Part shown: positions 1-64,000 of the stretch, one piece after another | How the letters are laid out: every line of letters begins with the position of its first letter | Position numbering within the stretch: the first letter of the stretch is position 1 | Assembly: GCF_900105675.1 (NCBI RefSeq) | Contig: NZ_LT629786.1 | Coordinates: forward strand, 3,410,001 to 3,474,000 | From: Pseudomonas synxantha | GTDB taxonomy: Bacteria; Pseudomonadota; Gammaproteobacteria; Pseudomonadales; Pseudomonadaceae | Direction of reading: 5' to 3' | Length of the DNA: 64,000 nucleotides | The notes under the pieces: model-generated | Told to the model about the DNA's origin: nothing | What the model saw: only the letters and a program-made list of their open reading frames with translations | Database searches by the model: none | Translations under genes and position numbers: made by a program

Positions 1-633
1 CGAAACAGTGGAGGGAGCGACTTGATGAGGTGCCAGTAACCAATCCCCGCACCAGTGCTACGGGCGGGCAGATACCTTGGCAGCACGAAGAAAAGTACAG
101 CGATCAGCAACGCTTCAAGCAGGAACGGCGCTCGCCACGAGCCCAAATATTCAGCCGCCAACCCCGAGAACGTCCGGGATAGAAGAATGCCTAGAATCAG
201 CCCCGTACTGAGCTTGCTGACGATTCGCCCGCGAAATTCTGGGGCTGCCAGCGTTGTAGCCAGCGGAATGAGGATCTGGGCGACGACGCAGGTGGCCGCG
301 ATAGAGACGCTTGCCACCAACAACGCGGACAGTACAGGTGCCAGTGCAGCGGCAATAAGCCCCACGATGGTCAGCATCATCATCCGTCGTATGAGCTTCA
401 CCGGATCGCTGCCATCGGCGAGCGGCACCACAAACAAAATGCCAAGCGTATAGCCCACCTGCGTGGCCACGGCCACAAGTGCCGCTCGATCCGCCGCGAT
501 GCCAAATGAGCGAGCCATCTCTGCTAGTAATGGCTGGCACAGGTAGATAGTGGCAACCATCACCCCGCAGGCGAATGCCAGCATCGCCAATGTGCCGGAG
601 CGACTGTCTTTCAGCGGGATTGAGGCAGACATG
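1..633 (-). CDS. MFS transporter, N-terminal part (continues past window start)
   Basis: The reverse complement reads an uninterrupted frame from ATG at 633 to the window edge, about 211 residues. It starts MSASIPLKDSRSGTLAMLAF and has at least six hydrophobic segments, which fits the first half of a major facilitator superfamily drug/solute exporter of the DHA1 kind. An inner-membrane proton-driven exporter is the likely role; the substrate cannot be told. The ATG lies 10 bases after the stop of the upstream carboxymuconolactone-decarboxylase-like gene, so the two are probably one transcript under the divergent TetR regulator. The C-terminal half lies outside the window, so integrity cannot be judged. 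Confidence 0.8.
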
Positions 634-643
634 ATGCGCCGAC

Positions 644-1066
644 TCAGTTAGGCGATGCGTTGGCATCAAGCTCGGCAAACACTTCACTGGCCGCTTGCAG
701 TGCTCCTAACGCGGTTGGCAGACCAGCAGCCATCGACACCTGGACTAATGATTCAACGATCTGCGCACGTGTTGCGCCATGACGCAATGCAGCAGGGATA
801 TGCATTTTGACTGCGCCCAGACCTGTAGCCCCCAGAGCCGCACAGGAGGCGATGATGATCAGCTCACGAGTCTTGATGTCCAGACCTGGACGGTTGTAGA
901 TCGCACCAAACTCCATCTCCACAATCAGCCGTCCAAAGCCCGGCGCGAGGGGTTCGACATTGGCCACAAACTGTTCGGCGGTGATGCTCAGGGATGAGTC
1001 AAACGTCTCTGCTCCCAATGCATACAAAGCCTGAAGAGTGGACGGGTTGCCATGGGAAGTAGACAT
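644..1066 (-). CDS. carboxymuconolactone decarboxylase family protein
   Basis: This 140-residue protein has the usual length and all-helical pattern of the CMD/AhpD-like fold. The conserved core is around residues 55-110 (EFGAIYNRPGLD, then TRELIIIASCAALGA and KMHIPAALRHGAT). Only one cysteine (in ASCAAL) is present, so the AhpD CxxC redox pair is missing. The protein is therefore closer to decarboxylase-type or unassigned CMD proteins than to a peroxidase. It is the first gene of a probable two-gene operon with the MFS transporter. The start codon at 1066 lies about 30 bases from the palindromic operator at 1098-1122. The physiological substrate is unknown; such pairs often respond to small aromatic or lactone compounds, which is inference here. 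Confidence 0.8.
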   Translation of the reverse strand: MSTSHGNPSTLQALYALGAETFDSSLSITAEQFVANVEPLAPGFGRLIVEMEFGAIYNRPGLDIKTRELIIIASCAALGATGLGAVKMHIPAALRHGATRAQIVESLVQVSMAAGLPTALGALQAASEVFAELDANASPN

Positions 1067-1097
1067 AGGTAAAACCTCTGATTGAGCGCTTTTAAAA

Positions 1098-1122
1098 ACT
1101 AGACTGTACTGTCCAATCTAGT
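1098..1122. promoter_or_regulatory. palindromic operator between CMD and TetR genes
   Basis: The site reads ACTAGACTG-N7-CAATCTAGT, a 9+7+9 inverted repeat with one mismatch between arms. It lies in the 87-base gap between the divergent start codons at 1066 and 1154. Position and symmetry fit autoregulation by the adjacent TetR protein and repression of the CMD-MFS operon. Protein binding is inferred. Confidence 0.7.
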
Positions 1123-1153
1123 CAAGCGCGTTCTTTCTGAGATTTTTTTGCCT

Positions 1154-1801
1154 ATGTCCGCCACCTCTCCCTCTCTGTTCGACGAGATGCTTTCTTCCGA
1201 GCACAGCACATCCAAACAAGACGCGATTCTTGCAGCTGCAGGTCGTATCTTCATTCAGCATGGCTTTGAAGGCACCAGCATGGAGCTCATTGCCAAAGCT
1301 GCTGGTGTCGCCAGGCAAACGCTCTACAACCGTTTCCCGGATGGTAAAGAGGCCTTGTTTGGTGCAGTAGCCGAACGGATGTGGCGTGCGTTCCCAGTGA
1401 TGGACATTGCGAGCGACGAGGAGGCATTGGCCAATCCCGAGGCGGGATTGCGAACCATTGGTCGAGGGGTCGCAGCGTTTTGGGCCCCCCCCCTTGCAGT
1501 GGCTTTTCTACGGATGGTCGTTGCTGAAGGCCCACGATTTCCCGAGCTGACTCGCCGCTTTTTTGAAGTCGGTAAAACACCTGCGGTCAGCGCAGTACGT
1601 AACTACATCGCGGAGCTCGGTCGTCGTGGCAAGCTGGCCATCGACGATCCGGAATTAGCCTCGCAGCAGTTCTTGGGAATGATCGACGAGACCGTGCTCT
1701 GGGTCCGGATCATGGGTGATCCACGGGAGCTGAGCGTGACTCATACCAACAAGGTCGTGGATCAGGCTGTCGCCATTTTTCTGCGCTACTACTTGCAATA
1801 A
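1154..1801 (+). CDS. TetR/AcrR family transcriptional regulator
   Basis: This is a 215-residue regulator. The N-terminal helix-turn-helix spans about residues 20-65, with the family pattern AGRIFIQHGFEGTSMELIAKAAGVARQTLYNRF. The variable ligand-binding domain follows to the end. ATG at 1154 is chosen over an in-frame TTG two codons earlier. The gene diverges from the CMD-MFS operon and shares with it the palindrome at 1098-1122, so it most likely represses both promoters and is released by a small molecule handled by that operon. The C-terminal part looks like the AefR-like class, but the ligand cannot be read from the sequence. No defect is seen. Confidence 0.85.
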   Translation: MSATSPSLFDEMLSSEHSTSKQDAILAAAGRIFIQHGFEGTSMELIAKAAGVARQTLYNRFPDGKEALFGAVAERMWRAFPVMDIASDEEALANPEAGLRTIGRGVAAFWAPPLAVAFLRMVVAEGPRFPELTRRFFEVGKTPAVSAVRNYIAELGRRGKLAIDDPELASQQFLGMIDETVLWVRIMGDPRELSVTHTNKVVDQAVAIFLRYYLQ

Positions 1802-1827
1802 GTGCCCACCCATCAACTGAGAATAAA

Positions 1828-1863
1828 TCTCATCGACTTCTATAAAGATAGGATGTTAGGATC
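1828..1863 (+). promoter_or_regulatory. conserved upstream element, copy A
   Basis: The segment contains TCTCATCGAC, then TATAAAGAT and GGATGTTAGGATC. The same string, with one base fewer in the middle, recurs at 2710-2744 ahead of the RND pump operon. TATAAA could be a -10 box. The shared GGATGTTAGGATC block just downstream could be a regulator site or the initial transcribed region. It lies about 45 bases upstream of the 133-residue protein gene. A 6-bp hairpin (CGAGGG/CCCTCG, 1882-1899) sits between it and the Shine-Dalgarno sequence. Confidence 0.55.
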
Positions 1864-1908
1864 AATCCACTGCCGACTTTACGAGGGGTATAACCCTCGG
1901 GAGATATC

Positions 1909-2310
1909 ATGGATTTCTACCTGCACGATGTGTCTGAATTTCCGTTTGTAGCATTGCGCTCTGATCGCTGTCCGCCCGGATATGCCGAACAATGGGGCAA
2001 AGAGATGGATGCCCTCCTGGACAGCAACCGCGTGTTCGTCGTGGCGTTCGAGCCAGAGGCACTGAACGAAACCTCAGAAGACTTTCGCACCCGAGGCATT
2101 TGGTTCAAGAAGCATCGCCACCTGCTGCCTGGGCGGTGCGCTGCCATGGTCGCAATCGTTCCCTCATCCGAAGAGCGCGCGGCAAACGCCGATGACATGG
2201 CGCAGCGATCTAGAGGATTTGAGGTGTTGTACAGGGCGATGGCCTCATTCGAGGCAGCCGAGCAGGCAACCGCCGAACTGATTTCAGATAGCCAATCGCG
2301 CATCACCTGA
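1909..2310 (+). CDS. conserved-looking hypothetical protein, 133 residues
   Basis: I do not recognise this family. The ATG at 1909 has a good ribosome site (GGGAGATATC). The product is soluble, without signal peptide or membrane segment. It has a central stretch RGIWFKKHRHLLPG and a following hydrophobic strand AAMVAIVPSSEERA that suggest a small alpha/beta domain. The upstream element at 1828-1863 is shared with the RND pump operon 560 bases downstream, so co-expression with the pump is likely. A role as accessory or sensor of the efflux system is inference only. Codon use matches its neighbours, so it is probably a real gene. Confidence 0.65.
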   Translation: MDFYLHDVSEFPFVALRSDRCPPGYAEQWGKEMDALLDSNRVFVVAFEPEALNETSEDFRTRGIWFKKHRHLLPGRCAAMVAIVPSSEERAANADDMAQRSRGFEVLYRAMASFEAAEQATAELISDSQSRIT

Positions 2311-2870
2311 GCACAGCCTTGCGCGCATCGATGTATCAAAATCAAGAAGTCGGAATGAACGCCCCTTTGAACATGACACACAGGGCGTTCAGGGTTGATT
2401 TCAAGTGGTGCGTGCTTTTCAGCGCCTGACGCAAACACTCAACGATCAAACCGGTGAAACAAACCTGCAGGATATAGCTGGAACCTGTACGTCTTAATTG
2501 TCGACCCGCTCACCTCTGCTCACGCCATGTCCCAGTAGAGCCGCCGCCACCAGATTTTGGCGAGTAAGCTCTGCGTCCCCAGCACTTTTTCTAGCCATTT
2601 CAATCATCTACTCAGTTTAATTTTCATCTGAAGATCCGGCTCACAAGCCCCACCCACTGGAGCTGAGCCGCAAATAACCACACCATCCACAGGGCCAGTT
2701 AAGAACTTTTCTCATCGACGATATAAACATGGGATGTTAGGATCTATTTTCTGTTTCGCTTCACCCTCTGCTTGGTCAATGCCTGCCATTGGCCTGTCGA
2801 CCTGAATTCGCACGGTTCTCGAACGGATTCCAAGTCTCTGTTTTGAATATCCTTTTCAGGAGATACACGA
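2311..2870. other. 560-base intergenic region ahead of RND operon
   Basis: No convincing gene is seen on either strand. It holds an 8-bp inverted repeat (GAACGCCC at 2357-2364, GGGCGTTC at 2383-2390), not followed by a T run. Copy B of the conserved upstream element is at 2710-2744. A ribosome site (AGGAGA) precedes the GTG start at 2871. Confidence 0.5.
2710..2744 (+). promoter_or_regulatory. conserved upstream element, copy B (RND operon)
   Basis: This contains TCTCATCGAC, TATAAACAT and GGATGTTAGGATC. It matches copy A at 1828-1863 in nearly every base, apart from a one-base gap. It begins about 160 bases before the adaptor start codon. The likely meaning is a common promoter with a shared regulator or transcribed leader; the sequence alone does not decide which. 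Confidence 0.55.
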
Positions 2871-4004
2871 GTGAACTGCCTTTGGCCTACACGTGCCTTG
2901 CACATCCTCCCGCTCACCGCCTTGCTGCTCGCTGGCTGCCAAAAGAGTGATCAACCCGTCGCGCAAAATCCGGTCACCGAGGTCGGCATATACACCATCA
3001 AGTCACAGCCATTGATGCTCATCACCGACCTTCCCGGCCGCACGTCAGCGTACCGAGTGGCAGAAGTTCGCCCACAGGTCAGTGGGATCGTGCAGCAACG
3101 AATGTTTAGCGAAGGCACCGAAGTGAAGAAGGGGCAGCAGCTCTATCAGATCGACCCTGCGACCTACAAAGCGCAGCTCAATCGGGCTGAGGCCAATCTG
3201 ACCAGCGCCCAGAATCTGGCCGAGCGCTACGACCGACTCCTCAAAACCAACGCCGTGAGTCGTCAACAGTACGACGACGCATTGGCAGCGTGGAAGCAAG
3301 CGCAAGCGGCCGTTCAGGTTGCACGTATCGACGTGCAATACACCAAGGTGCTTTCGCCGATCACCGGACGGATTGGCCGCTCCGCAGTGACTGAGGGTGC
3401 GCTGGTCACCAACGGACAGTCCCAGGAGCTGGCGACCGTTAACCAGCTTGATCCGATCTATGTCGACGTGACCCAACCCATAACCCGAATCCTGGCCCTG
3501 CAGCGGGCGTTGGAATCCGGCAGCCTGCAAATGGCAGCCAAGAATCAGGCACAGGTCACGCTTACCCTCGATGACGGAAGCGCCTATGCGGTCCCCGGGA
3601 CGCTGAAGTTTTCAGAAGTGAGTGTCGACCAAGGCACTGGCTCGGTCACGTTGCGAGCGGAATTCCCCAACCTTGACCGCAAACTGTTGCCTGGCATGTT
3701 TGTGCATGCACAGCTCAAAGAAGGCATCCAGCAAGAAGCGAAGCTGGTGCCACAAGCGGCTGTGATCTTTGACAGTCGCGGCATGGCTAATGTCTGGGTG
3801 GTCAAGCCGGACGACAGCGTTGAACTGCGCGAACTCAAAACCGTCCGCACGGTGGGCAACACCTGGCTGGTCAGCGATGGCATTGAACCGGGGGACAAGG
3901 TTGTTACGAAAGGCATTCAGCGCCTGCGCAGTGGCAGCAAGGTGAAAGCGGTCGAGGCCAGCGACACCAACCTCGTTGAAACCTTCAGCACCGCCGCCAA
4001 CTAA
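2871..4004 (+). CDS. RND efflux periplasmic adaptor lipoprotein (MexA/TtgA-like)
   Basis: This is a 377-residue membrane fusion protein. A signal peptide ends in the lipobox LLAGC with Cys23, so the mature protein is anchored in the inner membrane on its periplasmic face. The beta-barrel/lipoyl segment ([17 protein letters not shown]), the alpha-hairpin (about 95-165) and the second lipoyl half ([13 protein letters not shown]) follow in the usual order. Length agrees with MexA/AcrA. GTG at 2871 is supported by AGGAGA upstream. It is the first gene of an adaptor-pump-outer membrane channel operon. It links the pump to the channel and is essential for extrusion. The sequence is closest in style to the MexAB/TtgABC/SrpABC branch. 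Confidence 0.9.
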
Positions 4005-4017
4005 GGATACTTTCAGA

Positions 4018-7000
4018 ATGTCCCGTTTCTTCATTGATCGACCGATCTTCGCGTGGGTGATAGCCCTCGTGATCATGCTCGGCGGTGCTCTAGCAATCCG
4101 TTCACTGCCAATCAACCAATACCCCAACATCGCTCCACCTGCGGTGCAGATCAGCGTCACCTACCCAGGTGCATCTGCGCAGACCGTGCAAGACACCGTT
4201 GTTCAGGTGATCGAGCAGCAGCTCAATGGCATGGAGGGTTTACGTTACATCACCTCCAACGGCAATACCGACGGCAGCATGCAAATCATCGTGACCTTCG
4301 ATCAGGGAACCAACCCCGATATCGCTCAGGTGCAGGTGCAAAACAAACTGCAACTGGCAACGCCGTCACTGCCAGAGGAAGTCCAGCGTCAGGGCATCCG
4401 AGTGGTGAAATACCAGGTCAACTTCATGTTGATCGTGGGCTTGGTCTCAACCGACGGTCACCTCAACGGCTTCGATCTGGGCAACTTGATCGTTTCGAAC
4501 ATGCAAGACCCCATTTCCCGCACCAAGGGTGTGGGTGACTTCCTGTTGCTGGGTGCTCAGAACTCGATGCGGATCTGGCTCGACCCAGCGAAGTTGAACA
4601 GCTACCAGTTAGTGCCTCAGGACATCATCGATGCCGTGAGCACGGAGAACGTTCAGGTGTCGTCCGGCTTGATCGGCGGTTTGCCTGCCAAGAAAGGCGT
4701 GCAACTGAGTGCGACGGTAATCGGCAAGGTGCGCATGCGCACGGCCGATGAGTTCAAGCAGATCCTGGTGAAGGTGAATCCTGACGGCTCCCAAGTGCGC
4801 CTACAGGATGTCGCCGAAGTCTCGCTGGGTAGCGAAAACTACTCGATCTTCAATAAGTACGACGGGGCTCCATCGGCAGGCATTGCACTGCGTTTGGCCA
4901 CTGGCGCAAATCTTCTGGACACTGTTGATCGTGTTCACGAGACAGTCGACCGAATCAAACCGTACCTGCCCAAAGGCGTCGAAGTTATCTATCCGTACGA
5001 CACCTCACCGGTAGTTGCGGCGTCGATTGAATCTGTGGTTCACACCTTGTTCGAAGCCATCATTCTGGTCTTCCTGGTGATGTACCTGTTCCTGCAGAAC
5101 CTTCGTGCCACCTTGATTCCAACGCTCGCAGTGCCTGTCGTTCTGCTCGCGACATTCGGGGTTCTGTTCGCCTGTGGCTTCACGATAAACGTGATGACCA
5201 TGTTCGCCATGGTACTTGCGATCGGTCTGCTGGTAGACGATGCGATCGTTGTAGTGGAGAACGTTGAGCGCTTGATGGTTGAGGAGCATCTTTCGCCCAA
5301 GGAGGCGACGCGCAAGTCGATGGACCAGATTTCCGGCGCATTGGTGGGTATCGGGCTGGTGATCTCGGCGGTGTTCCTGCCCATGGCTTTCTTTGGGGGA
5401 TCGGCCGGCATCATCTACCGCCAGTTCGCGATCACAATCATCTCCGCGATGGGGTTCTCGGTACTGATCGCCTTGATCTTTACCCCGGCGCTCTGCGCAA
5501 CACTGCTCAAGCCTCATAAAGCGGGTGCAGGTGAGAAGAAAGGATTCTTTGGCTGGTTCAACCGCACGTTCGAGCGAAACACGCAACGTTATCAATCGGG
5601 TGTCAGCGCGATGCTTGGCCGGCGCGGGCTGTTCATGCTCGTGTACCTGGTCTTGATTGGCGGGGTAGTTTTCCTCTTCACCAAAGTGCCGAGTTCATTC
5701 CTTCCGGATGAAGACCAAGGGGTATTCGTCGTGCAGGTTCAGTTGCCGGCAAACGCCAGCTCTGAGCGCAATGAAGAAGTGCTTACCGAGGTTCGTGACT
5801 ACCTGGCCAAGGATGAGAAGGACAGCGTTGCGTCGTCGTTTACCATCAATGGCTTCAACTTCGCAGGACGCGGGCAGAGCTCCGGGCTAGTCTTCGTCAA
5901 CATGCGCCCGTACGAAGAACGTCGAGATCCTGAGCGCTCGGTGTTTGCCGTCGCAAAACGCGCTCAGGCACGATTTGCCAGCATCAAGGAAGGCGACGTC
6001 ATTGCGGTCGTTCCTCCGGCCATTTTGGAGATGGGTAACGCCACAGGTTTCGATATGTTCCTGCAGGATAACGCGGGGGTTGGACATACCGCGCTCATGG
6101 CTGCGCGCAACCAGTTTCTCGAAATCGCTGCGCAAGACCCTGTTCTTGCCATGACCCGGCCTAACGGCATGAATGATGAAGCCCAGTACCAGGTCATCAT
6201 CGACAATGAGAAGGCTCGGGCCCTTGAAGTGTCGATCGCAGACATCAACCAGACCATGTCCGTTGCGTGGGGCTCCGCCTATGTAAATGACTTCATCGAT
6301 CGCGACCGGGTAAAGAAAGTCTATGTTCAAGGTAACGAGGACTCCCGTCTCTCGCCTGAGGACTTCGATAAATGGTACGTGCGTAACGCCAAGGGCAACA
6401 TGGTTCCCTTCTCGGCGTTCGCGACCGGCAAATGGGTCTATGGCTCTCCCAAGCTCGAACGCTACAACGGCATCCCATCGATCGAAATTCTTGGGCAACC
6501 CGCGCCGGGTTATAGCACCGGTGATGCCATGCGATCCGTCGAGCGTATTGCCGCTCAGTTGCCTGCCGGCATCGGGATGGCCTACACCGGACTGTCCTAT
6601 GAAGAGCGGCAGGCCGGCTCCCAGGCGCCTGCGCTTTATGTGCTTTCACTTCTCATCGTGTTCCTGTGTCTGGCAGCCCTCTACGAGAGTTGGACGGTGC
6701 CCGTTTCGGTGATGTTGGTTGTGCCGCTGGGCGTACTTGGCGCGGTTGCTGCAACGCTGTTGCGCGGCCTATCGAACGACGTGTTCTTCCAGGTGGGGAT
6801 GCTCACCACCATGGGCCTCGCCGCCAAAAACGCGATCCTCATCATTGAGTTCGCCAAAGACCTCTACGAGCATCAAGGACGCACGCTGATTCAAGCCGCC
6901 ACCGAAGCTGCTGGCCTGCGATTGCGCCCGATCATCATGACGTCAATTGCTTTCGTGATGGGTGTCCTGCCGTTGGCCCGAGCCCATGGGCCCGGCAGCG

Positions 7001-7152
7001 GCAGTCAGCACTCCATCGGTACTGGCGTCGTTGGCGGCACGCTGGCCGCAACCTTCCTTGCCATCTTCTTCGTCCCGCTGTTCTACGTCGTGGTGATGAA
7101 GCTGTTCAGCAAAACGGCCAAAAGCGAAGTGGTTGAAGGAGAACAAGCATGA
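4018..7152 (+). CDS. RND multidrug efflux pump (MexB/AcrB/TtgB-like HAE1)
   Basis: This 1044-residue inner-membrane proton/drug antiporter matches HAE1 family length. It starts [20 protein letters not shown], as in MexB/AcrB. The proton-relay Asp pair is present in [18 protein letters not shown] and the TM10 lysine in [16 protein letters not shown], so it should be functional. Two large periplasmic loops carry the pore and docking domains. ATG at 4018 is preferred over an upstream TTG because it has AGGA upstream and the conserved N terminus. The stop overlaps the start of the outer membrane gene by four bases. Substrates are probably broad (solvents, antibiotics, aromatics), from family knowledge. 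No TetR-type local repressor is next to it, unlike ttgR or mexR systems. Confidence 0.93.
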
Positions 7153-8579
7153 GACTGAACCACTTCACCTGTGCGCTGATCGTTGGCTTCGGGCTTCAGG
7201 GATGCTCTCTGATCCCTGAAAACATCCAGCCTGCGGCGCCGGTACAGAATCAATGGCCACAAGGTCCTGCTTACCAGACCAAGGGGAGCAGCGCGCAGAT
7301 CAAGGCAGTTTCTGGGTGGAAGCAATTCTTTCGCGACCCGGCAATGAGCCAACTGATCGAGACCGCGCTGATCAACAACAGAGACCTGCGCCAAGCCGTA
7401 CTGAACGTGCAGGCCTACCGTGCTCAGTACAGGATCCAGCGCTCCGAGTTATTCCCGTCTGTGGATGTGAATGCTGACGGCTCCCGGCAACGCGTACCAT
7501 CAGACCTTTCCACCACAGGCAAAGCCGGGATCGAGAGCCAATATGGCCTGAACGTCGGGATTACGTCTTACGAACTGGATGTCTTCGGTCGCGTTCGCAG
7601 CCTTGAGCGCAGTGCGCTGGAAAACTATCTGGTAACAGAAGAAGCCCAACACAGTGTGCAGATTGGCTTGATTGCAGACGTCGCAACGGCCTACATCACC
7701 TGGAGAACGGATCAGGCTTTGCTGAAGGTCACGCAAGCCACGCTGGACAGCTATGGCAACAGCCTTTCGCTGATTGATGCCAGCCATCTGGCGGGCACGG
7801 CATCGGCACTGGACGTTCGCCAGGCGCGAACGCTTGTGGATGGCGCGAGGGCGCAAATGTTTTTGTACACCCGCCAAGTCGCCCAAGACGCCAACGCATT
7901 GCAATTACTGCTGGGGGCCCAGCTCCCCTCCTGGGTCACTGATGCGCCGCTGGGCAGAGACGTTCTTGCCGAGATCCCAGCAGGTTTACCCGCGACGCTC
8001 CTTCAACAACGGCCTGACATCCGCGCAGCCGAGCACGACTTGCTGGCAGCCAATGCCAACATCGGCGCAGCCCGAGCAGCGTTCTTCCCAAGCATCCGTC
8101 TGACTGCAACAGCGGGGACTACGAGTGCAGAACTTGATGGGTTGTTCAAAGGCGGATCAGGCAACTGGAGCTTTTCGCCGCAAATCAACATTCCGATCTT
8201 CAACGGGGGGCGGCTGCGCGCGAACCTGGACTACGCACAAATCCAGAAAGACATCCGTGTAGCCAAGTATGAGAAAAGTATCCAGACCGCTTTCAGAGAA
8301 GTCGCCGATGGACTGGCTGCGCTCGGCACGTATGACGGCCAGCTCCAGGCGCAGCGTGATCTGGTGCGTTCCAGTCAGGAGTACTACGAGATGGCGAAGC
8401 AACGGTATAACGAGGGGGTCGACAACTACCTGACGTTGCTCGACGCCCAGCGTGAGTTGTTCTCGGCTCGCCAGCAATTGCTGACCGATCGTCTGCAGCA
8501 ACTCGATAGCCAAGTGCAGCTTTACAAGGCTCTTGGAGGTGGCTGGAGCAAAAACGGTGTGACGACTTCCAACCGCTAA
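7149..8579 (+). CDS. outer membrane efflux channel lipoprotein (OprM/TtgC-like)
   Basis: This 476-residue outer membrane factor begins with a lipoprotein signal (GFGLQGC, Cys19). Two repeated OEP domains follow (about 65-270 and 285-465), with the conserved [17 protein letters not shown] link and the C-terminal [16 protein letters not shown] helix. ATG overlaps the pump stop codon (ATGA), so translation is probably coupled. It forms the trimeric channel that completes the tripartite pump. Nothing appears truncated. Confidence 0.9.
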
Positions 8580-8768
8580 TACCCACGATCAGCAGATTGG
8601 CCAGGGACGGCGATCGGCTGAAATTCAGGCGTTTTTTCATGCCCCGTACCTGAGTCATCCGAAGAATCAAAAAGCAGCAGGCATCACGGCGAGAACAACA
8701 GCGCGATCTACGCGAGGAGCGAGAACGCCCTGCGCCGCCGAAGATACCCCGCTCGGAAGGAAAGCCCT

Positions 8769-9050
8769 ATGAGTATCAACGAAGATAATTTTGCCAACTT
8801 CGACATGAACCTGATTGTGGTCTTCATACTGCTGTATCGCGAACGTAGCGTCTCGCGAACAGCAAAATTGCTAAGCGTTGGCCAGCCAGCCGTAAGTGGG
8901 TCACTCATGCGGCTGCGCCGTAAATTCGAAGATCCGTTATTTACCCGGTGCGGGAGAGGGATTGTTCCGACCGAACGAGCTGAACAGCTCATCGCAGAAC
9001 TGATTCCAGCGGTAAACAAGATTGAGGCAATGCTTTGCCTGAAAGGTTGA
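8769..9050 (+). pseudogene. LysR-type regulator, DNA-binding domain only
   Basis: The 93-residue product has a complete LysR helix-turn-helix. It includes RERSVSRTAKLLSVGQPAVS, the recognition helix GSLMRLRRKFEDPLF and the start of the linker helix (PTERAEQLIAELIPAVNKIE). The 200-residue effector domain is missing: translation stops at 9050 and no LysR C-terminal sequence follows in any frame. Normal family length is about 300. It may be a remnant of the RND pump's regulator, cut off by the event that left the IS remnant downstream. It could also survive as a short DNA-binding protein that dimerises through the linker helix. The ATG has a fair ribosome site (GGAAGGAAAG). Confidence 0.7.
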
Positions 9051-9342
9051 GCCTATTCCTAAATGAATCGGAACGAGCAGATTCGATCCAGTTTGGCCTG
9101 GGCTAGAAAGTGACCTTTTCATCACGCTCGATTGGGTTGGCGTTTCATCGTGCCCAACGGTAGAAAGCCAGACATCCCGAAGGAGGCCCAAAAAAGTCGG
9201 GGTAGGCTATCCACTCACAGTACCTATCCCTTTACCGAACGACCACGAATTGGCCAGATACAGAGGCGCACTGAATACCAGCCACGGCCACCGAAGTCCG
9301 TGTCAGAAATCGCCATTCGCGATCGCTCGCATGCCCGCTGCG
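9051..9342. other. intergenic region without recognisable gene
   Basis: I see no gene here. The sequence between the LysR stub and the tandem repeat at 9343 probably belongs to the edge of a lost mobile segment. Confidence 0.4.
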
Positions 9343-9364
9343 ACTGGGGGCAAAACTGGGGGCA
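9343..9364. repeat. tandem 10-mer ACTGGGGGCA, 12-base period
   Basis: Two identical ACTGGGGGCA copies stand 12 bases apart. Such short repeats with this spacing are typical of the region between an attachment site and a P4-type integrase gene. A different pair with the same 12-base period lies ahead of the intact integrase at 55337-55358. The copies here are probably the arm sites of a lost element. Confidence 0.5.
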
Positions 9365-9397
9365 TTTTTTAGATTTTTCGAGCTAAAAATGCCGCCC
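9358..9397. terminator. inverted repeat, possible bidirectional terminator
   Basis: GGGGGCATTTTTTAG (9358-9372) faces CTAAAAATGCCGCCC (9383-9397) with one mismatch in the GC part and a short loop. The T and A tracts within the stem would end transcripts from either side. It overlaps the second ACTGGGGGCA copy and the stop codon of the orfB fragment. Confidence 0.5.
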
Positions 9398-9815
9398 TAG
9401 AGCCCAGTCAAAATGTTTTTTGGCGATAGGCTCGATTGATAGCGATAGCACGTGATGCTGACCCCGAAGGTCAGGCACGCGAGCTTGATACTGCATCGAC
9501 CTGAACGAACCGCTTCCTGCGCCATCTCTCGTCGCCGCGATGGCTTCACCACTTTTTTGCCAAGGCTTCCTGGATGATTTCGGCTTTGAGCCGCTCGTCG
9601 GCGTACTTTTTTTTGAGACGCCGGTTCTCATCCTCCAACTCGCGTAACCGAGCCATCAGCGATGCGTCCATGCCGCCGAACTTGGTGCGCCGCTTATAGA
9701 AGGTGGCCGAGCTGATACCGTGCTCGCGACATAGCTCTGGCACCGGGCTTCCAGCCTCGGCTTGCTTGAGAATGGCGATGATTTGGCTGTCTGAAAACGT
9801 GATCTCTTCACGCAA
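9397..9815 (-). mobile_element. IS3-family insertion sequence remnant (orfA plus orfB stub)
   Basis: OrfA (9546-9815) is about 89 residues and near full length. It has the helix-turn-helix FSDSQIIAILKQAEAGSPVP, LCREHGISSATFYKRRTKFG and the leucine-zipper-like RELEDENRRLKKKYADE segment. The start appears to be TTG. OrfB begins in the -1 frame as VVKPSRRREMAQEAVRS, but it is cut after about 50 residues by a TAG at 9397-9399. The whole DDE catalytic domain (about 230 residues) is lost. Clear terminal inverted repeats were not found. The remnant cannot transpose. It marks a rearrangement between the RND operon and the HxlR/SDR pair. Confidence 0.75.
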
Positions 9816-10019
9816 AATTTCCTTGATCCGATTAGGAGAAAATTCTACTTCTGGTGAGTATTTTTTTCAGAGGGGATTACCGCGTAACGCCCCCCGGTTT
9901 TCCAGGTGGATGATCCGAGCCCGGCGGTGGGAATTAGAGCATTGAGCCAGATGACGTTGAGTTATATGACCGACGCCTGAGCCGTGTAAAGTTCAAGAAC
10001 GAACGACGGCACCTCCAAA

Positions 10020-10406
10020 TCAACGAGCGTCGCCCGGCGACGCACAGATCTGCGCAGCGTGAACCCGCATCCAGTCGGCCAGTAAATCGAAAGTGTCCTG
10101 CAGGGTTTTTCCTAAGTCCGTGATTTGGTATTCCACCCGAGGTGGCACCTGGGCATACACCGTGCGTGTGACGAGTCCGCGCTGTTCGAAAAGACGCAAT
10201 TGCCGAGTCAGTTCTTTTTGCGTGATCGGCGAAACAGCCCGCTGCAACTCGCTAAACCGCACAGGACTATCCAGCACGATCAGTCGATAAAGTATCGGAA
10301 TGGCCCACTTACCGGATATCAGGTTGACAAAATCCACCATCGGGCAACCTGACGGCGGGTTCGACGGGGAATGCGCTGCATGCAGCAGAGGCTTGTGGCT
10401 GCTCAT
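10020..10406 (-). CDS. HxlR family transcriptional regulator
   Basis: This 128-residue protein has a winged helix-turn-helix of the HxlR type. Recognisable motifs are GKWAIPILYRLIVLDSPVRF, SELQRAVSPITQKELTRQLR, the wing VTRTVYAQVPPRVEY and the terminal DLGKTLQDTFDLLADW. ATG at 10406 is taken instead of a TTG nine bases upstream, because it opens the typical short N-terminal arm ahead of the HTH (GCPMVDFVN). HxlR proteins are dimeric repressors or activators that often sense electrophiles or redox changes through cysteines; Cys24 (in SGCPM) is in a suitable place. The gene diverges from an SDR oxidoreductase over a palindrome at 10425-10463 and is its likely regulator. Confidence 0.85.
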   Translation of the reverse strand: MSSHKPLLHAAHSPSNPPSGCPMVDFVNLISGKWAIPILYRLIVLDSPVRFSELQRAVSPITQKELTRQLRLFEQRGLVTRTVYAQVPPRVEYQITDLGKTLQDTFDLLADWMRVHAAQICASPGDAR

Positions 10407-10424
10407 ATGGATCAAATCCGTCCC

Positions 10425-10463
10425 TTGGTATCTAAAAGGTGCCTACTAGTCAAAGGATACTAA
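10425..10463. promoter_or_regulatory. inverted repeat, likely HxlR operator
   Basis: TTGGTATC (10425-10432) faces GATACTAA (10456-10463), with one mismatch between arms and 23 bases between them. It lies in the 101-base gap between the divergent hxlR-type and SDR genes. The middle contains GTGCCTACTAGTC. Binding by HxlR is inferred from position and symmetry. Confidence 0.55.
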
Positions 10464-10507
10464 CGCTCTGAGAATGGGTTCTCCAACTCATTACCGGGAC
10501 CAAGGGC

Positions 10508-11257
10508 ATGCAGAGGCTGCAGAACAAATACACACTGATAACCGGTGGCACATCCGGCATTGGCCTGGAAACCGCCCGACAGTTTTTGGCTGAAGGTGCA
10601 ACGGTCGCGATCACCGGCCGCAGCGAAAACGCATTATTGGCGGCCAAGAGGGAATTGGGAGATGCGGTCCTGTCGATCCAGAGCGATGCGGGTGACGCGG
10701 CTGGCCAGAAAGCGTTGGCACGCAGAATCGCCGGGCTGTGGCCTCGGCTGGATGTGCTGTTCGTCAACGCCGGCGACGTCACTCACCGGTCGATCGAGGA
10801 TTGGGACGAAGCGGCATGGGATCAGCTCATGCAAACCAACCTTAAAGGACCTTTCTTCCTAATCCAGGCCCTGACGCCCTTATTGTCCAACCCGTCTTCG
10901 GTGATTCTTTGCGGGTCCGTCAGCGCCAGGATTGGCCTCGCACAAAGCAGTGCGTATGCCGCGAGCAAGGCCGGACTGCTTTCACTGGCACGCACACTCT
11001 CGGGAGAACTCATCGAGCGTGGCATACGCGTCAATGGGTTGAGCCCAGGCCCAACTGAAACAGCAGCCCTGGGCAAACTGGGTTTACCCGCCGCCGAGCA
11101 AGAAGCGTTGCGCGAGAGAATCCGTCAACTGGTCCCCATCGGGCGCCTGGGAACCCCGTGGGAGCTGGCCAAGGCCGCGGTCTATCTGGCCTCTGACGAA
11201 TCGACGTTCGTCGTGGGGACAGAATTACTGGTGGATGGCGGCGTCGGCAACTTGTGA
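10508..11257 (+). CDS. SDR family NAD(P)-dependent oxidoreductase
   Basis: This 249-residue classical short-chain dehydrogenase has a Rossmann nucleotide motif TGGTSGIG near residue 13 and NAG at about 87 (LFVNAGD). The catalytic Ser is in GSVSARIG and the YxxxK pair in SAYAASKAG, followed by the C-terminal VVGTELLVDGGVGNL. Arg at the end of the second strand (ITGRSENAL) favours NADPH. It is cytoplasmic. It diverges from an HxlR regulator, a common arrangement for stress- or electrophile-induced reductases. The substrate is not predictable. The ribosome site is AAGGG just before ATG. Length and all key residues are normal. Confidence 0.88.
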   Translation: MQRLQNKYTLITGGTSGIGLETARQFLAEGATVAITGRSENALLAAKRELGDAVLSIQSDAGDAAGQKALARRIAGLWPRLDVLFVNAGDVTHRSIEDWDEAAWDQLMQTNLKGPFFLIQALTPLLSNPSSVILCGSVSARIGLAQSSAYAASKAGLLSLARTLSGELIERGIRVNGLSPGPTETAALGKLGLPAAEQEALRERIRQLVPIGRLGTPWELAKAAVYLASDESTFVVGTELLVDGGVGNL

Positions 11258-11276
11258 GCTACACGTGCAGGTCAAG

Positions 11277-12031
11277 TCACTCTGTCCGCAGCAGAGAGGG
11301 CTGGCGGGACTCGAGCAGTTTATCCACGAGCTCGACAACCCGGCCCCACGGGGCCCATGAGTGATCCAAGCGGGTGGTGTGGAGAGCTGCGACAGGTATT
11401 GGCGCACGGCCCTCACACCCACGAGGTGGCGGAAGAAATCGAACATCGGTGCGTCATTGGTCGAGTCGACGCAATAGGGCACCGCATCACGGAGCTCATT
11501 GATATCCAGGTCATAAACCTCAGCCAGAATACGCCTGGACATACTCAGCATGTCATAGCCGCCAAGCCAACCCAGGCCCCATAAATTATTCACAGTAACG
11601 TCGGCGCCTGCTTCCTCCAACGCCTCCACTAACGCTTGCCGAGTATCGGAGTGCTCCGGCAGGGAAAACGCCAGACTTGTCAGCCTCAACGGCTGGTCAC
11701 TGGCCAGCATTGCTTCAGGCACCCTGGCTTGAACGTGTCGAGCGATGGCCTGCACCTGACTCAATACCCTGGGCTGCTCGATTTCGGAGTGCCAAAACTA
11801 CCGACACAGCTCATGTCCACCGACTGTACGTTGGAAAAACACCCCTCCATTTTCCCCAATCACTCCGTCAACAGGCCACCTCCGAGCCATTTGATCGCAA
11901 CACCCGGCAGGCGCCGCAGTGACTGGAACAACGCAGATGCCACAGGCCTGCAAACGCTCTAGCGCTGTGTACGTAGCGGCGGCCAAACGGCCGTTGCGAG
12001 TCAGGGTTTCATCCATGTCGGAGAGAACAAA
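11277..12031 (-). pseudogene. HAD-superfamily (Cof/MPGP-type) phosphatase, two lesions
   Basis: The reading starts with the HAD motif I (FVLSDMDETLTRNG) near 12031 and continues through VDGVIGENGG. It then meets an in-frame TAG at 11798-11800. The same frame resumes as FWHSEIEQPR and runs through YDMLSMSRRIL and STNDAPMFDFF, the usual motif IV region. Near 11350 an extra C in a C/G-rich run shifts the frame. Removing it restores GRVVELVDKLLESRQPSLLR and a stop at 11277. No start codon is found before the conserved N terminus, apart from the ATG inside motif I at 12016. With one nonsense and one frameshift lesion the gene is almost certainly dead. Its intact relative would be a cytoplasmic sugar-phosphate phosphatase. 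Confidence 0.75.
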
Positions 12032-12413
12032 TCGAACGCAATGGAATTCGGAATCAGAAGCTCAAAATAACGATTGCATAGAGCTCCTCTTTTTCTTTGA
12101 AAAGGCTCCTATCTCCTACCCAAGACCTTTTCTCTAGCTCTAGCGACACACTGATTATTACAACAAACATAACAAACGATTATACATACCTAATTTTATA
12201 TTCTTTTTATGGGGCTGTCGTTTCGTGGAATAGTCCCAGTCTGCCGTATCAGATCGCGTACTCATGTCCAACCCCCATCACCGCCAGTTCACTCTGCTTT
12301 TTCGCCCATCCAGAACTATGCATCCCAACATGCAGACAACCTGTCTGATCCAATATCGCCTCACAAACTGATCATCATGTTCAGTTGCTCGTACCGCAGG
12401 GAGTCCGCATGTT
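12032..12413. other. AT-rich intergenic region
   Basis: No credible gene is seen. The stretch 12140-12215 is markedly richer in A and T than its surroundings. It separates two pseudogenes and is probably decayed sequence. Confidence 0.4.
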
Positions 12414-12776
12414 ACGCCGGGTGGTCACACTCAAAATGGCCACGTTCTTGACGCTGCTACCTATCCCAACATCGTACTCACCGCCATCGATTCGGATGTG
12501 ATCAAAACCTACGTCGAACTCGGGATGGGGATTGGTATCGTTGCCGAAATGGCCTACAGCGCCGAGCAAGATAAAAGCATTATCTGCCTCGAACAGGAAA
12601 ACCTTATACCACCGAACATCGCCAGCATCGCCGTGCGGCATGGTACTTTTCTACGCGGCTACGCTATCGCATTCATTCAGACACTGATCCCCGACCTCAG
12701 CAGCGAGGCGATCCGCACAGCCGTTGAAGGTAGTAGTGACATGACGTGCCTCCCATGTGTCACGCAGCCGAATTAA
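12414..12776 (+). pseudogene. CysB-type LysR regulator, C-terminal fragment
   Basis: The frame shows YPNIVLTAIDSDVIKTYVE, GMGIGIVAEMAYSAEQD and GTFLRGYAIAFIQTL. These are hallmarks of the C-terminal effector domain of CysB/Cbl/SftR-type regulators, where the TDADVIKTYV and LGxGxGIVA segments bind the sulfur effector. Everything before about residue 220 of a normal protein, including the helix-turn-helix, is missing. The fragment stands next to a sulfonate/sulfate-ester type ABC transporter. It may be what is left of that cluster's own regulator; SftR is such a regulator of ats genes in P. putida. Confidence 0.7.
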
Positions 12777-12799
12777 GCGCGTCAACGGCCAAAGACCGC

Positions 12800-13624
12800 T
12801 TATTGGGCAATAAACCTCAGCGGAATTTCTTTCAATAGGTTCCGCTCTGCAAGCTCATACTCGCCTTCCTTGGTCAGCCTATGCAGCAGCGCCTCTTTGA
12901 GCCGGTAAAAGTCATAGCCACTGCGCTGACGCGGACGGGGAAGATCAATATCAACAATATCCTTGATCCGGCCAGGACGGGGTTGCAGCACTACCACCCG
13001 ATCCGCAAGGTATATCGCCTCCTCCACATCATGGGTCACCAGTACCGTGGTAACACGATAGCGTTGGCGGATGTTCAACAGTTCGTCTTGAATCTGCTGC
13101 CGAGTGAGTGCATCCAATGCACTGAACGGCTCGTCGAGGAGTAAAAGACGAGGACTGGTCACCAGGCCTCGGGCAATGGCAACGCGTTGTGCCATACCGC
13201 CAGACAGCTGGTGGGGATATGCCCGGCTGAATTTCTCCAGGCCTACCAACTCGACCATTGACTCGATCCTCTTACGCTTTGCCTCTGGGTCAAGCACTGT
13301 ATTGCCCAGTGCCAGACCGATATTTTCGCTGACGTTAAGCCATGGAAATAGTCGGTGCTCTTGGAAAACAATTCCACGGCCACTGCCAACTCCTTCCACC
13401 GGCCGACCATCAATGCTGATGTTTCCACTGAATGCTCTGTCCAGGCCAATCAACAGTCGCAGCAGCGTGGACTTTCCGCATCCGCTGGCACCCACAATGG
13501 CGACGAACTCACCGTCGGCGATATCCAGGCTCACGTCCTGTATGGCCTGGAAGTCTCCGTCTTCGAGCTTGAACACTTTGCTTACGTGACTGAAACGGAC
13601 GACGGGATCTGCCGCGGTTTTCAT
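12800..13624 (-). CDS. atsC: ABC transporter ATP-binding protein, sulfonate/sulfate-ester type
   Basis: This 274-residue ATPase of the nitrate/taurine/sulfonate (SsuB-like) class has Walker A GASGCGKST near residue 50. The Q-loop is in GIVFQEHRLFPWL, the signature is LSGGMAQRVAIARGL, Walker B is LLLLDEPFSALDALTR and the H-loop is VLVTHDVEEAIYLADRV. Its ATG overlaps the permease stop by four bases, so it is the second gene of a permease-ATPase operon. It would power import across the inner membrane. The pairing with a double-length permease matches the AtsB-AtsC arrangement of Pseudomonas sulfate-ester uptake; the symbol rests on that arrangement and is tentative. Other SsuB-like substrates (sulfonates, taurine) remain possible. 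Confidence 0.72.
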   Translation of the reverse strand: MKTAADPVVRFSHVSKVFKLEDGDFQAIQDVSLDIADGEFVAIVGASGCGKSTLLRLLIGLDRAFSGNISIDGRPVEGVGSGRGIVFQEHRLFPWLNVSENIGLALGNTVLDPEAKRKRIESMVELVGLEKFSRAYPHQLSGGMAQRVAIARGLVTSPRLLLLDEPFSALDALTRQQIQDELLNIRQRYRVTTVLVTHDVEEAIYLADRVVVLQPRPGRIKDIVDIDLPRPRQRSGYDFYRLKEALLHRLTKEGEYELAERNLLKEIPLRFIAQ

Positions 13625-15219
13625 TGATGTCTCCAGCGCGTCGCGCTCTTTTCAAGTATCTGTCCGAGGCTGTTCAGCGTGGCCCCCGTCAAACCGATAA
13701 GTATCATGCAACTGATAATCTGATCGGAGCGCAATAACTGCTGGGCCCCGATCATCAGACTGCCGATGCCGCCATTGGAAGGCATGAAATATTCCGCACC
13801 GATGGTGCCCAGCCAGGCGTAGATCATCCCGAGGCGCAAGCCACTGAAGATGGCGGGCGCCGCGCCGGGCAGGATCAGGCACCGCATACGTTTATAGGCG
13901 GTCAACTGCAGTACCCGCGAAGTCTCATGCAAGTGTTCCGGCAGATGAGCGACTCCACGGTACGTGGCAATAAACAAGGGGAAAAATGCAGCCATTGCCA
14001 CAAATGCCCATTTGGCGGCTTCACCCAATCCGAACCATGCCGTCAGCAACGGCACCCAGGCGAAAATCGCGATCTGGCGCAACGCCCCCAGACTGGCGCC
14101 CAGCAATCGTTGGGCACGAGCAGAGACACCCAGCAGTAATCCCACCACCACACCCAGCGTACCGCCCAGGACGAAGCCACCCAGCGTGCGCCCCAACGTC
14201 ATGCCAAGTGCCGCGGGCAGTTGCCCGTTTGCCAAACCGTGCAGCAGGGTTAGCACCACTTGCCCAGGGGAAGCCATCGACTGCGGATTCAACCAGCCTT
14301 GCCAGCTGCCGGCTTGCCAAACAGCGATCAGTGCCAACGGAAGCAGCCAGGGAATCAGCCATTGCTGCGTCGAATGGTGGCGGCCGGGCTTCAGCTCGGC
14401 CAGCGCAGGATGGGGCCAGAATACCCAACGTCGGTCGATCCAACTGATGCCACTATCCATGCTTACGCCAATGATGCCGATCAACACGATGCAGACGAAC
14501 ACGATATCCAGCATGAATAGCTGACGGGCCCAGACCATCAAGTAGCCTATGCCTTCGCTTGAGGCCAGGAGTTCGACAGCGAGGAGTGATGACCAGCCTG
14601 CGGACAATGCCAACCGCACGCCAGCCATGAGGGAAGGCGCCGTCGCCGGGATAATCACGCGGCGTATGAGCGACAGCCTGGACAGTCCCATGACCGATGC
14701 CAGCTCTCTCAGCGTTGGTTGTGCATCCCGTACCCCAACCAAGGTGTGCAGCGTAACGGGCACCACGACCGCCTTGATCAGAACGGCGATTTTCAGCCAC
14801 TCGCCAATACCCAGGAAGATCATCAGCAAGGGTATCCATGCCAGCGTAGGAATCTGGGCCAGGGCCGTGAAGGTCGGGAGTACCAGTCGCTCGGCGATAT
14901 GGCTTGCCCCCAGCCACGCACCCAGCACTGCGCCCGTGATAACGCCAGCGACAAGGCCCAGCATCAACCGACCCAGACTGATCGCCAGGTGGGTCCAGAG
15001 TTCGCCTTGGGCAAGTTCAACTGCACTTTGCCAGACTAGCGCAGGTGCCGGGAGGATCTGCTCGCTCATCCAATGCCGCTCGCTGGCGACCCACCACAAC
15101 ACGAATATCGCCAAGGGCACCAGCCACGGTTGCACGCGCCTGGCTGATATCAACATCAGGCTGCGGAGAAATCGGGGTTTCGCCCGTTGCGTTGGATGGC
15201 CGTAGGTGTTGGATATCAT
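13621..15219 (-). CDS. atsB: ABC transporter permease, two fused permease domains
   Basis: This 532-residue protein is about twice the usual 260-280 residues of SsuC/TauC. It contains two complete BPD_transp_1 domains. Each has an EAA loop: the first near SRLSLIRRVIIPATAPSLMA and the second near QLTAYKRMRCLILPGAAPAI. Roughly twelve membrane segments are expected, so one polypeptide may supply both transmembrane halves of the importer. ATG at 15219 has AGG upstream; in-frame starts further upstream lack support and lie in the promoter region. The fused form is characteristic of AtsB from the sulfate-ester cluster of pseudomonads, which is why the symbol is proposed. Its gene overlaps the ATPase gene downstream and diverges from the exported esterase. 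Confidence 0.72.
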   Translation of the reverse strand: MISNTYGHPTQRAKPRFLRSLMLISARRVQPWLVPLAIFVLWWVASERHWMSEQILPAPALVWQSAVELAQGELWTHLAISLGRLMLGLVAGVITGAVLGAWLGASHIAERLVLPTFTALAQIPTLAWIPLLMIFLGIGEWLKIAVLIKAVVVPVTLHTLVGVRDAQPTLRELASVMGLSRLSLIRRVIIPATAPSLMAGVRLALSAGWSSLLAVELLASSEGIGYLMVWARQLFMLDIVFVCIVLIGIIGVSMDSGISWIDRRWVFWPHPALAELKPGRHHSTQQWLIPWLLPLALIAVWQAGSWQGWLNPQSMASPGQVVLTLLHGLANGQLPAALGMTLGRTLGGFVLGGTLGVVVGLLLGVSARAQRLLGASLGALRQIAIFAWVPLLTAWFGLGEAAKWAFVAMAAFFPLFIATYRGVAHLPEHLHETSRVLQLTAYKRMRCLILPGAAPAIFSGLRLGMIYAWLGTIGAEYFMPSNGGIGSLMIGAQQLLRSDQIISCMILIGLTGATLNSLGQILEKSATRWRHQ

Positions 15220-15438
15220 GATTAACCTGAGGGGCGGATAGCGGGCTATTGTCCGCTGTGTGGCTGACCGTCCGGCAAGCGCAAACAGCGAATAATTTTT
15301 ATGCGTGTGATGCATTGGATCGCACGCTGCGAGCGAGGCAACAATGCCTGCATCAACCATTAATGGGGGAGCCTTATAATCACGTGCCCCCTGCGTAGTG
15401 AAAGACTTTCTGGGCATAGCGTGCATCCGCTGGGGAAT
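15220..15438. promoter_or_regulatory. divergent promoter region, permease/esterase
   Basis: This 219-base gap separates the two divergent start codons. TTATAAT at 15374-15380 is a possible -10 box for the esterase. No obvious long palindrome was found. Regulation by sulfur supply is expected from the gene content but cannot be shown here. Confidence 0.4.
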
Positions 15439-16449
15439 ATGAACTTTATCAAGTCCTGCAGATGCTTAAGCTACGCAACAATGATTGGTCTGCCCGTTGT
15501 CTGCTGCCCGGCACTGACCTATGCCTCGCAGTTCAGTACGTCGACAGCATTTTCCACCCAAGGTATCGGTGTCGCCAGCAAGGTGCAGTTAACCGTTCAA
15601 GAGGTTTCATCACCGCGCACGTTCACGCATGGTGTCACCCGTCTTACCGACATCGTGTACGCAACGCCTGATGGTCACCGACCTTTGACGCTGGATCTTT
15701 ACCTGCCTCAACGGCCTGTCGGCCACCGTCCGCTGATTGTCTATGTGCATGGTGGAGGCTGGTCCAGCGGACATTCACGGGTAGCCGGGGCCTTCGAAGA
15801 CTTTCCGGCCGTGCTCGCGCGTTTTGCGGCACAAGGCTACGTCGTCGCCTCACTGAATTATCGGCTCAGTGCAGAGGCTGCATTTCCATCAGCCCTTGAG
15901 GATGTACGCACCGCCGTTGAGTGGCTGCAAGAAAGGCATCGGGATTACGGCGTCGATCCAAGCCGAATGGCGATTTGGGGCAGCTCGGCCGGCAGTCAGC
16001 TTGCCGCGCTTGCCGCACTTGACTGTAATCACTCGGCCAATCGAACCGCACCGTGCGCCAAGGTGCTCATCAGTTGGTTCGGTATATTCGATTTTTCAAC
16101 CCTGGTGAAAGACCTGCGGTTCGCGGCCATCATTCAGGCCTCTCGAAGATACCTGCACTGCCCAGACGGTCCATGTGCCGCTGCGACTCTGAACGCGGCG
16201 AGTCCGATCAACCATATTGGCAAGTCGGCACCGTCGGTGCTGTTGATTCATGGCATGGCCGACCAGGTAGTCCCCAGCCAGCAATCCGAAGCCATGGCGC
16301 AAGCACTCCAGCGCCAGGGGGTACAGGCGACGTTGCTGCTTTTGCCGGACGTGAGTCACAGCTTTGTCGGCAAAGATCAGATCGCCACCCGAGCGGCTAA
16401 TTACGCAGCGCTGGAGGCAACGGCGCAGTTTTTGGGTGAGCATCTCTAG
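15439..16449 (+). CDS. exported alpha/beta hydrolase (esterase/lipase, BD-FAE-like)
   Basis: This is a 336-residue serine hydrolase. A hydrophobic N terminus ending around PALTYAS suggests Sec export to the periplasm. The oxyanion motif HGGGWSSG is at about residue 110 and the nucleophile elbow GSSAGS at about 183. The acid is likely in HGMADQVVP and the histidine in DVSHSFVG near the C terminus. This is the hormone-sensitive lipase / acetylxylan-esterase-like pattern (BD-FAE). ATG at 15439 is preferred to an upstream GTG. In this cluster it could remove ester groups (acetyl, feruloyl or methyl) from an oligosaccharide, which is inference. The last 53 bases overlap the convergent MFS gene. 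Confidence 0.78.
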   Translation: MNFIKSCRCLSYATMIGLPVVCCPALTYASQFSTSTAFSTQGIGVASKVQLTVQEVSSPRTFTHGVTRLTDIVYATPDGHRPLTLDLYLPQRPVGHRPLIVYVHGGGWSSGHSRVAGAFEDFPAVLARFAAQGYVVASLNYRLSAEAAFPSALEDVRTAVEWLQERHRDYGVDPSRMAIWGSSAGSQLAALAALDCNHSANRTAPCAKVLISWFGIFDFSTLVKDLRFAAIIQASRRYLHCPDGPCAAATLNAASPINHIGKSAPSVLLIHGMADQVVPSQQSEAMAQALQRQGVQATLLLLPDVSHSFVGKDQIATRAANYAALEATAQFLGEHL

Positions 16450-17614
16450 GCAACCAAAGCGCAAGGACGCCAAGGAGTGGCAGGCAGCTTGCGCAGGTGA
16501 ACGTTGCGACGATTCCCCAGTGATCCGACATCACGCCCAAGCCTGCGGCGGCGATGCCACTGATTCCGAACGTCAGGCCAAAGAAGGCGCCGGCCACCAA
16601 GCCAATCCTGCCGGGTACCAAGTTCTGGGCCATCAGCAGGATTGCAGCGAACGCCGACGCTATGACGATCCCGATCACTATTGACAACCCGATCGCCACC
16701 GCCAGGGGGGCGTGAGGCAGCCATAGCGCAAAAGGACAGGCTCCCAGGATGGAAAGTGTAATGACCGGACGCATCCCCAGTCGATCAACCAGTGGGCCGC
16801 CGAGTAACGTGCCAGCGGTGATGGCCAGCAGAAAAACAAACAGCAATATCTGCGCCTGCGCAATAGTGACGGCAAAACGCTCGATCAAAAAGAAGGTGTA
16901 GAAGTTGGCAATACAAGCCAGATAGATGTATTTGGAGAGCAACAGCAGCGTCAGCAACAATAGTGCCTTGATTTTTTTTCCACGGCTGAGCGTGGCCAGC
17001 GAAGCGCTCGAAAAGCGCACCGAAGGAATGTGTGAGCGGCTGATCTGCAGGGCTCTACGCAGTAGCAACAGACCGCATACCGCCAGACCTGCCAAGCACA
17101 ACGCCATGTGCTTGATGGGCATGATGAGCAGTGTCGCCAACAGTAGCGGCGCGACCGCCGACCCAATGTTTCCGCCCAGTTGAAACACCGATTGCGCCAA
17201 CCCCAGGCGGCCCTCCGAGGCCGCGCGGGCGGCACGCGACCCTTCAGGGTGAAAGATCGACGAGCCTAAACCCACGGCGGCTGCAACCCACAGGAAATCG
17301 GTGAATCCATCGGCAAAGGCGAGCAACGTCATCGCGACGATCATGCACATCATCGCCCAGGGCAACAGCCTGGGGCTGGGTCGATGGTCGGTATACCAAC
17401 CCACGACCGGTTGGCACAGCGAACCGATCAGATGAAACATCAGCGTGATCAACCCCAATTGCGAATAGGACAGTTGAAAACGTATTTGCAGCTCAGGGTA
17501 GAGCGAAGGCAAGACGGCCTGGAAAAGATCGTTGAGGCTATGGGCAACCGCGATGAGCCAGAGTGCAGGAGCCAGGCGAGCAGGGCTGGAAGCAATAGAA
17601 GTTGAGGGGATCAT
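16397..17614 (-). CDS. MFS transporter, fosmidomycin-resistance (Fsr)-like
   Basis: This 405-residue inner-membrane transporter has about twelve hydrophobic segments. The Fsr-like N terminus is LIAVAHSLNDLFQAVLPSLY, followed by the loop GWYTDHRPSPR and the segment GSSIFHPEGSRAAR that is typical of this subfamily. Fsr relatives export fosmidomycin or other small compounds; here it may export a breakdown product of the scavenged compound or a toxic by-product. It is convergent with, and overlaps, the esterase gene, and divergent from the binding-protein operon. The start at 17614 lacks a strong ribosome site. Confidence 0.85.
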   Translation of the reverse strand: MIPSTSIASSPARLAPALWLIAVAHSLNDLFQAVLPSLYPELQIRFQLSYSQLGLITLMFHLIGSLCQPVVGWYTDHRPSPRLLPWAMMCMIVAMTLLAFADGFTDFLWVAAAVGLGSSIFHPEGSRAARAASEGRLGLAQSVFQLGGNIGSAVAPLLLATLLIMPIKHMALCLAGLAVCGLLLLRRALQISRSHIPSVRFSSASLATLSRGKKIKALLLLTLLLLSKYIYLACIANFYTFFLIERFAVTIAQAQILLFVFLLAITAGTLLGGPLVDRLGMRPVITLSILGACPFALWLPHAPLAVAIGLSIVIGIVIASAFAAILLMAQNLVPGRIGLVAGAFFGLTFGISGIAAAGLGVMSDHWGIVATFTCASCLPLLGVLALWLPRDAHPKTAPLPPALRN

Positions 17615-17739
17615 GGGGATGGCAGAAAGAGCGAGCGGAGTCGGCAGTAGAGCCCATCTTCCTGATCGCGCGCCAATGCATTCTGCTCATCTTTTTTTTG
17701 CGCATTGCACATAACCGTTAGAAACCTTTCTGGTGCCGG

Positions 17740-17766
17740 CTTATATCTTTATAGAATATAAATAAG
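17740..17766 (+). promoter_or_regulatory. AT-rich imperfect palindrome ahead of binding-protein operon
   Basis: The site begins CTTATATCTTTATAG and ends ATATAAATAAG, with CTTAT/ATAAG arms. It stands about 100 bases upstream of the binding-protein start. Similar AT-rich stretches precede tonB (25775-25820) and the receptor fragment (28262-28297). A CysB-like or LysR activator site or a promoter is plausible, but not proven. Confidence 0.4.
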
Positions 17767-17864
17767 TGGTTTCGGTATTTACTGATTGGGTTTGTAGTGT
17801 GGTTAAACGTCGCCGTGCAAGCCAGTTACACCGCTGGCTGATCCTCACGGAGTCGGAAATCTTG

Positions 17865-18884
17865 ATGTCGTCGCGTCCCCATAAAGTTGTCTCCCTCCTA
17901 GGCCTGGGACTTGTCCTGGGTACACTGGCCTTCAGTACTGCGCAGGCGGACGAGCTGCAACTCAACATTGCGGTCTCGGATATCGGTGCCGGTGGGAAAC
18001 CTGCCGGTGGCGGTCTGGTCGATGTCATCCACTCGCAACAACGACTGGAAAAGGCACTGAGCGCCGATGGTGTCACGGTCAACTGGCACTTTTTTAAAGG
18101 CGCGGCACCGCTGATCAATGAGTCCTTTGCCAACGGCCAGGTGGATCTCGCCTACCTTGGAGATCTGGGCGGCATTGTCGGTAAGTCCGGCGGGCTGGAT
18201 ACCCATGTCGTTGCGGTCGCGGCACGTGGCGTTGCGCACTATCTCGCCGTGCCTCCGGGTTCCTCGATTCATACGATGGCGGACCTGAAAGGCAAGCGGG
18301 TCGGACTGTTTCGAGGTACCGCCGCCCAGCTTTCGTTTATTGGTGCGCTGCGCACTGCGGGCCTCACCGAGAAAGACCTCAGTGTCATCAACCTGGATTT
18401 TGCCGCGGCCAGTGCCGCGCTAGCTGCCAAACAAATCGACGCCACCTGGGGAGGCGCGAATGTGCTCGCCGTGCGAGACCGTGGCCAGGCACAAGTGCCA
18501 GTTTCCACGCGCACCCTCGGCGGTGCAGGCGAGCTTGCCGGGCTGGTTCTGGTCTCAGGTCGCTTGATGAGCGAGCACCCGGATTGGGTACGCAGAATCG
18601 TTGAGATCCAGCGAGAAGCTTCAGCCTGGGCGAGCGCCGCCGAAAACCGCGATGCCTATATCCAGTTGCTCGCTGATCAGGCGGCATATCCAGCCAGTCT
18701 GCTGCGTGCGGACCTGGAGGGGGCTCCGGACTTATCGGTGTTGTTGTCTGCGGAGTTGGATCCCCCTTTTGTTGAACGCCTCAGGCAAGCCGTCACTACA
18801 GCCAAAGAGGCTCGATTGATCCGCCGCGACATCGATGTTGATCAATGGTTGGCACCGCAATTCTTGCAACAGACCACCCCCTGA
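17865..18884 (+). CDS. atsR: periplasmic substrate-binding protein of SsuA/AtsR-type ABC transporter
   Basis: This 339-residue protein has a signal peptide (VVSLLGLGLVLGTLAFSTAQA). The two-lobed fold of the nitrate/sulfonate/taurine group follows, with the markers NGQVDLAYLGDLGGIVGKSG, MADLKGKRVGLFRGTAAQL and QIDATWGGANV. ATG at 17865 is preferred to in-frame upstream starts because it opens the signal peptide. It would capture the substrate in the periplasm and hand it to the permease/ATPase at 12800-15219, which lack a binding protein of their own. It is first in an operon with the TonB-dependent receptor, lyase-like and DUF6250 genes. The symbol follows the proposed Ats assignment and is tentative. 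Confidence 0.72.
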   Translation: MSSRPHKVVSLLGLGLVLGTLAFSTAQADELQLNIAVSDIGAGGKPAGGGLVDVIHSQQRLEKALSADGVTVNWHFFKGAAPLINESFANGQVDLAYLGDLGGIVGKSGGLDTHVVAVAARGVAHYLAVPPGSSIHTMADLKGKRVGLFRGTAAQLSFIGALRTAGLTEKDLSVINLDFAAASAALAAKQIDATWGGANVLAVRDRGQAQVPVSTRTLGGAGELAGLVLVSGRLMSEHPDWVRRIVEIQREASAWASAAENRDAYIQLLADQAAYPASLLRADLEGAPDLSVLLSAELDPPFVERLRQAVTTAKEARLIRRDIDVDQWLAPQFLQQTTP

Positions 18885-18954
18885 GTCTTCCCATTTACCC
18901 CTGCTGACAGCGCCGCGCTGTCAGCCTGGCCGAACTCGCACGCTGGAAACGCCC

Positions 18955-21201
18955 ATGAAACTTTATCCTCAGCAAAAATACCTCCCTTTGGTCACCAGCA
19001 TCGCGCTGGGTCAGGTACTGGCCTATGTGGCGACGGGGGCCCTGGCCGACACCGATCCCCAGTTGGCCACTGTACACGTTGAGGGCGCACGTCAGGCGGA
19101 CCCGCAGCAGCCGCCCACCTCGACTCAAAAGTTGAGCGGCAAGACACTCGAGCAGCAAGGGGTTTATCGATTGGAGGATCTGCAGCAACTGGCGTCCGGT
19201 CTTGATGTGGCAACCGTCGATCCTTATGACACTCGCCTGACCATTCGCGGAGTGGGCGATGGCGGTGGCACTGAAATCAATATCGGCATGCCAAGCGGTG
19301 TGGGGCTGTTTCTCGATAACGTTTACCTCAGTCGCCCGGGCATGATGTCCAATGATCTGCTGGACATCGAAAGTGCCGATGTATTGAGCGGGCCGCAGGG
19401 AACGCTCTATGGTTTCAACACCACCGGCGGTGCCATCGATATCCATAGCCGCAAGCCAACTTTCACCCCTGAAGGCTCCCTGCGCCAGTCCATCGGGCAG
19501 CGTGGTTACACCCAGACGCAGGCAATGTTTTCCGGTCCATTGACCGACACCCTGGCTGGGCGCATCAATCTGTCCCATACCGAGAAAGGCGGCTACATCA
19601 AAAATGAGTACACCGGGCACGAACTGGGCGGCAGCAACCAGGACGGGATGCGCGGGCAATTATTATGGCAGCCGGCAGATGACTTCAGCCTGCGCATCAT
19701 TGCCGACCTCAACAAGTCGACCAGCTACCCGGTGTCGGTGCTCGATAAAGCCAATGCGATCAACGGCACCGTCCCCTATCTGAATCGCGCAGCCCTGGTA
19801 GGAGCCCATGTTGTCGGCGGTGGCTATAAGGTTAACACCGACGATGAAAACGAGGCCTATGTCCGCCAGGGAGGGCTTTCCGTGCAAGCCGACTGGACAC
19901 TTGCTGACGGCTATAATCTGAGGACGGTTTCGTCGTACCGCTATTTTGGCTACCAACCCAACAATACCGATGGGTTGGATGTTCCATTGTTTGCCGGCAG
20001 CGGTGGCGATGTGCGTGATCGCGTCTGGTCGCAGGACATTCGCCTGGACTCCCCCAAGGGCGAACATTTCGACTATGCGTTGGGAGCAACCTACTGGGGC
20101 GAGGACCTTAATACATTTGCCCACGATTACTATGCGTCTGGCAGCCAGACAACCCAGTACTACGGCACAAACGCTAACACCGGCAAACTGGTCAAGCGCT
20201 GGGGTGAAATCAACGATACGGTGTTCTCGCTCTACGCCCAAGGGACTTGGCATGTGACCGACGAGTTCGACATTACCGGTGGTATTCGCAACAGCTACGA
20301 GAAGAAGTCCGGGTCATTCCGTCGAGCCAACAAGAACGATTTTGACTCCGGCAAGCTTAATCAGTACAGCCAGCTTCCGGCGGCGATGCTCAACTTCAAT
20401 TACTACTTCATGCCCAATCTGCAGGGCTACCTGACGATCGCGTATGGCGAAAAATCGGGTGGGCTGAACGTCTCGTCCGGCGCAGCCGGCAAAGCAGGCC
20501 TCGGCAGTTTGTTGATTGATCCGGAAAGCACCCGGGGCGGTGAGTTAGGTTTGAAGAGCCATTGGCTGGATAACCTTATCTCGGTTGATGCCGCGTTGTT
20601 TTGGTCCGAAGTGCGCAAGTTCCAAACCACCGCCTACGACCTCGAAAGTCAGAGCAGTTATTTGATCAACGCCGGAACCATGCGCTCCCGCGGCCTGGAA
20701 ACCAACCTGACGCTCAAGCCACTGGACGGTTTGACCGTCAATTTCAACGGTACGCTGCTGGACAACAAGTACCTGGACTTCAAAGACGGTAAATGCCCGG
20801 CCGAAGTGTCGCTTGCGCCGAAGCCGCCCGCATCCTGCGACATGAGTGGCGAACGGGTATTCCGCTCGCCCAAGGTCACTTACAACCTGACCAGCCGATA
20901 TGAGTGGCAAACGTTCGGGGCCTTGCAGGCGTTCGTGTCCGGTCGTTACTCCTATCGCACCTGGTCGTACGGCACGGTCGATAACTCGCAATTCACACGG
21001 GTACCGGGTTACGGATTGCTGAGCCTGTCGACCGGGCTCGGCGGCAAATACGGTGACGGCAACTGGAACGCTTCTTTGTGGGCCAACAACGTTACCGACA
21101 AGCGCTATTACCGCACGCTGAATACCGGCGATTACGGTTCTGCGTTTGGCGTGCTAGGTGAACCACGTACCGTAGGTATGACCCTCGGCTATGACTTCTA
21201 G
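18955..21201 (+). CDS. TonB-dependent outer membrane receptor
   Basis: This 748-residue receptor has a signal peptide ending near TGALAD. The plug domain (about 45-160) contains LTIRGVGDGG, ESADVLSGPQGTLYGFNTTG and GAIDIHSRKPTF. A 22-strand barrel follows and ends in the expected aromatic residue (MTLGYDF). The lack of siderophore-type context and the 70-base spacing from an SsuA/AtsR-like binding-protein gene point to uptake of a sulfur-containing organic compound or oligosaccharide rather than iron. The following lyase-like gene starts 12 bases after the stop. It probably draws energy from the tonB-exbB-exbD operon at 26013-28031. Confidence 0.85.
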   Translation: MKLYPQQKYLPLVTSIALGQVLAYVATGALADTDPQLATVHVEGARQADPQQPPTSTQKLSGKTLEQQGVYRLEDLQQLASGLDVATVDPYDTRLTIRGVGDGGGTEINIGMPSGVGLFLDNVYLSRPGMMSNDLLDIESADVLSGPQGTLYGFNTTGGAIDIHSRKPTFTPEGSLRQSIGQRGYTQTQAMFSGPLTDTLAGRINLSHTEKGGYIKNEYTGHELGGSNQDGMRGQLLWQPADDFSLRIIADLNKSTSYPVSVLDKANAINGTVPYLNRAALVGAHVVGGGYKVNTDDENEAYVRQGGLSVQADWTLADGYNLRTVSSYRYFGYQPNNTDGLDVPLFAGSGGDVRDRVWSQDIRLDSPKGEHFDYALGATYWGEDLNTFAHDYYASGSQTTQYYGTNANTGKLVKRWGEINDTVFSLYAQGTWHVTDEFDITGGIRNSYEKKSGSFRRANKNDFDSGKLNQYSQLPAAMLNFNYYFMPNLQGYLTIAYGEKSGGLNVSSGAAGKAGLGSLLIDPESTRGGELGLKSHWLDNLISVDAALFWSEVRKFQTTAYDLESQSSYLINAGTMRSRGLETNLTLKPLDGLTVNFNGTLLDNKYLDFKDGKCPAEVSLAPKPPASCDMSGERVFRSPKVTYNLTSRYEWQTFGALQAFVSGRYSYRTWSYGTVDNSQFTRVPGYGLLSLSTGLGGKYGDGNWNASLWANNVTDKRYYRTLNTGDYGSAFGVLGEPRTVGMTLGYDF

Positions 21202-21213
21202 AGAACGGCACCG

Positions 21214-23964
21214 ATGAACAATTTTCTCCTGGATCGACGCAGTTTCATGCGTGCCAGTGCCGTGATGGCCGGCACCCTACCCTTCGCTAATAGCGCAATG
21301 GCGTCCACGTCCACGTCGACCTCGGCCAACATGCCGGAAACCCAACTTGGCTGGTTGGGCCAGGACGCACCATCCTCTTTCACTGGCGTGACCTGGGGTA
21401 CGCCATGGCCGCAGGGAAAGGTCGCGGCGGGCAGTCAGTTCCAGATACGTGGCAATGACGGTTCCTTGCCATTGCTGCAAACCTGGCCGCTGGCCTATTG
21501 GCCCGATGGCAGTTTGAAGTGGACCGCTCATGCCATCGGGCCGCAGGCCAGCGCCGCTGCGAATTACGATCTGCGTCCAATCTCTGCCTCGGGCCCTGAA
21601 CCCGCCTCCCTGGTCAAGGAGCAGGATGGCGAAATCCACATCGACACCGGCTTACTGCAGTGCGTGATCCCTCGCCACGGGACGGTCCTGATCCGTAGCG
21701 TCAAGCGATTGGGGCGGCCTGGGTTAAAGAACGGTCACTTGGTTTTGCAGGTCCAAGGCGACCCGGACCAGGCATCAAGCACGGTGAGGCAGTACCTAAG
21801 CCAAGTAGAGCGTGTCGTGGCAGAGCAGACCGGACCGGTGCGCGCCGTGATCGCTTTGCACGGTACACACCGGCGGCTAGATGGTGATGAAACACTGATC
21901 CCTTTCATCGTGCGCGTTTACCTGTACCTAAACAGCGAGACCCTGCGTGTGATTCACACGTTGGTGATCGACGCTGACGAAACGCATGACTTCATCAAAG
22001 GGGTCGGGCTGCGTTTCGATACGCCGCTAGATGCACCGTTACATGATCGGCATGTGCGTTTCGTCGGTGCCAATGGAGGCTTATTCGCCGAAGCTGTGCG
22101 GGGCCTTACGGGGTTGCGGCGCAATCCTGGCGACGCGATCATGCGCGCGCAGGTCGAAGGACGAAGCACCGGCCCCGTGTCAGGATTTGCGCCTGAAGTC
22201 GCCGATCGTCTGCAATATATCCCGGCGTTTGGCAGCTATCGATTGCTTCAGGCTCACCCAGACGGCTTTCATATCAGCAAACGTACCTCGTCCGGACAAA
22301 GTTGGCTGCACAGTGCCACCGGGGAGCGGGCAGCAGGTGTTGGTTACTTGGGGACACCGCAAGGCGGCGTGGTCTTCGGTCTGCGTAATTTCTGGCAAAG
22401 CTATCCAGCACAACTGGATATCGAACGGGCGCACACCGAACAAGCGCAAATCACCCTGTGGTTATGGGCTCCACAAGCCGCACCAATGGATATGCGCGCC
22501 TACCACGACGGCTTGGGAGAAGACAGTTTCATCAAACAGCGTGAAGCACTGGAAATCACGTACGAAGATTACGAGCCAGGCTTTGGTACCTCCATGGGAG
22601 TCGCACGTACCAGCGAATTAGAACTGCAATTCGTGGTGGCAACGCCAAGCGGATCGCAACTGCAGCAAATAGCACAACGGATTCAAGATCCACCGTTGCT
22701 GCTGGTATCCCCTGAGCGTTTGCATGCTGCCGCTGTCTTCGGACCCGATTGGGCGCCGCCAAAGACGGATAACGGCCGCAAACAGGAAATCGAGGCGCAA
22801 CTGGCTTGGTATTTCGAGTTCTATCGCAACGAAGTCGCGCAGCGTAAGTGGTACGGTTTCTGGGACTATGGCGATGTCATGCACACCTACGATGAGCAAC
22901 GCCACGTCTGGCGTTATGACGTCGGCGGGTTTGCCTGGGATAACTCCGAACTGAGCACTGATTTGTGGCTGTGGTTTTACTTTTTACGAACAGGCCGTCA
23001 GGACGTGTTCCGCATGGCCGAAGCGATGACTCGTCACACTGGCGAGGTTGACGTCCATCACATCGGTCGCTTTGCCCCGCTGGGTTCACGGCATAACGTG
23101 CAGCACTGGGGCGACAGCGCCAAACAATTGCGTATCTCCACTGCCGCCAATCGCCGATTCCTTTATTACCTGACGGCGGATGAGCGTGTCGGTGACCTGC
23201 TGGATGAGCAAGTGGAAGCCTTGCGGACGCTACGCAACGTCGTACCAGGTCGCAAGATCGGTCAACAGCGTGATGTTCGGAACGGCTACGCCAGCATTAC
23301 CTTTGGCACGGATTGGGGCGCTATTGCCGCCGCCTGGTTGACGGATTGGGAGCGTAGCGGCGACCCCGCCGTTGCTCGGCGCCTGCTTAACAGCATGGAG
23401 TCGATTGCCGCGCAGCCCCACGGTTTTTTCACAGGGTTGGGCACTATGGAACTGGACACCGGCCGCTTCGACATCGACCAAAGCGGCAAGCTATCCGTAT
23501 CTCATTTGTCCGCGGTGTTCGGGCTTGCGGAAATTTGCAGTGAACTGCTGCAACTGTTGCCTTCGGCAAACTTTGAACGGGCCTGGTTGGACTATTGCCG
23601 CTTATACAATGCGCCGCTGGCAGAGCATCAAAAAGCTCTCGGGGAACCCCTCCCCAACTTGAACCTGGCGCAAGGGCATGCTCGTTTGACGGCTTTTGCC
23701 GGTTATCGATTGGGCGATGCAGCCTTGCAGGACCGTGCCTGGAAAGAGTTCTTCGCTGGAGCTGGCGGCATTCCGCAGCCCAACCGCAATCTGCATAAGG
23801 TGGTGCAGCCGAACTACCTGTACCCACTGGATGAACCCGACCCAGTGTCGGTCATTGATGAACACTCCGGTACATCCGCCACCGCCAACCTGTCAACCAA
23901 TGCTGTCGCTCAATGGGGCTTGACCGCTATTGCATTGCTGGCCTTTGAGCAGGCCGAGCACTGA
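21214..23964 (+). CDS. Tat-exported exo-rhamnogalacturonan lyase-like (YetA/PL26-like) protein
   Basis: This 916-residue protein has a twin-arginine-type signal at the N terminus (DRRSFMRASAVMAG, then SAMAS) and is therefore exported folded to the periplasm. The first part is a beta-sandwich-rich region (GVTWGTPWPQGKV, LQTWPLAYWPDGSLKWTA). The second half is a helical toroid-like region with WYGFWDYGDVMHTYD, VGGFAWDNSELSTDLWLWFY and EVDVHHIGRFAPLGSRHNVQ. This three-part pattern is what I know from the YetA / PcRGLX exo-rhamnogalacturonan lyase family, which acts on rhamnose-uronate polymers. Catalytic residues have not been mapped. It stands between a TonB receptor and a DUF6250 gene and probably trims the imported oligosaccharide. 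Confidence 0.7.
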   Translation: MNNFLLDRRSFMRASAVMAGTLPFANSAMASTSTSTSANMPETQLGWLGQDAPSSFTGVTWGTPWPQGKVAAGSQFQIRGNDGSLPLLQTWPLAYWPDGSLKWTAHAIGPQASAAANYDLRPISASGPEPASLVKEQDGEIHIDTGLLQCVIPRHGTVLIRSVKRLGRPGLKNGHLVLQVQGDPDQASSTVRQYLSQVERVVAEQTGPVRAVIALHGTHRRLDGDETLIPFIVRVYLYLNSETLRVIHTLVIDADETHDFIKGVGLRFDTPLDAPLHDRHVRFVGANGGLFAEAVRGLTGLRRNPGDAIMRAQVEGRSTGPVSGFAPEVADRLQYIPAFGSYRLLQAHPDGFHISKRTSSGQSWLHSATGERAAGVGYLGTPQGGVVFGLRNFWQSYPAQLDIERAHTEQAQITLWLWAPQAAPMDMRAYHDGLGEDSFIKQREALEITYEDYEPGFGTSMGVARTSELELQFVVATPSGSQLQQIAQRIQDPPLLLVSPERLHAAAVFGPDWAPPKTDNGRKQEIEAQLAWYFEFYRNEVAQRKWYGFWDYGDVMHTYDEQRHVWRYDVGGFAWDNSELSTDLWLWFYFLRTGRQDVFRMAEAMTRHTGEVDVHHIGRFAPLGSRHNVQHWGDSAKQLRISTAANRRFLYYLTADERVGDLLDEQVEALRTLRNVVPGRKIGQQRDVRNGYASITFGTDWGAIAAAWLTDWERSGDPAVARRLLNSMESIAAQPHGFFTGLGTMELDTGRFDIDQSGKLSVSHLSAVFGLAEICSELLQLLPSANFERAWLDYCRLYNAPLAEHQKALGEPLPNLNLAQGHARLTAFAGYRLGDAALQDRAWKEFFAGAGGIPQPNRNLHKVVQPNYLYPLDEPDPVSVIDEHSGTSATANLSTNAVAQWGLTAIALLAFEQAEH

Positions 23965-24003
23965 CCTATTGGCCTTCAAATCATCTGTTCAGAGACTGTT
24001 CTC

Positions 24004-24654
24004 ATGCCTCACCCGAGCCTTTTATCGGCGACTGCTGTCGAGTTTCAGCCCAGCGGTATCCGCGATGACTTTCCCGCGCTTGACCCTCAGCGCTGGCGCA
24101 TCGAAACCGAGCAACCCAATGACTCCCGCGTGTTTGTCGAATCCAGCAGACTGATTATGGACACCCGCGCCGGAATGACCGTATGGCTGCAACAGCGCCT
24201 GGCCGGTGCCTACCGAATCGAGTTTCTGCGACAGGTGCTGGTGGCCGGCCAGGCTAACGATCGGCTGTCCGACATGAATATTTTCTGGGCGGCCCACGAT
24301 CCCGGTGAGCCAGGCTTACATTCGCGGGATGGCGTGCTGGAATCCTACGACTCAATGGCCGCCTATTACGTGGGCATGGGGGGAAACACCAACACCACCA
24401 CGCGCTTTCGCTATTACGACGGGAGCGGCAATCGCCTGCTGCTGGGGGAGCGGCTGGACGCCGCTCATTTGCTGGAGGTCGGACGTATTTATCGGATCCG
24501 CATTGACGTGAGTTCTAAATCAACTGCGTACTGGGTCGATGGTGAGCCTGTGTTTGAACAACGCCTGGATGGACCTCCCGCTCCTGGCTATTTCGGCTTT
24601 CGCTCAGTGTGGTCGCGTCAGGCAATCAGCCGCTTCAGTGTGCAAGCCCTGTAA
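24004..24654 (+). CDS. DUF6250 domain protein (beta-jelly-roll-like)
   Basis: This 216-residue protein has the DUF6250 hallmarks NIFWAAHDP, ESYDSMAAYYVGMGGNTNTT and TRFRYYDGSG, and ends with a YFGFRSVWSR segment. The fold is concanavalin-like, and the family often accompanies or is fused to YetA-like lyases. No signal peptide is visible. The start at 24004 is in the same frame as the lyase and 13 codons after its stop, so export could have been through a fused form in an ancestor. It is the last gene of the operon and overlaps the LysR gene on the other strand by 20 bases. The function is unknown; binding or cleavage of uronate polymers is a guess from context. Confidence 0.7.
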   Translation: MPHPSLLSATAVEFQPSGIRDDFPALDPQRWRIETEQPNDSRVFVESSRLIMDTRAGMTVWLQQRLAGAYRIEFLRQVLVAGQANDRLSDMNIFWAAHDPGEPGLHSRDGVLESYDSMAAYYVGMGGNTNTTTRFRYYDGSGNRLLLGERLDAAHLLEVGRIYRIRIDVSSKSTAYWVDGEPVFEQRLDGPPAPGYFGFRSVWSRQAISRFSVQAL

Positions 24655-25606
24655 GGGGGAGTTCAGCGAGCTCGCCCTGGGGTGGGTTCGCTTCCAGCAT
24701 CTGCATCGCAGCGTCCGCCTCGTGGAAGGCGTCAATCAGGTTCTGAGCCAAAAAAGACACCTTATAGCCGGAGCGGCTGATAATACCGTAATGCGTAAAG
24801 AACTCCGGAGCCAACGGATCCAGTCCCCGGACATTCAGAACCTTGAGCCCCTGACGCAAATAGGGGTTGTTGTGGCTGACGTTGGTGGTACCGATGGCAT
24901 CCGAATGCTGGATAACGCTGATCAGACTATAGCCGCTGTCACATTCAATACTGGTCTGGAAATCCGGCCGCCCGCTTAATTCCACCAATGCCTTGCGCAG
25001 GTTGGGCGGACGTACCGTACCGGCCAACGGATAGCTGAACAATTGCTCGACGGTGATTTCATCCTGCGATGCCAGAGGGTGTTCGCTGCGGCAGCAGAAA
25101 CCCCACTGATGATGACTGAGCAGTTCCACACGATAGTCCGGATCGTGCTCGAAATTGCGTGCGTCCGCGACGAAGAACTCACACTCCTCGGCAAGCAGCC
25201 GCTGACCCAGGGCCTGCCAGTTATCCACATGAAAACGCAGTCTAACCTTGGGCAGTCGCCGCGTGAACACCCCCAGCGCCTGCGGCATTAGCCATGCGGC
25301 CGGTGCCGGCCCGCAGGCAAACGACAACTCACCAGCTTCATGCTCATTGAATTGGCGTACCGAATTGATCAGCTCATGAGCATTACCGATCATCTTCCGC
25401 GCATGTTCCAGCACGATCAGACCTTTCTTGGTCGGTGCCAGATTTCGCGTCCGGTCGATCAATCGGGTGCCAAAACTTTGTTCCAGTGCCTGGATGCTGC
25501 GACTAAAAGCCGATTGGGAAATATTGACTGATTGCGCGGCGAGGCCAAAGTTTCGGTACTCCACCAAAGCAATGAAGTGCCGCAGTTGACGTAGATCCAG
25601 ATGCAT
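24635..25606 (-). CDS. LysR family transcriptional regulator
   Basis: This 323-residue regulator has an N-terminal helix-turn-helix (FGLAAQSVNISQSAFSRSIQ) and the linker IDRTRNLAPTKKG. The effector domain covers about 90-300, with typical motifs SFACGPAPAAWLMPQ and GYSLISVIQHSDAIG. It lies between the receptor-lyase operon (convergent) and tonB-exbBD (divergent), so it is a good candidate to control one or both. A LysR gene beside a TonB receptor and Ats genes is also remembered from the P. aeruginosa ats region. The inducer is unknown. Confidence 0.85.
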   Translation of the reverse strand: MHLDLRQLRHFIALVEYRNFGLAAQSVNISQSAFSRSIQALEQSFGTRLIDRTRNLAPTKKGLIVLEHARKMIGNAHELINSVRQFNEHEAGELSFACGPAPAAWLMPQALGVFTRRLPKVRLRFHVDNWQALGQRLLAEECEFFVADARNFEHDPDYRVELLSHHQWGFCCRSEHPLASQDEITVEQLFSYPLAGTVRPPNLRKALVELSGRPDFQTSIECDSGYSLISVIQHSDAIGTTNVSHNNPYLRQGLKVLNVRGLDPLAPEFFTHYGIISRSGYKVSFLAQNLIDAFHEADAAMQMLEANPPQGELAELPLTGLAH

Positions 25607-26012
25607 TTAAGACAATGACTCGGTAAGTGTGTGGAGAAGAAGGTAACTGTGACCGAACGTCTGGCGCTTTAAAAAGAACTAAAAGCTTCAATAATGGTTT
25701 TTTAGGAATAAGGGGTAGGCATGAGCGGTATTTGATCGGAGCCATGTACGCTCTGACATAGGTGTCTGATCTACCACAATATATAGATTGCGAATCAAGC
25801 ATAAATATTTTGCGATTCGTGCATCTTCCCGGCAAGACCCGGTGTGACTGGCTTATGCCTATTGTGGTCGATAGCCAGCGAATTTTTTATTTCACTTCAA
25901 CTCAGCGCTAAGCGAAATTGCCGCACATTGAAGGCGGAGTAGTGTGTCTTTTTGTCCGCCAAAGGCCATTGTAGAGCGATTCAAATGATCAACAAGTTGT
26001 CAGGATTGTTAA
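25607..26012. promoter_or_regulatory. 406-base divergent promoter region, LysR/tonB
   Basis: No gene is seen. The region contains GATTGCGAATC at 25789-25799, a GATT-N3-AATC palindrome with T-N11-A-like features. About 30 bases later there is a related TTTTGCGATTCG. The 25775-25820 part is AT-rich. LysR binding here is plausible. A ribosome site (AGGA) precedes the ATG at 26013. Confidence 0.45.
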
Positions 26013-26819
26013 ATGATTAGCACTAAGGGGGAGACCGTGCAAGCGCTGCGACCACTAGATCCAAGCGAGCTGCTTGACCTTAGCCGGGTCTTTTGGAAGC
26101 CCTTGGAACTGTCGCGTCTACACAGCACGCCCAAGCGTGTCTTGAGTCGCAGCGAAGGGATCTTGCTGGGGGGGGTCGCCCTGGTGCTGCATGGCGCGGT
26201 GATTTTGTGGGTCAACCAGACACCGCCGCCGCTGCCCATAGTGCCGCCGGAAATTCCACCGATGACCATCGAGTTTTCTCAGCCCGCGCCGCCCGTGGTG
26301 CAAACATCGCCACCGCCGCCCGAGCCGATCGTGCAGCCCGTGGTCGAGCCACCACCACCGGTGGAGGACGAACTGGCGGTCAAGCCGCCACCGCCCAAAC
26401 CGATTCCCAAGCCCAAACCTGTGGTCAAGCCGGTGCCGAAGCCGGTCGCCAAACCGGTGGAGCAACCGCCCGCGCCACCGGCGCCGCCACAACCGGTCGC
26501 CGCCCCGGCACCACCCGCGCCACCCGCGCCAAAACCGGTAACCCCGGCCTCGGCCAGCGCGGGCTACCTGAAAAATCCGGCACCGGAATACCCGTCGCTG
26601 GCGATGCGGCGCGGCTGGGAAGGCACGGTGCTGTTGCGGGTGCATGTGTTGGCCAGCGGTAGGCCCGGTGAGGTCCAGATCCAAAAAAGCAGCGGTCGCG
26701 ATCAACTCGACGACGCCGCACGGGCTGCGGTCAAGCGCTGGAGCTTTGTCCCCGCTAAACAGGGTAATGACCCTATAGACGGCTGGGTCAGCGTGCCGAT
26801 CGACTTCAAGATCAAGTAA
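26013..26819 (+). CDS. tonB: TonB energy transducer
   Basis: This 268-residue protein has one membrane anchor (ILLGGVALVLHGAVILWV, about 50-67). A long proline-rich periplasmic spacer follows, with Glu-Pro and Lys-Pro repeats (about 70-190). The C-terminal TonB domain contains YPSLAMRRGWEGTVLLRVHV, the SSGRDQLDDAARAAV helix and WSFVPAKQ. A second possible start, GTG at 26037, has a stronger ribosome site (GGGGGAG). It is the first gene of tonB-exbB-exbD. It transmits proton-motive force to TonB-dependent receptors, probably the one encoded 5 kb upstream. The order resembles P. aeruginosa tonB2-exbB1-exbD1, which lies near an ats cluster. Confidence 0.9.
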   Translation: MISTKGETVQALRPLDPSELLDLSRVFWKPLELSRLHSTPKRVLSRSEGILLGGVALVLHGAVILWVNQTPPPLPIVPPEIPPMTIEFSQPAPPVVQTSPPPPEPIVQPVVEPPPPVEDELAVKPPPPKPIPKPKPVVKPVPKPVAKPVEQPPAPPAPPQPVAAPAPPAPPAPKPVTPASASAGYLKNPAPEYPSLAMRRGWEGTVLLRVHVLASGRPGEVQIQKSSGRDQLDDAARAAVKRWSFVPAKQGNDPIDGWVSVPIDFKIK

Positions 26820-26905
26820 TTCCATTGCGAACGTTTATACCGCGAGCCACCTGACAAAAGGCGCATCGCTACCACCGATTTAATGCCTTGTTGGAGAGCC
26901 TGACC

Positions 26906-27628
26906 ATGAATCTGATTGCATCCCCCTTCGAATCCATCGAACACGCCGTCATCTGGCTGTTGATTCTCTTCTCTATCGCGACCTGGGGCCTGGCCCTGCT
27001 CAAGGGCGTGCAGTTCACCCGCCTGAAGAGCCAGGATCGCAAGTTCCATAAACACTTCTGGGCCGCCTCCAGCCTCGATTCCGCTGCTGAATTGGTCCAT
27101 AGTCAACCGGGCGCCGCGGCTCGCGTCGCACTGGCCGGTTACGCCGCGATCCAGGTCAGCGACCAGCCGAGCACTGACCTCAGTCAGGCGATCAACCATC
27201 AGGACCGTCTTGAACGTGCCCTGCGCCAGCAGATCGTGCGTGAGCGCCGCTCGCTGGAAAGTGGGCTGGCGATTCTCGCCAGCATCGGCAGCACATCGCC
27301 CTTCATCGGCTTGTTCGGTACCGTCTGGGGGATCATGTCAGCCTTGAAAGGCATCAGTGCCGCGGGCTCGGCCAGCCTGGAAACCGTGGCCGGGCCGATC
27401 GGCGCGGCGCTGGTCGCCACCGGCGTGGGCATCGCCGTCGCGGTGCCGGCGGTGCTGGTTTACAACTACTTCCTGCGACGCCTGAAACTGACCGCCGCCG
27501 ACCTCGACGACTTCGCCCACGACTTTTACAGCCTGGCGCAGAAACATTCGTTCCGTGTGCTGCTGCACCCGGCGCAGAAAAAATCCGGCGCCACCGCGAC
27601 CGCGCAGAAAGTGAAGGAGGCGTCCTGA
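26906..27628 (+). CDS. exbB: ExbB/TolQ/MotA family proton channel
   Basis: This 240-residue inner-membrane protein has a first segment near AVIWLLILFSIATWGLALL. The conserved ExbB core is IGSTSPFIGLFGTVWGIMSA, then GPIGAALVATGVGIAVAVPA at about residues 135-190. ATG at 26906 has GGAG upstream. It forms the pentameric stator that, with ExbD, uses the proton gradient to energise TonB. It lies 86 bases after tonB and one base before exbD, within one operon. Confidence 0.92.
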   Translation: MNLIASPFESIEHAVIWLLILFSIATWGLALLKGVQFTRLKSQDRKFHKHFWAASSLDSAAELVHSQPGAAARVALAGYAAIQVSDQPSTDLSQAINHQDRLERALRQQIVRERRSLESGLAILASIGSTSPFIGLFGTVWGIMSALKGISAAGSASLETVAGPIGAALVATGVGIAVAVPAVLVYNYFLRRLKLTAADLDDFAHDFYSLAQKHSFRVLLHPAQKKSGATATAQKVKEAS

Positions 27629-27629
27629 G

Positions 27630-28031
27630 ATGGCCTTTTCCACACAAGACAGCGATGAAGTGCTGAGCGAGATCAACGTCACGCCACTGGTGGACGTGAT
27701 GCTGGTGCTGCTGGTGGTGTTCATCGTCACCGCACCCCTGCTGACAAACGCCATCCCGATCAACCTGCCCAAGACCGAAGCCGTTGCTCCGGTCGAGCAA
27801 AAGGACCCGTTGGTGGTGAGCATCGACGCCGCCGGCAAGCTGTTCATCAACAAGGACGAGATCCAGCCGGACTTGCTGGAGTTCAACCTGACGGCAGCCA
27901 AGGCCAAGGACCCCGACGTGCGCGTGCAACTGCAGGCGGATGACGGGGTGAACTATGGCGAAGTTGCGCGGGCTATGGCGTCGATCGAACGCGCCGGCAT
28001 CACCAAGCTGTCAGTGATTACCGCACGATAA
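27630..28031 (+). CDS. exbD: ExbD/TolR family proton channel subunit
   Basis: This 133-residue protein has the family N terminus (SEINVTPLVDVMLVLLVVFI), including the essential membrane Asp at about residue 25. The periplasmic domain ends in IERAGITKLSVITA. It completes the ExbBD proton motor. A strong terminator follows directly at 28048-28082, so the operon ends here and the receptor fragment downstream has its own promoter. Confidence 0.92.
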   Translation: MAFSTQDSDEVLSEINVTPLVDVMLVLLVVFIVTAPLLTNAIPINLPKTEAVAPVEQKDPLVVSIDAAGKLFINKDEIQPDLLEFNLTAAKAKDPDVRVQLQADDGVNYGEVARAMASIERAGITKLSVITAR

Positions 28032-28047
28032 GGCTTCTGTGTTTTTT

Positions 28048-28082
28048 GGGGCCGTCTTCTGCAAAGAGATGGCCCTTTTTTT
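28048..28082 (+). terminator. Rho-independent terminator after exbD
   Basis: The stem GGGGCCGTCT pairs with AGATGGCCC around a short loop and is followed by a run of seven to eight T. It is a canonical intrinsic terminator 17 bases after the exbD stop. Confidence 0.85.
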
Positions 28083-28353
28083 GGGGTCCCTGACCGATGA
28101 TGCGTCACCTGCTCGCGATGGTCGTTAACGATGACGCGGGCTGCCTGAATGTCCGTGGATTGTTTTTCGGGATTGCGTGAAGTCCCTCTTTTTCGCTTGC
28201 TGCTCCAGCAGCACCCTCCCCGCACACGTGCTGTGCCCCCCAGCAAAAGCCATTCCAAAAAACAAATTAACCTATTGATATTTATAGATTTAATTTGATG
28301 GCGTATCGCTTGCGATGCTGTCCCCAATGCTTTCAAACCGGGGAACTAGACGT
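28083..28353. other. intergenic region with putative promoter for receptor fragment
   Basis: No gene is seen. The AT-rich segment 28262-28297 (ATTGATATTTATAGATTT) probably contains the promoter or activator site of the truncated receptor gene. A weak ribosome site (GGGGAA) precedes ATG at 28354. Confidence 0.4.
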
Positions 28354-28495
28354 ATGCAATATCTGAGTGAATTCAAACTCACCAGTCTGGCCATTTCGGT
28401 GTCAGGCACGTTACTGATATCGGGTTATGCCACGGCGCAAACCAAGGATTCAGAACTCGATACCGTGGTCGTGCAGGGGCAGAGCGAAACCGCCC
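28354..28495 (+). pseudogene. TonB-dependent receptor, signal peptide and start only
   Basis: The first 45-50 codons encode a signal peptide (LAISVSGTLLISGYATAQ) and the beginning of a receptor plug (DSELDTVVVQGQSETA). These are typical of TonB-dependent receptors, and the position directly after tonB-exbBD fits. After about residue 48 the sequence changes without a break in frame into a conjugative relaxase (LSHTQFLQLYLNPIHRY). The remaining 650-700 codons of the receptor are absent. The junction, about 28490-28510, is a recombination scar. The hybrid frame is open until a frameshift at 29311, so a chimeric protein could be made, but a function is unlikely. Confidence 0.75.
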
Positions 28496-30065
28496 TCTCC
28501 CACACGCAGTTCCTCCAGCTCTACTTAAATCCGATCCATCGCTACGCCGAACAGGTCCAGCAACTCCCCGCCAGCGAGACGCACCACCATGCGTATCTCG
28601 GTGGCATGCTCGACCATGGACTGGAACTGGTCGCCTGCAGTTTAAAACTGCGTCAGTCGTATCTTCTTCCCACCGGCGCTGCGCCCGAAGACCAAGCCGC
28701 TCAGACCGATGCCTGGTCGGCGGGTATTGCTTATGGTGCCCTGCTGCATGACATCGGCAAGATCGCCGTGGACCTGCAGGTGGAACGCCAGGATGGCCGT
28801 CTTTGGCACCCTTGGCAGGGCCCACTGGATCAGCCCTACCGTTTTCGTTACCTCAAGGGTCGTGACTACCACCTGCACGGTGCTGCCGCAGGCTTGCTTT
28901 ACACCCGGGTTCTCGACCGACCAATCTTGGACTGGTTGAGTGGCTTTCCGTCACTGTGGGCCTGCTTGCTATATGTCCTGGCGGGCCAGTACGAACGTGC
29001 CGGCGTGCTCGGTGAGTTGGTGATGCAGGCCGACCGTGTTTCCACCGCGCAGAACGTCGGTGGTAACCCAAGCAAGGCGCTACAAGCACCGATTCATTCG
29101 CTGCAACATCACTTGATCAGTGGACTGCGTCATCTGGTTCAGCACGAGCTGAAACTCAACCAGCCAGGTGCCACGGGTTGGTTGACTCAAGACGCACTCT
29201 GGCAGGTCAACATGACGGTCACCGACAAGCTGCGAGCCTATCTGCTGTCGCAATCGATTGAGGGCATTCCTTCATCCAATATTGCGGTGTTCGACGAACT
29301 GCAGTCGCACGGGGGCTGGTGGAATCTACCCCGGAAGGCAAAGCTATCTGGACTGCGCTCGTCACCCAGGGAAACTGGCAGCAGTCCTTTACCTTTCTGC
29401 GCCTTCAACCGGCGTTGATTTGGAGGAGCGAAATTCGGCCTGAGGCCTTCAGCGGAACGGTCGGCGTTATAGCTGATGAACACTCGAATGACGCTTCGGC
29501 ATCACCACCAGCGCCGTAGATTGTCAGTACAGGATCGCCTCAGAGTTCTTCGCCGAGAGATCCCGTGGCGGTGGAAGATACCGACTACCTCGGAACACTG
29601 CTTGATATGTTCGATTTGGCAGAGCCACAAGCTCGTGAAGGCACGTCAGAAAGCACTCTCGAAAGCTCCCCCCCATCAGACAACCCAGGCGAGGCATTCC
29701 TGAATTGGGTCAGGGAAGGCATCCTGAGTCACAATCTGATCATCAATGATAGTAAGGCCAAAATTCACACGGTGAGCGGTACTGTATTTCTGGTATCTCC
29801 AGGTCTCTTTCAACGTTATGTCCAGGAGTTTCCTGGCATCGCCAAGAAGGTCAATAAAGAGATTGAAGAATGGCGTTGGGTACAGAAGCAGTTCGAGAAA
29901 CTGAAGGTCCACAGAAAGCGAGACAACGGCCTAAACATCTGGGCATGCCAAGTGCAGGGCCATAGGAAGAGAACCACCTTAAAGGGGTACTTGATTGAGG
30001 ATCCGAAGCATTTATTTGAGTTGATACCACCCGACAATCCTTTTCTTAAAATCGCAGAATCTTAA
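28496..30065 (+). pseudogene. decayed TraI/MobH relaxase from an integrative conjugative element
   Basis: The sequence carries the TraI_2 relaxase domain of ICE-type MobH proteins. The metal-binding HD-like motifs ASETHHHAYLGGMLDHGLE and ALLHDIGKIAVDL are intact, followed by GRDYHLHGAAAGLLY. A frameshift in the G5 run at 29311-29315 moves the reading to ESTPEGKAIWTALV. An in-frame TAG at 29517-29519 interrupts it again. The same frame then resumes to the TraI_2_C domain (EAFLNWVREGIL, TVSGTVFLVSPGLFQRYVQE, DPKHLFELIPP) and ends at 30065. The true N terminus is missing, replaced by a receptor start. It is a relic of a lost ICE. Confidence 0.8.
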
Positions 30066-30525
30066 TACCTGGCATGAGGGCGACATCCGACGTAAGGCTT
30101 GGTGAGTTTGTTCCTATGGACGCCTTAGGCCTTAGGAGGAAGCCCCCGTGATGATGACTTGCGCTCCCGCATAACACACGTATGCTTTTCTGGGGCGACG
30201 ACATTTAACGCTCGGCATCGAGATGTCCAAGTTCGACCGGCGCGCAGCCCCCTATCGTCGCAACGTCGTCGAGCTTGCGATCCTGTTGTCCGGTGCTCAG
30301 GTCCGGTTGCGCAGGATGAAGCAGGATCAAGCGCTTGAGCCTCACAACAAAAAGGTGCATCGCGCCAACCTACCATTGGAGGTTGGCGCGCCCACTGCTG
30401 AGTCGTTCGTACGACCGGCCAGGCCCCAGGACACATCGTCTCCCACCACGACGATCAGCCGCGCGCTGTAAGAGCCAGGTCCAGCCCCATAGACCCAGCG
30501 CGAGCATACACCTTCATTGCGGCAG
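30066..30525. other. 460-base intergenic region with strong hairpin
   Basis: No believable gene is seen. The main structure is the perfect inverted repeat at 30361-30390. The segment lies between two recombination scars and may be the end of the former ICE. Confidence 0.4.
30361..30390. repeat. perfect 11-bp inverted repeat
   Basis: CGCGCCAACCT (30361-30371) pairs exactly with AGGTTGGCGCG (30380-30390) around an 8-base loop. On the minus strand five T follow within about six bases, so a terminator reading leftward is possible. Otherwise it may be a protein-binding or element-end palindrome. Confidence 0.55.
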
Positions 30526-30815
30526 CTATAGGCCTGGCTCCCGAACCGCGTCAAGGGAGGCTGGCTTGAACCGATTAATATCATTGACGATGTCTTCCAG
30601 AGTGACTGTCGCGAGTTCATCCTCCAGAGCTTGCTGCGCTTTATCAAAACGCGGGCTTAGTACGCGTTGAATGTTTTTCCCGACCAAGCATTTCTGGTCG
30701 GGTTTGCCTCGGTGCAAGGCGAAGATTTCCGGGTCTTCAACAGCACGGTAGACGTCGATCAGGCTTATCTTTCCCGGTTTTTTGGCCAATTGCATACCGC
30801 CGCCCATGCCAAGCT
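30526..30815 (-). pseudogene. Rrf2 family regulator, C-terminal part
   Basis: The frame encodes GGGMQLAKKPGKISLIDVYR, DPEIFALHRGKPDQKCLVG and ALEDELATVTLEDIVNDI. This is the second half of an Rrf2 winged-helix regulator, including the Cys that would be used in redox sensing. The first ~55 residues with the recognition helix are missing. Upstream sequence belongs to a DASS transporter in another frame, so the fragment has no ribosome site and is not expected to work. A deletion joined two same-strand genes. Confidence 0.7.
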
Positions 30816-31540
30816 GCGCCTGCGATCAACCAGTCGATCCAAGACACTCTCTGGCCCAGCATCTTGTCCATGAAACCCACAGTCAGCAGGTTCTGTGCGG
30901 CAGCCGTCTGAATACCCACGTTCCAGATACTGGTGCCTTGGGCAACAATGATCATCAAACCCGCTGCGATATTGGAGCGTTTGGCCACGCCGAAGGCGGC
31001 GATCACGCCCATCATGATCGGCACCACGCAGGCACTACGAGCTGTGGCGCTGGGCACTACCAGACTCAACAGCACGATCACGAGCATCGCCCCGAACAGA
31101 ATCCGCCTTGTGCTGGCCCCAACCTTCGTCAAGGTCACCAATGCTATGCGACGGTCCAGGCCCGTATGGGTCATCGCGGCAGCAATGAACAATGCCCCGA
31201 CCACCAAAGCAAGCGCTGGATTGGAAAAGCCGCCAAGTGCCATTGAAATGCCGGCCGATGACCCATAGGTGAGTGACGGATCTAACAAGGTCGGTGCCGT
31301 GCCGATCAATGTCGCCATCAGCGAAGTGATCATGATGGCGCTGGCCTCGTAAGAAACCGCCTCGGTCACCCACACCGTGACCGCAAACACCAGGATGGCC
31401 AGCATTCGATGTCCGGCTACCGGTAACGCCGCAGGTAACGGCAAGAACAGCACGATCACCATGGCTAGGACGGCGACAATCAATCCTGGCGGAAAGTGTA
31501 AAGGCGGCGGCGGGGTAACCGGTGAGGCACCTTCATTCAT
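30816..31540 (-). pseudogene. DASS/SLC13 anion transporter, N-terminal half
   Basis: From ATG at 31540 about 240 residues match the first half of a divalent anion:sodium symporter. They show membrane segments such as IVAVLAMVIVLFLPLPAALP, the SALV-like region GFSNPALALVVGALFIAAAM, and GVAKRSNIAAGLMIIVAQG. After WIDWLIAGA (about 30816) the sequence becomes that of an Rrf2 gene in another frame, and the hybrid frame ends at 30737. Normal DASS proteins have 450-600 residues, so the second substrate-binding half is lost. Transport is unlikely. Confidence 0.75.
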
Positions 31541-31589
31541 AGCGTTCTCGCATAAGCTCTAAAATGGAATTAAATGACTCTGAACAGGG

Positions 31590-34085
31590 TCACGCATCGG
31601 TGAAAGTCTGCCCGCGCGCCTGGCCTTTGGCCAAAGGCGATGGGGACTGTGGCTGCGTGAAGTCGGCGGTCCAGTGCCAGTTGCGGATCTTGGGCATGTC
31701 TTCGAAATGCTCGCGGATATAAGTGTGATGACGACGCAATTGGTCTTCAAAATAACTCATCGCGTCCAGGCTGCTGGACCGCAGCCGGGGCACATGTGAC
31801 AACGCATCGATTGCCAGCTGATACCGGCTCATATTGTTCAGAACGACCATGTCGAACGGCGTTGTAGTGGTCCCGCGATCAGAGAAACCCCGCACGTGAA
31901 AGCGCGCTTCATTCGCCCGCCCGTGCACCATGGAATGAATCACCCAGGTTGAACCGTGGAAGGCAAACATCACCGGCACTTCGCGGGTGAACAGCGCTTC
32001 GAATGAAACATGGTCCATGCCGTGTGGGCGATCGTCGGGACTGGCCAGAATGCTCAAATCGACCACGTTGACTAAACGAACGCGAATACCGGGTACGTGC
32101 TTCTGCAACAGCCACGAGGCCGCTACCGCTTCTGTCGTTGGCACATCTCCGGCGCAGGCCAGCACGATATCCGGCTCCGCCGCGCCGTCATTGGTGGCGA
32201 AATCCCAAATCGATGCGCCCTGCGAGCAGTGCTTGAGAGCCTGATCGAAATTCAGCCACTGGAAATCCGGCTGCTTGCCGCAGGTGACGACGTTCACGTA
32301 ATTGCGACTGCGCAAACAATGGTCGAAGACGTTGACCAGACAGTTGGAATCAGGCGGGTAATAGACCCGCACGACGTCGGAGCGGCGTTGCAGGACGTTG
32401 TCGACGAAACCGGTCGATTGATGGCTGAAGCCGTTGTGATCGTTGCGCCACGCGTGGCTGGTCAGCAGGATGTTGAGCGAGGCCAGCGGCCGCCGCCAGG
32501 CGAAATCGCGGCATTGCTGCAACCATTTGGCGTGTTGCGTCACCATGGAATCGACCACTTGCGCAAAGGCTTCGTAGGTCGACCACATGCCGTGGCGGCC
32601 GGTCAGCAAATAGCCTTCCAACCAACCTTCGCACAGATGCTCGCTGAGTACCTCCATGACTCGGCCGTCGCGCGCCAAGTGGTCGTCGATGCCCAGCAAC
32701 GGACCCGCGGCGGTTCGATCGGTGGCCTCGAAGACCGCGTTCAAGCGGTTCGAGTTGGTCTCGTCCGGGCCGAAGATCCGGAAATTATGCGGGTTGGTAC
32801 GAATGACATCGCGCAAATACTCGCCCAGCTTGCGAGGCGCCTCGGCGATCACCTGGCCTGGCCCCGGGACGTGCAGGCCGTAGTCGGCGAAATTAGGTAA
32901 ATCCAGCGCCGTGAGCAGTCGACCGCCATTGACGTATGGCACCGCGCCGAGGCGCAACGGCGCGGGTGGCGTCAGCGCCTGCAGATCAGCGACCAGGCAG
33001 CCCTTATCATCAAACAGCGTGTGCGGCTGGTAGCTGCGCATCCACGCCTCCAACTGCGCCAGATGGTCAGGATTCTGCACGACATTGGCCAGAGGCACCT
33101 GATGCGCGCGGAACGTGCCTTCCACCGGCAGGCCATCAACGACTTTCGGGCCCGTCCAGCCTTTGGGGCTGCGCAGGATAATCATCGGCCAGCGCTGGGG
33201 CGAAGTGTCGCCCTGCTCCCTGGCCTGCTGTTGAATATGCCGGCCCTTTGCATAGGCCGCATCAAGCGCTGCCGCAAAACGCTGGTGCATGCCAGGCACG
33301 TCTTCCCCGGCGACGATCAGGGGTTCGTAGCCACGCCCACGGTACAGCTCGATGAGGTTCGCATCGGTGGTACGCGCCTCCACCGTAGGCCCGGATATCT
33401 TGTAGCCATTGAGGTGCAGGATGGGTAATACCGCCCCGTCGCGGCGAGCGTCGAGGAAGCGCACGCTCTTCCAACTGCCCTCCAAAGGGCAGGTTTCGGC
33501 TTCGCCATCGCCAATAACGCAAGCCACCCACAAATCCGGATTATCGAATACGGCACCGAATGCATGCACCAGTGAGTAGCCGAGTTCGCCGCCCTCATGC
33601 AACGAGTTGGGCGTATGCGGGCCACAATGACTGGGGACCCCGCCGGGCGTGGAAAAACTGCGGAAAAAGCGCAGCATGCCCGGCTCGTCCGGGGTGATGT
33701 CCGGATGAACGTCGCTGTAAGTCCCCTCCAGCCATGCACAGGCGTTGAGTGTCGGCCCGCCGTGGCCCGGCCCCGATATGTACACCATGGACACTCGCTG
33801 TTCGCTGATCAGCCGGTTCAGGTGAACATAGATAAAGTTTTGCCCTGCTGACGTTCCCCAGTGCCCCAGCAGCCGTGGCTTGATGTGCTCGGCCTGCAAG
33901 GGTTCGCGCAACAACGGGTTGGCCTTGAGGTAGATCTGCCCGACACACAAGTAATTTGCGGCTTGCCAATACCGATGCATCCGGTCGAGCAACTCTGGCG
34001 CCAGCGGACCGCCCGCCTCGGGCGTTATCGGGCTGACGTGGTTTGAATCATCGGCGCTGGAAAACGCTGGATTGAAGGTATACAT
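31590..34085 (-). CDS. xfp: phosphoketolase (xylulose-5-P / fructose-6-P)
   Basis: This is an 831-residue thiamine-diphosphate enzyme. It splits xylulose 5-phosphate (and usually fructose 6-phosphate) with phosphate to acetyl phosphate plus a triose or tetrose phosphate. Family signatures are GHWGTSAGQNFIYVHLNRLI, SGPGHGGPTLNACAW, SFSTPGGVPSHCGPHTP, the ThDP motif GDGEAET...LHLNGYKISGPT, SHAWRNDHNGFSHQ and HGRANEARFHVRGFSDRGTT. ATG at 34085 has GGAG upstream. One oddity is GDGEAETCPLE, where I recall a glycine after EAET in relatives. It is last in the adh-ackA-xfp operon. Acetyl phosphate from this step is the substrate of the acetate kinase encoded next door, giving ATP. A palindrome upstream of the operon is shared with the RbbA operon. 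Confidence 0.92.
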   Translation of the reverse strand: MYTFNPAFSSADDSNHVSPITPEAGGPLAPELLDRMHRYWQAANYLCVGQIYLKANPLLREPLQAEHIKPRLLGHWGTSAGQNFIYVHLNRLISEQRVSMVYISGPGHGGPTLNACAWLEGTYSDVHPDITPDEPGMLRFFRSFSTPGGVPSHCGPHTPNSLHEGGELGYSLVHAFGAVFDNPDLWVACVIGDGEAETCPLEGSWKSVRFLDARRDGAVLPILHLNGYKISGPTVEARTTDANLIELYRGRGYEPLIVAGEDVPGMHQRFAAALDAAYAKGRHIQQQAREQGDTSPQRWPMIILRSPKGWTGPKVVDGLPVEGTFRAHQVPLANVVQNPDHLAQLEAWMRSYQPHTLFDDKGCLVADLQALTPPAPLRLGAVPYVNGGRLLTALDLPNFADYGLHVPGPGQVIAEAPRKLGEYLRDVIRTNPHNFRIFGPDETNSNRLNAVFEATDRTAAGPLLGIDDHLARDGRVMEVLSEHLCEGWLEGYLLTGRHGMWSTYEAFAQVVDSMVTQHAKWLQQCRDFAWRRPLASLNILLTSHAWRNDHNGFSHQSTGFVDNVLQRRSDVVRVYYPPDSNCLVNVFDHCLRSRNYVNVVTCGKQPDFQWLNFDQALKHCSQGASIWDFATNDGAAEPDIVLACAGDVPTTEAVAASWLLQKHVPGIRVRLVNVVDLSILASPDDRPHGMDHVSFEALFTREVPVMFAFHGSTWVIHSMVHGRANEARFHVRGFSDRGTTTTPFDMVVLNNMSRYQLAIDALSHVPRLRSSSLDAMSYFEDQLRRHHTYIREHFEDMPKIRNWHWTADFTQPQSPSPLAKGQARGQTFTDA

Positions 34086-34144
34086 AGCGACTCCACGAAA
34101 ATATGACGATGGAAAGCGTCCGGCAAAACGCCAGAGGCTCGCGG

Positions 34145-35377
34145 TCAATCCGGGTTGCTGTCGAGCAACGGTGTCGGTAAAAGCTTCAGGGTGTACCGGG
34201 CGATTACCCGGTCTTCATCGGTAGGGATCATCCAGGCCCTGACCGGGCTGTGGGATCGCGAAAGACGCGAAGCGGATGCTTGATTGGCCTCTTCGTCGAG
34301 TTCGAGCCCCAGCCAGGCACACCCGCGCAGGATAGCGGCGCGCACCGGTGCTGCGTGTTCACCGATGCCGCCGGTGAAGACCAATGCGTCCAGCCCGCCC
34401 AGCACGGCGGCAAAGCTGCCTATTTCCCGGACCACGTTGTGAATGTACAGCGACACTGCCTCACGAGCGGCCACCTGATCACTGGCCAACAGGGTCCGCA
34501 TGTCGCTGGCAATGCCGCCTGATACGCCCAGCAAACCACACTCGTGATACAGCAAGTGTTCAAGCGCTTGCGCGGACATTGCGCGCTCGCGCATCAGGTA
34601 CAACAAGATGCCAGGGTCGAGGTGGCCCGGTCGGCTGCCCATCAGCAGTCCGTCCAGCGTCGTGAACCCCATGCTGGTGGCACGACTGCGCCCATTATGC
34701 AGTGCACACAGACTGGCGCCGTTGCCCAGGTGCGCGACAATGGTTCGTCCCGCAGCAGCAGCACTGTCATAGTCGCCGAGCACTCCAGCGATGTACTCAT
34801 AGGAAAGCCCATGAAAGCCGTAACGGCGCACGCCTTCCTCAGTCATTCGTCGAGGCAAGCCATAAAGAGTTTCAAGCGGGTCAACGGTGTGATGGAAAGC
34901 CGTGTCGAAGCAGGCCACCTGAGGTAATCCAGGGTACTTGGACGCGAGAAAGCGAATCGGCGCCAGGCACAGCGGCTGGTGCTGCGGTGCGATGGGGGTG
35001 AGCGCCTGTAGCTCGATCAGCAAGGTCTCATCGACCAGTGCGGCGACTTCCTGACGGAGGCCGCCATGCACCACGCGATGTCCGGCGGCAACCAACGGCG
35101 CGCCGGTGCGAGCTTCGATCCACGGCAGTAAACGCTCCGGGGCGTCGCCATCTTTCGCAGGCAACGGCCAGCGTTCCTCAGCGGCTTTGCCCGACCTGTC
35201 GGTAAACGACAGCACCCACTGCTCTTCCCGCCGTTCCAGGCTGCCCTGCCCCTGAGCCAGTGGTTCGCCCTGCTCATCGGGGTTACCGTGATAGAGAGAG
35301 AACTTCAAGCTCGAGGAGCCGGCATTGAGCACCAATAAGGAACCGCCCATCGCAGCGGGGAAAGCCTGGGTTGCCAT
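34145..35377 (-). CDS. ackA: acetate kinase
   Basis: This 410-residue cytoplasmic kinase catalyses acetyl phosphate + ADP to acetate + ATP. The motifs are the phosphate-binding LLVLNAGSSSLKFSLYH at the N terminus, the GHRVVHGG segment, the catalytic region VACFDTAFHHTVD, the nucleotide-binding IVAHLGNGASLCAL and FTGGIGEHAAPVRA. Length is normal (about 400). It lies 59 bases upstream of phosphoketolase and follows the alcohol dehydrogenase gene, in one operon. With phosphoketolase it forms a short bypass from pentose and hexose phosphates to acetate with substrate-level ATP formation. Confidence 0.93.
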   Translation of the reverse strand: MATQAFPAAMGGSLLVLNAGSSSLKFSLYHGNPDEQGEPLAQGQGSLERREEQWVLSFTDRSGKAAEERWPLPAKDGDAPERLLPWIEARTGAPLVAAGHRVVHGGLRQEVAALVDETLLIELQALTPIAPQHQPLCLAPIRFLASKYPGLPQVACFDTAFHHTVDPLETLYGLPRRMTEEGVRRYGFHGLSYEYIAGVLGDYDSAAAAGRTIVAHLGNGASLCALHNGRSRATSMGFTTLDGLLMGSRPGHLDPGILLYLMRERAMSAQALEHLLYHECGLLGVSGGIASDMRTLLASDQVAAREAVSLYIHNVVREIGSFAAVLGGLDALVFTGGIGEHAAPVRAAILRGCAWLGLELDEEANQASASRLSRSHSPVRAWMIPTDEDRVIARYTLKLLPTPLLDSNPD

Positions 35378-35409
35378 TCGCAGCTCCTGAAATCCTGGGT
35401 GGGCGTGTC

Positions 35410-36447
35410 TTACTGGCTGAGGATGACCTTCATCGCTTTCTCCTGGGCGGCATTGCCGAAGATTTCATATGCCTGAAGGATGTCATTCAAGGCAAAGCGA
35501 TGAGTGATCAACTGGCTGGCGTCGATCTTGCCGGCTTGCACGGTCTTGATCAGCATCGGCGTGGTGTTGGTGTTAACGAGCCCCGTGGAGATGTTGATGT
35601 TCTGAATCCATAGCTTCTCCAGGTGCAACTCCACGCTCTTGCCGTGTACCCCAACATTAGCAATATTGCCGCCGGGCGCGATCACCGACTGACAGGTATC
35701 GAACGAAGCCGGAATACCCACCGCCTCAATCGCGACGTCCACACCGACGCCATCGGTCAATTCAAAGATACGCTCGATGGCGTTTTCGGTCTTGATGTCG
35801 ATCACGTGGGTGGCACCAAAACGCTGTGCCACCTCAAGGCGATTGCTATCACCGTCGACCATGATCAGCGTAGCCGGTGAATAAAATTGAGCCGTCAACA
35901 ATGCAGCCATGCCCACTGGGCCTGCCCCGACAATCACCACGCTGTCGCCAGGCTTGACCTTGCCGGCAAGCACGCCGATTTCAAACCCGGTCGGCAAGAT
36001 ATCGCTGAGCATCACCAGGGCTTCCTCATCGGCACCGGCGGGAATCGGATAAAGACTGTTGTCGGCGTGTGGAATGCGAACGTATTCCGCCTGAGTTCCA
36101 TCGATCATATGGCCAAGAATCCAACCACCGTCCGCGCAGTGGGAATACATCTGGCGGCGGCAATTGGCACAACTGCCACAAGAGGTGACGCAGGAAATCA
36201 GCACATGGTCGCCGGGCTTGAAATTACGTACGGCCGAACCTACCGTCTCGACAATGCCCACCCCTTCATGGCCAAGCGTTCGGCCCGGCGTTACCGCAAG
36301 GACATCGCCCTTGAGAATGTGCAAGTCAGTGCCACATATCGTCGTGTGCAGCAGGCGAATAATGGCGTCAGTAGGTTTATCGATGAGCGGGGTAGGTTTG
36401 TCAGTCCAGACTTTAACGCCAGGGCCTTGATAGACGAGGGCTTTCAC
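35410..36447 (-). CDS. zinc-dependent alcohol dehydrogenase family protein
   Basis: This is a 345-residue medium-chain dehydrogenase. Catalytic zinc ligands are in TTICGTDLHILKGD (Cys) and RTLGHEGVGIVE (His-Glu). The structural zinc site is in SCVTSCGSCANCRRQMYSHC, and the Rossmann motif GAGPVGMAA at about residue 175. The start is taken as GTG at 36447, which has AAGGAAG at the right distance; upstream in-frame codons lack a ribosome site. It could reduce acetaldehyde or a similar aldehyde and so regenerate NAD+ for the phosphoketolase/acetate kinase branch. It is the first gene of the operon, and the palindrome at 36558-36581 lies about 115 bases upstream. Confidence 0.88.
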   Translation of the reverse strand: MKALVYQGPGVKVWTDKPTPLIDKPTDAIIRLLHTTICGTDLHILKGDVLAVTPGRTLGHEGVGIVETVGSAVRNFKPGDHVLISCVTSCGSCANCRRQMYSHCADGGWILGHMIDGTQAEYVRIPHADNSLYPIPAGADEEALVMLSDILPTGFEIGVLAGKVKPGDSVVIVGAGPVGMAALLTAQFYSPATLIMVDGDSNRLEVAQRFGATHVIDIKTENAIERIFELTDGVGVDVAIEAVGIPASFDTCQSVIAPGGNIANVGVHGKSVELHLEKLWIQNINISTGLVNTNTTPMLIKTVQAGKIDASQLITHRFALNDILQAYEIFGNAAQEKAMKVILSQ

Positions 36448-36557
36448 AATGTCTTCCTTTATCCGATGGGCCATCAGTATGGGACGCACGTGCTGGACCG
36501 GTGGCCTTCTTCGAGGCGCTGATTATTCCCTGCCCCGCAAAGTAAAGGCCGGACCGA

Positions 36558-36581
36558 TTAAATCATCGACCGTTGAATAAA
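36558..36581. promoter_or_regulatory. TetR-type operator upstream of adh-ackA-xfp
   Basis: The core is TCATCGACCGTTGA (36563-36576), flanked by TTAAA and ATAAA. It is almost identical to the core TCATCGAGCGTTGA at 44893-44906, which lies between hlyD and the TetR gene. The palindrome TCA(A/T)CG-N2-CGTTGA has one asymmetry. It stands in the gap before the alcohol dehydrogenase gene, so the TetR protein at 44967 may regulate this operon as well. Confidence 0.6.
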
Positions 36582-36589
36582 TCAAAGGG

Positions 36590-37594
36590 TTACCAACCCG
36601 GCACGCCCTCTCGGATCCGCAGGGAAAAAGCCGTGTCCGATTCGGACTTCGCCCGCTCGGTGATGCGACCGGCATCACGCAACGCCTGAAGCGAATAACC
36701 TGGCTGCAAGCCTCCAACATCGTAAACGTAGCCCGGCAGGTAACCGGTCAGAAGCAAACGGTAGTCCATCGGCAAGCCTGCGACGATGGTGTTCATCATG
36801 TCGAAGACAATGCTGGTGCAATTGGCAGTCACGGTATTGTAGAAGCGCGGGTGATTCAGCAAATCATTGGTTTGTTCAACGTACGACAACAACAAGGCCT
36901 TGCGCTGAGGGGCTGACAACGCAACGCGATAGAGATAATCGTCCTCCCCGCGCACATTGGTCCTGACCCGCAGCGCGTCACGTTCGTCAGTCGCTAGAAT
37001 GCTGACTTCATACTGTTTGAAAAAACCGGCGATCGCAGAATAACTCTCGCCCTTCTCTTTTCGGGTTTCGACGCTGAATAACAAAAATCGACCGTCATCG
37101 AAACCGAACGACACCATGATGTGAGCGATAGCGGGCATTCCCCAGTACGAAGTGATCACGTCCACCGAAGCCAGGTGATCCAGGTCGTACTCACGTGCCT
37201 CCCAACGGATCTGGTAATTGTCATCCGTTTGCCACTCGAAGTTGCGCACATTGCTCATGGTGAGCGTGTTGCCATTGAGTTTGCCGGAGGTCATTCGCGC
37301 AACGTCATCTGCCCAGATTCGCTCGTTCGACGGTATGAACTTGCTCCACCAAACGCCAATACTGGCCAGCAGTACGACGTAACCGAGAACGGCGCGCAAC
37401 GGCCGTGCGCTCCACGTCAGTACGACCAAACCGACGCCGCATAGACACCAGACGAAGATCAAGGCGTTACAGGCCCACGACGGCAGTGCAAGTCGATAAC
37501 TCAGCGCTAATGTACCCCAGGCGAGAAAGCCCCCGCCTGCCAGGGTCGCCAGGCTGCGCAGCAGTATGCCGATAAGCTTGCGTGCAACGCTCAT
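36590..37594 (-). CDS. DUF4105 domain membrane protein
   Basis: This 334-residue protein has three N-terminal membrane segments (LIGILLRSLATLAGGGFLAW, ACNALIFVWCLCGVGLVVLT, LGYVVLLASIGVWWSKF) and then a periplasmic DUF4105 domain. That domain shows the strings AIAHIMVSFGF and RFYNTVTANCTSIVFDMM; the conserved Asn-Cys-Thr could be a catalytic cysteine. The fold is unknown to me, though papain-like hydrolase activity has been suspected for such sequences. It overlaps the hydrolase gene by four bases and is the last gene of the HlyD-RbbA-permease operon. The job of that membrane-linked enzyme in an export operon is unclear. Confidence 0.8.
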   Translation of the reverse strand: MSVARKLIGILLRSLATLAGGGFLAWGTLALSYRLALPSWACNALIFVWCLCGVGLVVLTWSARPLRAVLGYVVLLASIGVWWSKFIPSNERIWADDVARMTSGKLNGNTLTMSNVRNFEWQTDDNYQIRWEAREYDLDHLASVDVITSYWGMPAIAHIMVSFGFDDGRFLLFSVETRKEKGESYSAIAGFFKQYEVSILATDERDALRVRTNVRGEDDYLYRVALSAPQRKALLLSYVEQTNDLLNHPRFYNTVTANCTSIVFDMMNTIVAGLPMDYRLLLTGYLPGYVYDVGGLQPGYSLQALRDAGRITERAKSESDTAFSLRIREGVPGW

Positions 37595-39528
37595 TTTCGA
37601 ACCCCCACCGGCTCTTGCAGGCTTTGAAGATGCTGCTGAAGAATTCGCCGGATCTCGATAATTGCCTCGGGGGTATCCTGAACGCTATGCCCCGAGGGCA
37701 CTATCTTTTCCGATTGGGCGCCCGCCAGATGGCTGCTGCTGTAGGGCACCACACCGTCATCGGACAGGGTCGGTGCCAGAGAGGGCGTGTGGTTACCGAT
37801 GATGCTGTGATATTGCACCCCAGGTGAGATGGGCAAGTCTGCAACCGCCATTACGAATGGATCGCGGTCACTCAAGTTATCGATGCTGTTCAGCGGCCGG
37901 GCCATGGCCGCAGAGGATGCGCTACCAGGCACCACCAGCAATTGCGCGAGCTGCTTGAACCGGTCAAGCACCGACACCGGTAACTGCACAAGCCCTGCAG
38001 CCCATCGCGAAATGCGGTTCTCGGCAAATGGCGTCCCTCGGTGCGGTGCGGCGACGAAAATCGCGCGGCTGACCTGCGGCAAAGGGGTGAATTGCAAAAA
38101 CGGGTCGAGGTTGCTGTGCGCGGCCGCTAATTGTTGGTCATTCATTTTGTACTTGGAGAGCAAGGCATCCCCTACCCCCGTGCCCGACGTCGACACCATA
38201 AGACGGGACAGAACACCGCCCATGCTATGGCCTACCAGGACCACATCGTGACTGGCCCGTGCGGTTTGATCGGGATCGAAATGCTGCAGCGTCTGCTCAA
38301 TGACATTACGGATCGTGGCGTTGTTCAGCGCCAAAGGCAGGTTGGTCGGATAATACAACTGCCAGACCTGATAATTGCGCCGCAGGTTTTCATCACCGAG
38401 CACTTCATTGGCAACGTTGATCCACGCCTCGGGACTGCTTGCCAGGCCGTGCAACATGATCACGACATGGCGGTCGGGGTCGTAGGGCTGCAACAGGTAT
38501 AGATGAGGCTTTTTCAGGACCTCCCCCTTGCCCACCAGCGTGAGCAATGACTGGCGGGCAAACCCGGAGCGCGCAAGCCACAAACCATAGCCCGAGGTGA
38601 AATTAGCCGCCAACGGCGTTTCGTTGCCGGCAAGCTTCACAGCGTCCTGCCGGTACGGGTCATAGGCCAGCAGCTCGACCTCGTCGGTGGTCAAGACTTG
38701 CTCAAGGGTTTGACCGGGAAAGCGAGCGACGGCGGTCAGGGCCGGAAAAGGCGTCTCGCTCCAGGGCTGTTCGTCACTGTCGCTGTTCACCACCTTTTTC
38801 GCGGTGACCGCCACCAGTTCGGCTCCGACCCCGTCACGGCGATACTGATTGCGCAGCCCGGCAAATGACAGGGACGAGGCCGGAATTAGTCCCTGAGGCA
38901 AGGAACGCTCGTTGGCCAGACGTACATTTTCCATTCGCCCGAACACCGTCCAGCGACCTGCGCGCAGTCGGAAATTCCCCTGGTCGTCTTCGGCCTTCGG
39001 CGGATGCCCCCGATACCGTTCGAACAACTCGCTGAGCGCTTGCTGAACGGAGAAGTTGTAGTAATCGCGGACCTGAGACTGACGATCCTCCAATGCTCTC
39101 TGACTGGGTGTTCTTGCGGTCATGAACAGATAGGCATAGGCATAACGCGCGCTTTCCAGAAATGCGTCGGTACGCGGTTCGGCACTTAACGAGCTGTGTG
39201 CATGTTGGGCCTCTTGTAGCCACAATTCAGACAGCGTGGCAAGACGCTGTTCCTCACCCAAGCCAGTGTTATTACGCACCTGTTCACGGCAGTCTTGTGG
39301 GGCCTCGTCGCAGTGTTTTTCTTCGACACCAGCAACTTGCAAAGCGGTGCGCGCTGCCGCGCTGAGCTGCCCTGACGTCAGCACGTCGCCACGCCGAAGC
39401 GAGAGATAATCGCGATTATCGATGGTGTTGACCTTAACCCCGGCACAACCACCCGCAGCCATCACGAGTAAGACCAACATGGCGCCCGGCCAAACGCGAG
39501 CCGAACCCTTCAAATGATGCAACGACAC
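37591..39528 (-). CDS. lipoprotein alpha/beta hydrolase
   Basis: This is a 645-residue lipoprotein. The signal MLVLLVMAAGGCAG contains the lipobox cysteine. The first 300 residues are helical and unrecognised. The C-terminal half is an alpha/beta hydrolase with VIMLHGLASSPEAW, the nucleophile elbow VLVGHSMGGVLS and PSGHSVQDTPEA carrying the likely histidine; SDDGVVPY could contain the acid. GTG at 39528 is chosen for AAGGG upstream and for opening the signal peptide. Attachment to inner or outer membrane is not decided. Overlap with the DUF4105 gene suggests they act together, perhaps on lipid or cell-wall esters. Confidence 0.8.
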   Translation of the reverse strand: MSLHHLKGSARVWPGAMLVLLVMAAGGCAGVKVNTIDNRDYLSLRRGDVLTSGQLSAAARTALQVAGVEEKHCDEAPQDCREQVRNNTGLGEEQRLATLSELWLQEAQHAHSSLSAEPRTDAFLESARYAYAYLFMTARTPSQRALEDRQSQVRDYYNFSVQQALSELFERYRGHPPKAEDDQGNFRLRAGRWTVFGRMENVRLANERSLPQGLIPASSLSFAGLRNQYRRDGVGAELVAVTAKKVVNSDSDEQPWSETPFPALTAVARFPGQTLEQVLTTDEVELLAYDPYRQDAVKLAGNETPLAANFTSGYGLWLARSGFARQSLLTLVGKGEVLKKPHLYLLQPYDPDRHVVIMLHGLASSPEAWINVANEVLGDENLRRNYQVWQLYYPTNLPLALNNATIRNVIEQTLQHFDPDQTARASHDVVLVGHSMGGVLSRLMVSTSGTGVGDALLSKYKMNDQQLAAAHSNLDPFLQFTPLPQVSRAIFVAAPHRGTPFAENRISRWAAGLVQLPVSVLDRFKQLAQLLVVPGSASSAAMARPLNSIDNLSDRDPFVMAVADLPISPGVQYHSIIGNHTPSLAPTLSDDGVVPYSSSHLAGAQSEKIVPSGHSVQDTPEAIIEIRRILQQHLQSLQEPVGVRK

Positions 39529-39592
39529 AAAAAAACCCTTACTGGTGAAAACGACAATCCGAGTGTCTGCTCTGCTTGGGTAAACGTAGCTA

Positions 39593-40717
39593 TCACGCCA
39601 TCTGGCTGATCGTTTTGCGAAAGCGCGAAAGCGAAATCGCAAACAACACCGAGCCGATGATGAGTAACGTCACGAATGTTGGCCACACCACCATCACCCC
39701 TGCCCCGCGATAAAGAATCGCCTGACTGAGCTCAACGAAATGGGTGGTAGGCGCTATCAGCATGATGTTCTGGACGAGTTCGGGCATGCTCTCGCGTGGC
39801 GTGCTGCCGCCTGAGAGCATTTGGAGCGGCAGCAGTACCAAAATCATCAACATGCCGAACTGAGGCATGCTTCGCGCCAGTGTCGCCAGAAATATGCCCA
39901 TGGACGTAGTCGCGAACAGATGCAACGCGGCCCCGGCCAGGAATAATAGGATGGAGCCCTCGATCGGCACATGCAGCACGCCCTGCACGATGAATATCAA
40001 CGACAGCGCAGCGGCGGTAAGTACCACCAGGCCCATCGACCAGACTTTGGCCAACATGATTTCCCGAGGTGTCACCGGCATGACCAACAGATGTTCGATG
40101 GTGCCGTGTTCACGCTCACGAATCAGCGCTGCGCCGGTCAGGACAATGGACAACATGGTGACGTTGTCGATGATCTGCATCAACGCGCCAAACCAGGCGT
40201 GTTCAAGAGAAGGATTGAACCGCATGCGGGTGACCAACTCCACAGGCAGGGCCTGAGCCCCGCGGTATCGCTGCACGAACTCGGTGATTTCGCCATTGAT
40301 CATTTGCTGGATATAACCGCTGCCAGTGAAGGCCTGGGACATGCGGGTCGCATCCACGTTGAGTTGGATTTCCGTCTCCCGGTTCGCCAGCACATCGCGT
40401 TGGAAGTTTGGCGGGATAGTGAGCGTGAACGTGTAGTCACCTGCGTCCAGGCCGGCATCAACCTGCTCCAGGGAGATCATCACCGGCGTAGTAAACTGCG
40501 GTGGAAAAAAAGCCGAGGCAATGCGTCCGGATAATGGCGATTGGTCTTCATCGACGATGGCTATGGGTGCCATGTGCAGCACGTCCGGCTGAGCAGTTGC
40601 GGCGGTGTAGACCGAAAAGGTAAAGGTGTAGATGATCAACACCAGCATCGTCGGATCCCGGGCCAGGCTCCACAGCTCCTTGATTCCCAGCCGGTAGACA
40701 TTCTTGAGCGACTGCAT
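39593..40717 (-). CDS. ABC-2 type permease (YhhJ/YbhR-like)
   Basis: This 374-residue protein has an N-terminal membrane anchor (MLVLIIYTFTFSVYTAATAQ). A periplasmic domain of about 150 residues follows, then five membrane segments with the ABC-2 signature EREHGTIEHLLVMPVTPREI. ATG at 40717 lies one base after the rbbA stop, so the two are translationally coupled. It would pair with the RbbA permease half to form the exporter. In E. coli the homologous set is yhiI-rbbA-yhhJ. Confidence 0.87.
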   Translation of the reverse strand: MQSLKNVYRLGIKELWSLARDPTMLVLIIYTFTFSVYTAATAQPDVLHMAPIAIVDEDQSPLSGRIASAFFPPQFTTPVMISLEQVDAGLDAGDYTFTLTIPPNFQRDVLANRETEIQLNVDATRMSQAFTGSGYIQQMINGEITEFVQRYRGAQALPVELVTRMRFNPSLEHAWFGALMQIIDNVTMLSIVLTGAALIREREHGTIEHLLVMPVTPREIMLAKVWSMGLVVLTAAALSLIFIVQGVLHVPIEGSILLFLAGAALHLFATTSMGIFLATLARSMPQFGMLMILVLLPLQMLSGGSTPRESMPELVQNIMLIAPTTHFVELSQAILYRGAGVMVVWPTFVTLLIIGSVLFAISLSRFRKTISQMA

Positions 40718-40718
40718 G

Positions 40719-43475
40719 TCAGCGATCCTGTTTCTTGAGCAGGGCAACCGTCAGCATCAGAATCAACGGCACGGCGACCAGCAGCGGCCAGAACTCGTTA
40801 TGCAGGTCATCGAAACCCAGGGATTTACCGAATACGCCGCGACTGATATTGAGCATGTGCGTCGCCGGATAGACTTCACCCACGAATCTGGCCGCGCCCT
40901 CCAGCGACGACACCGGGTTGAGCAGTCCGGCGAACTGGATAGCCGGGATCATGGTGCCAATCATGGTGAAGAACATCGCAGCGATCTGGCTGCTGGTCAG
41001 TGTCGAGGCCAGCAAGCCGATCCCGGTGGCGATGACGTTATAAATCAACGCGGCCAGCAGCAGAGTCATGAAGCTGCCTTTGACGGGCACATCGAACAGC
41101 GTGACCGCCATCAATGTCATCAGCAGAAAGTTGATCATCGCCAACGCCACATACGGCAGCTGCTTACCCACCAAGAATTCGGTTCGCGTCACCGGCGTGA
41201 CATATAAATTGATGATCGATCCCAGCTCTTTTTCCCGGACGACCGACAGCGCCGTGAGCATGGCGGGCAGCATAAGCAGCAACAGCGGAATGATGGCCGG
41301 GACCATGGCGGGCAGGCTTTTGACATCCGGGTTATAGCGAAACCGGGTCTGGATGCTGAACGAACTGTCGCTAACCGCTGTGCCCAGGCGATGCAAGGCC
41401 TGATCCTGCAGCCATGTCTGGTGCATGCCCTGTACATAGCCCAGTATCGTCTCGGCCCTGGACGGCATCGCGCCGTCAATCCACGCCGCAATCTGCACCG
41501 GTGCTCCCCTCTGCAGATCGCGCCCGAAACCTGGCGGTATCTCGATGGCCAACGTGATCTTCGAACTGCGCATGCGCTGGTCCAGATCCTGATAGTCGGC
41601 CAACGGCAGCATCTCCTTGAAATACCGCGAGCCGGAAAGGTTGAGCGCATAGTTGCGGCTCAGTTCGGTCTGGTCATGGTCCAGCACGGCATAACTGAGG
41701 TTTTCCACATCCATACTCAGACCGAAACCCATCACCAGCATCAACACCAGTGACCCTATCAGGGCCAGCGTCGCACGCACGGGATCACGTTGCAGTTCCA
41801 ATGCTTCGCGCCACAGGTAGCTGAACATGCGATTGACGCTGAAACTCGGCTGACCCGCGGAATTGGACGGCTTGAGATTGACCGCAGGTGAAGGGGCCTT
41901 CGCCGGCTCTTCTTCCGACTTGCCTGCTGCCTCTTGCAAGTAAGCGATGAAGGCCTGCTCCAGTGAGCTGGCTCCACGCTGCTCAACGATATTGCCAGGC
42001 GTATCGCTGACCAGCACCTTGCCCGCGTGCATTAACGAAATGCGATCGCAACGTTCAGCCTCGTTCATGAAGTGGGTGGAAATGAAGATGGTCACGCGAT
42101 CGCGCCGGGACAGCTCGATCAGCAGGTTCCAGAAGCCGTCGCGCGCAATCGGGTCGACGCCTGAAGTCGGCTCATCGAGAATCAGCAACTCGGGCCGATG
42201 AACCGTCGCAACCGCCAGAGACAGGCGCTGGCGGATCCCCAGCGGCAGACTTTCTGGAAGACTGCCCAGCACCTCGCCGAGGCTGAAGCGTTCGGCAAGC
42301 TCGTTGATCCGCGGGCCGATCTGCTCTTCAGGCATTTGGAACAGCTGCGCGTGAAGTACCAGGTTTTGCCGAACGGTAAGCTCGCTATAGAGCGAAAACG
42401 CCTGCGACATATAACCGACTCTACGTCGTGTACCGATGTCGTCGGGGTCGACTTCGCGTCCAAACAGACTTGCCGTGCCCTCACTGGCCGGCAACAGCCC
42501 CGTCAGCAACTTCATGGTGGTGGATTTACCGCAGCCGTTGGAGCCAAGAAAACCAAAGATTTCGCCGCGGCGAATACGGAAACTGACATGATCCACCGCC
42601 ACGAAATCACCGAAGCGAATGGTGAGATCCCGGGCTTCAATAGCGATCTCGGGTTCAGCGACGTTCTCCAACGGTTCGATATGCACCGGTTGGTGACCGC
42701 GACGCTTTTCCTCCGGCAGCAAGGCGATAAACGCCGCTTCCAGATCCAGGGATTGGGTACTGGCCAGCAATTGCTCGGGCGAACCGGTCGCCAACACCGT
42801 GCCGGCGTCCATCGCGACCAGCCAGTCAAAGCGCTGCGCCTCATCCATGTATGCGGTGGCAACAATGACGCTCATTCCTGCCCGTTGCTGCCTTATGCTA
42901 CCGATCAGGTCCCAAAACTGGGCCCGCGCCAGAGGATCCACGCCGGTGGTAGGTTCGTCCAGAATCAGCAGATCAGGGTCATGAATCAACGCGCAGCACA
43001 GGCCCAGCTTCTGTTTCATGCCGCCTGACAACTTGCCGGCTGGACGGGTGAGGAATGAGTACAGCCCTGTGCTGCGGGTCAGGTCATCAATACGGCGACG
43101 GCGCTCCGCGGCGTCATGGCCAAACAGTCGGGCGAAAAATTGCAGGTTTTCCTCGACCGAAAGCGTCGGGTAGAGATTCTTGCCCAATCCCTGTGGCATA
43201 TAGGCAATACGTGGGCAGACCCGATTGCGATGGGCAACCTGGCGCATATCGCCGCCCAGCACGCTGACCTGGCCCTGCTGTATCGCCTTGGCTCCCGCCA
43301 GAAGCGACAGAAGGCTGGATTTACCGACACCGTCCGGGCCGATGAGCCCGACCATTCGGCCTGCGGGAATATCCAGAGTAATGTTGGCTAATGCCTGGGT
43401 CTTACCGTAGGTCAGCACTACGTCCCTGACGCTGGCGACGCCAGGCAACGGATCGCCTTGGGGTTCGTCCGTCAT
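40719..43475 (-). CDS. rbbA: RbbA-type ABC protein: two ATPase domains fused to ABC-2 permease
   Basis: This 918-residue protein has the length and order of E. coli RbbA. The first ATPase domain (about 10-235) has Walker [10 protein letters not shown] and signature [10 protein letters not shown]. The second (about 280-510) has Walker [11 protein letters not shown], but a degenerate signature [11 protein letters not shown] permease domain (about 560-918) follows, with [20 protein letters not shown]. In E. coli RbbA is known as a ribosome-bound ATPase; the membrane domain and neighbours also fit an exporter. It overlaps hlyD by four bases and is followed by the YhhJ-like gene after one base. 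Confidence 0.88.
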
Positions 43476-44542
43476 TTAGAAACTTTCACAGCCAGTTCAA
43501 CTGGCCAGTCGGCTTGCGGGTCAAGCTTGACCCAGGCCACACCGGGCAGACCGGTCTTGATCTGTGTGAGGTTGCGCAGCAAAAGGTCCCGATCGATCTG
43601 CGCCTTGACACGAAACATCAGCTTCTGACGTTCGCTGGCCGTTTCAACGGTCTTCGGGGTGAATTGTGCAACGCTGGCGACGAACGAGACCTTCGCCGGT
43701 ATGACGTACTGAGGTGCGGCATCGAGAATGATGCGGATATCGCTGCCCAGCGCGACCCGCCCTGCCACACTTTCCGGGAGAAAAAACGTCAGGTACACGT
43801 CGGAAAGATCGACCAGGTTGAGTACCTTGCCGCCCGCCGCCAACACTTCGCCCGGCTGAGCGACGCGGTACTGAACGCGCCCGGCGCGTGGCGCGACCAG
43901 CTGGCTATCGGTGATGTCGGCCTCTATTCGAGCAATCGTGGCCAGGCTCGCCGTCACCGCCGATTGCGCGCCCACGACCTCGGCTTGAGCAGCCTCAATA
44001 TTGGCTTGAGCCGCTGCCACCTGAGCCTGAGCCGCCTTCAGTGTCGCCTCGGCGCTTCGTACGTTCGCTCGGTCATCGTCATATTGCTGAGTCGACAAAG
44101 CGCCTTCACGGGACAACATTTCGGAACGTTTCAGTCGGCGCTTCATGGCGTCAAGTTCGCTTTCGCGTTGAGCGATCAGCGCCTCGGCAGCCAATTTGTC
44201 GCTTCGACGTACCAATACCTGTGCCTTGGTGCCCAACACGGTGTTGATCGCCTGCTGATGCTGAGCGGCAGCCTCGTCACGCTGAGCCGTAAGCGTCTGG
44301 ATTTGCATGCTTGCCAACATCTGTCCGCGTTCGACGAAGTCACCCTCCTGCACCAGGATGTCATCCACACGACCCGCAAGTTTTGCCGAGACATCCACTT
44401 CGGTGGCCTCGATACGCCCGTTCCCGCTGACAAACCCATCGCCAAACCCGACAGGGTTCAAGGCCTTCCACATAAACCAGCCTGCAACCAACACAACGAC
44501 GACGCCCAGGGGCACTAACAGCTTATTGCCAGGTACTTTCAT
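43472..44542 (-). CDS. HlyD-family periplasmic adaptor (YhiI-like)
   Basis: This 356-residue membrane fusion protein has one N-terminal anchor ([17 protein letters not shown]). The lipoyl half-motifs ([20 protein letters not shown] and [20 protein letters not shown]) flank a long coiled-coil hairpin (about 85-215) rich in Ala and Gln. It links the RbbA/YhhJ permeases to an outer membrane channel, which is not encoded here. It is the first gene of the five-gene operon. The ATG at 44542 lies some 350 bases from the palindrome at 44888-44910, with a non-coding leader between. Confidence 0.86.
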
Positions 44543-44966
44543 GAATAACGACCTTAGTCCTTGGGCTTTACGTTCAATTCAGGCGTTCGGCAGCCATAGC
44601 GAAGTGGCCTGGTCTGCGCTTGTGCGGCGTACAAAGCGACTCGGCTGCAATGCATGGGAATAGGTCCGCCCACTGAATCCCCTAGCGAGTTCAAAAGTGT
44701 TCGATTCGCGCAACGGCAACGCGCAAGTCTCAAGCAATATCCGTTTCCAGCTGCAACGAGCGAATGTGGCTGCGAATTCAGGTCGGGAGTTGGCTGCCCC
44801 TGAAACGACAGCGGGTCAGCCTCGTTTCGGGCCCTCAACAGTGAGACGCCCCCACGATCCGGTGCTAGGATTAGCCCACCATGAAAATTAATTCATCGAG
44901 CGTTGATTAAAGCGTCGCTTCGACGCACATGTCAACCAATCCGTCTAGATCAGGTATATCCACCGA
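44543..44966. other. 424-base divergent intergenic region, hlyD/tetR
   Basis: No gene is supported here. The region carries the palindrome at 44888-44910 near the tetR side. The remaining part ahead of hlyD is long and shows no clear structure. Confidence 0.4.
44888..44910. promoter_or_regulatory. TetR-type operator upstream of tetR and hlyD-rbbA
   Basis: The core is TCATCGAGCGTTGA (44893-44906) with TTAAT and TTAA flanks. The site is 57 bases before the TetR start codon and lies in the divergent gap with hlyD. It is an approximate palindrome (TCA-W-CG, N2, CG-W-TGA). The near copy at 36558-36581 suggests a regulon of at least three promoters. Confidence 0.65.
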
Positions 44967-45611
44967 ATGCCCAACGAGCTCACCAAACGCCGAGGCAGGC
45001 CGCCCAAAGCCGACGAGGTCAAACCCGATGCCATTCTGCGGGCGGCATTGACGTGCTTTGCAACGCACGGTTTCGAAGGTGCCAGCCTGCGGCGTATCGC
45101 TACCGCGGCGGACGTCGACGTGGCCTTGATCGCGCATCGCCATGGCGCAAAGCTGGATCTGTGGAAAGCAGTCGTGGATGACATAGCAAGTAAATTTGTC
45201 CTGGAACTGAGTCGATCACGAAGTCCCGCCGAATTCGCCGATGGAACGTCCATGGACCGACTTCAGCTTGCGATTGACCAGATGATCGACTTTTCAGCAG
45301 ATGCACCGGAAATGTCGATGTTCGTCATAAAGGAAATCGCCCAGAGGGATGAAAGATTCCACTACGTCTATGAGCGCCTCATCAGGCCCGCACAAGAGGT
45401 CTTGCTGCCAACCGTTGAGCTCGCAATCGCTGATGGCTTTCTTGAAAACGTTGATCCCGAGCTGTTTTTCTATAATGTCTCCGGTGCTATTGCCCTGACA
45501 GTTTCGATGCGCTCTTTGGTCGGACAGCTCGACGGTAATGCATTCAGTTCTGAACATTTTTTGCCCGGCATGAAATCGCTATGGAGATCACTTCTTCAGC
45601 GGGAAATTTGA
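44967..45611 (+). CDS. TetR/AcrR family regulator
   Basis: This 214-residue protein has an N-terminal Lys/Arg-rich arm (KRRGRPPKADEVKP). The helix-turn-helix is CFATHGFEGASLRRIATAAD, and the C-terminal domain (about 90-210) resembles the CecR (YbiH)-like or related family by its EMSMFVIKEIAQRDERFHYV segment. CecR in E. coli controls an HlyD-ABC exporter set, which parallels the divergent hlyD-rbbA operon here. The operator at 44888-44910 is next to its start, and a second copy precedes adh-ackA-xfp. The ligand is unknown. Confidence 0.85.
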   Translation: MPNELTKRRGRPPKADEVKPDAILRAALTCFATHGFEGASLRRIATAADVDVALIAHRHGAKLDLWKAVVDDIASKFVLELSRSRSPAEFADGTSMDRLQLAIDQMIDFSADAPEMSMFVIKEIAQRDERFHYVYERLIRPAQEVLLPTVELAIADGFLENVDPELFFYNVSGAIALTVSMRSLVGQLDGNAFSSEHFLPGMKSLWRSLLQREI

Positions 45612-45786
45612 ATACGCAAGCTGCATGTGCAACCTAATCGTCGGTCATCACAGGCGACACACTCAGGCGTTTACGCCGTCAATGCAACGGCGTGCATTCG
45701 GTTCTTCCGAGCCGTGAGACAGGAGAAATAGTTCAACACGCGTAACCGCCCTTTACCAAGCTAGTGACACGCACCGGAGAGGCTTT

Positions 45787-48309
45787 ATGGCGCTGGAAAA
45801 AAGTATCGAAAAGCTGCGCATGGACCTGGATGAGCTGGCATTCGACCTGAGCATTACCTGGTCGAGTTTGAACGACATGATCTGGCGGCTAATGGACAAT
45901 GATCTATGGCTGCTCAGCCGCAATCCTTGCCTGGTGCTATCCAGTGTCAGTGACGATCACAGTGAGGGGTTGCTGCGACAGCCGACGTTTCGTGCGCAGT
46001 TGCAGGCGCTGTCGCAGACCCGCTACGACGAATTGAACACGCCAGGCTGGTTTCACCAAAGCCATCGGCAAGAACAAGCCTGCTGCATCGCGTACTTTTC
46101 CATGGAGTTCATGCTCAGCGATGCACTGCCCATTTATTCCGGCGGGTTGGGAAACGTGGCCGGGGATCAGCTCAAGGCGGCCAGCGATCTAGGCGTGCCG
46201 GTCACGGCGGTAGGCATGCTCTGGCAGCACGGTTACTTTCGTCAGGAGTTCGACAGCCAGGGACATCAGCAAGCGTTGTACCCGGTCAATGACACCCGAC
46301 AGATGCCCGTAAGGCCGTTGCTCGATGGCAGCGGAAACCCGGTGCGGCTGGCCTGCCATTTCCCCGGTTGGACCATCTGGTTACGTGGATGGCAAGTCAA
46401 TGTCGGACGTAACCGCCTGCTGTTGATCGACACCAATGACCCGGCCAATCCGCCGCCAGTGCGCTTGATCGCCGGCGAACTCTATGGCGGCGATCTGGAA
46501 ATGCGTCTGCGCCAGGAACTGGTTCTCGGCATTGGCGGCTGGCGTCTGCTGGAGGCCGCCGGCGTCGAACCGGACGTGCTGCACCTTAACGATGGCCATG
46601 CCGCATTTGCAGTGCTGGAGCGTGCGCTCAGCTATCAGCGCAAACACAATGTCGACTTCGAGGTAGCCCTGACAGCCACTCGTGCAGGCAACCTGTTCAC
46701 CACCCATACGCCGGTCACCGCCGGCTTTGATCGTTTTCCGCCAGCGCTGATCGAAAAGTACCTGGGCCATTACATCCAGCAGGAGCTGGCACAGCCCGTG
46801 GCACGAGTGATCAGTCTTGGTCAGGAACAGCCCGGAGTGCCTGATTCGCCATTTAACATGGCTTGGCTTGCCGGTCGTGCCGCGGGGGCGATCAATGCAG
46901 TGAGCGAACTGCATGGCGCCACCAGCCGACGCATCTTCGAACCGCTGTATCCGCGCTGGCCAGCGGCGGAGGTACCCATCGGCCATGTCACGAACGGCAT
47001 TCATCTGGCGACCTGGATAGGCGCCGATGCACTGGAGGCCTGGAAACACTGGCATAAGGGACAACCCAGCGGGGGTGAACCGGAACTGAGCGCCGAGCAG
47101 GCGCTGAGCAGCTTCAGTGATCAGGACCTCTGGAATATCCGCCGCCGGGCCCGGAGTGCATTGCTGGACTATAGCCGTGATCATCTGGCTCGTCAGCGAG
47201 CGATTCATGGAGCATCGCTGCAACAGATCGACGCGTGTCAGCAGTGGTTCGACCCCGATATTCTGACCTTGGGTTTTGCCCGCCGCTTCGCCACCTACAA
47301 ACGCCCCAACCTGTTGCTGCATGATCCACAACGCTTGCTCAATCTGATCCAACATTCACGATGGCCGGTCCAGTTGCTGGTAGCAGGCAAGGCGCATCCT
47401 GCAGATCTGCAGGGCCAGGCAATGCTCGCTCAATGGCATGCCTTCATTCGCGACACCGACAGCCAGGGGCGCATCGCCTTTCTCGACGATTACGATATGC
47501 GTGTGGCACAGCATCTGGTAAGCGGTGTGGACGTCTGGATTAACACCCCAAGGCGTCCATGGGAGGCCAGCGGCACCAGCGGCATGAAGATCCTGGCCAA
47601 TGGGGGTCTGAACCTGTCGCAACTGGACGGTTGGTGGGCAGAAGCCTATGAGCCAGGGCTGGGTTGGGCCATTGGCGATGGTAGCGAGGAGCCCGAAGCC
47701 GATCCGGGTGCAGATGCCAGGGACGCTGAACAGCTATATCAACTGCTGGAAAACGAGATCATTCCGACCTTCTATGAGCACGACGCCGATGGACTGCCTC
47801 GGCGCTGGATCCAGCACATCCGCAGTAGCATGAGCAATCTGGTGCAGGAATACTCCGCCGACCGGGCGGTACGCGAATACACCGAGCGCTACTATCTGCC
47901 AGGCGCCCTCCGCTACCGTGAGCGGACGAAAGAGCGTAGTGCCGTGGCGAACCTGTTGAGAGATCGACTCACGTCCCTGGATGAACATTGGGACGAGATT
48001 AAGATACTCGACACTCGGATCACCCGCGGGCCGGCACTGACGTACAAGGTGGAAGTGGCAATCGATACTGGCGCTCTACCCGTAAATGCTCTATGCGTAC
48101 AGTTGTATGCGGAGCAACGCGGTCATGCGCCCGCGCAAGTGCTGGACATGACGCTCAAACCGGCCGATGAGCATGCCCAGACGCGGCTCTACGTTGTGGA
48201 GGCGCGCGGTGACCGGGAGATAGAAGACTTCACTGTCCGCATCATTCCCGGCAGCGAATATGGCCTGGCGGTGCCATTGGAAAGTCAACGGGTTCACTGG
48301 GCAAGCTGA
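45787..48309 (+). CDS. glgP: alpha-glucan (glycogen) phosphorylase
   Basis: This 840-residue phosphorylase (GT35) has an N-terminal DUF3417 domain (LAFDLSITWSSLNDMIWRLM). It is of the shorter, archaeal or thermophile type rather than the classical E. coli GlgP. Motifs are ACCIAYFSMEFMLSDALPIY, SGGLGNVAGDQLKAASDLG, LHLNDGHAAFAVLER, LFTTHTPVTAGFDRFPP and the PLP site WEASGTSGMKILANGGLN, where the Lys forms the Schiff base. It releases glucose 1-phosphate from glycogen-like glucan. This could feed the nearby phosphoketolase/acetate kinase branch. The C-terminal 120 residues carry an extra beta-rich domain typical of the family. Confidence 0.9.
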   Translation: MALEKSIEKLRMDLDELAFDLSITWSSLNDMIWRLMDNDLWLLSRNPCLVLSSVSDDHSEGLLRQPTFRAQLQALSQTRYDELNTPGWFHQSHRQEQACCIAYFSMEFMLSDALPIYSGGLGNVAGDQLKAASDLGVPVTAVGMLWQHGYFRQEFDSQGHQQALYPVNDTRQMPVRPLLDGSGNPVRLACHFPGWTIWLRGWQVNVGRNRLLLIDTNDPANPPPVRLIAGELYGGDLEMRLRQELVLGIGGWRLLEAAGVEPDVLHLNDGHAAFAVLERALSYQRKHNVDFEVALTATRAGNLFTTHTPVTAGFDRFPPALIEKYLGHYIQQELAQPVARVISLGQEQPGVPDSPFNMAWLAGRAAGAINAVSELHGATSRRIFEPLYPRWPAAEVPIGHVTNGIHLATWIGADALEAWKHWHKGQPSGGEPELSAEQALSSFSDQDLWNIRRRARSALLDYSRDHLARQRAIHGASLQQIDACQQWFDPDILTLGFARRFATYKRPNLLLHDPQRLLNLIQHSRWPVQLLVAGKAHPADLQGQAMLAQWHAFIRDTDSQGRIAFLDDYDMRVAQHLVSGVDVWINTPRRPWEASGTSGMKILANGGLNLSQLDGWWAEAYEPGLGWAIGDGSEEPEADPGADARDAEQLYQLLENEIIPTFYEHDADGLPRRWIQHIRSSMSNLVQEYSADRAVREYTERYYLPGALRYRERTKERSAVANLLRDRLTSLDEHWDEIKILDTRITRGPALTYKVEVAIDTGALPVNALCVQLYAEQRGHAPAQVLDMTLKPADEHAQTRLYVVEARGDREIEDFTVRIIPGSEYGLAVPLESQRVHWAS

Positions 48310-48496
48310 CACCAGGCAACGACGCGGTACTGCAGTTCTCCGAGAAGGCCCGACCGAAGCACGAATCGTTGGATTACGGTTTCCGCCGATGGTCTTCTAT
48401 TCACCGTATGCCTGTACGGGACAATCCACCTTCCGGGATTGCGGCACACATCAGACTCACGACGGCATTCGGTACACCCATGTTTTGGGCGCACAT

Positions 48497-49138
48497 CTAC
48501 CCAGTTACTTTATGAAGTCCTTCCAGGGCTTTCAGGTAAGCGGTCAGAGCTCTCGGAAGCTCTTCAATCAAGATACGCCTGGACAACGCATTATTTTCCT
48601 GCGCGATCTGAAAGGCGCCCATGGGCAGCCCTATCAATGCCAGGACGTAAGTTTGGCGTGCCTCGGCAGTCACATCTGGCAATCGGATCTGAAGCACCCG
48701 TGCGTATATGCCTTCGATCCGCAGGCGCAGATCAGGGTTACTCAAACGATAAGTGCCATCGAGCGGAAAGATTAATGAAACCAGGTCCCGATGCTGCTCG
48801 GTATAGCGCAGGATCGGAACGATCAGTCGAGCGATAACGCCCTCTGCGCTTTCGTCGACCCAGACACTGTCGTCGATGGCCATCAATTCGTCCGTAATGA
48901 CCGCCAGCGACTGTATATGGCGTTCACCCAACGCTTCCAGCACTCGCTGCTTGTCTGAAAAGAAATGATAGAGCGAGCCAATCGATGTTCCAGCTTCTCG
49001 GGCAATGCCATGCATCGTCACCTGGGCGGCACCTTCGAGCAGGATCAAACGGGCGCAAGCGTCCAATATCGCCGATACCCGCTCGCGGCCGCGGGCTTGC
49101 TGAGGGGGACGGGATGAAGAGGGTTTCTTGTCAGTCAT
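48497..49138 (-). CDS. TetR/AcrR family regulator of the adjacent efflux operon
   Basis: This 213-residue regulator has a helix-turn-helix in ARLILLEGAAQVTMHGIARE with GTSIGSLYHFFSDKQ. The C-terminal ligand-binding domain (about 85-205) shows VSLIFPLDGTYRLSNPDLRLR. It is divergent from the MFS-HlyD-OMF operon, and a palindrome at 49202-49223 lies between them. It most likely represses the operon until a substrate of the pump binds. The gap to glgP upstream (48310-48496) contains no gene. Confidence 0.86.
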   Translation of the reverse strand: MTDKKPSSSRPPQQARGRERVSAILDACARLILLEGAAQVTMHGIAREAGTSIGSLYHFFSDKQRVLEALGERHIQSLAVITDELMAIDDSVWVDESAEGVIARLIVPILRYTEQHRDLVSLIFPLDGTYRLSNPDLRLRIEGIYARVLQIRLPDVTAEARQTYVLALIGLPMGAFQIAQENNALSRRILIEELPRALTAYLKALEGLHKVTG

Positions 49139-49201
49139 GGGAGAGATACATGATTTGGCCGTCCATTATGACCGATTTGATATCGTCGTAAAATGAACTA
49201 A

Positions 49202-49223
49202 TACTCGACTCACCCGTCTAGTA
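49202..49223. promoter_or_regulatory. palindromic operator, TetR/MFS efflux operon
   Basis: TACTCGAC-N6-GTCTAGTA is an 8+6+8 inverted repeat with one mismatch. It lies about 64 bases from the TetR start and about 110 from the MFS start. The half-site (TACTAGAC) resembles that at 1098-1122 (ACTAGACTG). Confidence 0.65.
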
Positions 49224-49331
49224 TCCCGCAAACTGAACGGCACCTTCGCCCATAACGGTTTATCGAGATTACTGCGCTTGGCTGAGTACCTTGAACCGAC
49301 GCCAAAATGGGAAGCGCATGAACGGCCATCG

Positions 49332-50930
49332 ATGCCAGGTTCTCCTTCCACCCCCTATCACAGCCCGTTCGTGCGATTGGCCTATGCGCTTGTTGCGACG
49401 TTGCTGGGCATTACAGGGGGATTAGGCAACGCACTGATCAGCGCCAACCTTGCCAATATCCAGGGGCATCTGGGATTGACCCCCTCCGAAGCGGCCTGGT
49501 TGCCGGCTGCCTACCTGATGGTGAACATCTCTACCGCATTGCTGTTGGTTAAGTTTCGCCAACAGTATGGTCTGCGACGTTTCGCTGAAATTGGTCTGCT
49601 CGCCTATGTCGTGCTCACGGTTGCGCATGTATTCATCGACGGCTTCACCATGGCGGTATTCGTCAGGGCCGCCAGCGGTTTTGCCGGGGCGACCGTCAGC
49701 ACCCTGGCCGTGATGTACATGTTGCAGGCATTTAAAAAGGCTGCAATGGGGAGCGCCCTGGTCCTTGGCATCGGTATCTCTCAATTGGCCACGCCGCTCG
49801 CCTGGCTGATCTCCCCCGCCTTGCTCGACATGGGCGAGTGGCATCGTCTTTATGTCTTCGAGGCGGGCTTGGCGCTGTGCTGCCTGGCCGCCGTAGTGGC
49901 GCTCAAACTGCCGCCCGGCGTGCAGATCAAGGCTTTCGAACCACTGGACTTTCTCACTTTTTTCCTGCTCGCCCCTGCGCTGGGTTTGTTTGCTGCGGTA
50001 CTGACCCAGGGCCGCGTCCAGTGGTGGAATACCCAAACGTGGATAGGCTATGCCCTGATCGCGGCCATTGTATTGCTGACCGTGGCCGTCATGATCGAGC
50101 ACCAGCGCAAGAACCCGTTGCTGCAAACCCGCTGGCTGGCTTCGCTCGAAACGATACGTTTTGCCTTGGGCGCGCTGATGTTGCGCTTCATCCTTTCCGA
50201 ACAAACCTATGGCGCGGTTGGCCTGTTACAGAATCTGGGCATGGCAGCCGATCAATTGCAGCCCTTGTATGCAGTCATGCTTGCAGGGCTTGTGGCGGGG
50301 ATACTCGTCAGCGCCCTGACGTTCAGCGAAAAAGCTGCCGTACCGCAGATTCTGGTGTCTATCGTGCTGGTCGCGGTGGGCAGTTTCATGGATGCCGATG
50401 CCACCAACCTGACACGTCCGCAAAATATGTTCCTCAGTCAATTCCTGTTGTCGGTGGCGGCAGGGATGTTCATGGGGCCTTTGTTGCTGATAGGCGTGAT
50501 GAGTGCGCTGAAGAATGGGCCTCATTACATGGTCAGCTTCGCTGTGCTTTTCTCGCTCACTCAAAGTATCGGGGGGCTGGCGGGGCCAGCAGCTTTAGGC
50601 TCGTTTCAGGTCCTGCGGGAAAAGTTTCACTCCAGCCAGATCAACGCGCACATCGACCCCACCAATTCCGTAATCGCGCAGCGTCTGCAGATTCAGGGAC
50701 AGATCTATGCCGCGACTCAGCCTGATCCCGCCCTACGCAATGCGCAGGGCATATCCCAGCTAAGCCAGGCCGCTACCCGAGAAGCCAACGTACTGGCATT
50801 CAATGACGTCTTCCGGGTACTGGGTGTGCTGACCATCAGTTTCCTGTGTTGGTCATTGGTGCACACCGCCCGTGCTGCGCGTAAAGCGACACCGCCGCCG
50901 CCCGCCACTCCCTCCTCCGCAGTTGTGTGA
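49332..50930 (+). CDS. MFS multidrug transporter, DHA2 (EmrB)-like
   Basis: This 532-residue inner-membrane protein has about 14 hydrophobic segments, as in EmrB. The N-terminal half contains LGLTPSEAAWLPAAYLMVNI and a membrane loop with FAEIGLLAYVVLTVAH. The C-terminal half carries an extended periplasmic insertion (VLREKFHSSQINAHIDPTN, TQPDPALRNAQG) before the last helix. The start is ATG at 49332; an in-frame TTG at 49278 would add 18 residues. The HlyD gene begins four bases after the stop, and the OMF gene overlaps that, so a complete tripartite exporter is encoded. Substrates are not known; aromatic acids or hydrophobic drugs are usual. Confidence 0.86.
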   Translation: MPGSPSTPYHSPFVRLAYALVATLLGITGGLGNALISANLANIQGHLGLTPSEAAWLPAAYLMVNISTALLLVKFRQQYGLRRFAEIGLLAYVVLTVAHVFIDGFTMAVFVRAASGFAGATVSTLAVMYMLQAFKKAAMGSALVLGIGISQLATPLAWLISPALLDMGEWHRLYVFEAGLALCCLAAVVALKLPPGVQIKAFEPLDFLTFFLLAPALGLFAAVLTQGRVQWWNTQTWIGYALIAAIVLLTVAVMIEHQRKNPLLQTRWLASLETIRFALGALMLRFILSEQTYGAVGLLQNLGMAADQLQPLYAVMLAGLVAGILVSALTFSEKAAVPQILVSIVLVAVGSFMDADATNLTRPQNMFLSQFLLSVAAGMFMGPLLLIGVMSALKNGPHYMVSFAVLFSLTQSIGGLAGPAALGSFQVLREKFHSSQINAHIDPTNSVIAQRLQIQGQIYAATQPDPALRNAQGISQLSQAATREANVLAFNDVFRVLGVLTISFLCWSLVHTARAARKATPPPPATPSSAVV

Positions 50931-50934
50931 CCTT

Positions 50935-52086
50935 ATGAGCCAGACCGATCCGACGAAAAACCTCGAAACCTCAACCCCTCCCAGCGATGCAGCCGATGCA
51001 GGTGGCGCGTCGGTCGATCCGCCGAAAATCATCAAACCGAGCCGTACGACCCTGTGGTTGATGGCGGGCGGGGCGGGCGTTGGCATCGTCCTGGTTCTGT
51101 ATGCCTGGCAGTTCTGGCCGTTCAACAGCGCAGTGATGACCACAGAGAATGCCTATGTTCGGGGGCAGATCACCGTCATGGCGCCGCAGGTCAATGGCTA
51201 CGTAGCGCAAGTGCTCGTGCGGGACTTCGAGGTGGTCAAGCAGGGAAAGGTGCTGATACAAATCGACGACCGTATTTATCAGCAGCGGGTTGAACAAGCG
51301 GCAGCCGATCTGGACGCTCGCAAGGCGGATCTGGAAAACTCGCTGCAAACCCAGGCGTCGGATCAGGCGACGCTGGCGTCCAGGCAGGCGGAGATGTTTT
51401 CGGTGGAGGCCGAATTTGATCGTGCCAGAGCCGACGAAGCGCGGGTCAATGAACTCGCCTCGCGAGGTTCGGTGTCTATCCGCGAACGTGACCAGATCCG
51501 CGCTACCGCCCGTGCTGCGGGCGCCAATGTAAAAAAAGCGCGAGCCGCAATCGACATCGCCAAAGAGACGGTGAAATCCACCCAGGTTTCGCGGGGGGTA
51601 TTGGAGGCTGCCGTCAGGAGCGCGCAGGCCGCCCTGCACCTGGCGCAGATCGATCTGGAAAACACTCGTATCCGCGCTCCGCGTGATGGTGTGCTCAGCG
51701 AGGTCTCGGTCCGTCTTGGACAATACGTCAGCGCCGGCTCGCAATTGCTGTATCTGGTGCCCGAACAGCTTTGGGTGGTGGCCAATTACAAGGAAACCCA
51801 AGTGAATGGCATGCTGGCGGGGCAAGCCGTAACCCTCGACGTGGACGCCCTGGACGGCGCGCGACTGAGCGGGCGCGTCGAGCGGTTCGCTCCGGCCACA
51901 GGTTCGGAATTCAGCGTCTTGCGGCCCGACAACGCCACCGGCAACTTCACCAAAGTCGCTCAACGCATTCCCGTAAGAATCGAGCTGGACGCCAACCAAC
52001 CGATGGCCCGGCGCCTCAGGCCCGGAATGTCGGTCGTCGCTCATGTCGATACGGCCAGCGTAGGCGACGAAGGTAGCGCGCCATGA
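50935..52086 (+). CDS. HlyD/EmrA-family periplasmic adaptor
   Basis: This 383-residue protein has an N-terminal membrane anchor after a polar arm (TLWLMAGGAGVGIVLVLYAW). The lipoyl/barrel strings are TTENAYVRGQITVMAPQVNG and RIRAPRDGVLSEVSVRLGQY, with a long coiled-coil hairpin (about 120-230) between them. ATG at 50935 is preferred; a further upstream in-frame ATG lies inside the MFS gene. It bridges the MFS pump to the outer membrane channel. Its stop overlaps the following start (ATGA). Confidence 0.88.
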   Translation: MSQTDPTKNLETSTPPSDAADAGGASVDPPKIIKPSRTTLWLMAGGAGVGIVLVLYAWQFWPFNSAVMTTENAYVRGQITVMAPQVNGYVAQVLVRDFEVVKQGKVLIQIDDRIYQQRVEQAAADLDARKADLENSLQTQASDQATLASRQAEMFSVEAEFDRARADEARVNELASRGSVSIRERDQIRATARAAGANVKKARAAIDIAKETVKSTQVSRGVLEAAVRSAQAALHLAQIDLENTRIRAPRDGVLSEVSVRLGQYVSAGSQLLYLVPEQLWVVANYKETQVNGMLAGQAVTLDVDALDGARLSGRVERFAPATGSEFSVLRPDNATGNFTKVAQRIPVRIELDANQPMARRLRPGMSVVAHVDTASVGDEGSAP

Positions 52087-53507
52087 GTCGGTCAGCCTCC
52101 TGCCCGTGGCAACACCTCGCGCTCGCAACCCTTGTCGCGCTGGCAGGTTGCGCACCCGCCAAGGCACCTGCGCCAACGCAATCCAAGGTCTTCCCCCCTT
52201 CGCAGTGGCGAGGTCAAACCCAAGCCCCGGCGCCTGTCTCGGCGCAGTGGTGGCAAGCCTTTAATGACCCCGTCCTGAGCCAACTGGTCGATGAGGCGTT
52301 GACGCATAACAACGACGTGCTCACAGCGGTCGCACGCGTTGAGGAGGCGCGTCAGCAGATCGGCCTGGCTCATTCGGCGCTGTTGCCTACGCTTGACGGG
52401 ACACTGAGCGCTCAGACGACACGTAACCTTGGTCTGACCGGCGTGACTCACACCCGATCGGTGCAACCGGAAATCCAGGTGGCCTATGAGTTAGACCTTT
52501 GGGGGCGCCTGCGCAACCTGGACAAGGCGGCTCAGTTGCAATACCAGGCCACCCGCACAGACCTGGACAATATTCATCTGTCGGTCGCGAGCACGGTTGC
52601 ACGCGCCTACATTACCCTGCTGTCGCTGGACACCCAGCTCAAGGTCACTCGCGATACTGCCGCGTCGCGCCGCGATGCACTGATAGTCGCTCAGGACCGC
52701 GCCAATGAGGGCTATACCTCGCAGTTGGAACTGACCCAGGCGCAGTCCGAGTATGAATCCGCCCAGCAGATGATTCCGCAACTGGAACAATCGATACGCC
52801 AGCAGGAAAACGCCATCCGCCTGCTGACAGGAACGCTGCCGGGCTATGTGTCCCGCGGCAGCCTGTTCCAGAACGTCGTCCCTCCTTCAGTGCCAGGGAT
52901 GCTGCCAGCAGAATTGCTACGGCGCCGTCCGGATATCCAGCAAGCGGAGCTTATGGTGGCGGCTTCGGATTACAACCTGGAGGCACGTCGCGATGAGTAC
53001 CTGCCTCAAGTGCAACTCTCGGCAGGCTTCGGTCGACTCTACGTCAACGCTCTGGACTTCGATCCGGTCAAGGTGTGGGATCTGGGCGCCAGCGTACTGG
53101 CCCCAATCTACAGTGCCGGACGGCTTGAAGCACAGGTTGGGGTGGCGACGGCGCAACGAGATCAGGCCGCTTACAACTATCGCGCTGTCGCGCTCAACGC
53201 ATTCGGCGAAGTGGAAAACTCGCTGTCGGCGGTCAAGCGCTTTGAAGAACAAATCGAATGGACACGCACCCGGATACACACGCTGGGCCGTTCATTGGAT
53301 ATCGCTCAAGATCGTTATCAAGGTGGTTATTCCTCCTACCTGGAGGTGCTCGACGCCCAGCGCAATCTATTCAACACCGAGTTAGCGGCGATTCAGGTCA
53401 GAGAGAGTCAACTCAACAACGTTATTTCGCTATTTCAGGCACTCGGAGGAGGTTGGCCTGGCTCGAATCTGAACCAGGCCGCAACAGCGGCGAGGGATGC
53501 AAACTGA
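52083..53507 (+). CDS. outer membrane factor lipoprotein (NodT/OprM family)
   Basis: This 474-residue lipoprotein has lipobox LVALAGC near residue 23. Two OEP repeats follow (about 60-260 and 280-465). The typical segments are PAELLRRRPDIQQAELMVAA and VLDAQRNLFNTELAAIQV. It completes the tripartite export system with the MFS and HlyD genes. It is unrelated in close sequence to the channel of the RND system at 7149-8579, so the two pumps do not share a channel gene by recent duplication. Confidence 0.88.
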   Translation: MSRSASCPWQHLALATLVALAGCAPAKAPAPTQSKVFPPSQWRGQTQAPAPVSAQWWQAFNDPVLSQLVDEALTHNNDVLTAVARVEEARQQIGLAHSALLPTLDGTLSAQTTRNLGLTGVTHTRSVQPEIQVAYELDLWGRLRNLDKAAQLQYQATRTDLDNIHLSVASTVARAYITLLSLDTQLKVTRDTAASRRDALIVAQDRANEGYTSQLELTQAQSEYESAQQMIPQLEQSIRQQENAIRLLTGTLPGYVSRGSLFQNVVPPSVPGMLPAELLRRRPDIQQAELMVAASDYNLEARRDEYLPQVQLSAGFGRLYVNALDFDPVKVWDLGASVLAPIYSAGRLEAQVGVATAQRDQAAYNYRAVALNAFGEVENSLSAVKRFEEQIEWTRTRIHTLGRSLDIAQDRYQGGYSSYLEVLDAQRNLFNTELAAIQVRESQLNNVISLFQALGGGWPGSNLNQAATAARDAN

Positions 53508-53514
53508 ATCGATG

Positions 53515-53721
53515 GGCGGCGTGCATTTGTTGTAGCGCATCGCTCATCTCCGACACAAGTGTCACAGCCTCGCTAATACTGACCGCAGACAGGCTTCCAT
53601 CTTGGTAAGCCTTGTGCCGTAGGGATAGCTGGTTGGCGTTGATGCCGTTGCGCCGGGCTACCAATGACACTCTTTGCCCAGATTCAGGACCTATCGAACA
53701 TGGCCAGCTTCTGGTCGGCAC
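53515..53721 (-). pseudogene. IS3-type orfA remnant
   Basis: The minus strand reads GQRVSLVARRNGINANQLSL, then AYQDGSLSAVSISEAVTL and SEMSDALQQM. This is the middle and end of an OrfA (TnpA)-type helix-turn-helix protein of the IS3 group. The start lies in degraded sequence and the orfB part is absent. The remnant ends near the stop of the outer membrane factor gene. It is different from the remnant at 9397-9815. It may show that the integrase-proximal end of the region is a site of repeated insertion. Confidence 0.5.
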
Positions 53722-53922
53722 TCCAGTGGCGTCGGCATTCCTGGCCGAGCAGCTCGCACCCTTGTCGTTTTAGTAGCACTCACCGTTGTTCCTCACTTTG
53801 GCTTTCTCAAAGCCCTTCTTCCCTGATCAGTGATCGAAGGAGTCATGCCGCAGGTGCGTCACTCCTTGGTCTCCTCAAATCTATCCTGTCCGACCTTGAT
53901 CGCATAGCCTGACTTCGGACTG
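53722..53922. other. intergenic region between IS remnant and integrase
   Basis: This is a 201-base stretch with no gene seen. It contains repeated CACTCC-like and CTCACC-like strings without clear order. Confidence 0.35.
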
Positions 53923-55236
53923 CTAATCAGCAGGTACCCGCTGCGCGCTCAGAAAATCCGTTGAAGGTCGCCCGATTTGCGGCATGTAAGCTTCAGGCGC
54001 AGGGGGCGGAACGCCGACCTCTAGTGCATCTAATAAGTCCGCCCAGTATTGCATCATCCTACGTCTCGGTTCGACGTATTCCGCGTGATTGTACGCAGCC
54101 CGAATTTGGTTGGCATCAGCATGGGAAAGCTGCGCCTCAATCCACTCTTCTACAAAGCCAACCTCGTTGAGCGCCGTTGAGATGGTGGCCCTGATGCCAT
54201 GACCGGTGAGCCGCCCTTTGTAACCCATCCGGCTAATCGCGGTGTTAAGGGTATTTTCACTGATCATTTCCTGCGGTTCGTATCGGTGAACCAGCAGATA
54301 CCGCGCACCGCGCGTCCTTAACTGCATCAGCCGCTGCACAAGTGCAATTGCTTGAGTAGACAGCGGAATCACATAAGGCGGGATCTCATTTCCCTGTGTT
54401 CGCACACGACTTCGGAGCTGCTTCACGCCCTCCGGTGGCACCAGCCAGATCCCCTTGTCGAAGTCGAATTGGTCTGGCGTCGCCGCCCGTAGCTCTCCTG
54501 TACGCACGCCCGTCAGCAGCAATAGACGAATACCAAGCCGTGTCTTTTCTGCACACTCATAGTGGGTGACGGTCCTGAGCAATCCTGGAAGTTCATTTAC
54601 GTGGAGGAAGGGATTATGGCGGACTGGCCGCGGCGTCTCGGCAACGATATCAAGGTCTGATGCTGGGTTCACATCAATAAGCCCTTCCGCCATAGCAAAA
54701 CGAAAGATCTGGTTGAGCCAGGTGCGCACCTTTCGAGCAGAGACCAGCGCGCCTCTGCGCTCAATTCGCCTAATGAGCTCCAGCACGTCACCACGAGAAA
54801 TATCCGCGATCGGAAGATCGCCCAAACACGGCAGCATGTCCTTCTTCAGGTATTTGCTGGCTTGCCCTGCACTGCCCTTCTTACTTTTCGTCAGTTTTTT
54901 ACTTCGGAACTCATGCCAGCGATCAGAAACCGCTTCAAATGTGTTGCTGGCGGCGTGAGAGGCTTTCTGGCGCTCGGCGCGACGATGTGATCGTGGATCG
55001 ATATTGTTGGCCACCAGCGCACGTGCAGCCTCTCTCCGCTGGCGAGCCTCCTTGAGACTCACGTCGGGATAGGTGCCAAGGGAAATACGCAATTGCTTGT
55101 CATGCCAATAGAAACGGAAATGCCAGCGCTTCGAACCCGTCGTGGGCACTTGCAGCGATAAGCCATCCCCATCAGTTAACGTATAAGGCTTGCTGGCGGG
55201 CTTGGCTTGCTTGATCGCTGTATCTGTCAGAGCCAT
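53923..55236 (-). CDS. tyrosine site-specific integrase (P4/island type)
   Basis: This 437-residue integrase has an N-terminal DUF4102 arm-binding domain (ALTDTAIKQAKPASKPYTLT, KRWHFRFYWHDKQLRISLG). The core-binding domain (about 100-200) follows, then the catalytic domain. Catalytic residues are visible: Arg in LTGVRTGELRAA, His-x-x-Arg in TGHGIRATIS, a second His in AQLSHADANQ and the nucleophile Tyr in RRRMMQYWADLL. ATG at 55236 lies 234 bases from the tRNA-Asp 3' end, in the same direction. Between them are arm-type tandem repeats and a tRNA terminator. It is likely the integrase of the accessory region to its left. It appears intact. Confidence 0.9.
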   Translation of the reverse strand: MALTDTAIKQAKPASKPYTLTDGDGLSLQVPTTGSKRWHFRFYWHDKQLRISLGTYPDVSLKEARQRREAARALVANNIDPRSHRRAERQKASHAASNTFEAVSDRWHEFRSKKLTKSKKGSAGQASKYLKKDMLPCLGDLPIADISRGDVLELIRRIERRGALVSARKVRTWLNQIFRFAMAEGLIDVNPASDLDIVAETPRPVRHNPFLHVNELPGLLRTVTHYECAEKTRLGIRLLLLTGVRTGELRAATPDQFDFDKGIWLVPPEGVKQLRSRVRTQGNEIPPYVIPLSTQAIALVQRLMQLRTRGARYLLVHRYEPQEMISENTLNTAISRMGYKGRLTGHGIRATISTALNEVGFVEEWIEAQLSHADANQIRAAYNHAEYVEPRRRMMQYWADLLDALEVGVPPPAPEAYMPQIGRPSTDFLSAQRVPAD

Positions 55237-55336
55237 CAGACACCTCCTTTTGCATCAAGGAGGGGAATACAACCCAGCGGTAGACGAACCAATACGAAAA
55301 TTGATGCGCAAGGAATCGTAAAAGGCTGTGCCAGCG

Positions 55337-55358
55337 GTGTACTTAAATGTGTACTTAA
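55337..55358. repeat. tandem 10-mer GTGTACTTAA, 12-base period (putative arm sites)
   Basis: Two exact GTGTACTTAA copies stand 12 bases apart upstream of the integrase gene. The spacing is the same as in the ACTGGGGGCA pair at 9343-9364. Tandem repeats of this kind are commonly found between the attachment tRNA and P4-type integrase genes. They are probably bound by the DUF4102 domain. Confidence 0.6.
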
Positions 55359-55400
55359 AAACCGTGGCTGGAGATGGATTCCAGTGGAATTCAGAAAACG

Positions 55401-55422
55401 AAAAAAGCGGCTCAAGGCCGCT
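55401..55422 (-). terminator. Rho-independent terminator of tRNA operon
   Basis: On the minus strand AGCGGC-N5-GCCGCT is followed by six T. It lies about 48 bases after the tRNA-Asp 3' end, so it ends the tRNA transcript ahead of the integrase. Confidence 0.8.
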
Positions 55423-55469
55423 ATTTCCGTGACTTCCAGGCGTTCAGTGGGCCTTAGTGGAAGCAAATA

Positions 55470-55546
55470 TGGCGCAGCGGACGGGACTCGAACCCGCGAC
55501 CCCCGGCGTGACAGGCCGGTATTCTAACCGACTGAACTACCGCTGC
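55470..55546 (-). tRNA. tRNA-Asp (GTC)
   Basis: This is a 77-base cloverleaf. The acceptor stem GCAGCGG/CCGCTGC is followed by discriminator G and an encoded CCA. The anticodon loop CTGTCAC contains GTC, and the T-arm is GCGGGTTCGAGTCCCGT. The integrase gene follows the 3' end. This tRNA is therefore the likely attachment site of the accessory region. Confidence 0.95.
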
Positions 55547-55565
55547 GCGTAACACATGAAGCGAA

Positions 55566-55641
55566 TGGTGGGTGATGACGGGATCGAACCGCCGACCCTC
55601 TGCTTGTAAGGCAGATGCTCTCCCAGCTGAGCTAATCACCC
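55566..55641 (-). tRNA. tRNA-Val (TAC)
   Basis: This is a 76-base cloverleaf. The acceptor GGGTGAT pairs with ATCACCC, then discriminator A and encoded CCA. The anticodon loop CTTACAA contains TAC, and the T-arm is GGCGGTTCGATCCCGTC. It lies 19 bases upstream of tRNA-Asp, so the two are co-transcribed. Confidence 0.95.
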
Positions 55642-55800
55642 TTCGTTTCGGTGTGGCGCGCATTCTACGGAGCGACCCTAAGTCTGGCAAGCACTTTCTT
55701 AAATCTTTTTTTTCAGCCCTTCCAATGGCTTAGGCAGGGTTGGCCTGGGGCGTGATCAAGAGAATAATGCCCCCCTTTGTATAGAGGAGAGACTCACCCC

Positions 55801-56721
55801 ATGTGGTTCAAGAACCTGCTTATCTATCGCCTGACCCAAGATCTGCCTGTTGATGCCGAGGCGTTGGAAGCGGCCATGGCCACCAAGCTGGCGCGCCCTT
55901 GTGCAAGCCAGGAGTTGACCACTTATGGTTTCGTCGCACCTTTCGGTAAAGGTGAAGATGCTCCCCTGGTTCACGTCAGCGGTGACTTCCTGCTGATCGC
56001 CGCGCGCAAGGAAGAACGCATCCTGCCGGGTAGCGTGGTGCGTGACGCACTTAAAGAGAAAGTCGAAGAGATCGAAGCCGAACAGATGCGCAAGGTCTAC
56101 AAGAAGGAGCGCGACCAGATCAAGGATGAGATCATCCAGGCCTTCCTGCCGCGTGCCTTCATTCGTCGTTCGTCGACCTTTGCTGCCATCGCGCCGAAAC
56201 AGGGCCTGATCCTGGTCAACTCGGCCAGCCCCAAGCGCGCCGAAGACTTGCTGTCGACCCTGCGTGAAGTGATCGGCACCCTGCCGGTACGTCCGCTGAC
56301 AGTGAAAACTGCACCGACTGCCATCATGACCGACTGGGTCACCACCCAGAAACCGGCCGACGACTTCTTTGTCCTCGACGAATGCGAACTGCGCGACACC
56401 CACGAAGACGGCGGTATCGTGCGCTGCAAACGCCAGGACCTGACCGGCGAAGAGATCCAGCTGCACCTGACCACCGGCAAGGTCGTGACTCAATTGTCCC
56501 TGGCATGGCAGGACAAACTGTCCTTCATGCTCGACGACAAGATGACCGTCAAGCGCCTGAAATTCGAAGACCTGCTGCAAGACCAGGCGGAACAGGACGG
56601 CGGCGACGAAGCCCTGGGGCAACTGGATGCCAGCTTTACCTTGATGATGCTGACCTTCGGTGAGTTCCTGCCGGCGCTGGTTGAGGCACTGGGCGGTGAA
56701 GAGACACCACAGGGCATCTAA
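55801..56721 (+). CDS. rdgC: recombination-associated protein RdgC
   Basis: This 306-residue protein has the characteristic RdgC N terminus ([12 protein letters not shown]), the segment [15 protein letters not shown] and the [17 protein letters not shown] region. The C-terminal [20 protein letters not shown] completes the pattern. RdgC forms a ring dimer around DNA and holds back RecA activity. ATG at 55801 is preferred to an in-frame codon eight residues upstream because it opens the conserved MWFKN start. The gene marks conserved chromosome next to the tRNA pair and is followed by a REPIN. Confidence 0.95.
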
Positions 56722-56732
56722 GCCATGTGAAG

Positions 56733-56834
56733 ATCAAAATGTGGGAGGGGGCTTGCTCCCGATGGCGGTATGTCAGCCAATAGATGTGTAGCTGACCCTC
56801 CGCTATCGGGAGCAAGCCCCCTCCCACATTTGAT
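56733..56834. repeat. REPIN (paired REP elements)
   Basis: Two arms, AATGTGGGAGGGGGCTTGC near the left end and GCAAGCCCCCTCCCACATT near the right end, form a long inverted pair with flanking GATCAAA/TTTGATC. The same arms occur at 63394-63486. This is typical of fluorescent pseudomonads and may also act as a transcription terminator. Confidence 0.85.
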
Positions 56835-56874
56835 CGCATTGCCAACTAAAAAAACTAACAAAAAGGATGCCCCC

Positions 56875-57834
56875 ATGCGTGCACTCGCCGCCTTGAGCCG
56901 CTTCGTCGGCAATACCTTCGCCTACTGGGTGTTGATATTTGCCGTACTGGCCTTCCTGGAACCCGGTTGGTTCATCGGCCTCAAAGGCGCCATCGTCCCC
57001 CTGCTGGGCCTGGTGATGTTCGGCATGGGGTTGACCTTGAAACTCGAAGACTTCGCCGAAGTCGCTCGCCATCCCTGGCGCGTGGCCTTGGGCGTGGTCG
57101 CGCATTTCGTGATCATGCCAGGCGTGGCGTGGTTGCTGTGCCAGGTTTTCCATCTGCCGCCGGAAATTGCCGTCGGCGTGATCCTGGTGGGCTGTTGCCC
57201 AAGCGGCACCTCGTCCAACGTCATGACGTGGCTGGCCCGGGGCGATCTGGCATTGTCGGTGGCCATTGCCGCTGTCACCACCCTCCTCGCCCCGCTGCTC
57301 ACCCCGGCATTGATCTGGCTGCTGGCCTCGGCCTGGCTACCGGTGTCGTTCATGGAGCTGTTCTGGTCGATCCTGCAAGTGGTGCTGTTGCCGATCGTGC
57401 TTGGCGTGGTCGCGCAACGCTTGTTGGGTGAGCACGTGCGCCATGCGGTGGACGTGCTGCCGCTGGTGTCGGTGGTGAGCATCGTGATCATCGTTGCCGC
57501 GGTGGTTGCAGCAAGCCAACAGAAGATCGCCGAATCGGGCCTGCTGATCATGGCGGTGGTGATGCTGCACAACAGCTTCGGCTACCTGCTGGGCTATTTC
57601 ACCGGGCGCTTGTTCAAGTTGCCCTTGGCGCAACGCAAGTCATTGGCTCTGGAAGTGGGCATGCAGAACTCCGGGCTGGGTGCCGCGCTGGCCAGTGCGC
57701 ACTTTTCGCCGCTGGCGGCAGTGCCCAGTGCGTTGTTCAGTGTCTGGCACAATATTTCCGGAGCACTGCTGTCGACCTACTTCCGCCGCATGAGCGAAAA
57801 GGAAGACCGCCGCGCACTGGAAAGCGCGCCGTAA
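56875..57834 (+). CDS. bile acid:sodium symporter (BASS) family transporter
   Basis: This 319-residue inner-membrane protein has about ten hydrophobic segments. BASS/PanS motifs are LGLVMFGMGLTLKLEDFAEV, GCCPSGTSSNVMTWLARGD and SLALEVGMQNSGLGAALASA. ATG at 56875 has AAAGGA nearby; upstream in-frame starts lie in the REPIN. Substrates in bacterial relatives are small organic acids such as pantoate or keto acids, so the exact one is open. The guanidine riboswitch follows 39 bases after the stop. Confidence 0.88.
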   Translation: MRALAALSRFVGNTFAYWVLIFAVLAFLEPGWFIGLKGAIVPLLGLVMFGMGLTLKLEDFAEVARHPWRVALGVVAHFVIMPGVAWLLCQVFHLPPEIAVGVILVGCCPSGTSSNVMTWLARGDLALSVAIAAVTTLLAPLLTPALIWLLASAWLPVSFMELFWSILQVVLLPIVLGVVAQRLLGEHVRHAVDVLPLVSVVSIVIIVAAVVAASQQKIAESGLLIMAVVMLHNSFGYLLGYFTGRLFKLPLAQRKSLALEVGMQNSGLGAALASAHFSPLAAVPSALFSVWHNISGALLSTYFRRMSEKEDRRALESAP

Positions 57835-57873
57835 CTTGATCGTCTGATCCGATTTCGGCACTCTACCAAGCTT

Positions 57874-57940
57874 CGCGGGGACGACCTCGCGACGCTATCA
57901 AGCGCCTACCTGGGGACGACCCCACTTTGTAGAAGCGAGG
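57874..57940 (+). ncRNA. guanidine-II (mini-ykkC) riboswitch
   Basis: Two small hairpins carry the diagnostic ACGA loop. The first is CGCGGGG-ACGA-CCTCGCG (57874-57891) and the second is TGGGG-ACGA-CCCCA (57911-57924). About 20 bases lie between them. The ribosome site GAGG (57936-57940) and ATG of the Gdx gene follow within 22 bases. Guanidinium binding to the two loops would free the ribosome site, as established for this class. Confidence 0.9.
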
Positions 57941-57945
57941 TCAGC

Positions 57946-58260
57946 ATGTCCTGGATCATTCTGTTTTTTGCCGGGTTATTCGAAGTCGGCTGGGCCGTCG
58001 GCTTGAAGTACACCGACGGTTTCAGCAAGCCACTGCCCACCGCCCTGACAATTGCCGCCATGGCGGTCAGCCTGGGGCTATTGGGGCTGGCCATGAAGGA
58101 GCTGCCGCTGGGCACCGCCTATGCCATCTGGACCGGCGTAGGTGCCGTAGGTACCGTGATCGCCGGGATTATCCTGTTTGGCGAATCCATGGCGCTGTTT
58201 CGGTTGGCCAGTGTGGCGTTGATTATTTGCGGGCTGATAGGGCTCAAGATTTCCACTTAA
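57946..58260 (+). CDS. gdx: SMR family guanidinium exporter (Gdx/SugE)
   Basis: This 104-residue protein has four membrane helices, the usual size. The essential Glu13 lies in [10 protein letters not shown]. The loop [13 protein letters not shown] and the segment [19 protein letters not shown] agree with the SugE/Gdx branch rather than the EmrE branch. It would exchange guanidinium for protons. The riboswitch directly upstream supports this role strongly. Confidence 0.92.
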
Positions 58261-58272
58261 GCCACTACCGCT

Positions 58273-58344
58273 ATCGCAGGCTAGCCAGCTCCCACCTTTT
58301 GAATTGTGAATACAGTCAAATGTGGGAGCTGGCTTGCCTGCGAT
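58273..58344. repeat. REPIN, second sequence type
   Basis: ATCGCAGGCTAGCCAGCTCC at the left is mirrored by GGAGCTGGCTTGCCTGCGAT at the right, with one mismatch in about 20 bases. The arm differs from that at 56733 and 63394, so two REP families are present. Confidence 0.8.
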
Positions 58345-58368
58345 GAGGCCCTGACAAACAACGACAAA

Positions 58369-60243
58369 CTACCTGACACTCCCCCGCAAACCACCCACCA
58401 CAGCCTGCAACTGCACCGGCGTTGCCGCCTCCACGGCAAGCGGCTCACCCGCCACCAACACCACCCGCGACCAGATCCGATGGAAAAAGCCCTTGTGCGG
58501 ATCGCGACTGAAAAAACTCCCCCACAACCCCTGCAATGCCATCGGGATCACCGGCACCGGCGTCTCCTCCAGAATGCGCGTCACGCCACCGCGAAACTCA
58601 TTCATCTCGCCATCGGCCGTCAACTTGCCTTCCGGGAAGATGCACACCAACTCGCCATCCTGCAGGTACTGGGCAATCCGCGAAAACGCCTTTTCATAGA
58701 TCTGGATATCTTCATGCCGCCCGGCAATCGGAATCGCTCCGGCGGTGCGGAAGATAAAGTTGAGCACCGGCAAGCGGTAAATCCTGTAGTACATGACAAA
58801 GCGAATCGGCCGACGCACCGCGCCACCAATCAACAGCGCATCGACAAACGATACGTGGTTGCACACCAGCAGAGCTGCACCCTCATCTGGAATCTGCTCC
58901 AGGTTGCGATGCTCCACGCGATACATGGAGTGGCTGAGCAGCCAGATCATGAAGCGCATGGTGAACTCAGGGACGATCTTGAAGATGTAGGTGTTGACCG
59001 CGATGTTGAGCAACGACACCACCAGAAACAGCTCGGGGATCGACAGCTTGGCCACGCTCAGCAGCAGGATCGAGACGATGGCCGAAACCACCATGAACAG
59101 CGCGTTGAGGATATTGTTGGCCGCGATCACCCGCGCCCGCTCGTTCTCGGCGGTGCGCGACTGGATCAGCGCATACAGCGGCACGATATAGAAACCACCG
59201 AACACGCCGAGCCCAAGGATATCGAACAACACCCACCAGGCCTGGCCGTAACTGAGTACCGCAAGCCAGTCATTGGCCTGGACGTTCTGCGGGAAGCCCC
59301 CCGAGTGCCACCACAGCAACAGGCCGAACACCGTCAGGCCGAAGGAGCCGAACGGCACCAGGCCGATCTCCACCTTACGCCCGGAGAGCTTTTCGCAGAG
59401 CATCGAACCCAGAGCGATGCCCACGGAGAACACGGTGAGGATCAAGGTCACCACGGTTTCGTCGCCGTACAACCATTCCTTGGCGTAGGCCGGGATCTGC
59501 GTGAGGTAGATCGCGCCGACAAACCAGAACCAAGAGTTGCCGACGATCGAGCGCGACACCGCTGGCGTCTGCCCCAGGCCCATGCGCAACGTCGCCCAGG
59601 ACTGGGTGAAGATATTCCAGTTCAGGCGCAGTTGCGGCGTGGAAGCCGCCGCGCGCGGAATGCTGCGGCTGGCCAGGTAGCCCAACACCGCCACGCCGAC
59701 TATCGCCACCGCCACTACCGGGGCGTAATGGGTGGAGGACATCATGATCCCGGCGCCAATGGTGCCGGCCAGGATCGCCAGGAACGTGCCCATTTCCACC
59801 AGGCCGTTGCCGCCGACCAACTCATCGTCGTGCAGGGCCTGGGGCATGATCGAGTACTTCACCGGCCCGAACAGCGCCGAATGGGTGCCCATGGCAAACA
59901 GTGCCAGCAGCATCAGCTCCAGATGATTGGTCAAAAAGCCCGTCGCGCCGACGGCCATGATCACGATCTCACCGATCTTGATCGCACGGATCAAGGCGTC
60001 CTTGTTGAATTTCTCGCCAAATTGCCCGGCCAATGCCGAGAACAGGAAGAACGGCAGGATAAACAATAAAGCGCACAGGTTGACCCAGATAGAGCGGTCG
60101 CCCTCGATGCTGAGCTTATAGAGAATGGCCAGGATCAGCGATTGCTTGAAGATGTTGTCGTTGAACGCGCCCAGCAGCTGGGTGATGAAAAACGGCAAGA
60201 AACGCCGTGTGCGCAGCAAGGTGAATTGCGAGGGGTGGCTCAT
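58369..60243 (-). CDS. MFS (LplT-like) transporter fused to PlsC acyltransferase
   Basis: This is a 624-residue protein. The first 420 residues form an MFS domain with LLGAFNDNIFKQSLILAILY, like the lysophospholipid flippase LplT. The last 200 residues form a 1-acylglycerol-phosphate acyltransferase domain with VCNHVSFVDALL (NHx4D catalytic motif) and IFPEGKLTADGE. In E. coli Aas the acyltransferase is joined to an acyl-ACP synthetase and works with LplT; here the synthetase part is missing. Lysophospholipid uptake and reacylation is the likely role. Length and motifs look intact. Confidence 0.87.
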   Translation of the reverse strand: MSHPSQFTLLRTRRFLPFFITQLLGAFNDNIFKQSLILAILYKLSIEGDRSIWVNLCALLFILPFFLFSALAGQFGEKFNKDALIRAIKIGEIVIMAVGATGFLTNHLELMLLALFAMGTHSALFGPVKYSIMPQALHDDELVGGNGLVEMGTFLAILAGTIGAGIMMSSTHYAPVVAVAIVGVAVLGYLASRSIPRAAASTPQLRLNWNIFTQSWATLRMGLGQTPAVSRSIVGNSWFWFVGAIYLTQIPAYAKEWLYGDETVVTLILTVFSVGIALGSMLCEKLSGRKVEIGLVPFGSFGLTVFGLLLWWHSGGFPQNVQANDWLAVLSYGQAWWVLFDILGLGVFGGFYIVPLYALIQSRTAENERARVIAANNILNALFMVVSAIVSILLLSVAKLSIPELFLVVSLLNIAVNTYIFKIVPEFTMRFMIWLLSHSMYRVEHRNLEQIPDEGAALLVCNHVSFVDALLIGGAVRRPIRFVMYYRIYRLPVLNFIFRTAGAIPIAGRHEDIQIYEKAFSRIAQYLQDGELVCIFPEGKLTADGEMNEFRGGVTRILEETPVPVIPMALQGLWGSFFSRDPHKGFFHRIWSRVVLVAGEPLAVEAATPVQLQAVVGGLRGSVR

Positions 60244-60300
60244 CGTCCGTGTTCCTGCGTGGCCTGTTATTGATCAGGCCACGACTTTACCTAATCCCGC

Positions 60301-61449
60301 TTACTTATTCCCTAACCCTGCAATGCATGGCGAAACAAAAAGCTCGCCTTTATACGCGCCCTGCACCGTGCGCTTTGCCACGATCATCCACATCAGCGCC
60401 AGCGCCGCCACCAGCACACTGCCCAATACGCTGAAGAACCCCAGTTGCAGCACGTTCGCCAATTTCAACGTGGCCAGGGCATATACCCCCAGCGGAAAGG
60501 TAAAACCCCACCAACCCAGGTTGAACGGGATACCGGCGCGCAGGTAACGCAGGGTGATCAGCACCGCGATCAACATCCACCACAGGCCAAAGCCCCACAA
60601 GGTGACGCCTGCGATCAGGCCCAGGCCATGGGCCATTTCACCGACACTCGCCAGGCCATTGGCAGCGAAGATCGCCGGCGCATCGCTACCGAGCAGCAAC
60701 ATGCCCAGGGCGCCTGTACCGATAGGGCCCAGTGCCAGCCAGCTCGACGCCGCCATATTGGCGTGAGGCAATTTATGCAAGGCCATGCGCAACATCAGGA
60801 TGGTCAGGATGCTGAACGCCACTGGCAGCGAGAACGCCCACAGCACGTAGCTGGTCACCAGCATCACCAGTTGAGCATGGGCGTCGACCAGGTGCGGGGC
60901 CAGTAAGCCACCGCTGGCCGCCGCTACTTCGGCAGCCACTACGGGCAACAACCAGACCGCGGTCATCTGGTCGATGCTGTGCTCCTGGCGAGTGAACATC
61001 ATGAACGGGATCAGCACGCCACAGGCCAGGGACATGGCGACGTCCAACCACCACAGGGCCTCAGCCAACGGGATCACATCACCGCCCCAGCGTGGCAGGC
61101 CGAACAGCAGCAAACCGTTAAGAATGGTCGCCAGGCCCATAGGGATGGTGCCGAAGAACATCGAGACTGTGGAGTGCCCGAAAATCCGCCGTGCCTCGTG
61201 GAAAAACATCACCCAACGGGCGGCATACAACACGCTGAACAGCATGAACAGCCCGATGGTGAACACCCAAAGACCCTCTGCCACAGCGTGCAAGCCTGGC
61301 AGGCTGACCGGCAGTTGGGCCAAGGCCAGCGCCAGCACCCCGGTGCCCATGGTGGCGGCGAACCAGTTCGGAGTGAACTGACGAATCACTTCCCGGGGAC
61401 GGGCCAGGTGACTTAAAGGTTTGTAGCTGTTGATAGTCGAGCAGGTCAT
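60301..61449 (-). CDS. TDT family (TehA/SLAC1-type) transporter
   Basis: This 382-residue membrane protein has about ten hydrophobic helices. The signature FTPNWFAATMGTGVLALALA lies near the N terminus and GFTFPLGVYALATLKLAN near the C terminus, the latter part of the anion-pore helices. The TDT family includes TehA, malate uptake proteins and sulfite pumps, so an anion or C4-dicarboxylate or sulfite transporter is likely. ATG at 61449 has AGAGGA upstream. No gene for the usual regulator is adjacent. Confidence 0.86.
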   Translation of the reverse strand: MTCSTINSYKPLSHLARPREVIRQFTPNWFAATMGTGVLALALAQLPVSLPGLHAVAEGLWVFTIGLFMLFSVLYAARWVMFFHEARRIFGHSTVSMFFGTIPMGLATILNGLLLFGLPRWGGDVIPLAEALWWLDVAMSLACGVLIPFMMFTRQEHSIDQMTAVWLLPVVAAEVAAASGGLLAPHLVDAHAQLVMLVTSYVLWAFSLPVAFSILTILMLRMALHKLPHANMAASSWLALGPIGTGALGMLLLGSDAPAIFAANGLASVGEMAHGLGLIAGVTLWGFGLWWMLIAVLITLRYLRAGIPFNLGWWGFTFPLGVYALATLKLANVLQLGFFSVLGSVLVAALALMWMIVAKRTVQGAYKGELFVSPCIAGLGNK

Positions 61450-61557
61450 GGCGCTAATCCTCTTCCTCGCATGAGGTTGAAGCCATGATAGAACCTGTTC
61501 GAATATCTATATAACGGGTAATATCTCTAACTATTATCTATTTTGCAGATATACATC

Positions 61558-62745
61558 TTATGCGGCGGCTCTGCCTCTTGAAGCATCCTGCAACAGCAGC
61601 CCGGCGAGTGCGCCGAGGGCCAGCAGGATAAGCATTACACCATAGCCATCCGTGGTAGCGACAAGGCCAAACACGCGGCTCAGATTACCCGCCAATAACG
61701 CCGGCACGCAGAACGCCAGGTAGCTCAATACATAGAACGCTGACATCAGGCCGGCCCGCTCATGAGGCAACGCCAAGCCGACAATACTGCGCACACTGCC
61801 CATGAAGCCGCCGCCGAAACCAAAGCCGGCAATCACACTGGCGACAAAGAACAGCCACAGGCTGGCGGTCTGCACGGCAACCAGCAGCAGCCCTACACCC
61901 ACCGCCAGCAGCACCGCCGACAGGCGCATGACCTTGTCGGCCGCACGGTTGCGCAGGCTGTAGATCATTACCGCGCCACTCAGGGTCACTACCGCCACCA
62001 GGCCACCGCCGATCAAATGCGAGCTCGACCCCGTCGCAGCCCGCACCAGCGACGGCGCCAGGGAAGACACGAACCCACCCAGCGCCCACACCGCCACATT
62101 CAGCGGCATCGCCAACCACAAGGCCCGGCGCGCTTGGGGCGGCACGTGCAGGGTTGGCGCCAGGGACTTCAAGGCCCCCGGTATCCGGCTGACGGTTTCA
62201 GGCAGACGCCACAGGTACACGGCCTGCAGCACCATCAAGCCCAGCAGGGTGAAATAGACCAATTGGGTCGGCCGCGGCGCGTACTCCACCAGCAAGCCGC
62301 TGCCCAGGCCACCACAGGCCATGCCGAGCATCGGCGCGAGGCTGTTGAGCATCGGGCCACGCACGCGGTCGGTATCGAGCAATGTCGCGCTCAACACCGC
62401 TGTGGCAGTCCCGGTCGCAAAGCCCTGCAATGCGCGAGCGGCAAGCAGGCAGGCGGTGCTGTCAGCGTTGATAAACAGCAGCATCGCCATGATATTCAGC
62501 AGCAGCGCGGCGAAGATCACCGGCTTGCGCCCCAGGTAATCCGAGAGCGACCCCACGGCCAGCAACGCCGCCAACAGGCTCACGGCATAAACGCCGAAAA
62601 TGGCCGTGAGCATCGCGGCCGAAAAATGCAGGTTTTCCTGGTACACCTGATACAACGGTGTCGGCGCACTGGACGCGGCGAGGAAGGTCAACACGGTGAT
62701 CACCAGGAACGCCAGGCTGGACCGGTGAGAAATGTTGCTGGACAT
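61558..62745 (-). CDS. MFS transporter
   Basis: This 395-residue protein has twelve predicted hydrophobic segments. MFS loop motif A is in GSLSDYLGRKPVI and the segment RALQGFATGTATAVLSATLL resembles motif C or B regions. ATG at 62745 has a suitable ribosome site (GGAG) and is preferred to the GTG two codons upstream. It is divergent from a TetR gene, which is the probable repressor of this exporter. Substrate unknown. Confidence 0.87.
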   Translation of the reverse strand: MSSNISHRSSLAFLVITVLTFLAASSAPTPLYQVYQENLHFSAAMLTAIFGVYAVSLLAALLAVGSLSDYLGRKPVIFAALLLNIMAMLLFINADSTACLLAARALQGFATGTATAVLSATLLDTDRVRGPMLNSLAPMLGMACGGLGSGLLVEYAPRPTQLVYFTLLGLMVLQAVYLWRLPETVSRIPGALKSLAPTLHVPPQARRALWLAMPLNVAVWALGGFVSSLAPSLVRAATGSSSHLIGGGLVAVVTLSGAVMIYSLRNRAADKVMRLSAVLLAVGVGLLLVAVQTASLWLFFVASVIAGFGFGGGFMGSVRSIVGLALPHERAGLMSAFYVLSYLAFCVPALLAGNLSRVFGLVATTDGYGVMLILLALGALAGLLLQDASRGRAAA

Positions 62746-62770
62746 GGGCACGCTCCGCTAAAGCTAATAT

Positions 62771-62813
62771 TTTGCTTTTGCAGAGTGTGCTACCCGCCGG
62801 CGCTTAAAGCAAA
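62771..62813. promoter_or_regulatory. inverted repeat between MFS and TetR genes
   Basis: TTTGCTTT (62771-62778) faces AAAGCAAA (62806-62813), 27 bases apart, in the 91-base divergent gap. The arms are perfect. The site may be the TetR operator, or the two halves may be separate half-sites. Confidence 0.5.
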
Positions 62814-62836
62814 TTCTTTGTGTTAAGGTTTTAAGC

Positions 62837-63376
62837 ATGGCGATTAAAGAAGGCCTCCGCCCGGGGGGCCGTAGTGCCCGGGTACAAGAATCCGTTCATT
62901 CGGCAGTGCGCGAATTGCTCGAAGCCCATGAGCGATCCAGTATTACTGTGCCGATGATTGCGGCACACGCAGGCGTTACGCCCTCGACCATCTACCGGCG
63001 CTGGGGCGACCTTTCCGTGTTGCTCGCCGATGTGGCCCTGGCGCGCCTGCGCCCGGACAGCGAGCCGGCAGACACCGGCAGCCTGCGCGGCGACCTGCAG
63101 GCCTGGGCTGAGCAATACCTGGATGAAATGAGTACGGACGTAGGGCGCAATATGATGCGCGACGTGCAAAGCAGCGTAACGCCGGGGTATTGCGTGAGCA
63201 TTCTGGGCGGGCAATTGCAGGCGATCGTCGATCGTTATCCGCAAGAGACGGCGCCGAGTGTGGACCGCTTGATCAACCTGCTCGCGGCGCCGACGGTGTT
63301 CCGTATTCTGTTTTCGGCGCAGCCTTTGGCGGTTGAAGAACTGCATGCCCTGATAGAGCTGGCCCTGAAAAACTGA
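62837..63376 (+). CDS. TetR family regulator
   Basis: This 179-residue protein has a helix-turn-helix in SSITVPMIAAHAGVTPSTIY followed by RRWGDLSVLLADVAL. The C-terminal domain (about 80-178) has LRGDLQAWAEQYLDEMSTDV and ends without a tail. It is the divergent partner of the MFS gene at 61558 and likely its repressor. The ATG follows AAGG within a suitable distance. A REPIN follows the stop. Confidence 0.87.
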   Translation: MAIKEGLRPGGRSARVQESVHSAVRELLEAHERSSITVPMIAAHAGVTPSTIYRRWGDLSVLLADVALARLRPDSEPADTGSLRGDLQAWAEQYLDEMSTDVGRNMMRDVQSSVTPGYCVSILGGQLQAIVDRYPQETAPSVDRLINLLAAPTVFRILFSAQPLAVEELHALIELALKN

Positions 63377-63393
63377 AGGCCATACACCAAACC

Positions 63394-63486
63394 AAATGTG
63401 GGAGGGGGCTTGCTCCCGATAGCTGTGGATCAGTCAGTACAAGGTGTCTGACAGACCGCTATCGGGAGCGAGCCCCCTCCCACATT
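63394..63486. repeat. REPIN (same family as 56733-56834)
   Basis: The arms AATGTGGGAGGGGGCTTGC and a reverse copy with one change (GCGAGCCCCCTCCCACATT) enclose about 55 bases. A T run follows the right arm. It may serve as a shared terminator for the TetR gene and the convergent ABC-2 permease gene. Confidence 0.85.
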
Positions 63487-63508
63487 TTTTACCGCGTTGA
63501 ATCGCTAT

Positions 63509-64000
63509 TTAAGTACGCATCCCACGCCCGCTCACCAGCAACCGCGCACAACCGATATACAGCACCACGGTCGCCACGATCATGAAGGTGATCGCCACGC
63601 TGATCTTGATGTCCGACACGCCCAGAATGCCGTAGCGGAAGGCGTTGACCATATGCAGCACGGGGTTGGCCAGGGACACGGTCTGCCAGAACGGCGGCAG
63701 CAAGGTGATGGAGTAGAACACCCCGCCCAGGTAGGTCAGCGGCGTCAGCACGAAGGTCGGAATGATCGAGATATCATCGAAGTTGCGTGCGAAAACGGCG
63801 TTGATGAACCCCAGCAGCGAGAAGATCGTCGCCGTGAGCACCACCACCAGGATGGTGACGCCAAGGTGATGCACCTGCAGGTGGGTGAAGAACAACGACA
63901 GCAGCGTCACGATCACCCCGACCATCAAACCACGCAGCACACCGCCGAGCGTATAGCCGATCAGGATTGTGTGCGGCGAAACCGGCGAAACCATCAGTTC
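63509..64000 (-). CDS. ABC-2 type permease, C-terminal part (continues past window end)
   Basis: About 163 residues are present up to the window end. They carry the ABC-2 motif VSPVSPHTILIGYTLGGVLR and the segments NAVFARNFDDISIIPTFVLT, LTPLTYLGGVFYSITLLPPF and LANPVLHMVNAFRYGILGVS. These are typical of the YadH/NodJ-like permeases that work with a separate ATPase (YadG-like), which would lie further right. The frame continues without an obvious start, so it is not complete here. The exported substrate is unknown. Confidence 0.83.
   Translation of the reverse strand, partial: ELMVSPVSPHTILIGYTLGGVLRGLMVGVIVTLLSLFFTHLQVHHLGVTILVVVLTATIFSLLGFINAVFARNFDDISIIPTFVLTPLTYLGGVFYSITLLPPFWQTVSLANPVLHMVNAFRYGILGVSDIKISVAITFMIVATVVLYIGCARLLVSGRGMRT

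Follow-up and report, generated by a model that had tools for sequence, protein, structure and literature searches.

The closest described system is the sulfate-ester (ats/sft) cluster of Pseudomonas UW4, in which the genes are arranged as atsACBR-sftR-atsK-sftP (PMC3596284). In addition, genes named sftP, atsR, astB, ExbB and ExbD have been tabulated as predicted host-interaction factors of Dickeya dadantii 3937 and Pectobacterium carotovorum WPP14 (PMC4079955). Judging by gene names and neighbouring feature numbers, these look like the module considered here; in the available portion of that paper hypothetical proteins stand beside them, in tables only and with no link to a lyase, and no word starting with rhamnogalacturon appears in its text. 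Beyond this gene listing, a description of Ats-type uptake combined with a PL26 lyase was not found in the accessible literature.

The locus lies at positions 12800..28031 of the window, a 64,000-nt stretch of the genome of the plant-associated Pseudomonas synxantha (GCF_900105675.1, NZ_LT629786.1). Its twelve genes constitute one unit. Eight of them, encoding a binding protein, fused permease, ATPase, TonB receptor, LysR regulator, TonB, ExbB and ExbD, correspond to genes of ats/sft sulfate-ester clusters, and the remaining four encode a PL26 lyase, a lectin-fold DUF6250 protein, a BD-FAE-type esterase and an MFS carrier. The set is not a chance assembly, since it is found again in Pectobacterium. 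Like the ats/sft cluster, the block combines an AtsR-like binding protein, AtsB-like permease, AtsC-like ATPase, SftR-like LysR, SftP-like receptor and operator, and it shares tonB-exbB-exbD with some ats/sft genomes; it differs in lacking a sulfatase and AtsK, and carries the lyase, DUF6250, esterase and MFS genes instead. No PF00884 sulfatase match occurs in the window, all seven in the genome lying elsewhere. Domain searches of the block proteins detected no TauD match (AtsK-like dioxygenase) and no SsuD monooxygenase or SsuE reductase domain of the ssu alkanesulfonate operon; an ssu-like gene set is present elsewhere in the genome. A pectin-cutting enzyme occupies the usual position of the sulfatase in a sulfate-ester import block, which suggests a possible link between pectin use and sulfur acquisition. 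Profile searches recovered every gene named in the preliminary description of this DNA at its coordinates; the MFS carrier had not been listed there.

The AtsC-like ABC ATPase (274 aa; 12800..13624, minus strand; Pfam ABC_tran, 3.2e-34) is 64-69% identical to the ATPases adjoining AtsB-like permeases in each of six further Pseudomonas ats loci, and 67% and 58% identical to the two pieces of the ats copy in its own genome. Beside it lies an AtsB-like fused double permease (13621..15219, minus strand) with two BPD_transp_1 stretches. The reading frame is open to 15426, and a length of about 532 aa is adopted because alignments with close relatives begin no earlier than about residue 85-97 of the long frame and there is a start codon near 15219; one exceptional relative, with internal stops, aligns from residue 28. 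This length is near the 526-535 aa of most AtsB-like permeases of ats loci. The permease of the genome's own ats cluster is 67% identical, compared with 39% for the next paralogue, and in trees block-type permeases are mixed with ats copies and form no separate group. The AtsR-like periplasmic binding protein of the SsuA family (17865..18884, plus strand) probably starts at the ATG at 17865, the frame opening at 17766. Its TIGR01728 match (3.7e-41) scores 141 bits, below the cut-off of 163.5, as does that of the ats-cluster binding protein (145 bits). The latter is its closest paralogue in the genome (50% identity), the next being far lower. The block protein falls into one 12-row clade (support 100/98) with the Pseudomonas and Pectobacterium binding proteins encoded next to receptor and lyase.

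The SftP-like TonB-dependent receptor (18955..21201, plus strand; Pfam Plug and beta-barrel) probably starts at 18955, in a frame that opens at 18835. The receptor of the genome's own ats cluster matches it with 46% identity and 619 bits, compared with at most 184 bits for other matches in the genome. Thus, for all four proteins searched genome-wide (binding protein, permease, LysR and receptor), the nearest paralogues lie in one separate ats cluster. The motor consists of TonB (26013..26819, plus strand; TonB_C, 2.9e-24), ExbB (26906..27628, plus strand, frame opening at 26888; MotA_ExbB, 6.4e-33) and ExbD (27630..28031, plus strand; ExbD, 2.3e-30). The same type of tonB-exbB-exbD set follows the ats-cluster receptor in three of five ats regions inspected, with identities of 69-74%, 85% and 89-92%, respectively; ExbB relatives at 89-94% identity are widespread in Pseudomonas.

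The SftR-like LysR regulator (24635..25606, minus strand) is 56% and 42% identical to the two LysR genes of the genome's own ats cluster, the third best of 84 matches being 27%, and its helix N[IL]SQSAFSRSIQALE is near-identical in the receptor-side ats LysR. A 46-bp operator matrix, built from nine ats sites and trained on ats promoters only, places its three best sites in the window one in each promoter region of the block; seven control regions show nothing that stands out. The top site (17671..17716; 20.5 bits; 0/300 shuffles) is upstream of the operon for binding protein, receptor, lyase and DUF6250, the second (15274..15319; 0/300 dinucleotide shuffles) lies between the permease (minus) and esterase (plus), and the third, weak site (25783..25828; 1/300 shuffles) separates LysR (minus) from tonB (plus). 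Moreover, at every one of the 18 Pseudomonas and Pectobacterium loci tested (18/18) the rank-1 site lies directly upstream of the operon that holds the lyase; at control PL26 loci (7/7) the best site at that place ranks only 5-56. At two loci of the genome with ssu-type genes the best scores are -30.0 and -18.8. At two loci, L104 and L105, scores are below 1.8, the value of the best chance site among 70 other PL26 loci. Regulator and operator could have been inherited and later retuned to another inducer.

The lyase (21214..23964, plus strand) is a full-length, three-domain protein with a twin-arginine motif (RR at 8-9). Pfam searches of 21214-24654 found PcRGLX_1st, PcRGLX_2nd and PcRGLX_3rd (best 4.3e-170) and confirmed the DUF6250 gene (24004..24654, plus strand), whose product has a lectin-like jelly-roll fold and no obvious signal peptide. 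Residues 44-878 of the lyase match PDB 5xq3 (7.6e-224, 749 bits), which, with 5xqg, 5xqj and 5xqo, is a solved structure of PcRGLX, the PL26 exo-rhamnogalacturonan lyase of Penicillium chrysogenum (enzyme name and family as in Pfam titles). The block enzyme has the same three-domain homology and differs in its twin-arginine signal and in its setting within a sulfur-type uptake block. The polar residues that never vary among 82 PL26 proteins (the block lyase and 81 others) are by definition present in it, and at none of the positions conserved in 69 other PL26 proteins do the 13 Pseudomonas/Pectobacterium lyases share a different conserved residue; among Pseudomonas lyases alone three positions (785, 830, 868) differ. 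The accessory genes are an exported BD-FAE-type esterase of the alpha/beta hydrolase fold (15421..16449, plus strand; 1.9e-47), with a relative close to the lyase at several further Pseudomonas loci (in pieces at two), and the MFS carrier (16397..17614, minus strand; MFS_1, 3.9e-27), relatives of which occur in several Pseudomonas lyase loci.

The sequences establish paralogy to the sulfate-ester system for transporter, receptor, TonB motor, regulator and operator, and they assign the lyase to the PL26 exo-RG type. The preliminary proposal of AtsB/AtsC/AtsR-like transport is therefore upheld by paralogy, shared operator and same-type TonB motor, and its YetA/PL26-like lyase is, by Pfam domains and the 5xq3 match, a true PL26/PcRGLX protein. 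Desulfation elsewhere, which it also assumed, is plausible, as the genome's own ats cluster holds a PF00884 sulfatase and one TauD-family (AtsK-like) oxygenase.

Nine of the 10 Pseudomonas genomes with the lyase carry binding protein, receptor, lyase, DUF6250 and LysR as a group, the exception being P. typographi (G397), with lyase and receptor and no binding protein. The cognate binding protein (at least 61% identity) is likewise found in 9/10 of these genomes and in 0/20 others. In 8/10 neither permease nor ATPase lies close to the lyase; an AtsB-type permease (at least 60% identity) is present somewhere in the genome in 10/10, compared with 6/20 others, the match in G397 containing internal stops. 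In Pectobacterium the ten-gene set is present in all six loci fetched, and at one (L023) it is flanked by genes unrelated as judged by eye. In trees, receptor-side binding proteins, LysR regulators and receptors form one group each, across genera and apart from the ats copies. In Oxalobacteraceae, as in the block, receptor, PL26 and DUF6250 are adjacent or fused, and the receptor belongs to the same tree group; however, no ats-type binding protein, LysR or operator was found in the flanks, where six loci have domains of glycerate kinase and of sugar-diacid regulators among the neighbours. Bacteroidota loci share PL26, often with DUF6250, but no ats-type parts were found; 75 neighbours from 12 loci include SusD, GH88/105, PL11, GH43, GH2 and GDSL domains, RG-I enzymes among them.

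The block is, somewhat probably, a self-contained ats/sft-type scavenging module with an RG-I lyase as cargo. In its favour are the ats-cluster paralogues, the TonB genes of like type, the operator sites, the cross-genus groups of binding protein, LysR and receptor, the distribution of permease and binding protein over lyase-bearing and other genomes, and the lack of PF07470 in the lyase-bearing Pseudomonas. In such a module the SftR-like LysR would act at ats-type operators upon sulfur limitation or substrate induction, and the SftP-like receptor, powered by TonB-ExbB-ExbD, would import RG-I oligosaccharides or conjugates. The Tat-exported lyase would trim these oligosaccharides in the periplasm, DUF6250 may travel with it as a glycan-binding partner, and the esterase may strip acyl groups. 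The AtsR-like protein would hand small products that bear sulfate to an AtsBC importer, either its own or, in the 8/10 Pseudomonas with no permease near the lyase, presumably that of the ats cluster, and the ats-cluster sulfatase and AtsK-like oxygenase would free sulfate in the cytoplasm. It is conceivable, if doubtful, that plant-associated gammaproteobacteria draw sulfur from land-plant RG-I that bears sulfate, or from aryl sulfates bound to it, with an RG-I lyase in a sulfate-ester starvation regulon feeding AtsBC. This would imply a pectin-linked sulfate pool, and we know of none; a limited literature search found no sulfated RG-I of land plants. That result was counted against the scavenging explanation, as were the unshifted lyase, the Oxalobacteraceae receptor with no ats-type binding protein or operator, the G397 exception and the L104/L105 scores.

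Alternatively, and only tentatively, the Ats-type receptor, binding protein, ABC importer, LysR and operator may have been recruited to import the lyase's unsulfated product, the carboxylate-bearing unsaturated galacturonosyl-rhamnose, as a source of carbon, with no sulfur role. The resemblance of the lyase to an ordinary RG-I enzyme, the RG-I and carbon genes beside PL26-DUF6250 in Bacteroidota and Oxalobacteraceae, and the separate receptor-side groups favour such recruitment, as does one Pectobacterium genome (G398) with PF07470 unsaturated uronyl hydrolases (GH88/105; three matches in Pectobacterium) and two lower-scoring KduI-family matches that are read as KduI. However, the known carbon route looks incomplete because PF07470 is absent from 10/10 lyase-bearing Pseudomonas; a KduI-family match occurs in 7/10, read by score as IolB, and none in 3/10. 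Moreover, the ats operator is retained, and the 8/10 genomes with no permease near the lyase would rely on that of the ats cluster, whose expression is expected under sulfur starvation. The conserved module ties a pectin lyase to a sulfate-ester regulon, pointing to either a sulfated, pectin-linked sulfur source or Ats-type importers able to carry uronate-rhamnose disaccharides, and either outcome would alter the reading of genes annotated as sulfonate/nitrate ABC transporters, including those of soft-rot bacteria.

It is unlikely that the module serves another ligand of the receptor/binding-protein class (e.g. a metal chelate or phenolic conjugate on pectin), the lyase merely loosening the wall. 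Among NCBIfam models the receptor matches TonB-siderophor best, though below the model's cut-off, and the block encodes a feruloyl-esterase-like enzyme, but the ats-cluster receptor also has TonB-siderophor as its top match, and the nearest paralogues belong to the ats cluster. Less likely still is the use of ulvan-like sulfated rhamnose-uronate. The pairing of Ats-like uptake with a lyase, which led the preliminary description to this substrate, stands, since a rhamnose-uronate lyase and sulfate-ester-type transport do share one block. The substrate itself is not supported: the lyase is squarely PL26, with no conserved change common to the gammaproteobacterial set, the Bacteroidota neighbours include RG-I enzymes such as PL11 and GH88/105, the block has no sulfatase and the genome no PF07470 hydrolase, and the named carriers are mostly plant-associated land bacteria. 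That two unrelated operons merely adjoin, the transporter being a spare ats copy, would fit the permease and ATPase missing near the lyase in 8/10 Pseudomonas and the mixed permease tree, but is contradicted by the linkage conserved across genera, by L023 and by the shared operator, and is highly improbable.

Some minor observations were also counted against the scavenging explanation. Flavin monooxygenase neighbours are only weakly enriched (3/10 genomes within 10 kb, compared with about 0.7 expected, reckoned by hand), and in G398 the ats-type permease is not accompanied by a PF00884 sulfatase. Cys+Met content gave null results in comparison with Oxalobacteraceae, both for the lyase, in which it is low with no significant difference (P 0.077), and for the receptors (P 0.49). 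Within the window, by contrast, Cys+Met speaks for scavenging, at 0.4-0.8% in the binding protein, TonB and ExbB, compared with a mean of 3.1% for 28 other ORFs from a rough ORF caller; against this, it is as low in 120 ExbB relatives as in the block ExbB.

On sequence grounds, the transport and control genes of the block (approximately 12800-28031) are of the ats type. Every gene that the preliminary description had listed was found in the block, and an MFS carrier gene (16397-17614) is an additional member; the surrounding genome is a single contig of 6.84 Mb, of which the window occupies 3,410,001-3,474,000. The permease gene encodes a fused double permease, and its long ORF is matched by close relatives only from approximately residue 85-97 (one relative, with internal stops, from residue 28). 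Given these alignments and the presence of a start codon at about 15219, the protein is taken to be of approximately 532 aa, which is close in size to the ats-locus permeases. A sequence-profile search of DUF6250 against the PDB returned CBM66 matches only, all sub-threshold.

A second cluster in the same genome (L162, ~6,385,600-6,395,900) encodes an AtsB-like permease, an AtsR-like binding protein (SBP), two LysR regulators and a receptor, together with a TauD-family oxygenase and a PF00884 sulfatase. This content is that of atsACBR-sftR-atsK-sftP of strain UW4, as set out in the accessible part of PMC3596284, plus the second LysR. The L162 proteins are the best own-genome paralogues of the block permease (67%, 714 bits; next 39%, 158 bits), SBP (50%, 333 bits; next 65 bits) and receptor (46%, 619 bits; next 184 bits), and both L162 LysR proteins (56% and 42%) lead the 84 matches to the block LysR, the third being at 27% and 75 bits. 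The block ATPase is 64-69% identical to the permease-adjacent ATPase in all six other Pseudomonas ats loci and 56% identical to that of Pectobacterium, and tonB-exbB-exbD genes of the block type follow the receptor in three of five ats regions inspected. The ATPase gene of L162 itself (6807-7606, minus strand) is broken across two reading frames; the block ATPase may serve both clusters, sequencing error being the alternative to a real split.

The lyase is rare in Pseudomonas, with matches in 11 of 398 sampled genomes; the match in one (G073) spans 37 residues only, and full-length lyase is present in 10 genomes, including that of the window. Receptor, lyase, DUF6250 and LysR genes occur together in all ten, and an SBP gene also lies beside the receptor-lyase set in nine, being absent from P. 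typographi (G397). An esterase gene sits between DUF6250 and LysR in two of the ten; in genome G149 a different ORF lies there and the LysR match contains an in-frame stop. Block-type permease and ATPase genes are near the lyase in just two of the ten (the window and G356). In all six fetched Pectobacterium loci, ATPase-permease-exbD-exbB-tonB genes face SBP-receptor-lyase-DUF6250 genes, with a LysR gene in addition; in a Pectobacterium locus read gene by gene (L023), the module is flanked by genes that by eye are seemingly unrelated. Oxalobacteraceae carry receptor-lyase-DUF6250, often as a lyase-DUF6250 fusion, without a block-type SBP, and in Bacteroidota the lyase is often accompanied by DUF6250. 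Pseudomonas G073 holds a 40-residue PL26 remnant, 75% identical (L108, 10130-10249), and retains an ats-type cluster with, by eye, a sulfatase-like ORF, which perhaps reflects loss of the module.

Trees were computed after near-duplicates had been dropped, with ats rows as the sole outgroup. Lyase-linked receptors from Pseudomonas, Pectobacterium, Oxalobacteraceae and Paraburkholderia fall on one side of a branch (support 100/100), lyase-linked LysR proteins are likewise grouped (100/100), and receptor-adjacent SBPs form a 12-row clade across Pseudomonas and Pectobacterium (100/98); two extra SBPs at the P. daroniae/dryadis lyase loci (L020 and L021) cluster with ats copies. In the permease tree, lyase-linked rows are not set apart from ats copies. 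Receptor, SBP and LysR therefore travel with the lyase, the permease being exchangeable. Presence counts, uncorrected for kinship, fit this picture: an SBP of at least 61% identity occurs in nine of the ten lyase-bearing Pseudomonas versus none of 20 comparison genomes (G001-G020), and an AtsB-type permease of at least 60% identity in 10/10 versus 6/20, the G397 match having internal stops. By coordinates, a PF00884 sulfatase gene lies within about 5 kb of the AtsB-type permease gene in nine of the ten, G356 being the exception, and Pectobacterium G398 has an arylsulfotransferase-like gene in its place. In the Pectobacterium ats-type cluster L166, an arylsulfotransferase-like protein that ends with a thioredoxin domain is encoded at 12931-14721 (plus strand). 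At L020 (3-3391) and L021 (244-4944), an ats-type SBP-permease-ATPase set lies just upstream of the lyase module with ats-type operator-like sites, the L021 set having its own LysR.

An inverted-repeat search of the promoters returned nothing consistent; reading the promoters for that search led to recognition of a shared 46-bp element. A weight matrix trained solely on nine sites from six ats loci has a consensus of approximately CCAATGCATT-N4-GAATA-N-TTTT-N2-ATGC-N5-TGCAT. With each locus left out in turn, both promoter sites remained the top two in all six, and at two ats loci outside the training set (L166 and L167) the top site is in front of the SBP gene. In 18 of 18 lyase loci from gammaproteobacteria, the highest-scoring site of the two strands together is located 128-349 bp ahead of the SBP; these loci include related species and hence are not independent. 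Distances were taken from the aligned SBP start in some loci and from the receptor in G397. At all seven control lyase loci (Paraburkholderia, Oxalobacteraceae), the best site at the equivalent place ranks 5-56. The scores of L104 (-2.0) and L105 (0.3) are below the best chance site among 70 non-gammaproteobacterial loci (1.8; next -6.7). The three best sites of the window, one per promoter region of the block, are at 17671, 15274 and 25783, with scores reached by 0, 0 and 1 of 300 dinucleotide shuffles, respectively; seven control intergenic regions have no standout site, 73-199 of 300 shuffles reaching their scores. The tested stretches of L020 and L021 adjoining LysR and tonB contain no good operator-like site, leaving that at 25783 without confirmation from relatives. 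One helix, N[IL]SQSAFSRSIQALE, is near-identical between the block LysR and its receptor-side ats counterpart. A general sulfur operator was rejected, since two own-genome ssu-type loci score at best -30.0 and -18.8.

The ats paralogy, the co-occurrence counts and the operator-like sites favour a role in sulfur scavenging. In the accessible part of PMC12581299, arylsulfatase atsA of P. aeruginosa PAO1 is up more than 95-fold under sulfur starvation, and the ats permease is thus expected to be a starvation product. Also counted for sulfur were the lack of a PF07470 hydrolase in all ten lyase-bearing Pseudomonas (three matches in Pectobacterium), nothing beyond a KduI-family match, read as IolB, in seven of the ten, and the very low Cys+Met content of the SBP (0.65%), ExbB (0.42%) and TonB (0.75%). 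However, 120 ExbB relatives have similarly little (mean 0.49%), and this ExbB type is widespread in Pseudomonas. Cys+Met is not significantly lower in the lyase (P 0.077), and no lower in the receptor (P 0.49), than in Oxalobacteraceae; the lyase differs from all others at P 1e-6, but ancestry confounds this comparison. Alternatively, an ats-type importer may be used for the product of an ordinary RG-I lyase, as a carbon source. The lyase looks ordinary, sulfated RG-I of land plants was not found in the literature searched, and RG-I enzymes are encoded close to the PL26 lyase in other phyla. By Pfam counts, Bacteroidota neighbours (75 at 12 loci) include SusD (6), GH88/105 (3), GH43 (3), GH2 (3) and PL11 (2), each within the top 25 of the 96 families, and Oxalobacteraceae neighbours (55 from six loci) include domains of glycerate kinase (4) and of sugar-diacid regulators (3). 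GH28 is present in three of the ten lyase-bearing Pseudomonas and GH78, weakly, in two. Sulfonate-contact residues of SsuA/TauA are described in the accessible parts of PMC3839906 and PMC6906117; at the YQK stretch of an own-genome SsuA-like protein, both lyase-linked and ats-linked SBPs read differently, so these residues are not cleanly transferable and leave SBP specificity undecided. Taken together, the block thus combines an importer of the sulfur type with an enzyme of the carbon type, and which of the two roles applies depends on the ligand. Ulvan specialisation of the lyase was rejected on PL26 comparison, with no conserved position changed across the gammaproteobacterial set. A chance neighbourhood was rejected as the gene set recurs across Pseudomonas and Pectobacterium loci.

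Each part of the block belongs to a known family; no description of ats-type uptake combined with a PL26 lyase was found in the literature searched, which covered few subscription papers. The portion of PMC7843439 available describes SftR and the atsR-atsBCA region of Pectobacterium versatile, which is not the lyase module. Tables in PMC4079955 list Dickeya/Pectobacterium sftP, atsR, astB, ExbB and ExbD beside hypothetical proteins as predicted host-interaction factors; these look like module genes, and the accessible text does not tie them to a lyase.

Flavin monooxygenases are weakly enriched around the lyase, and no argument rests on this. In Paraburkholderia locus L063, genes for a TauD oxygenase, an NMT1-type SBP, ABC proteins and a flavin monooxygenase (best match SfnG, below cut-off) directly follow receptor-lyase (12950-20081), which may be coincidence. 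In the window, an ORF at 28315-29418 (plus strand) begins with approximately 55 residues that by eye resemble a TonB-receptor leader, continues without a frame break as a fragment of a TraI_2 relaxase/helicase, and is followed by a TraI_2_C piece (29565-30065, plus strand); these pieces beside exbD may be what a mobile element left behind. On the minus strand are a sodium:sulfate-symporter-type protein covering no more than roughly the first half of its family (30737-31540) and consecutive genes for phosphoketolase, acetate kinase and zinc alcohol dehydrogenase (31590-36489).
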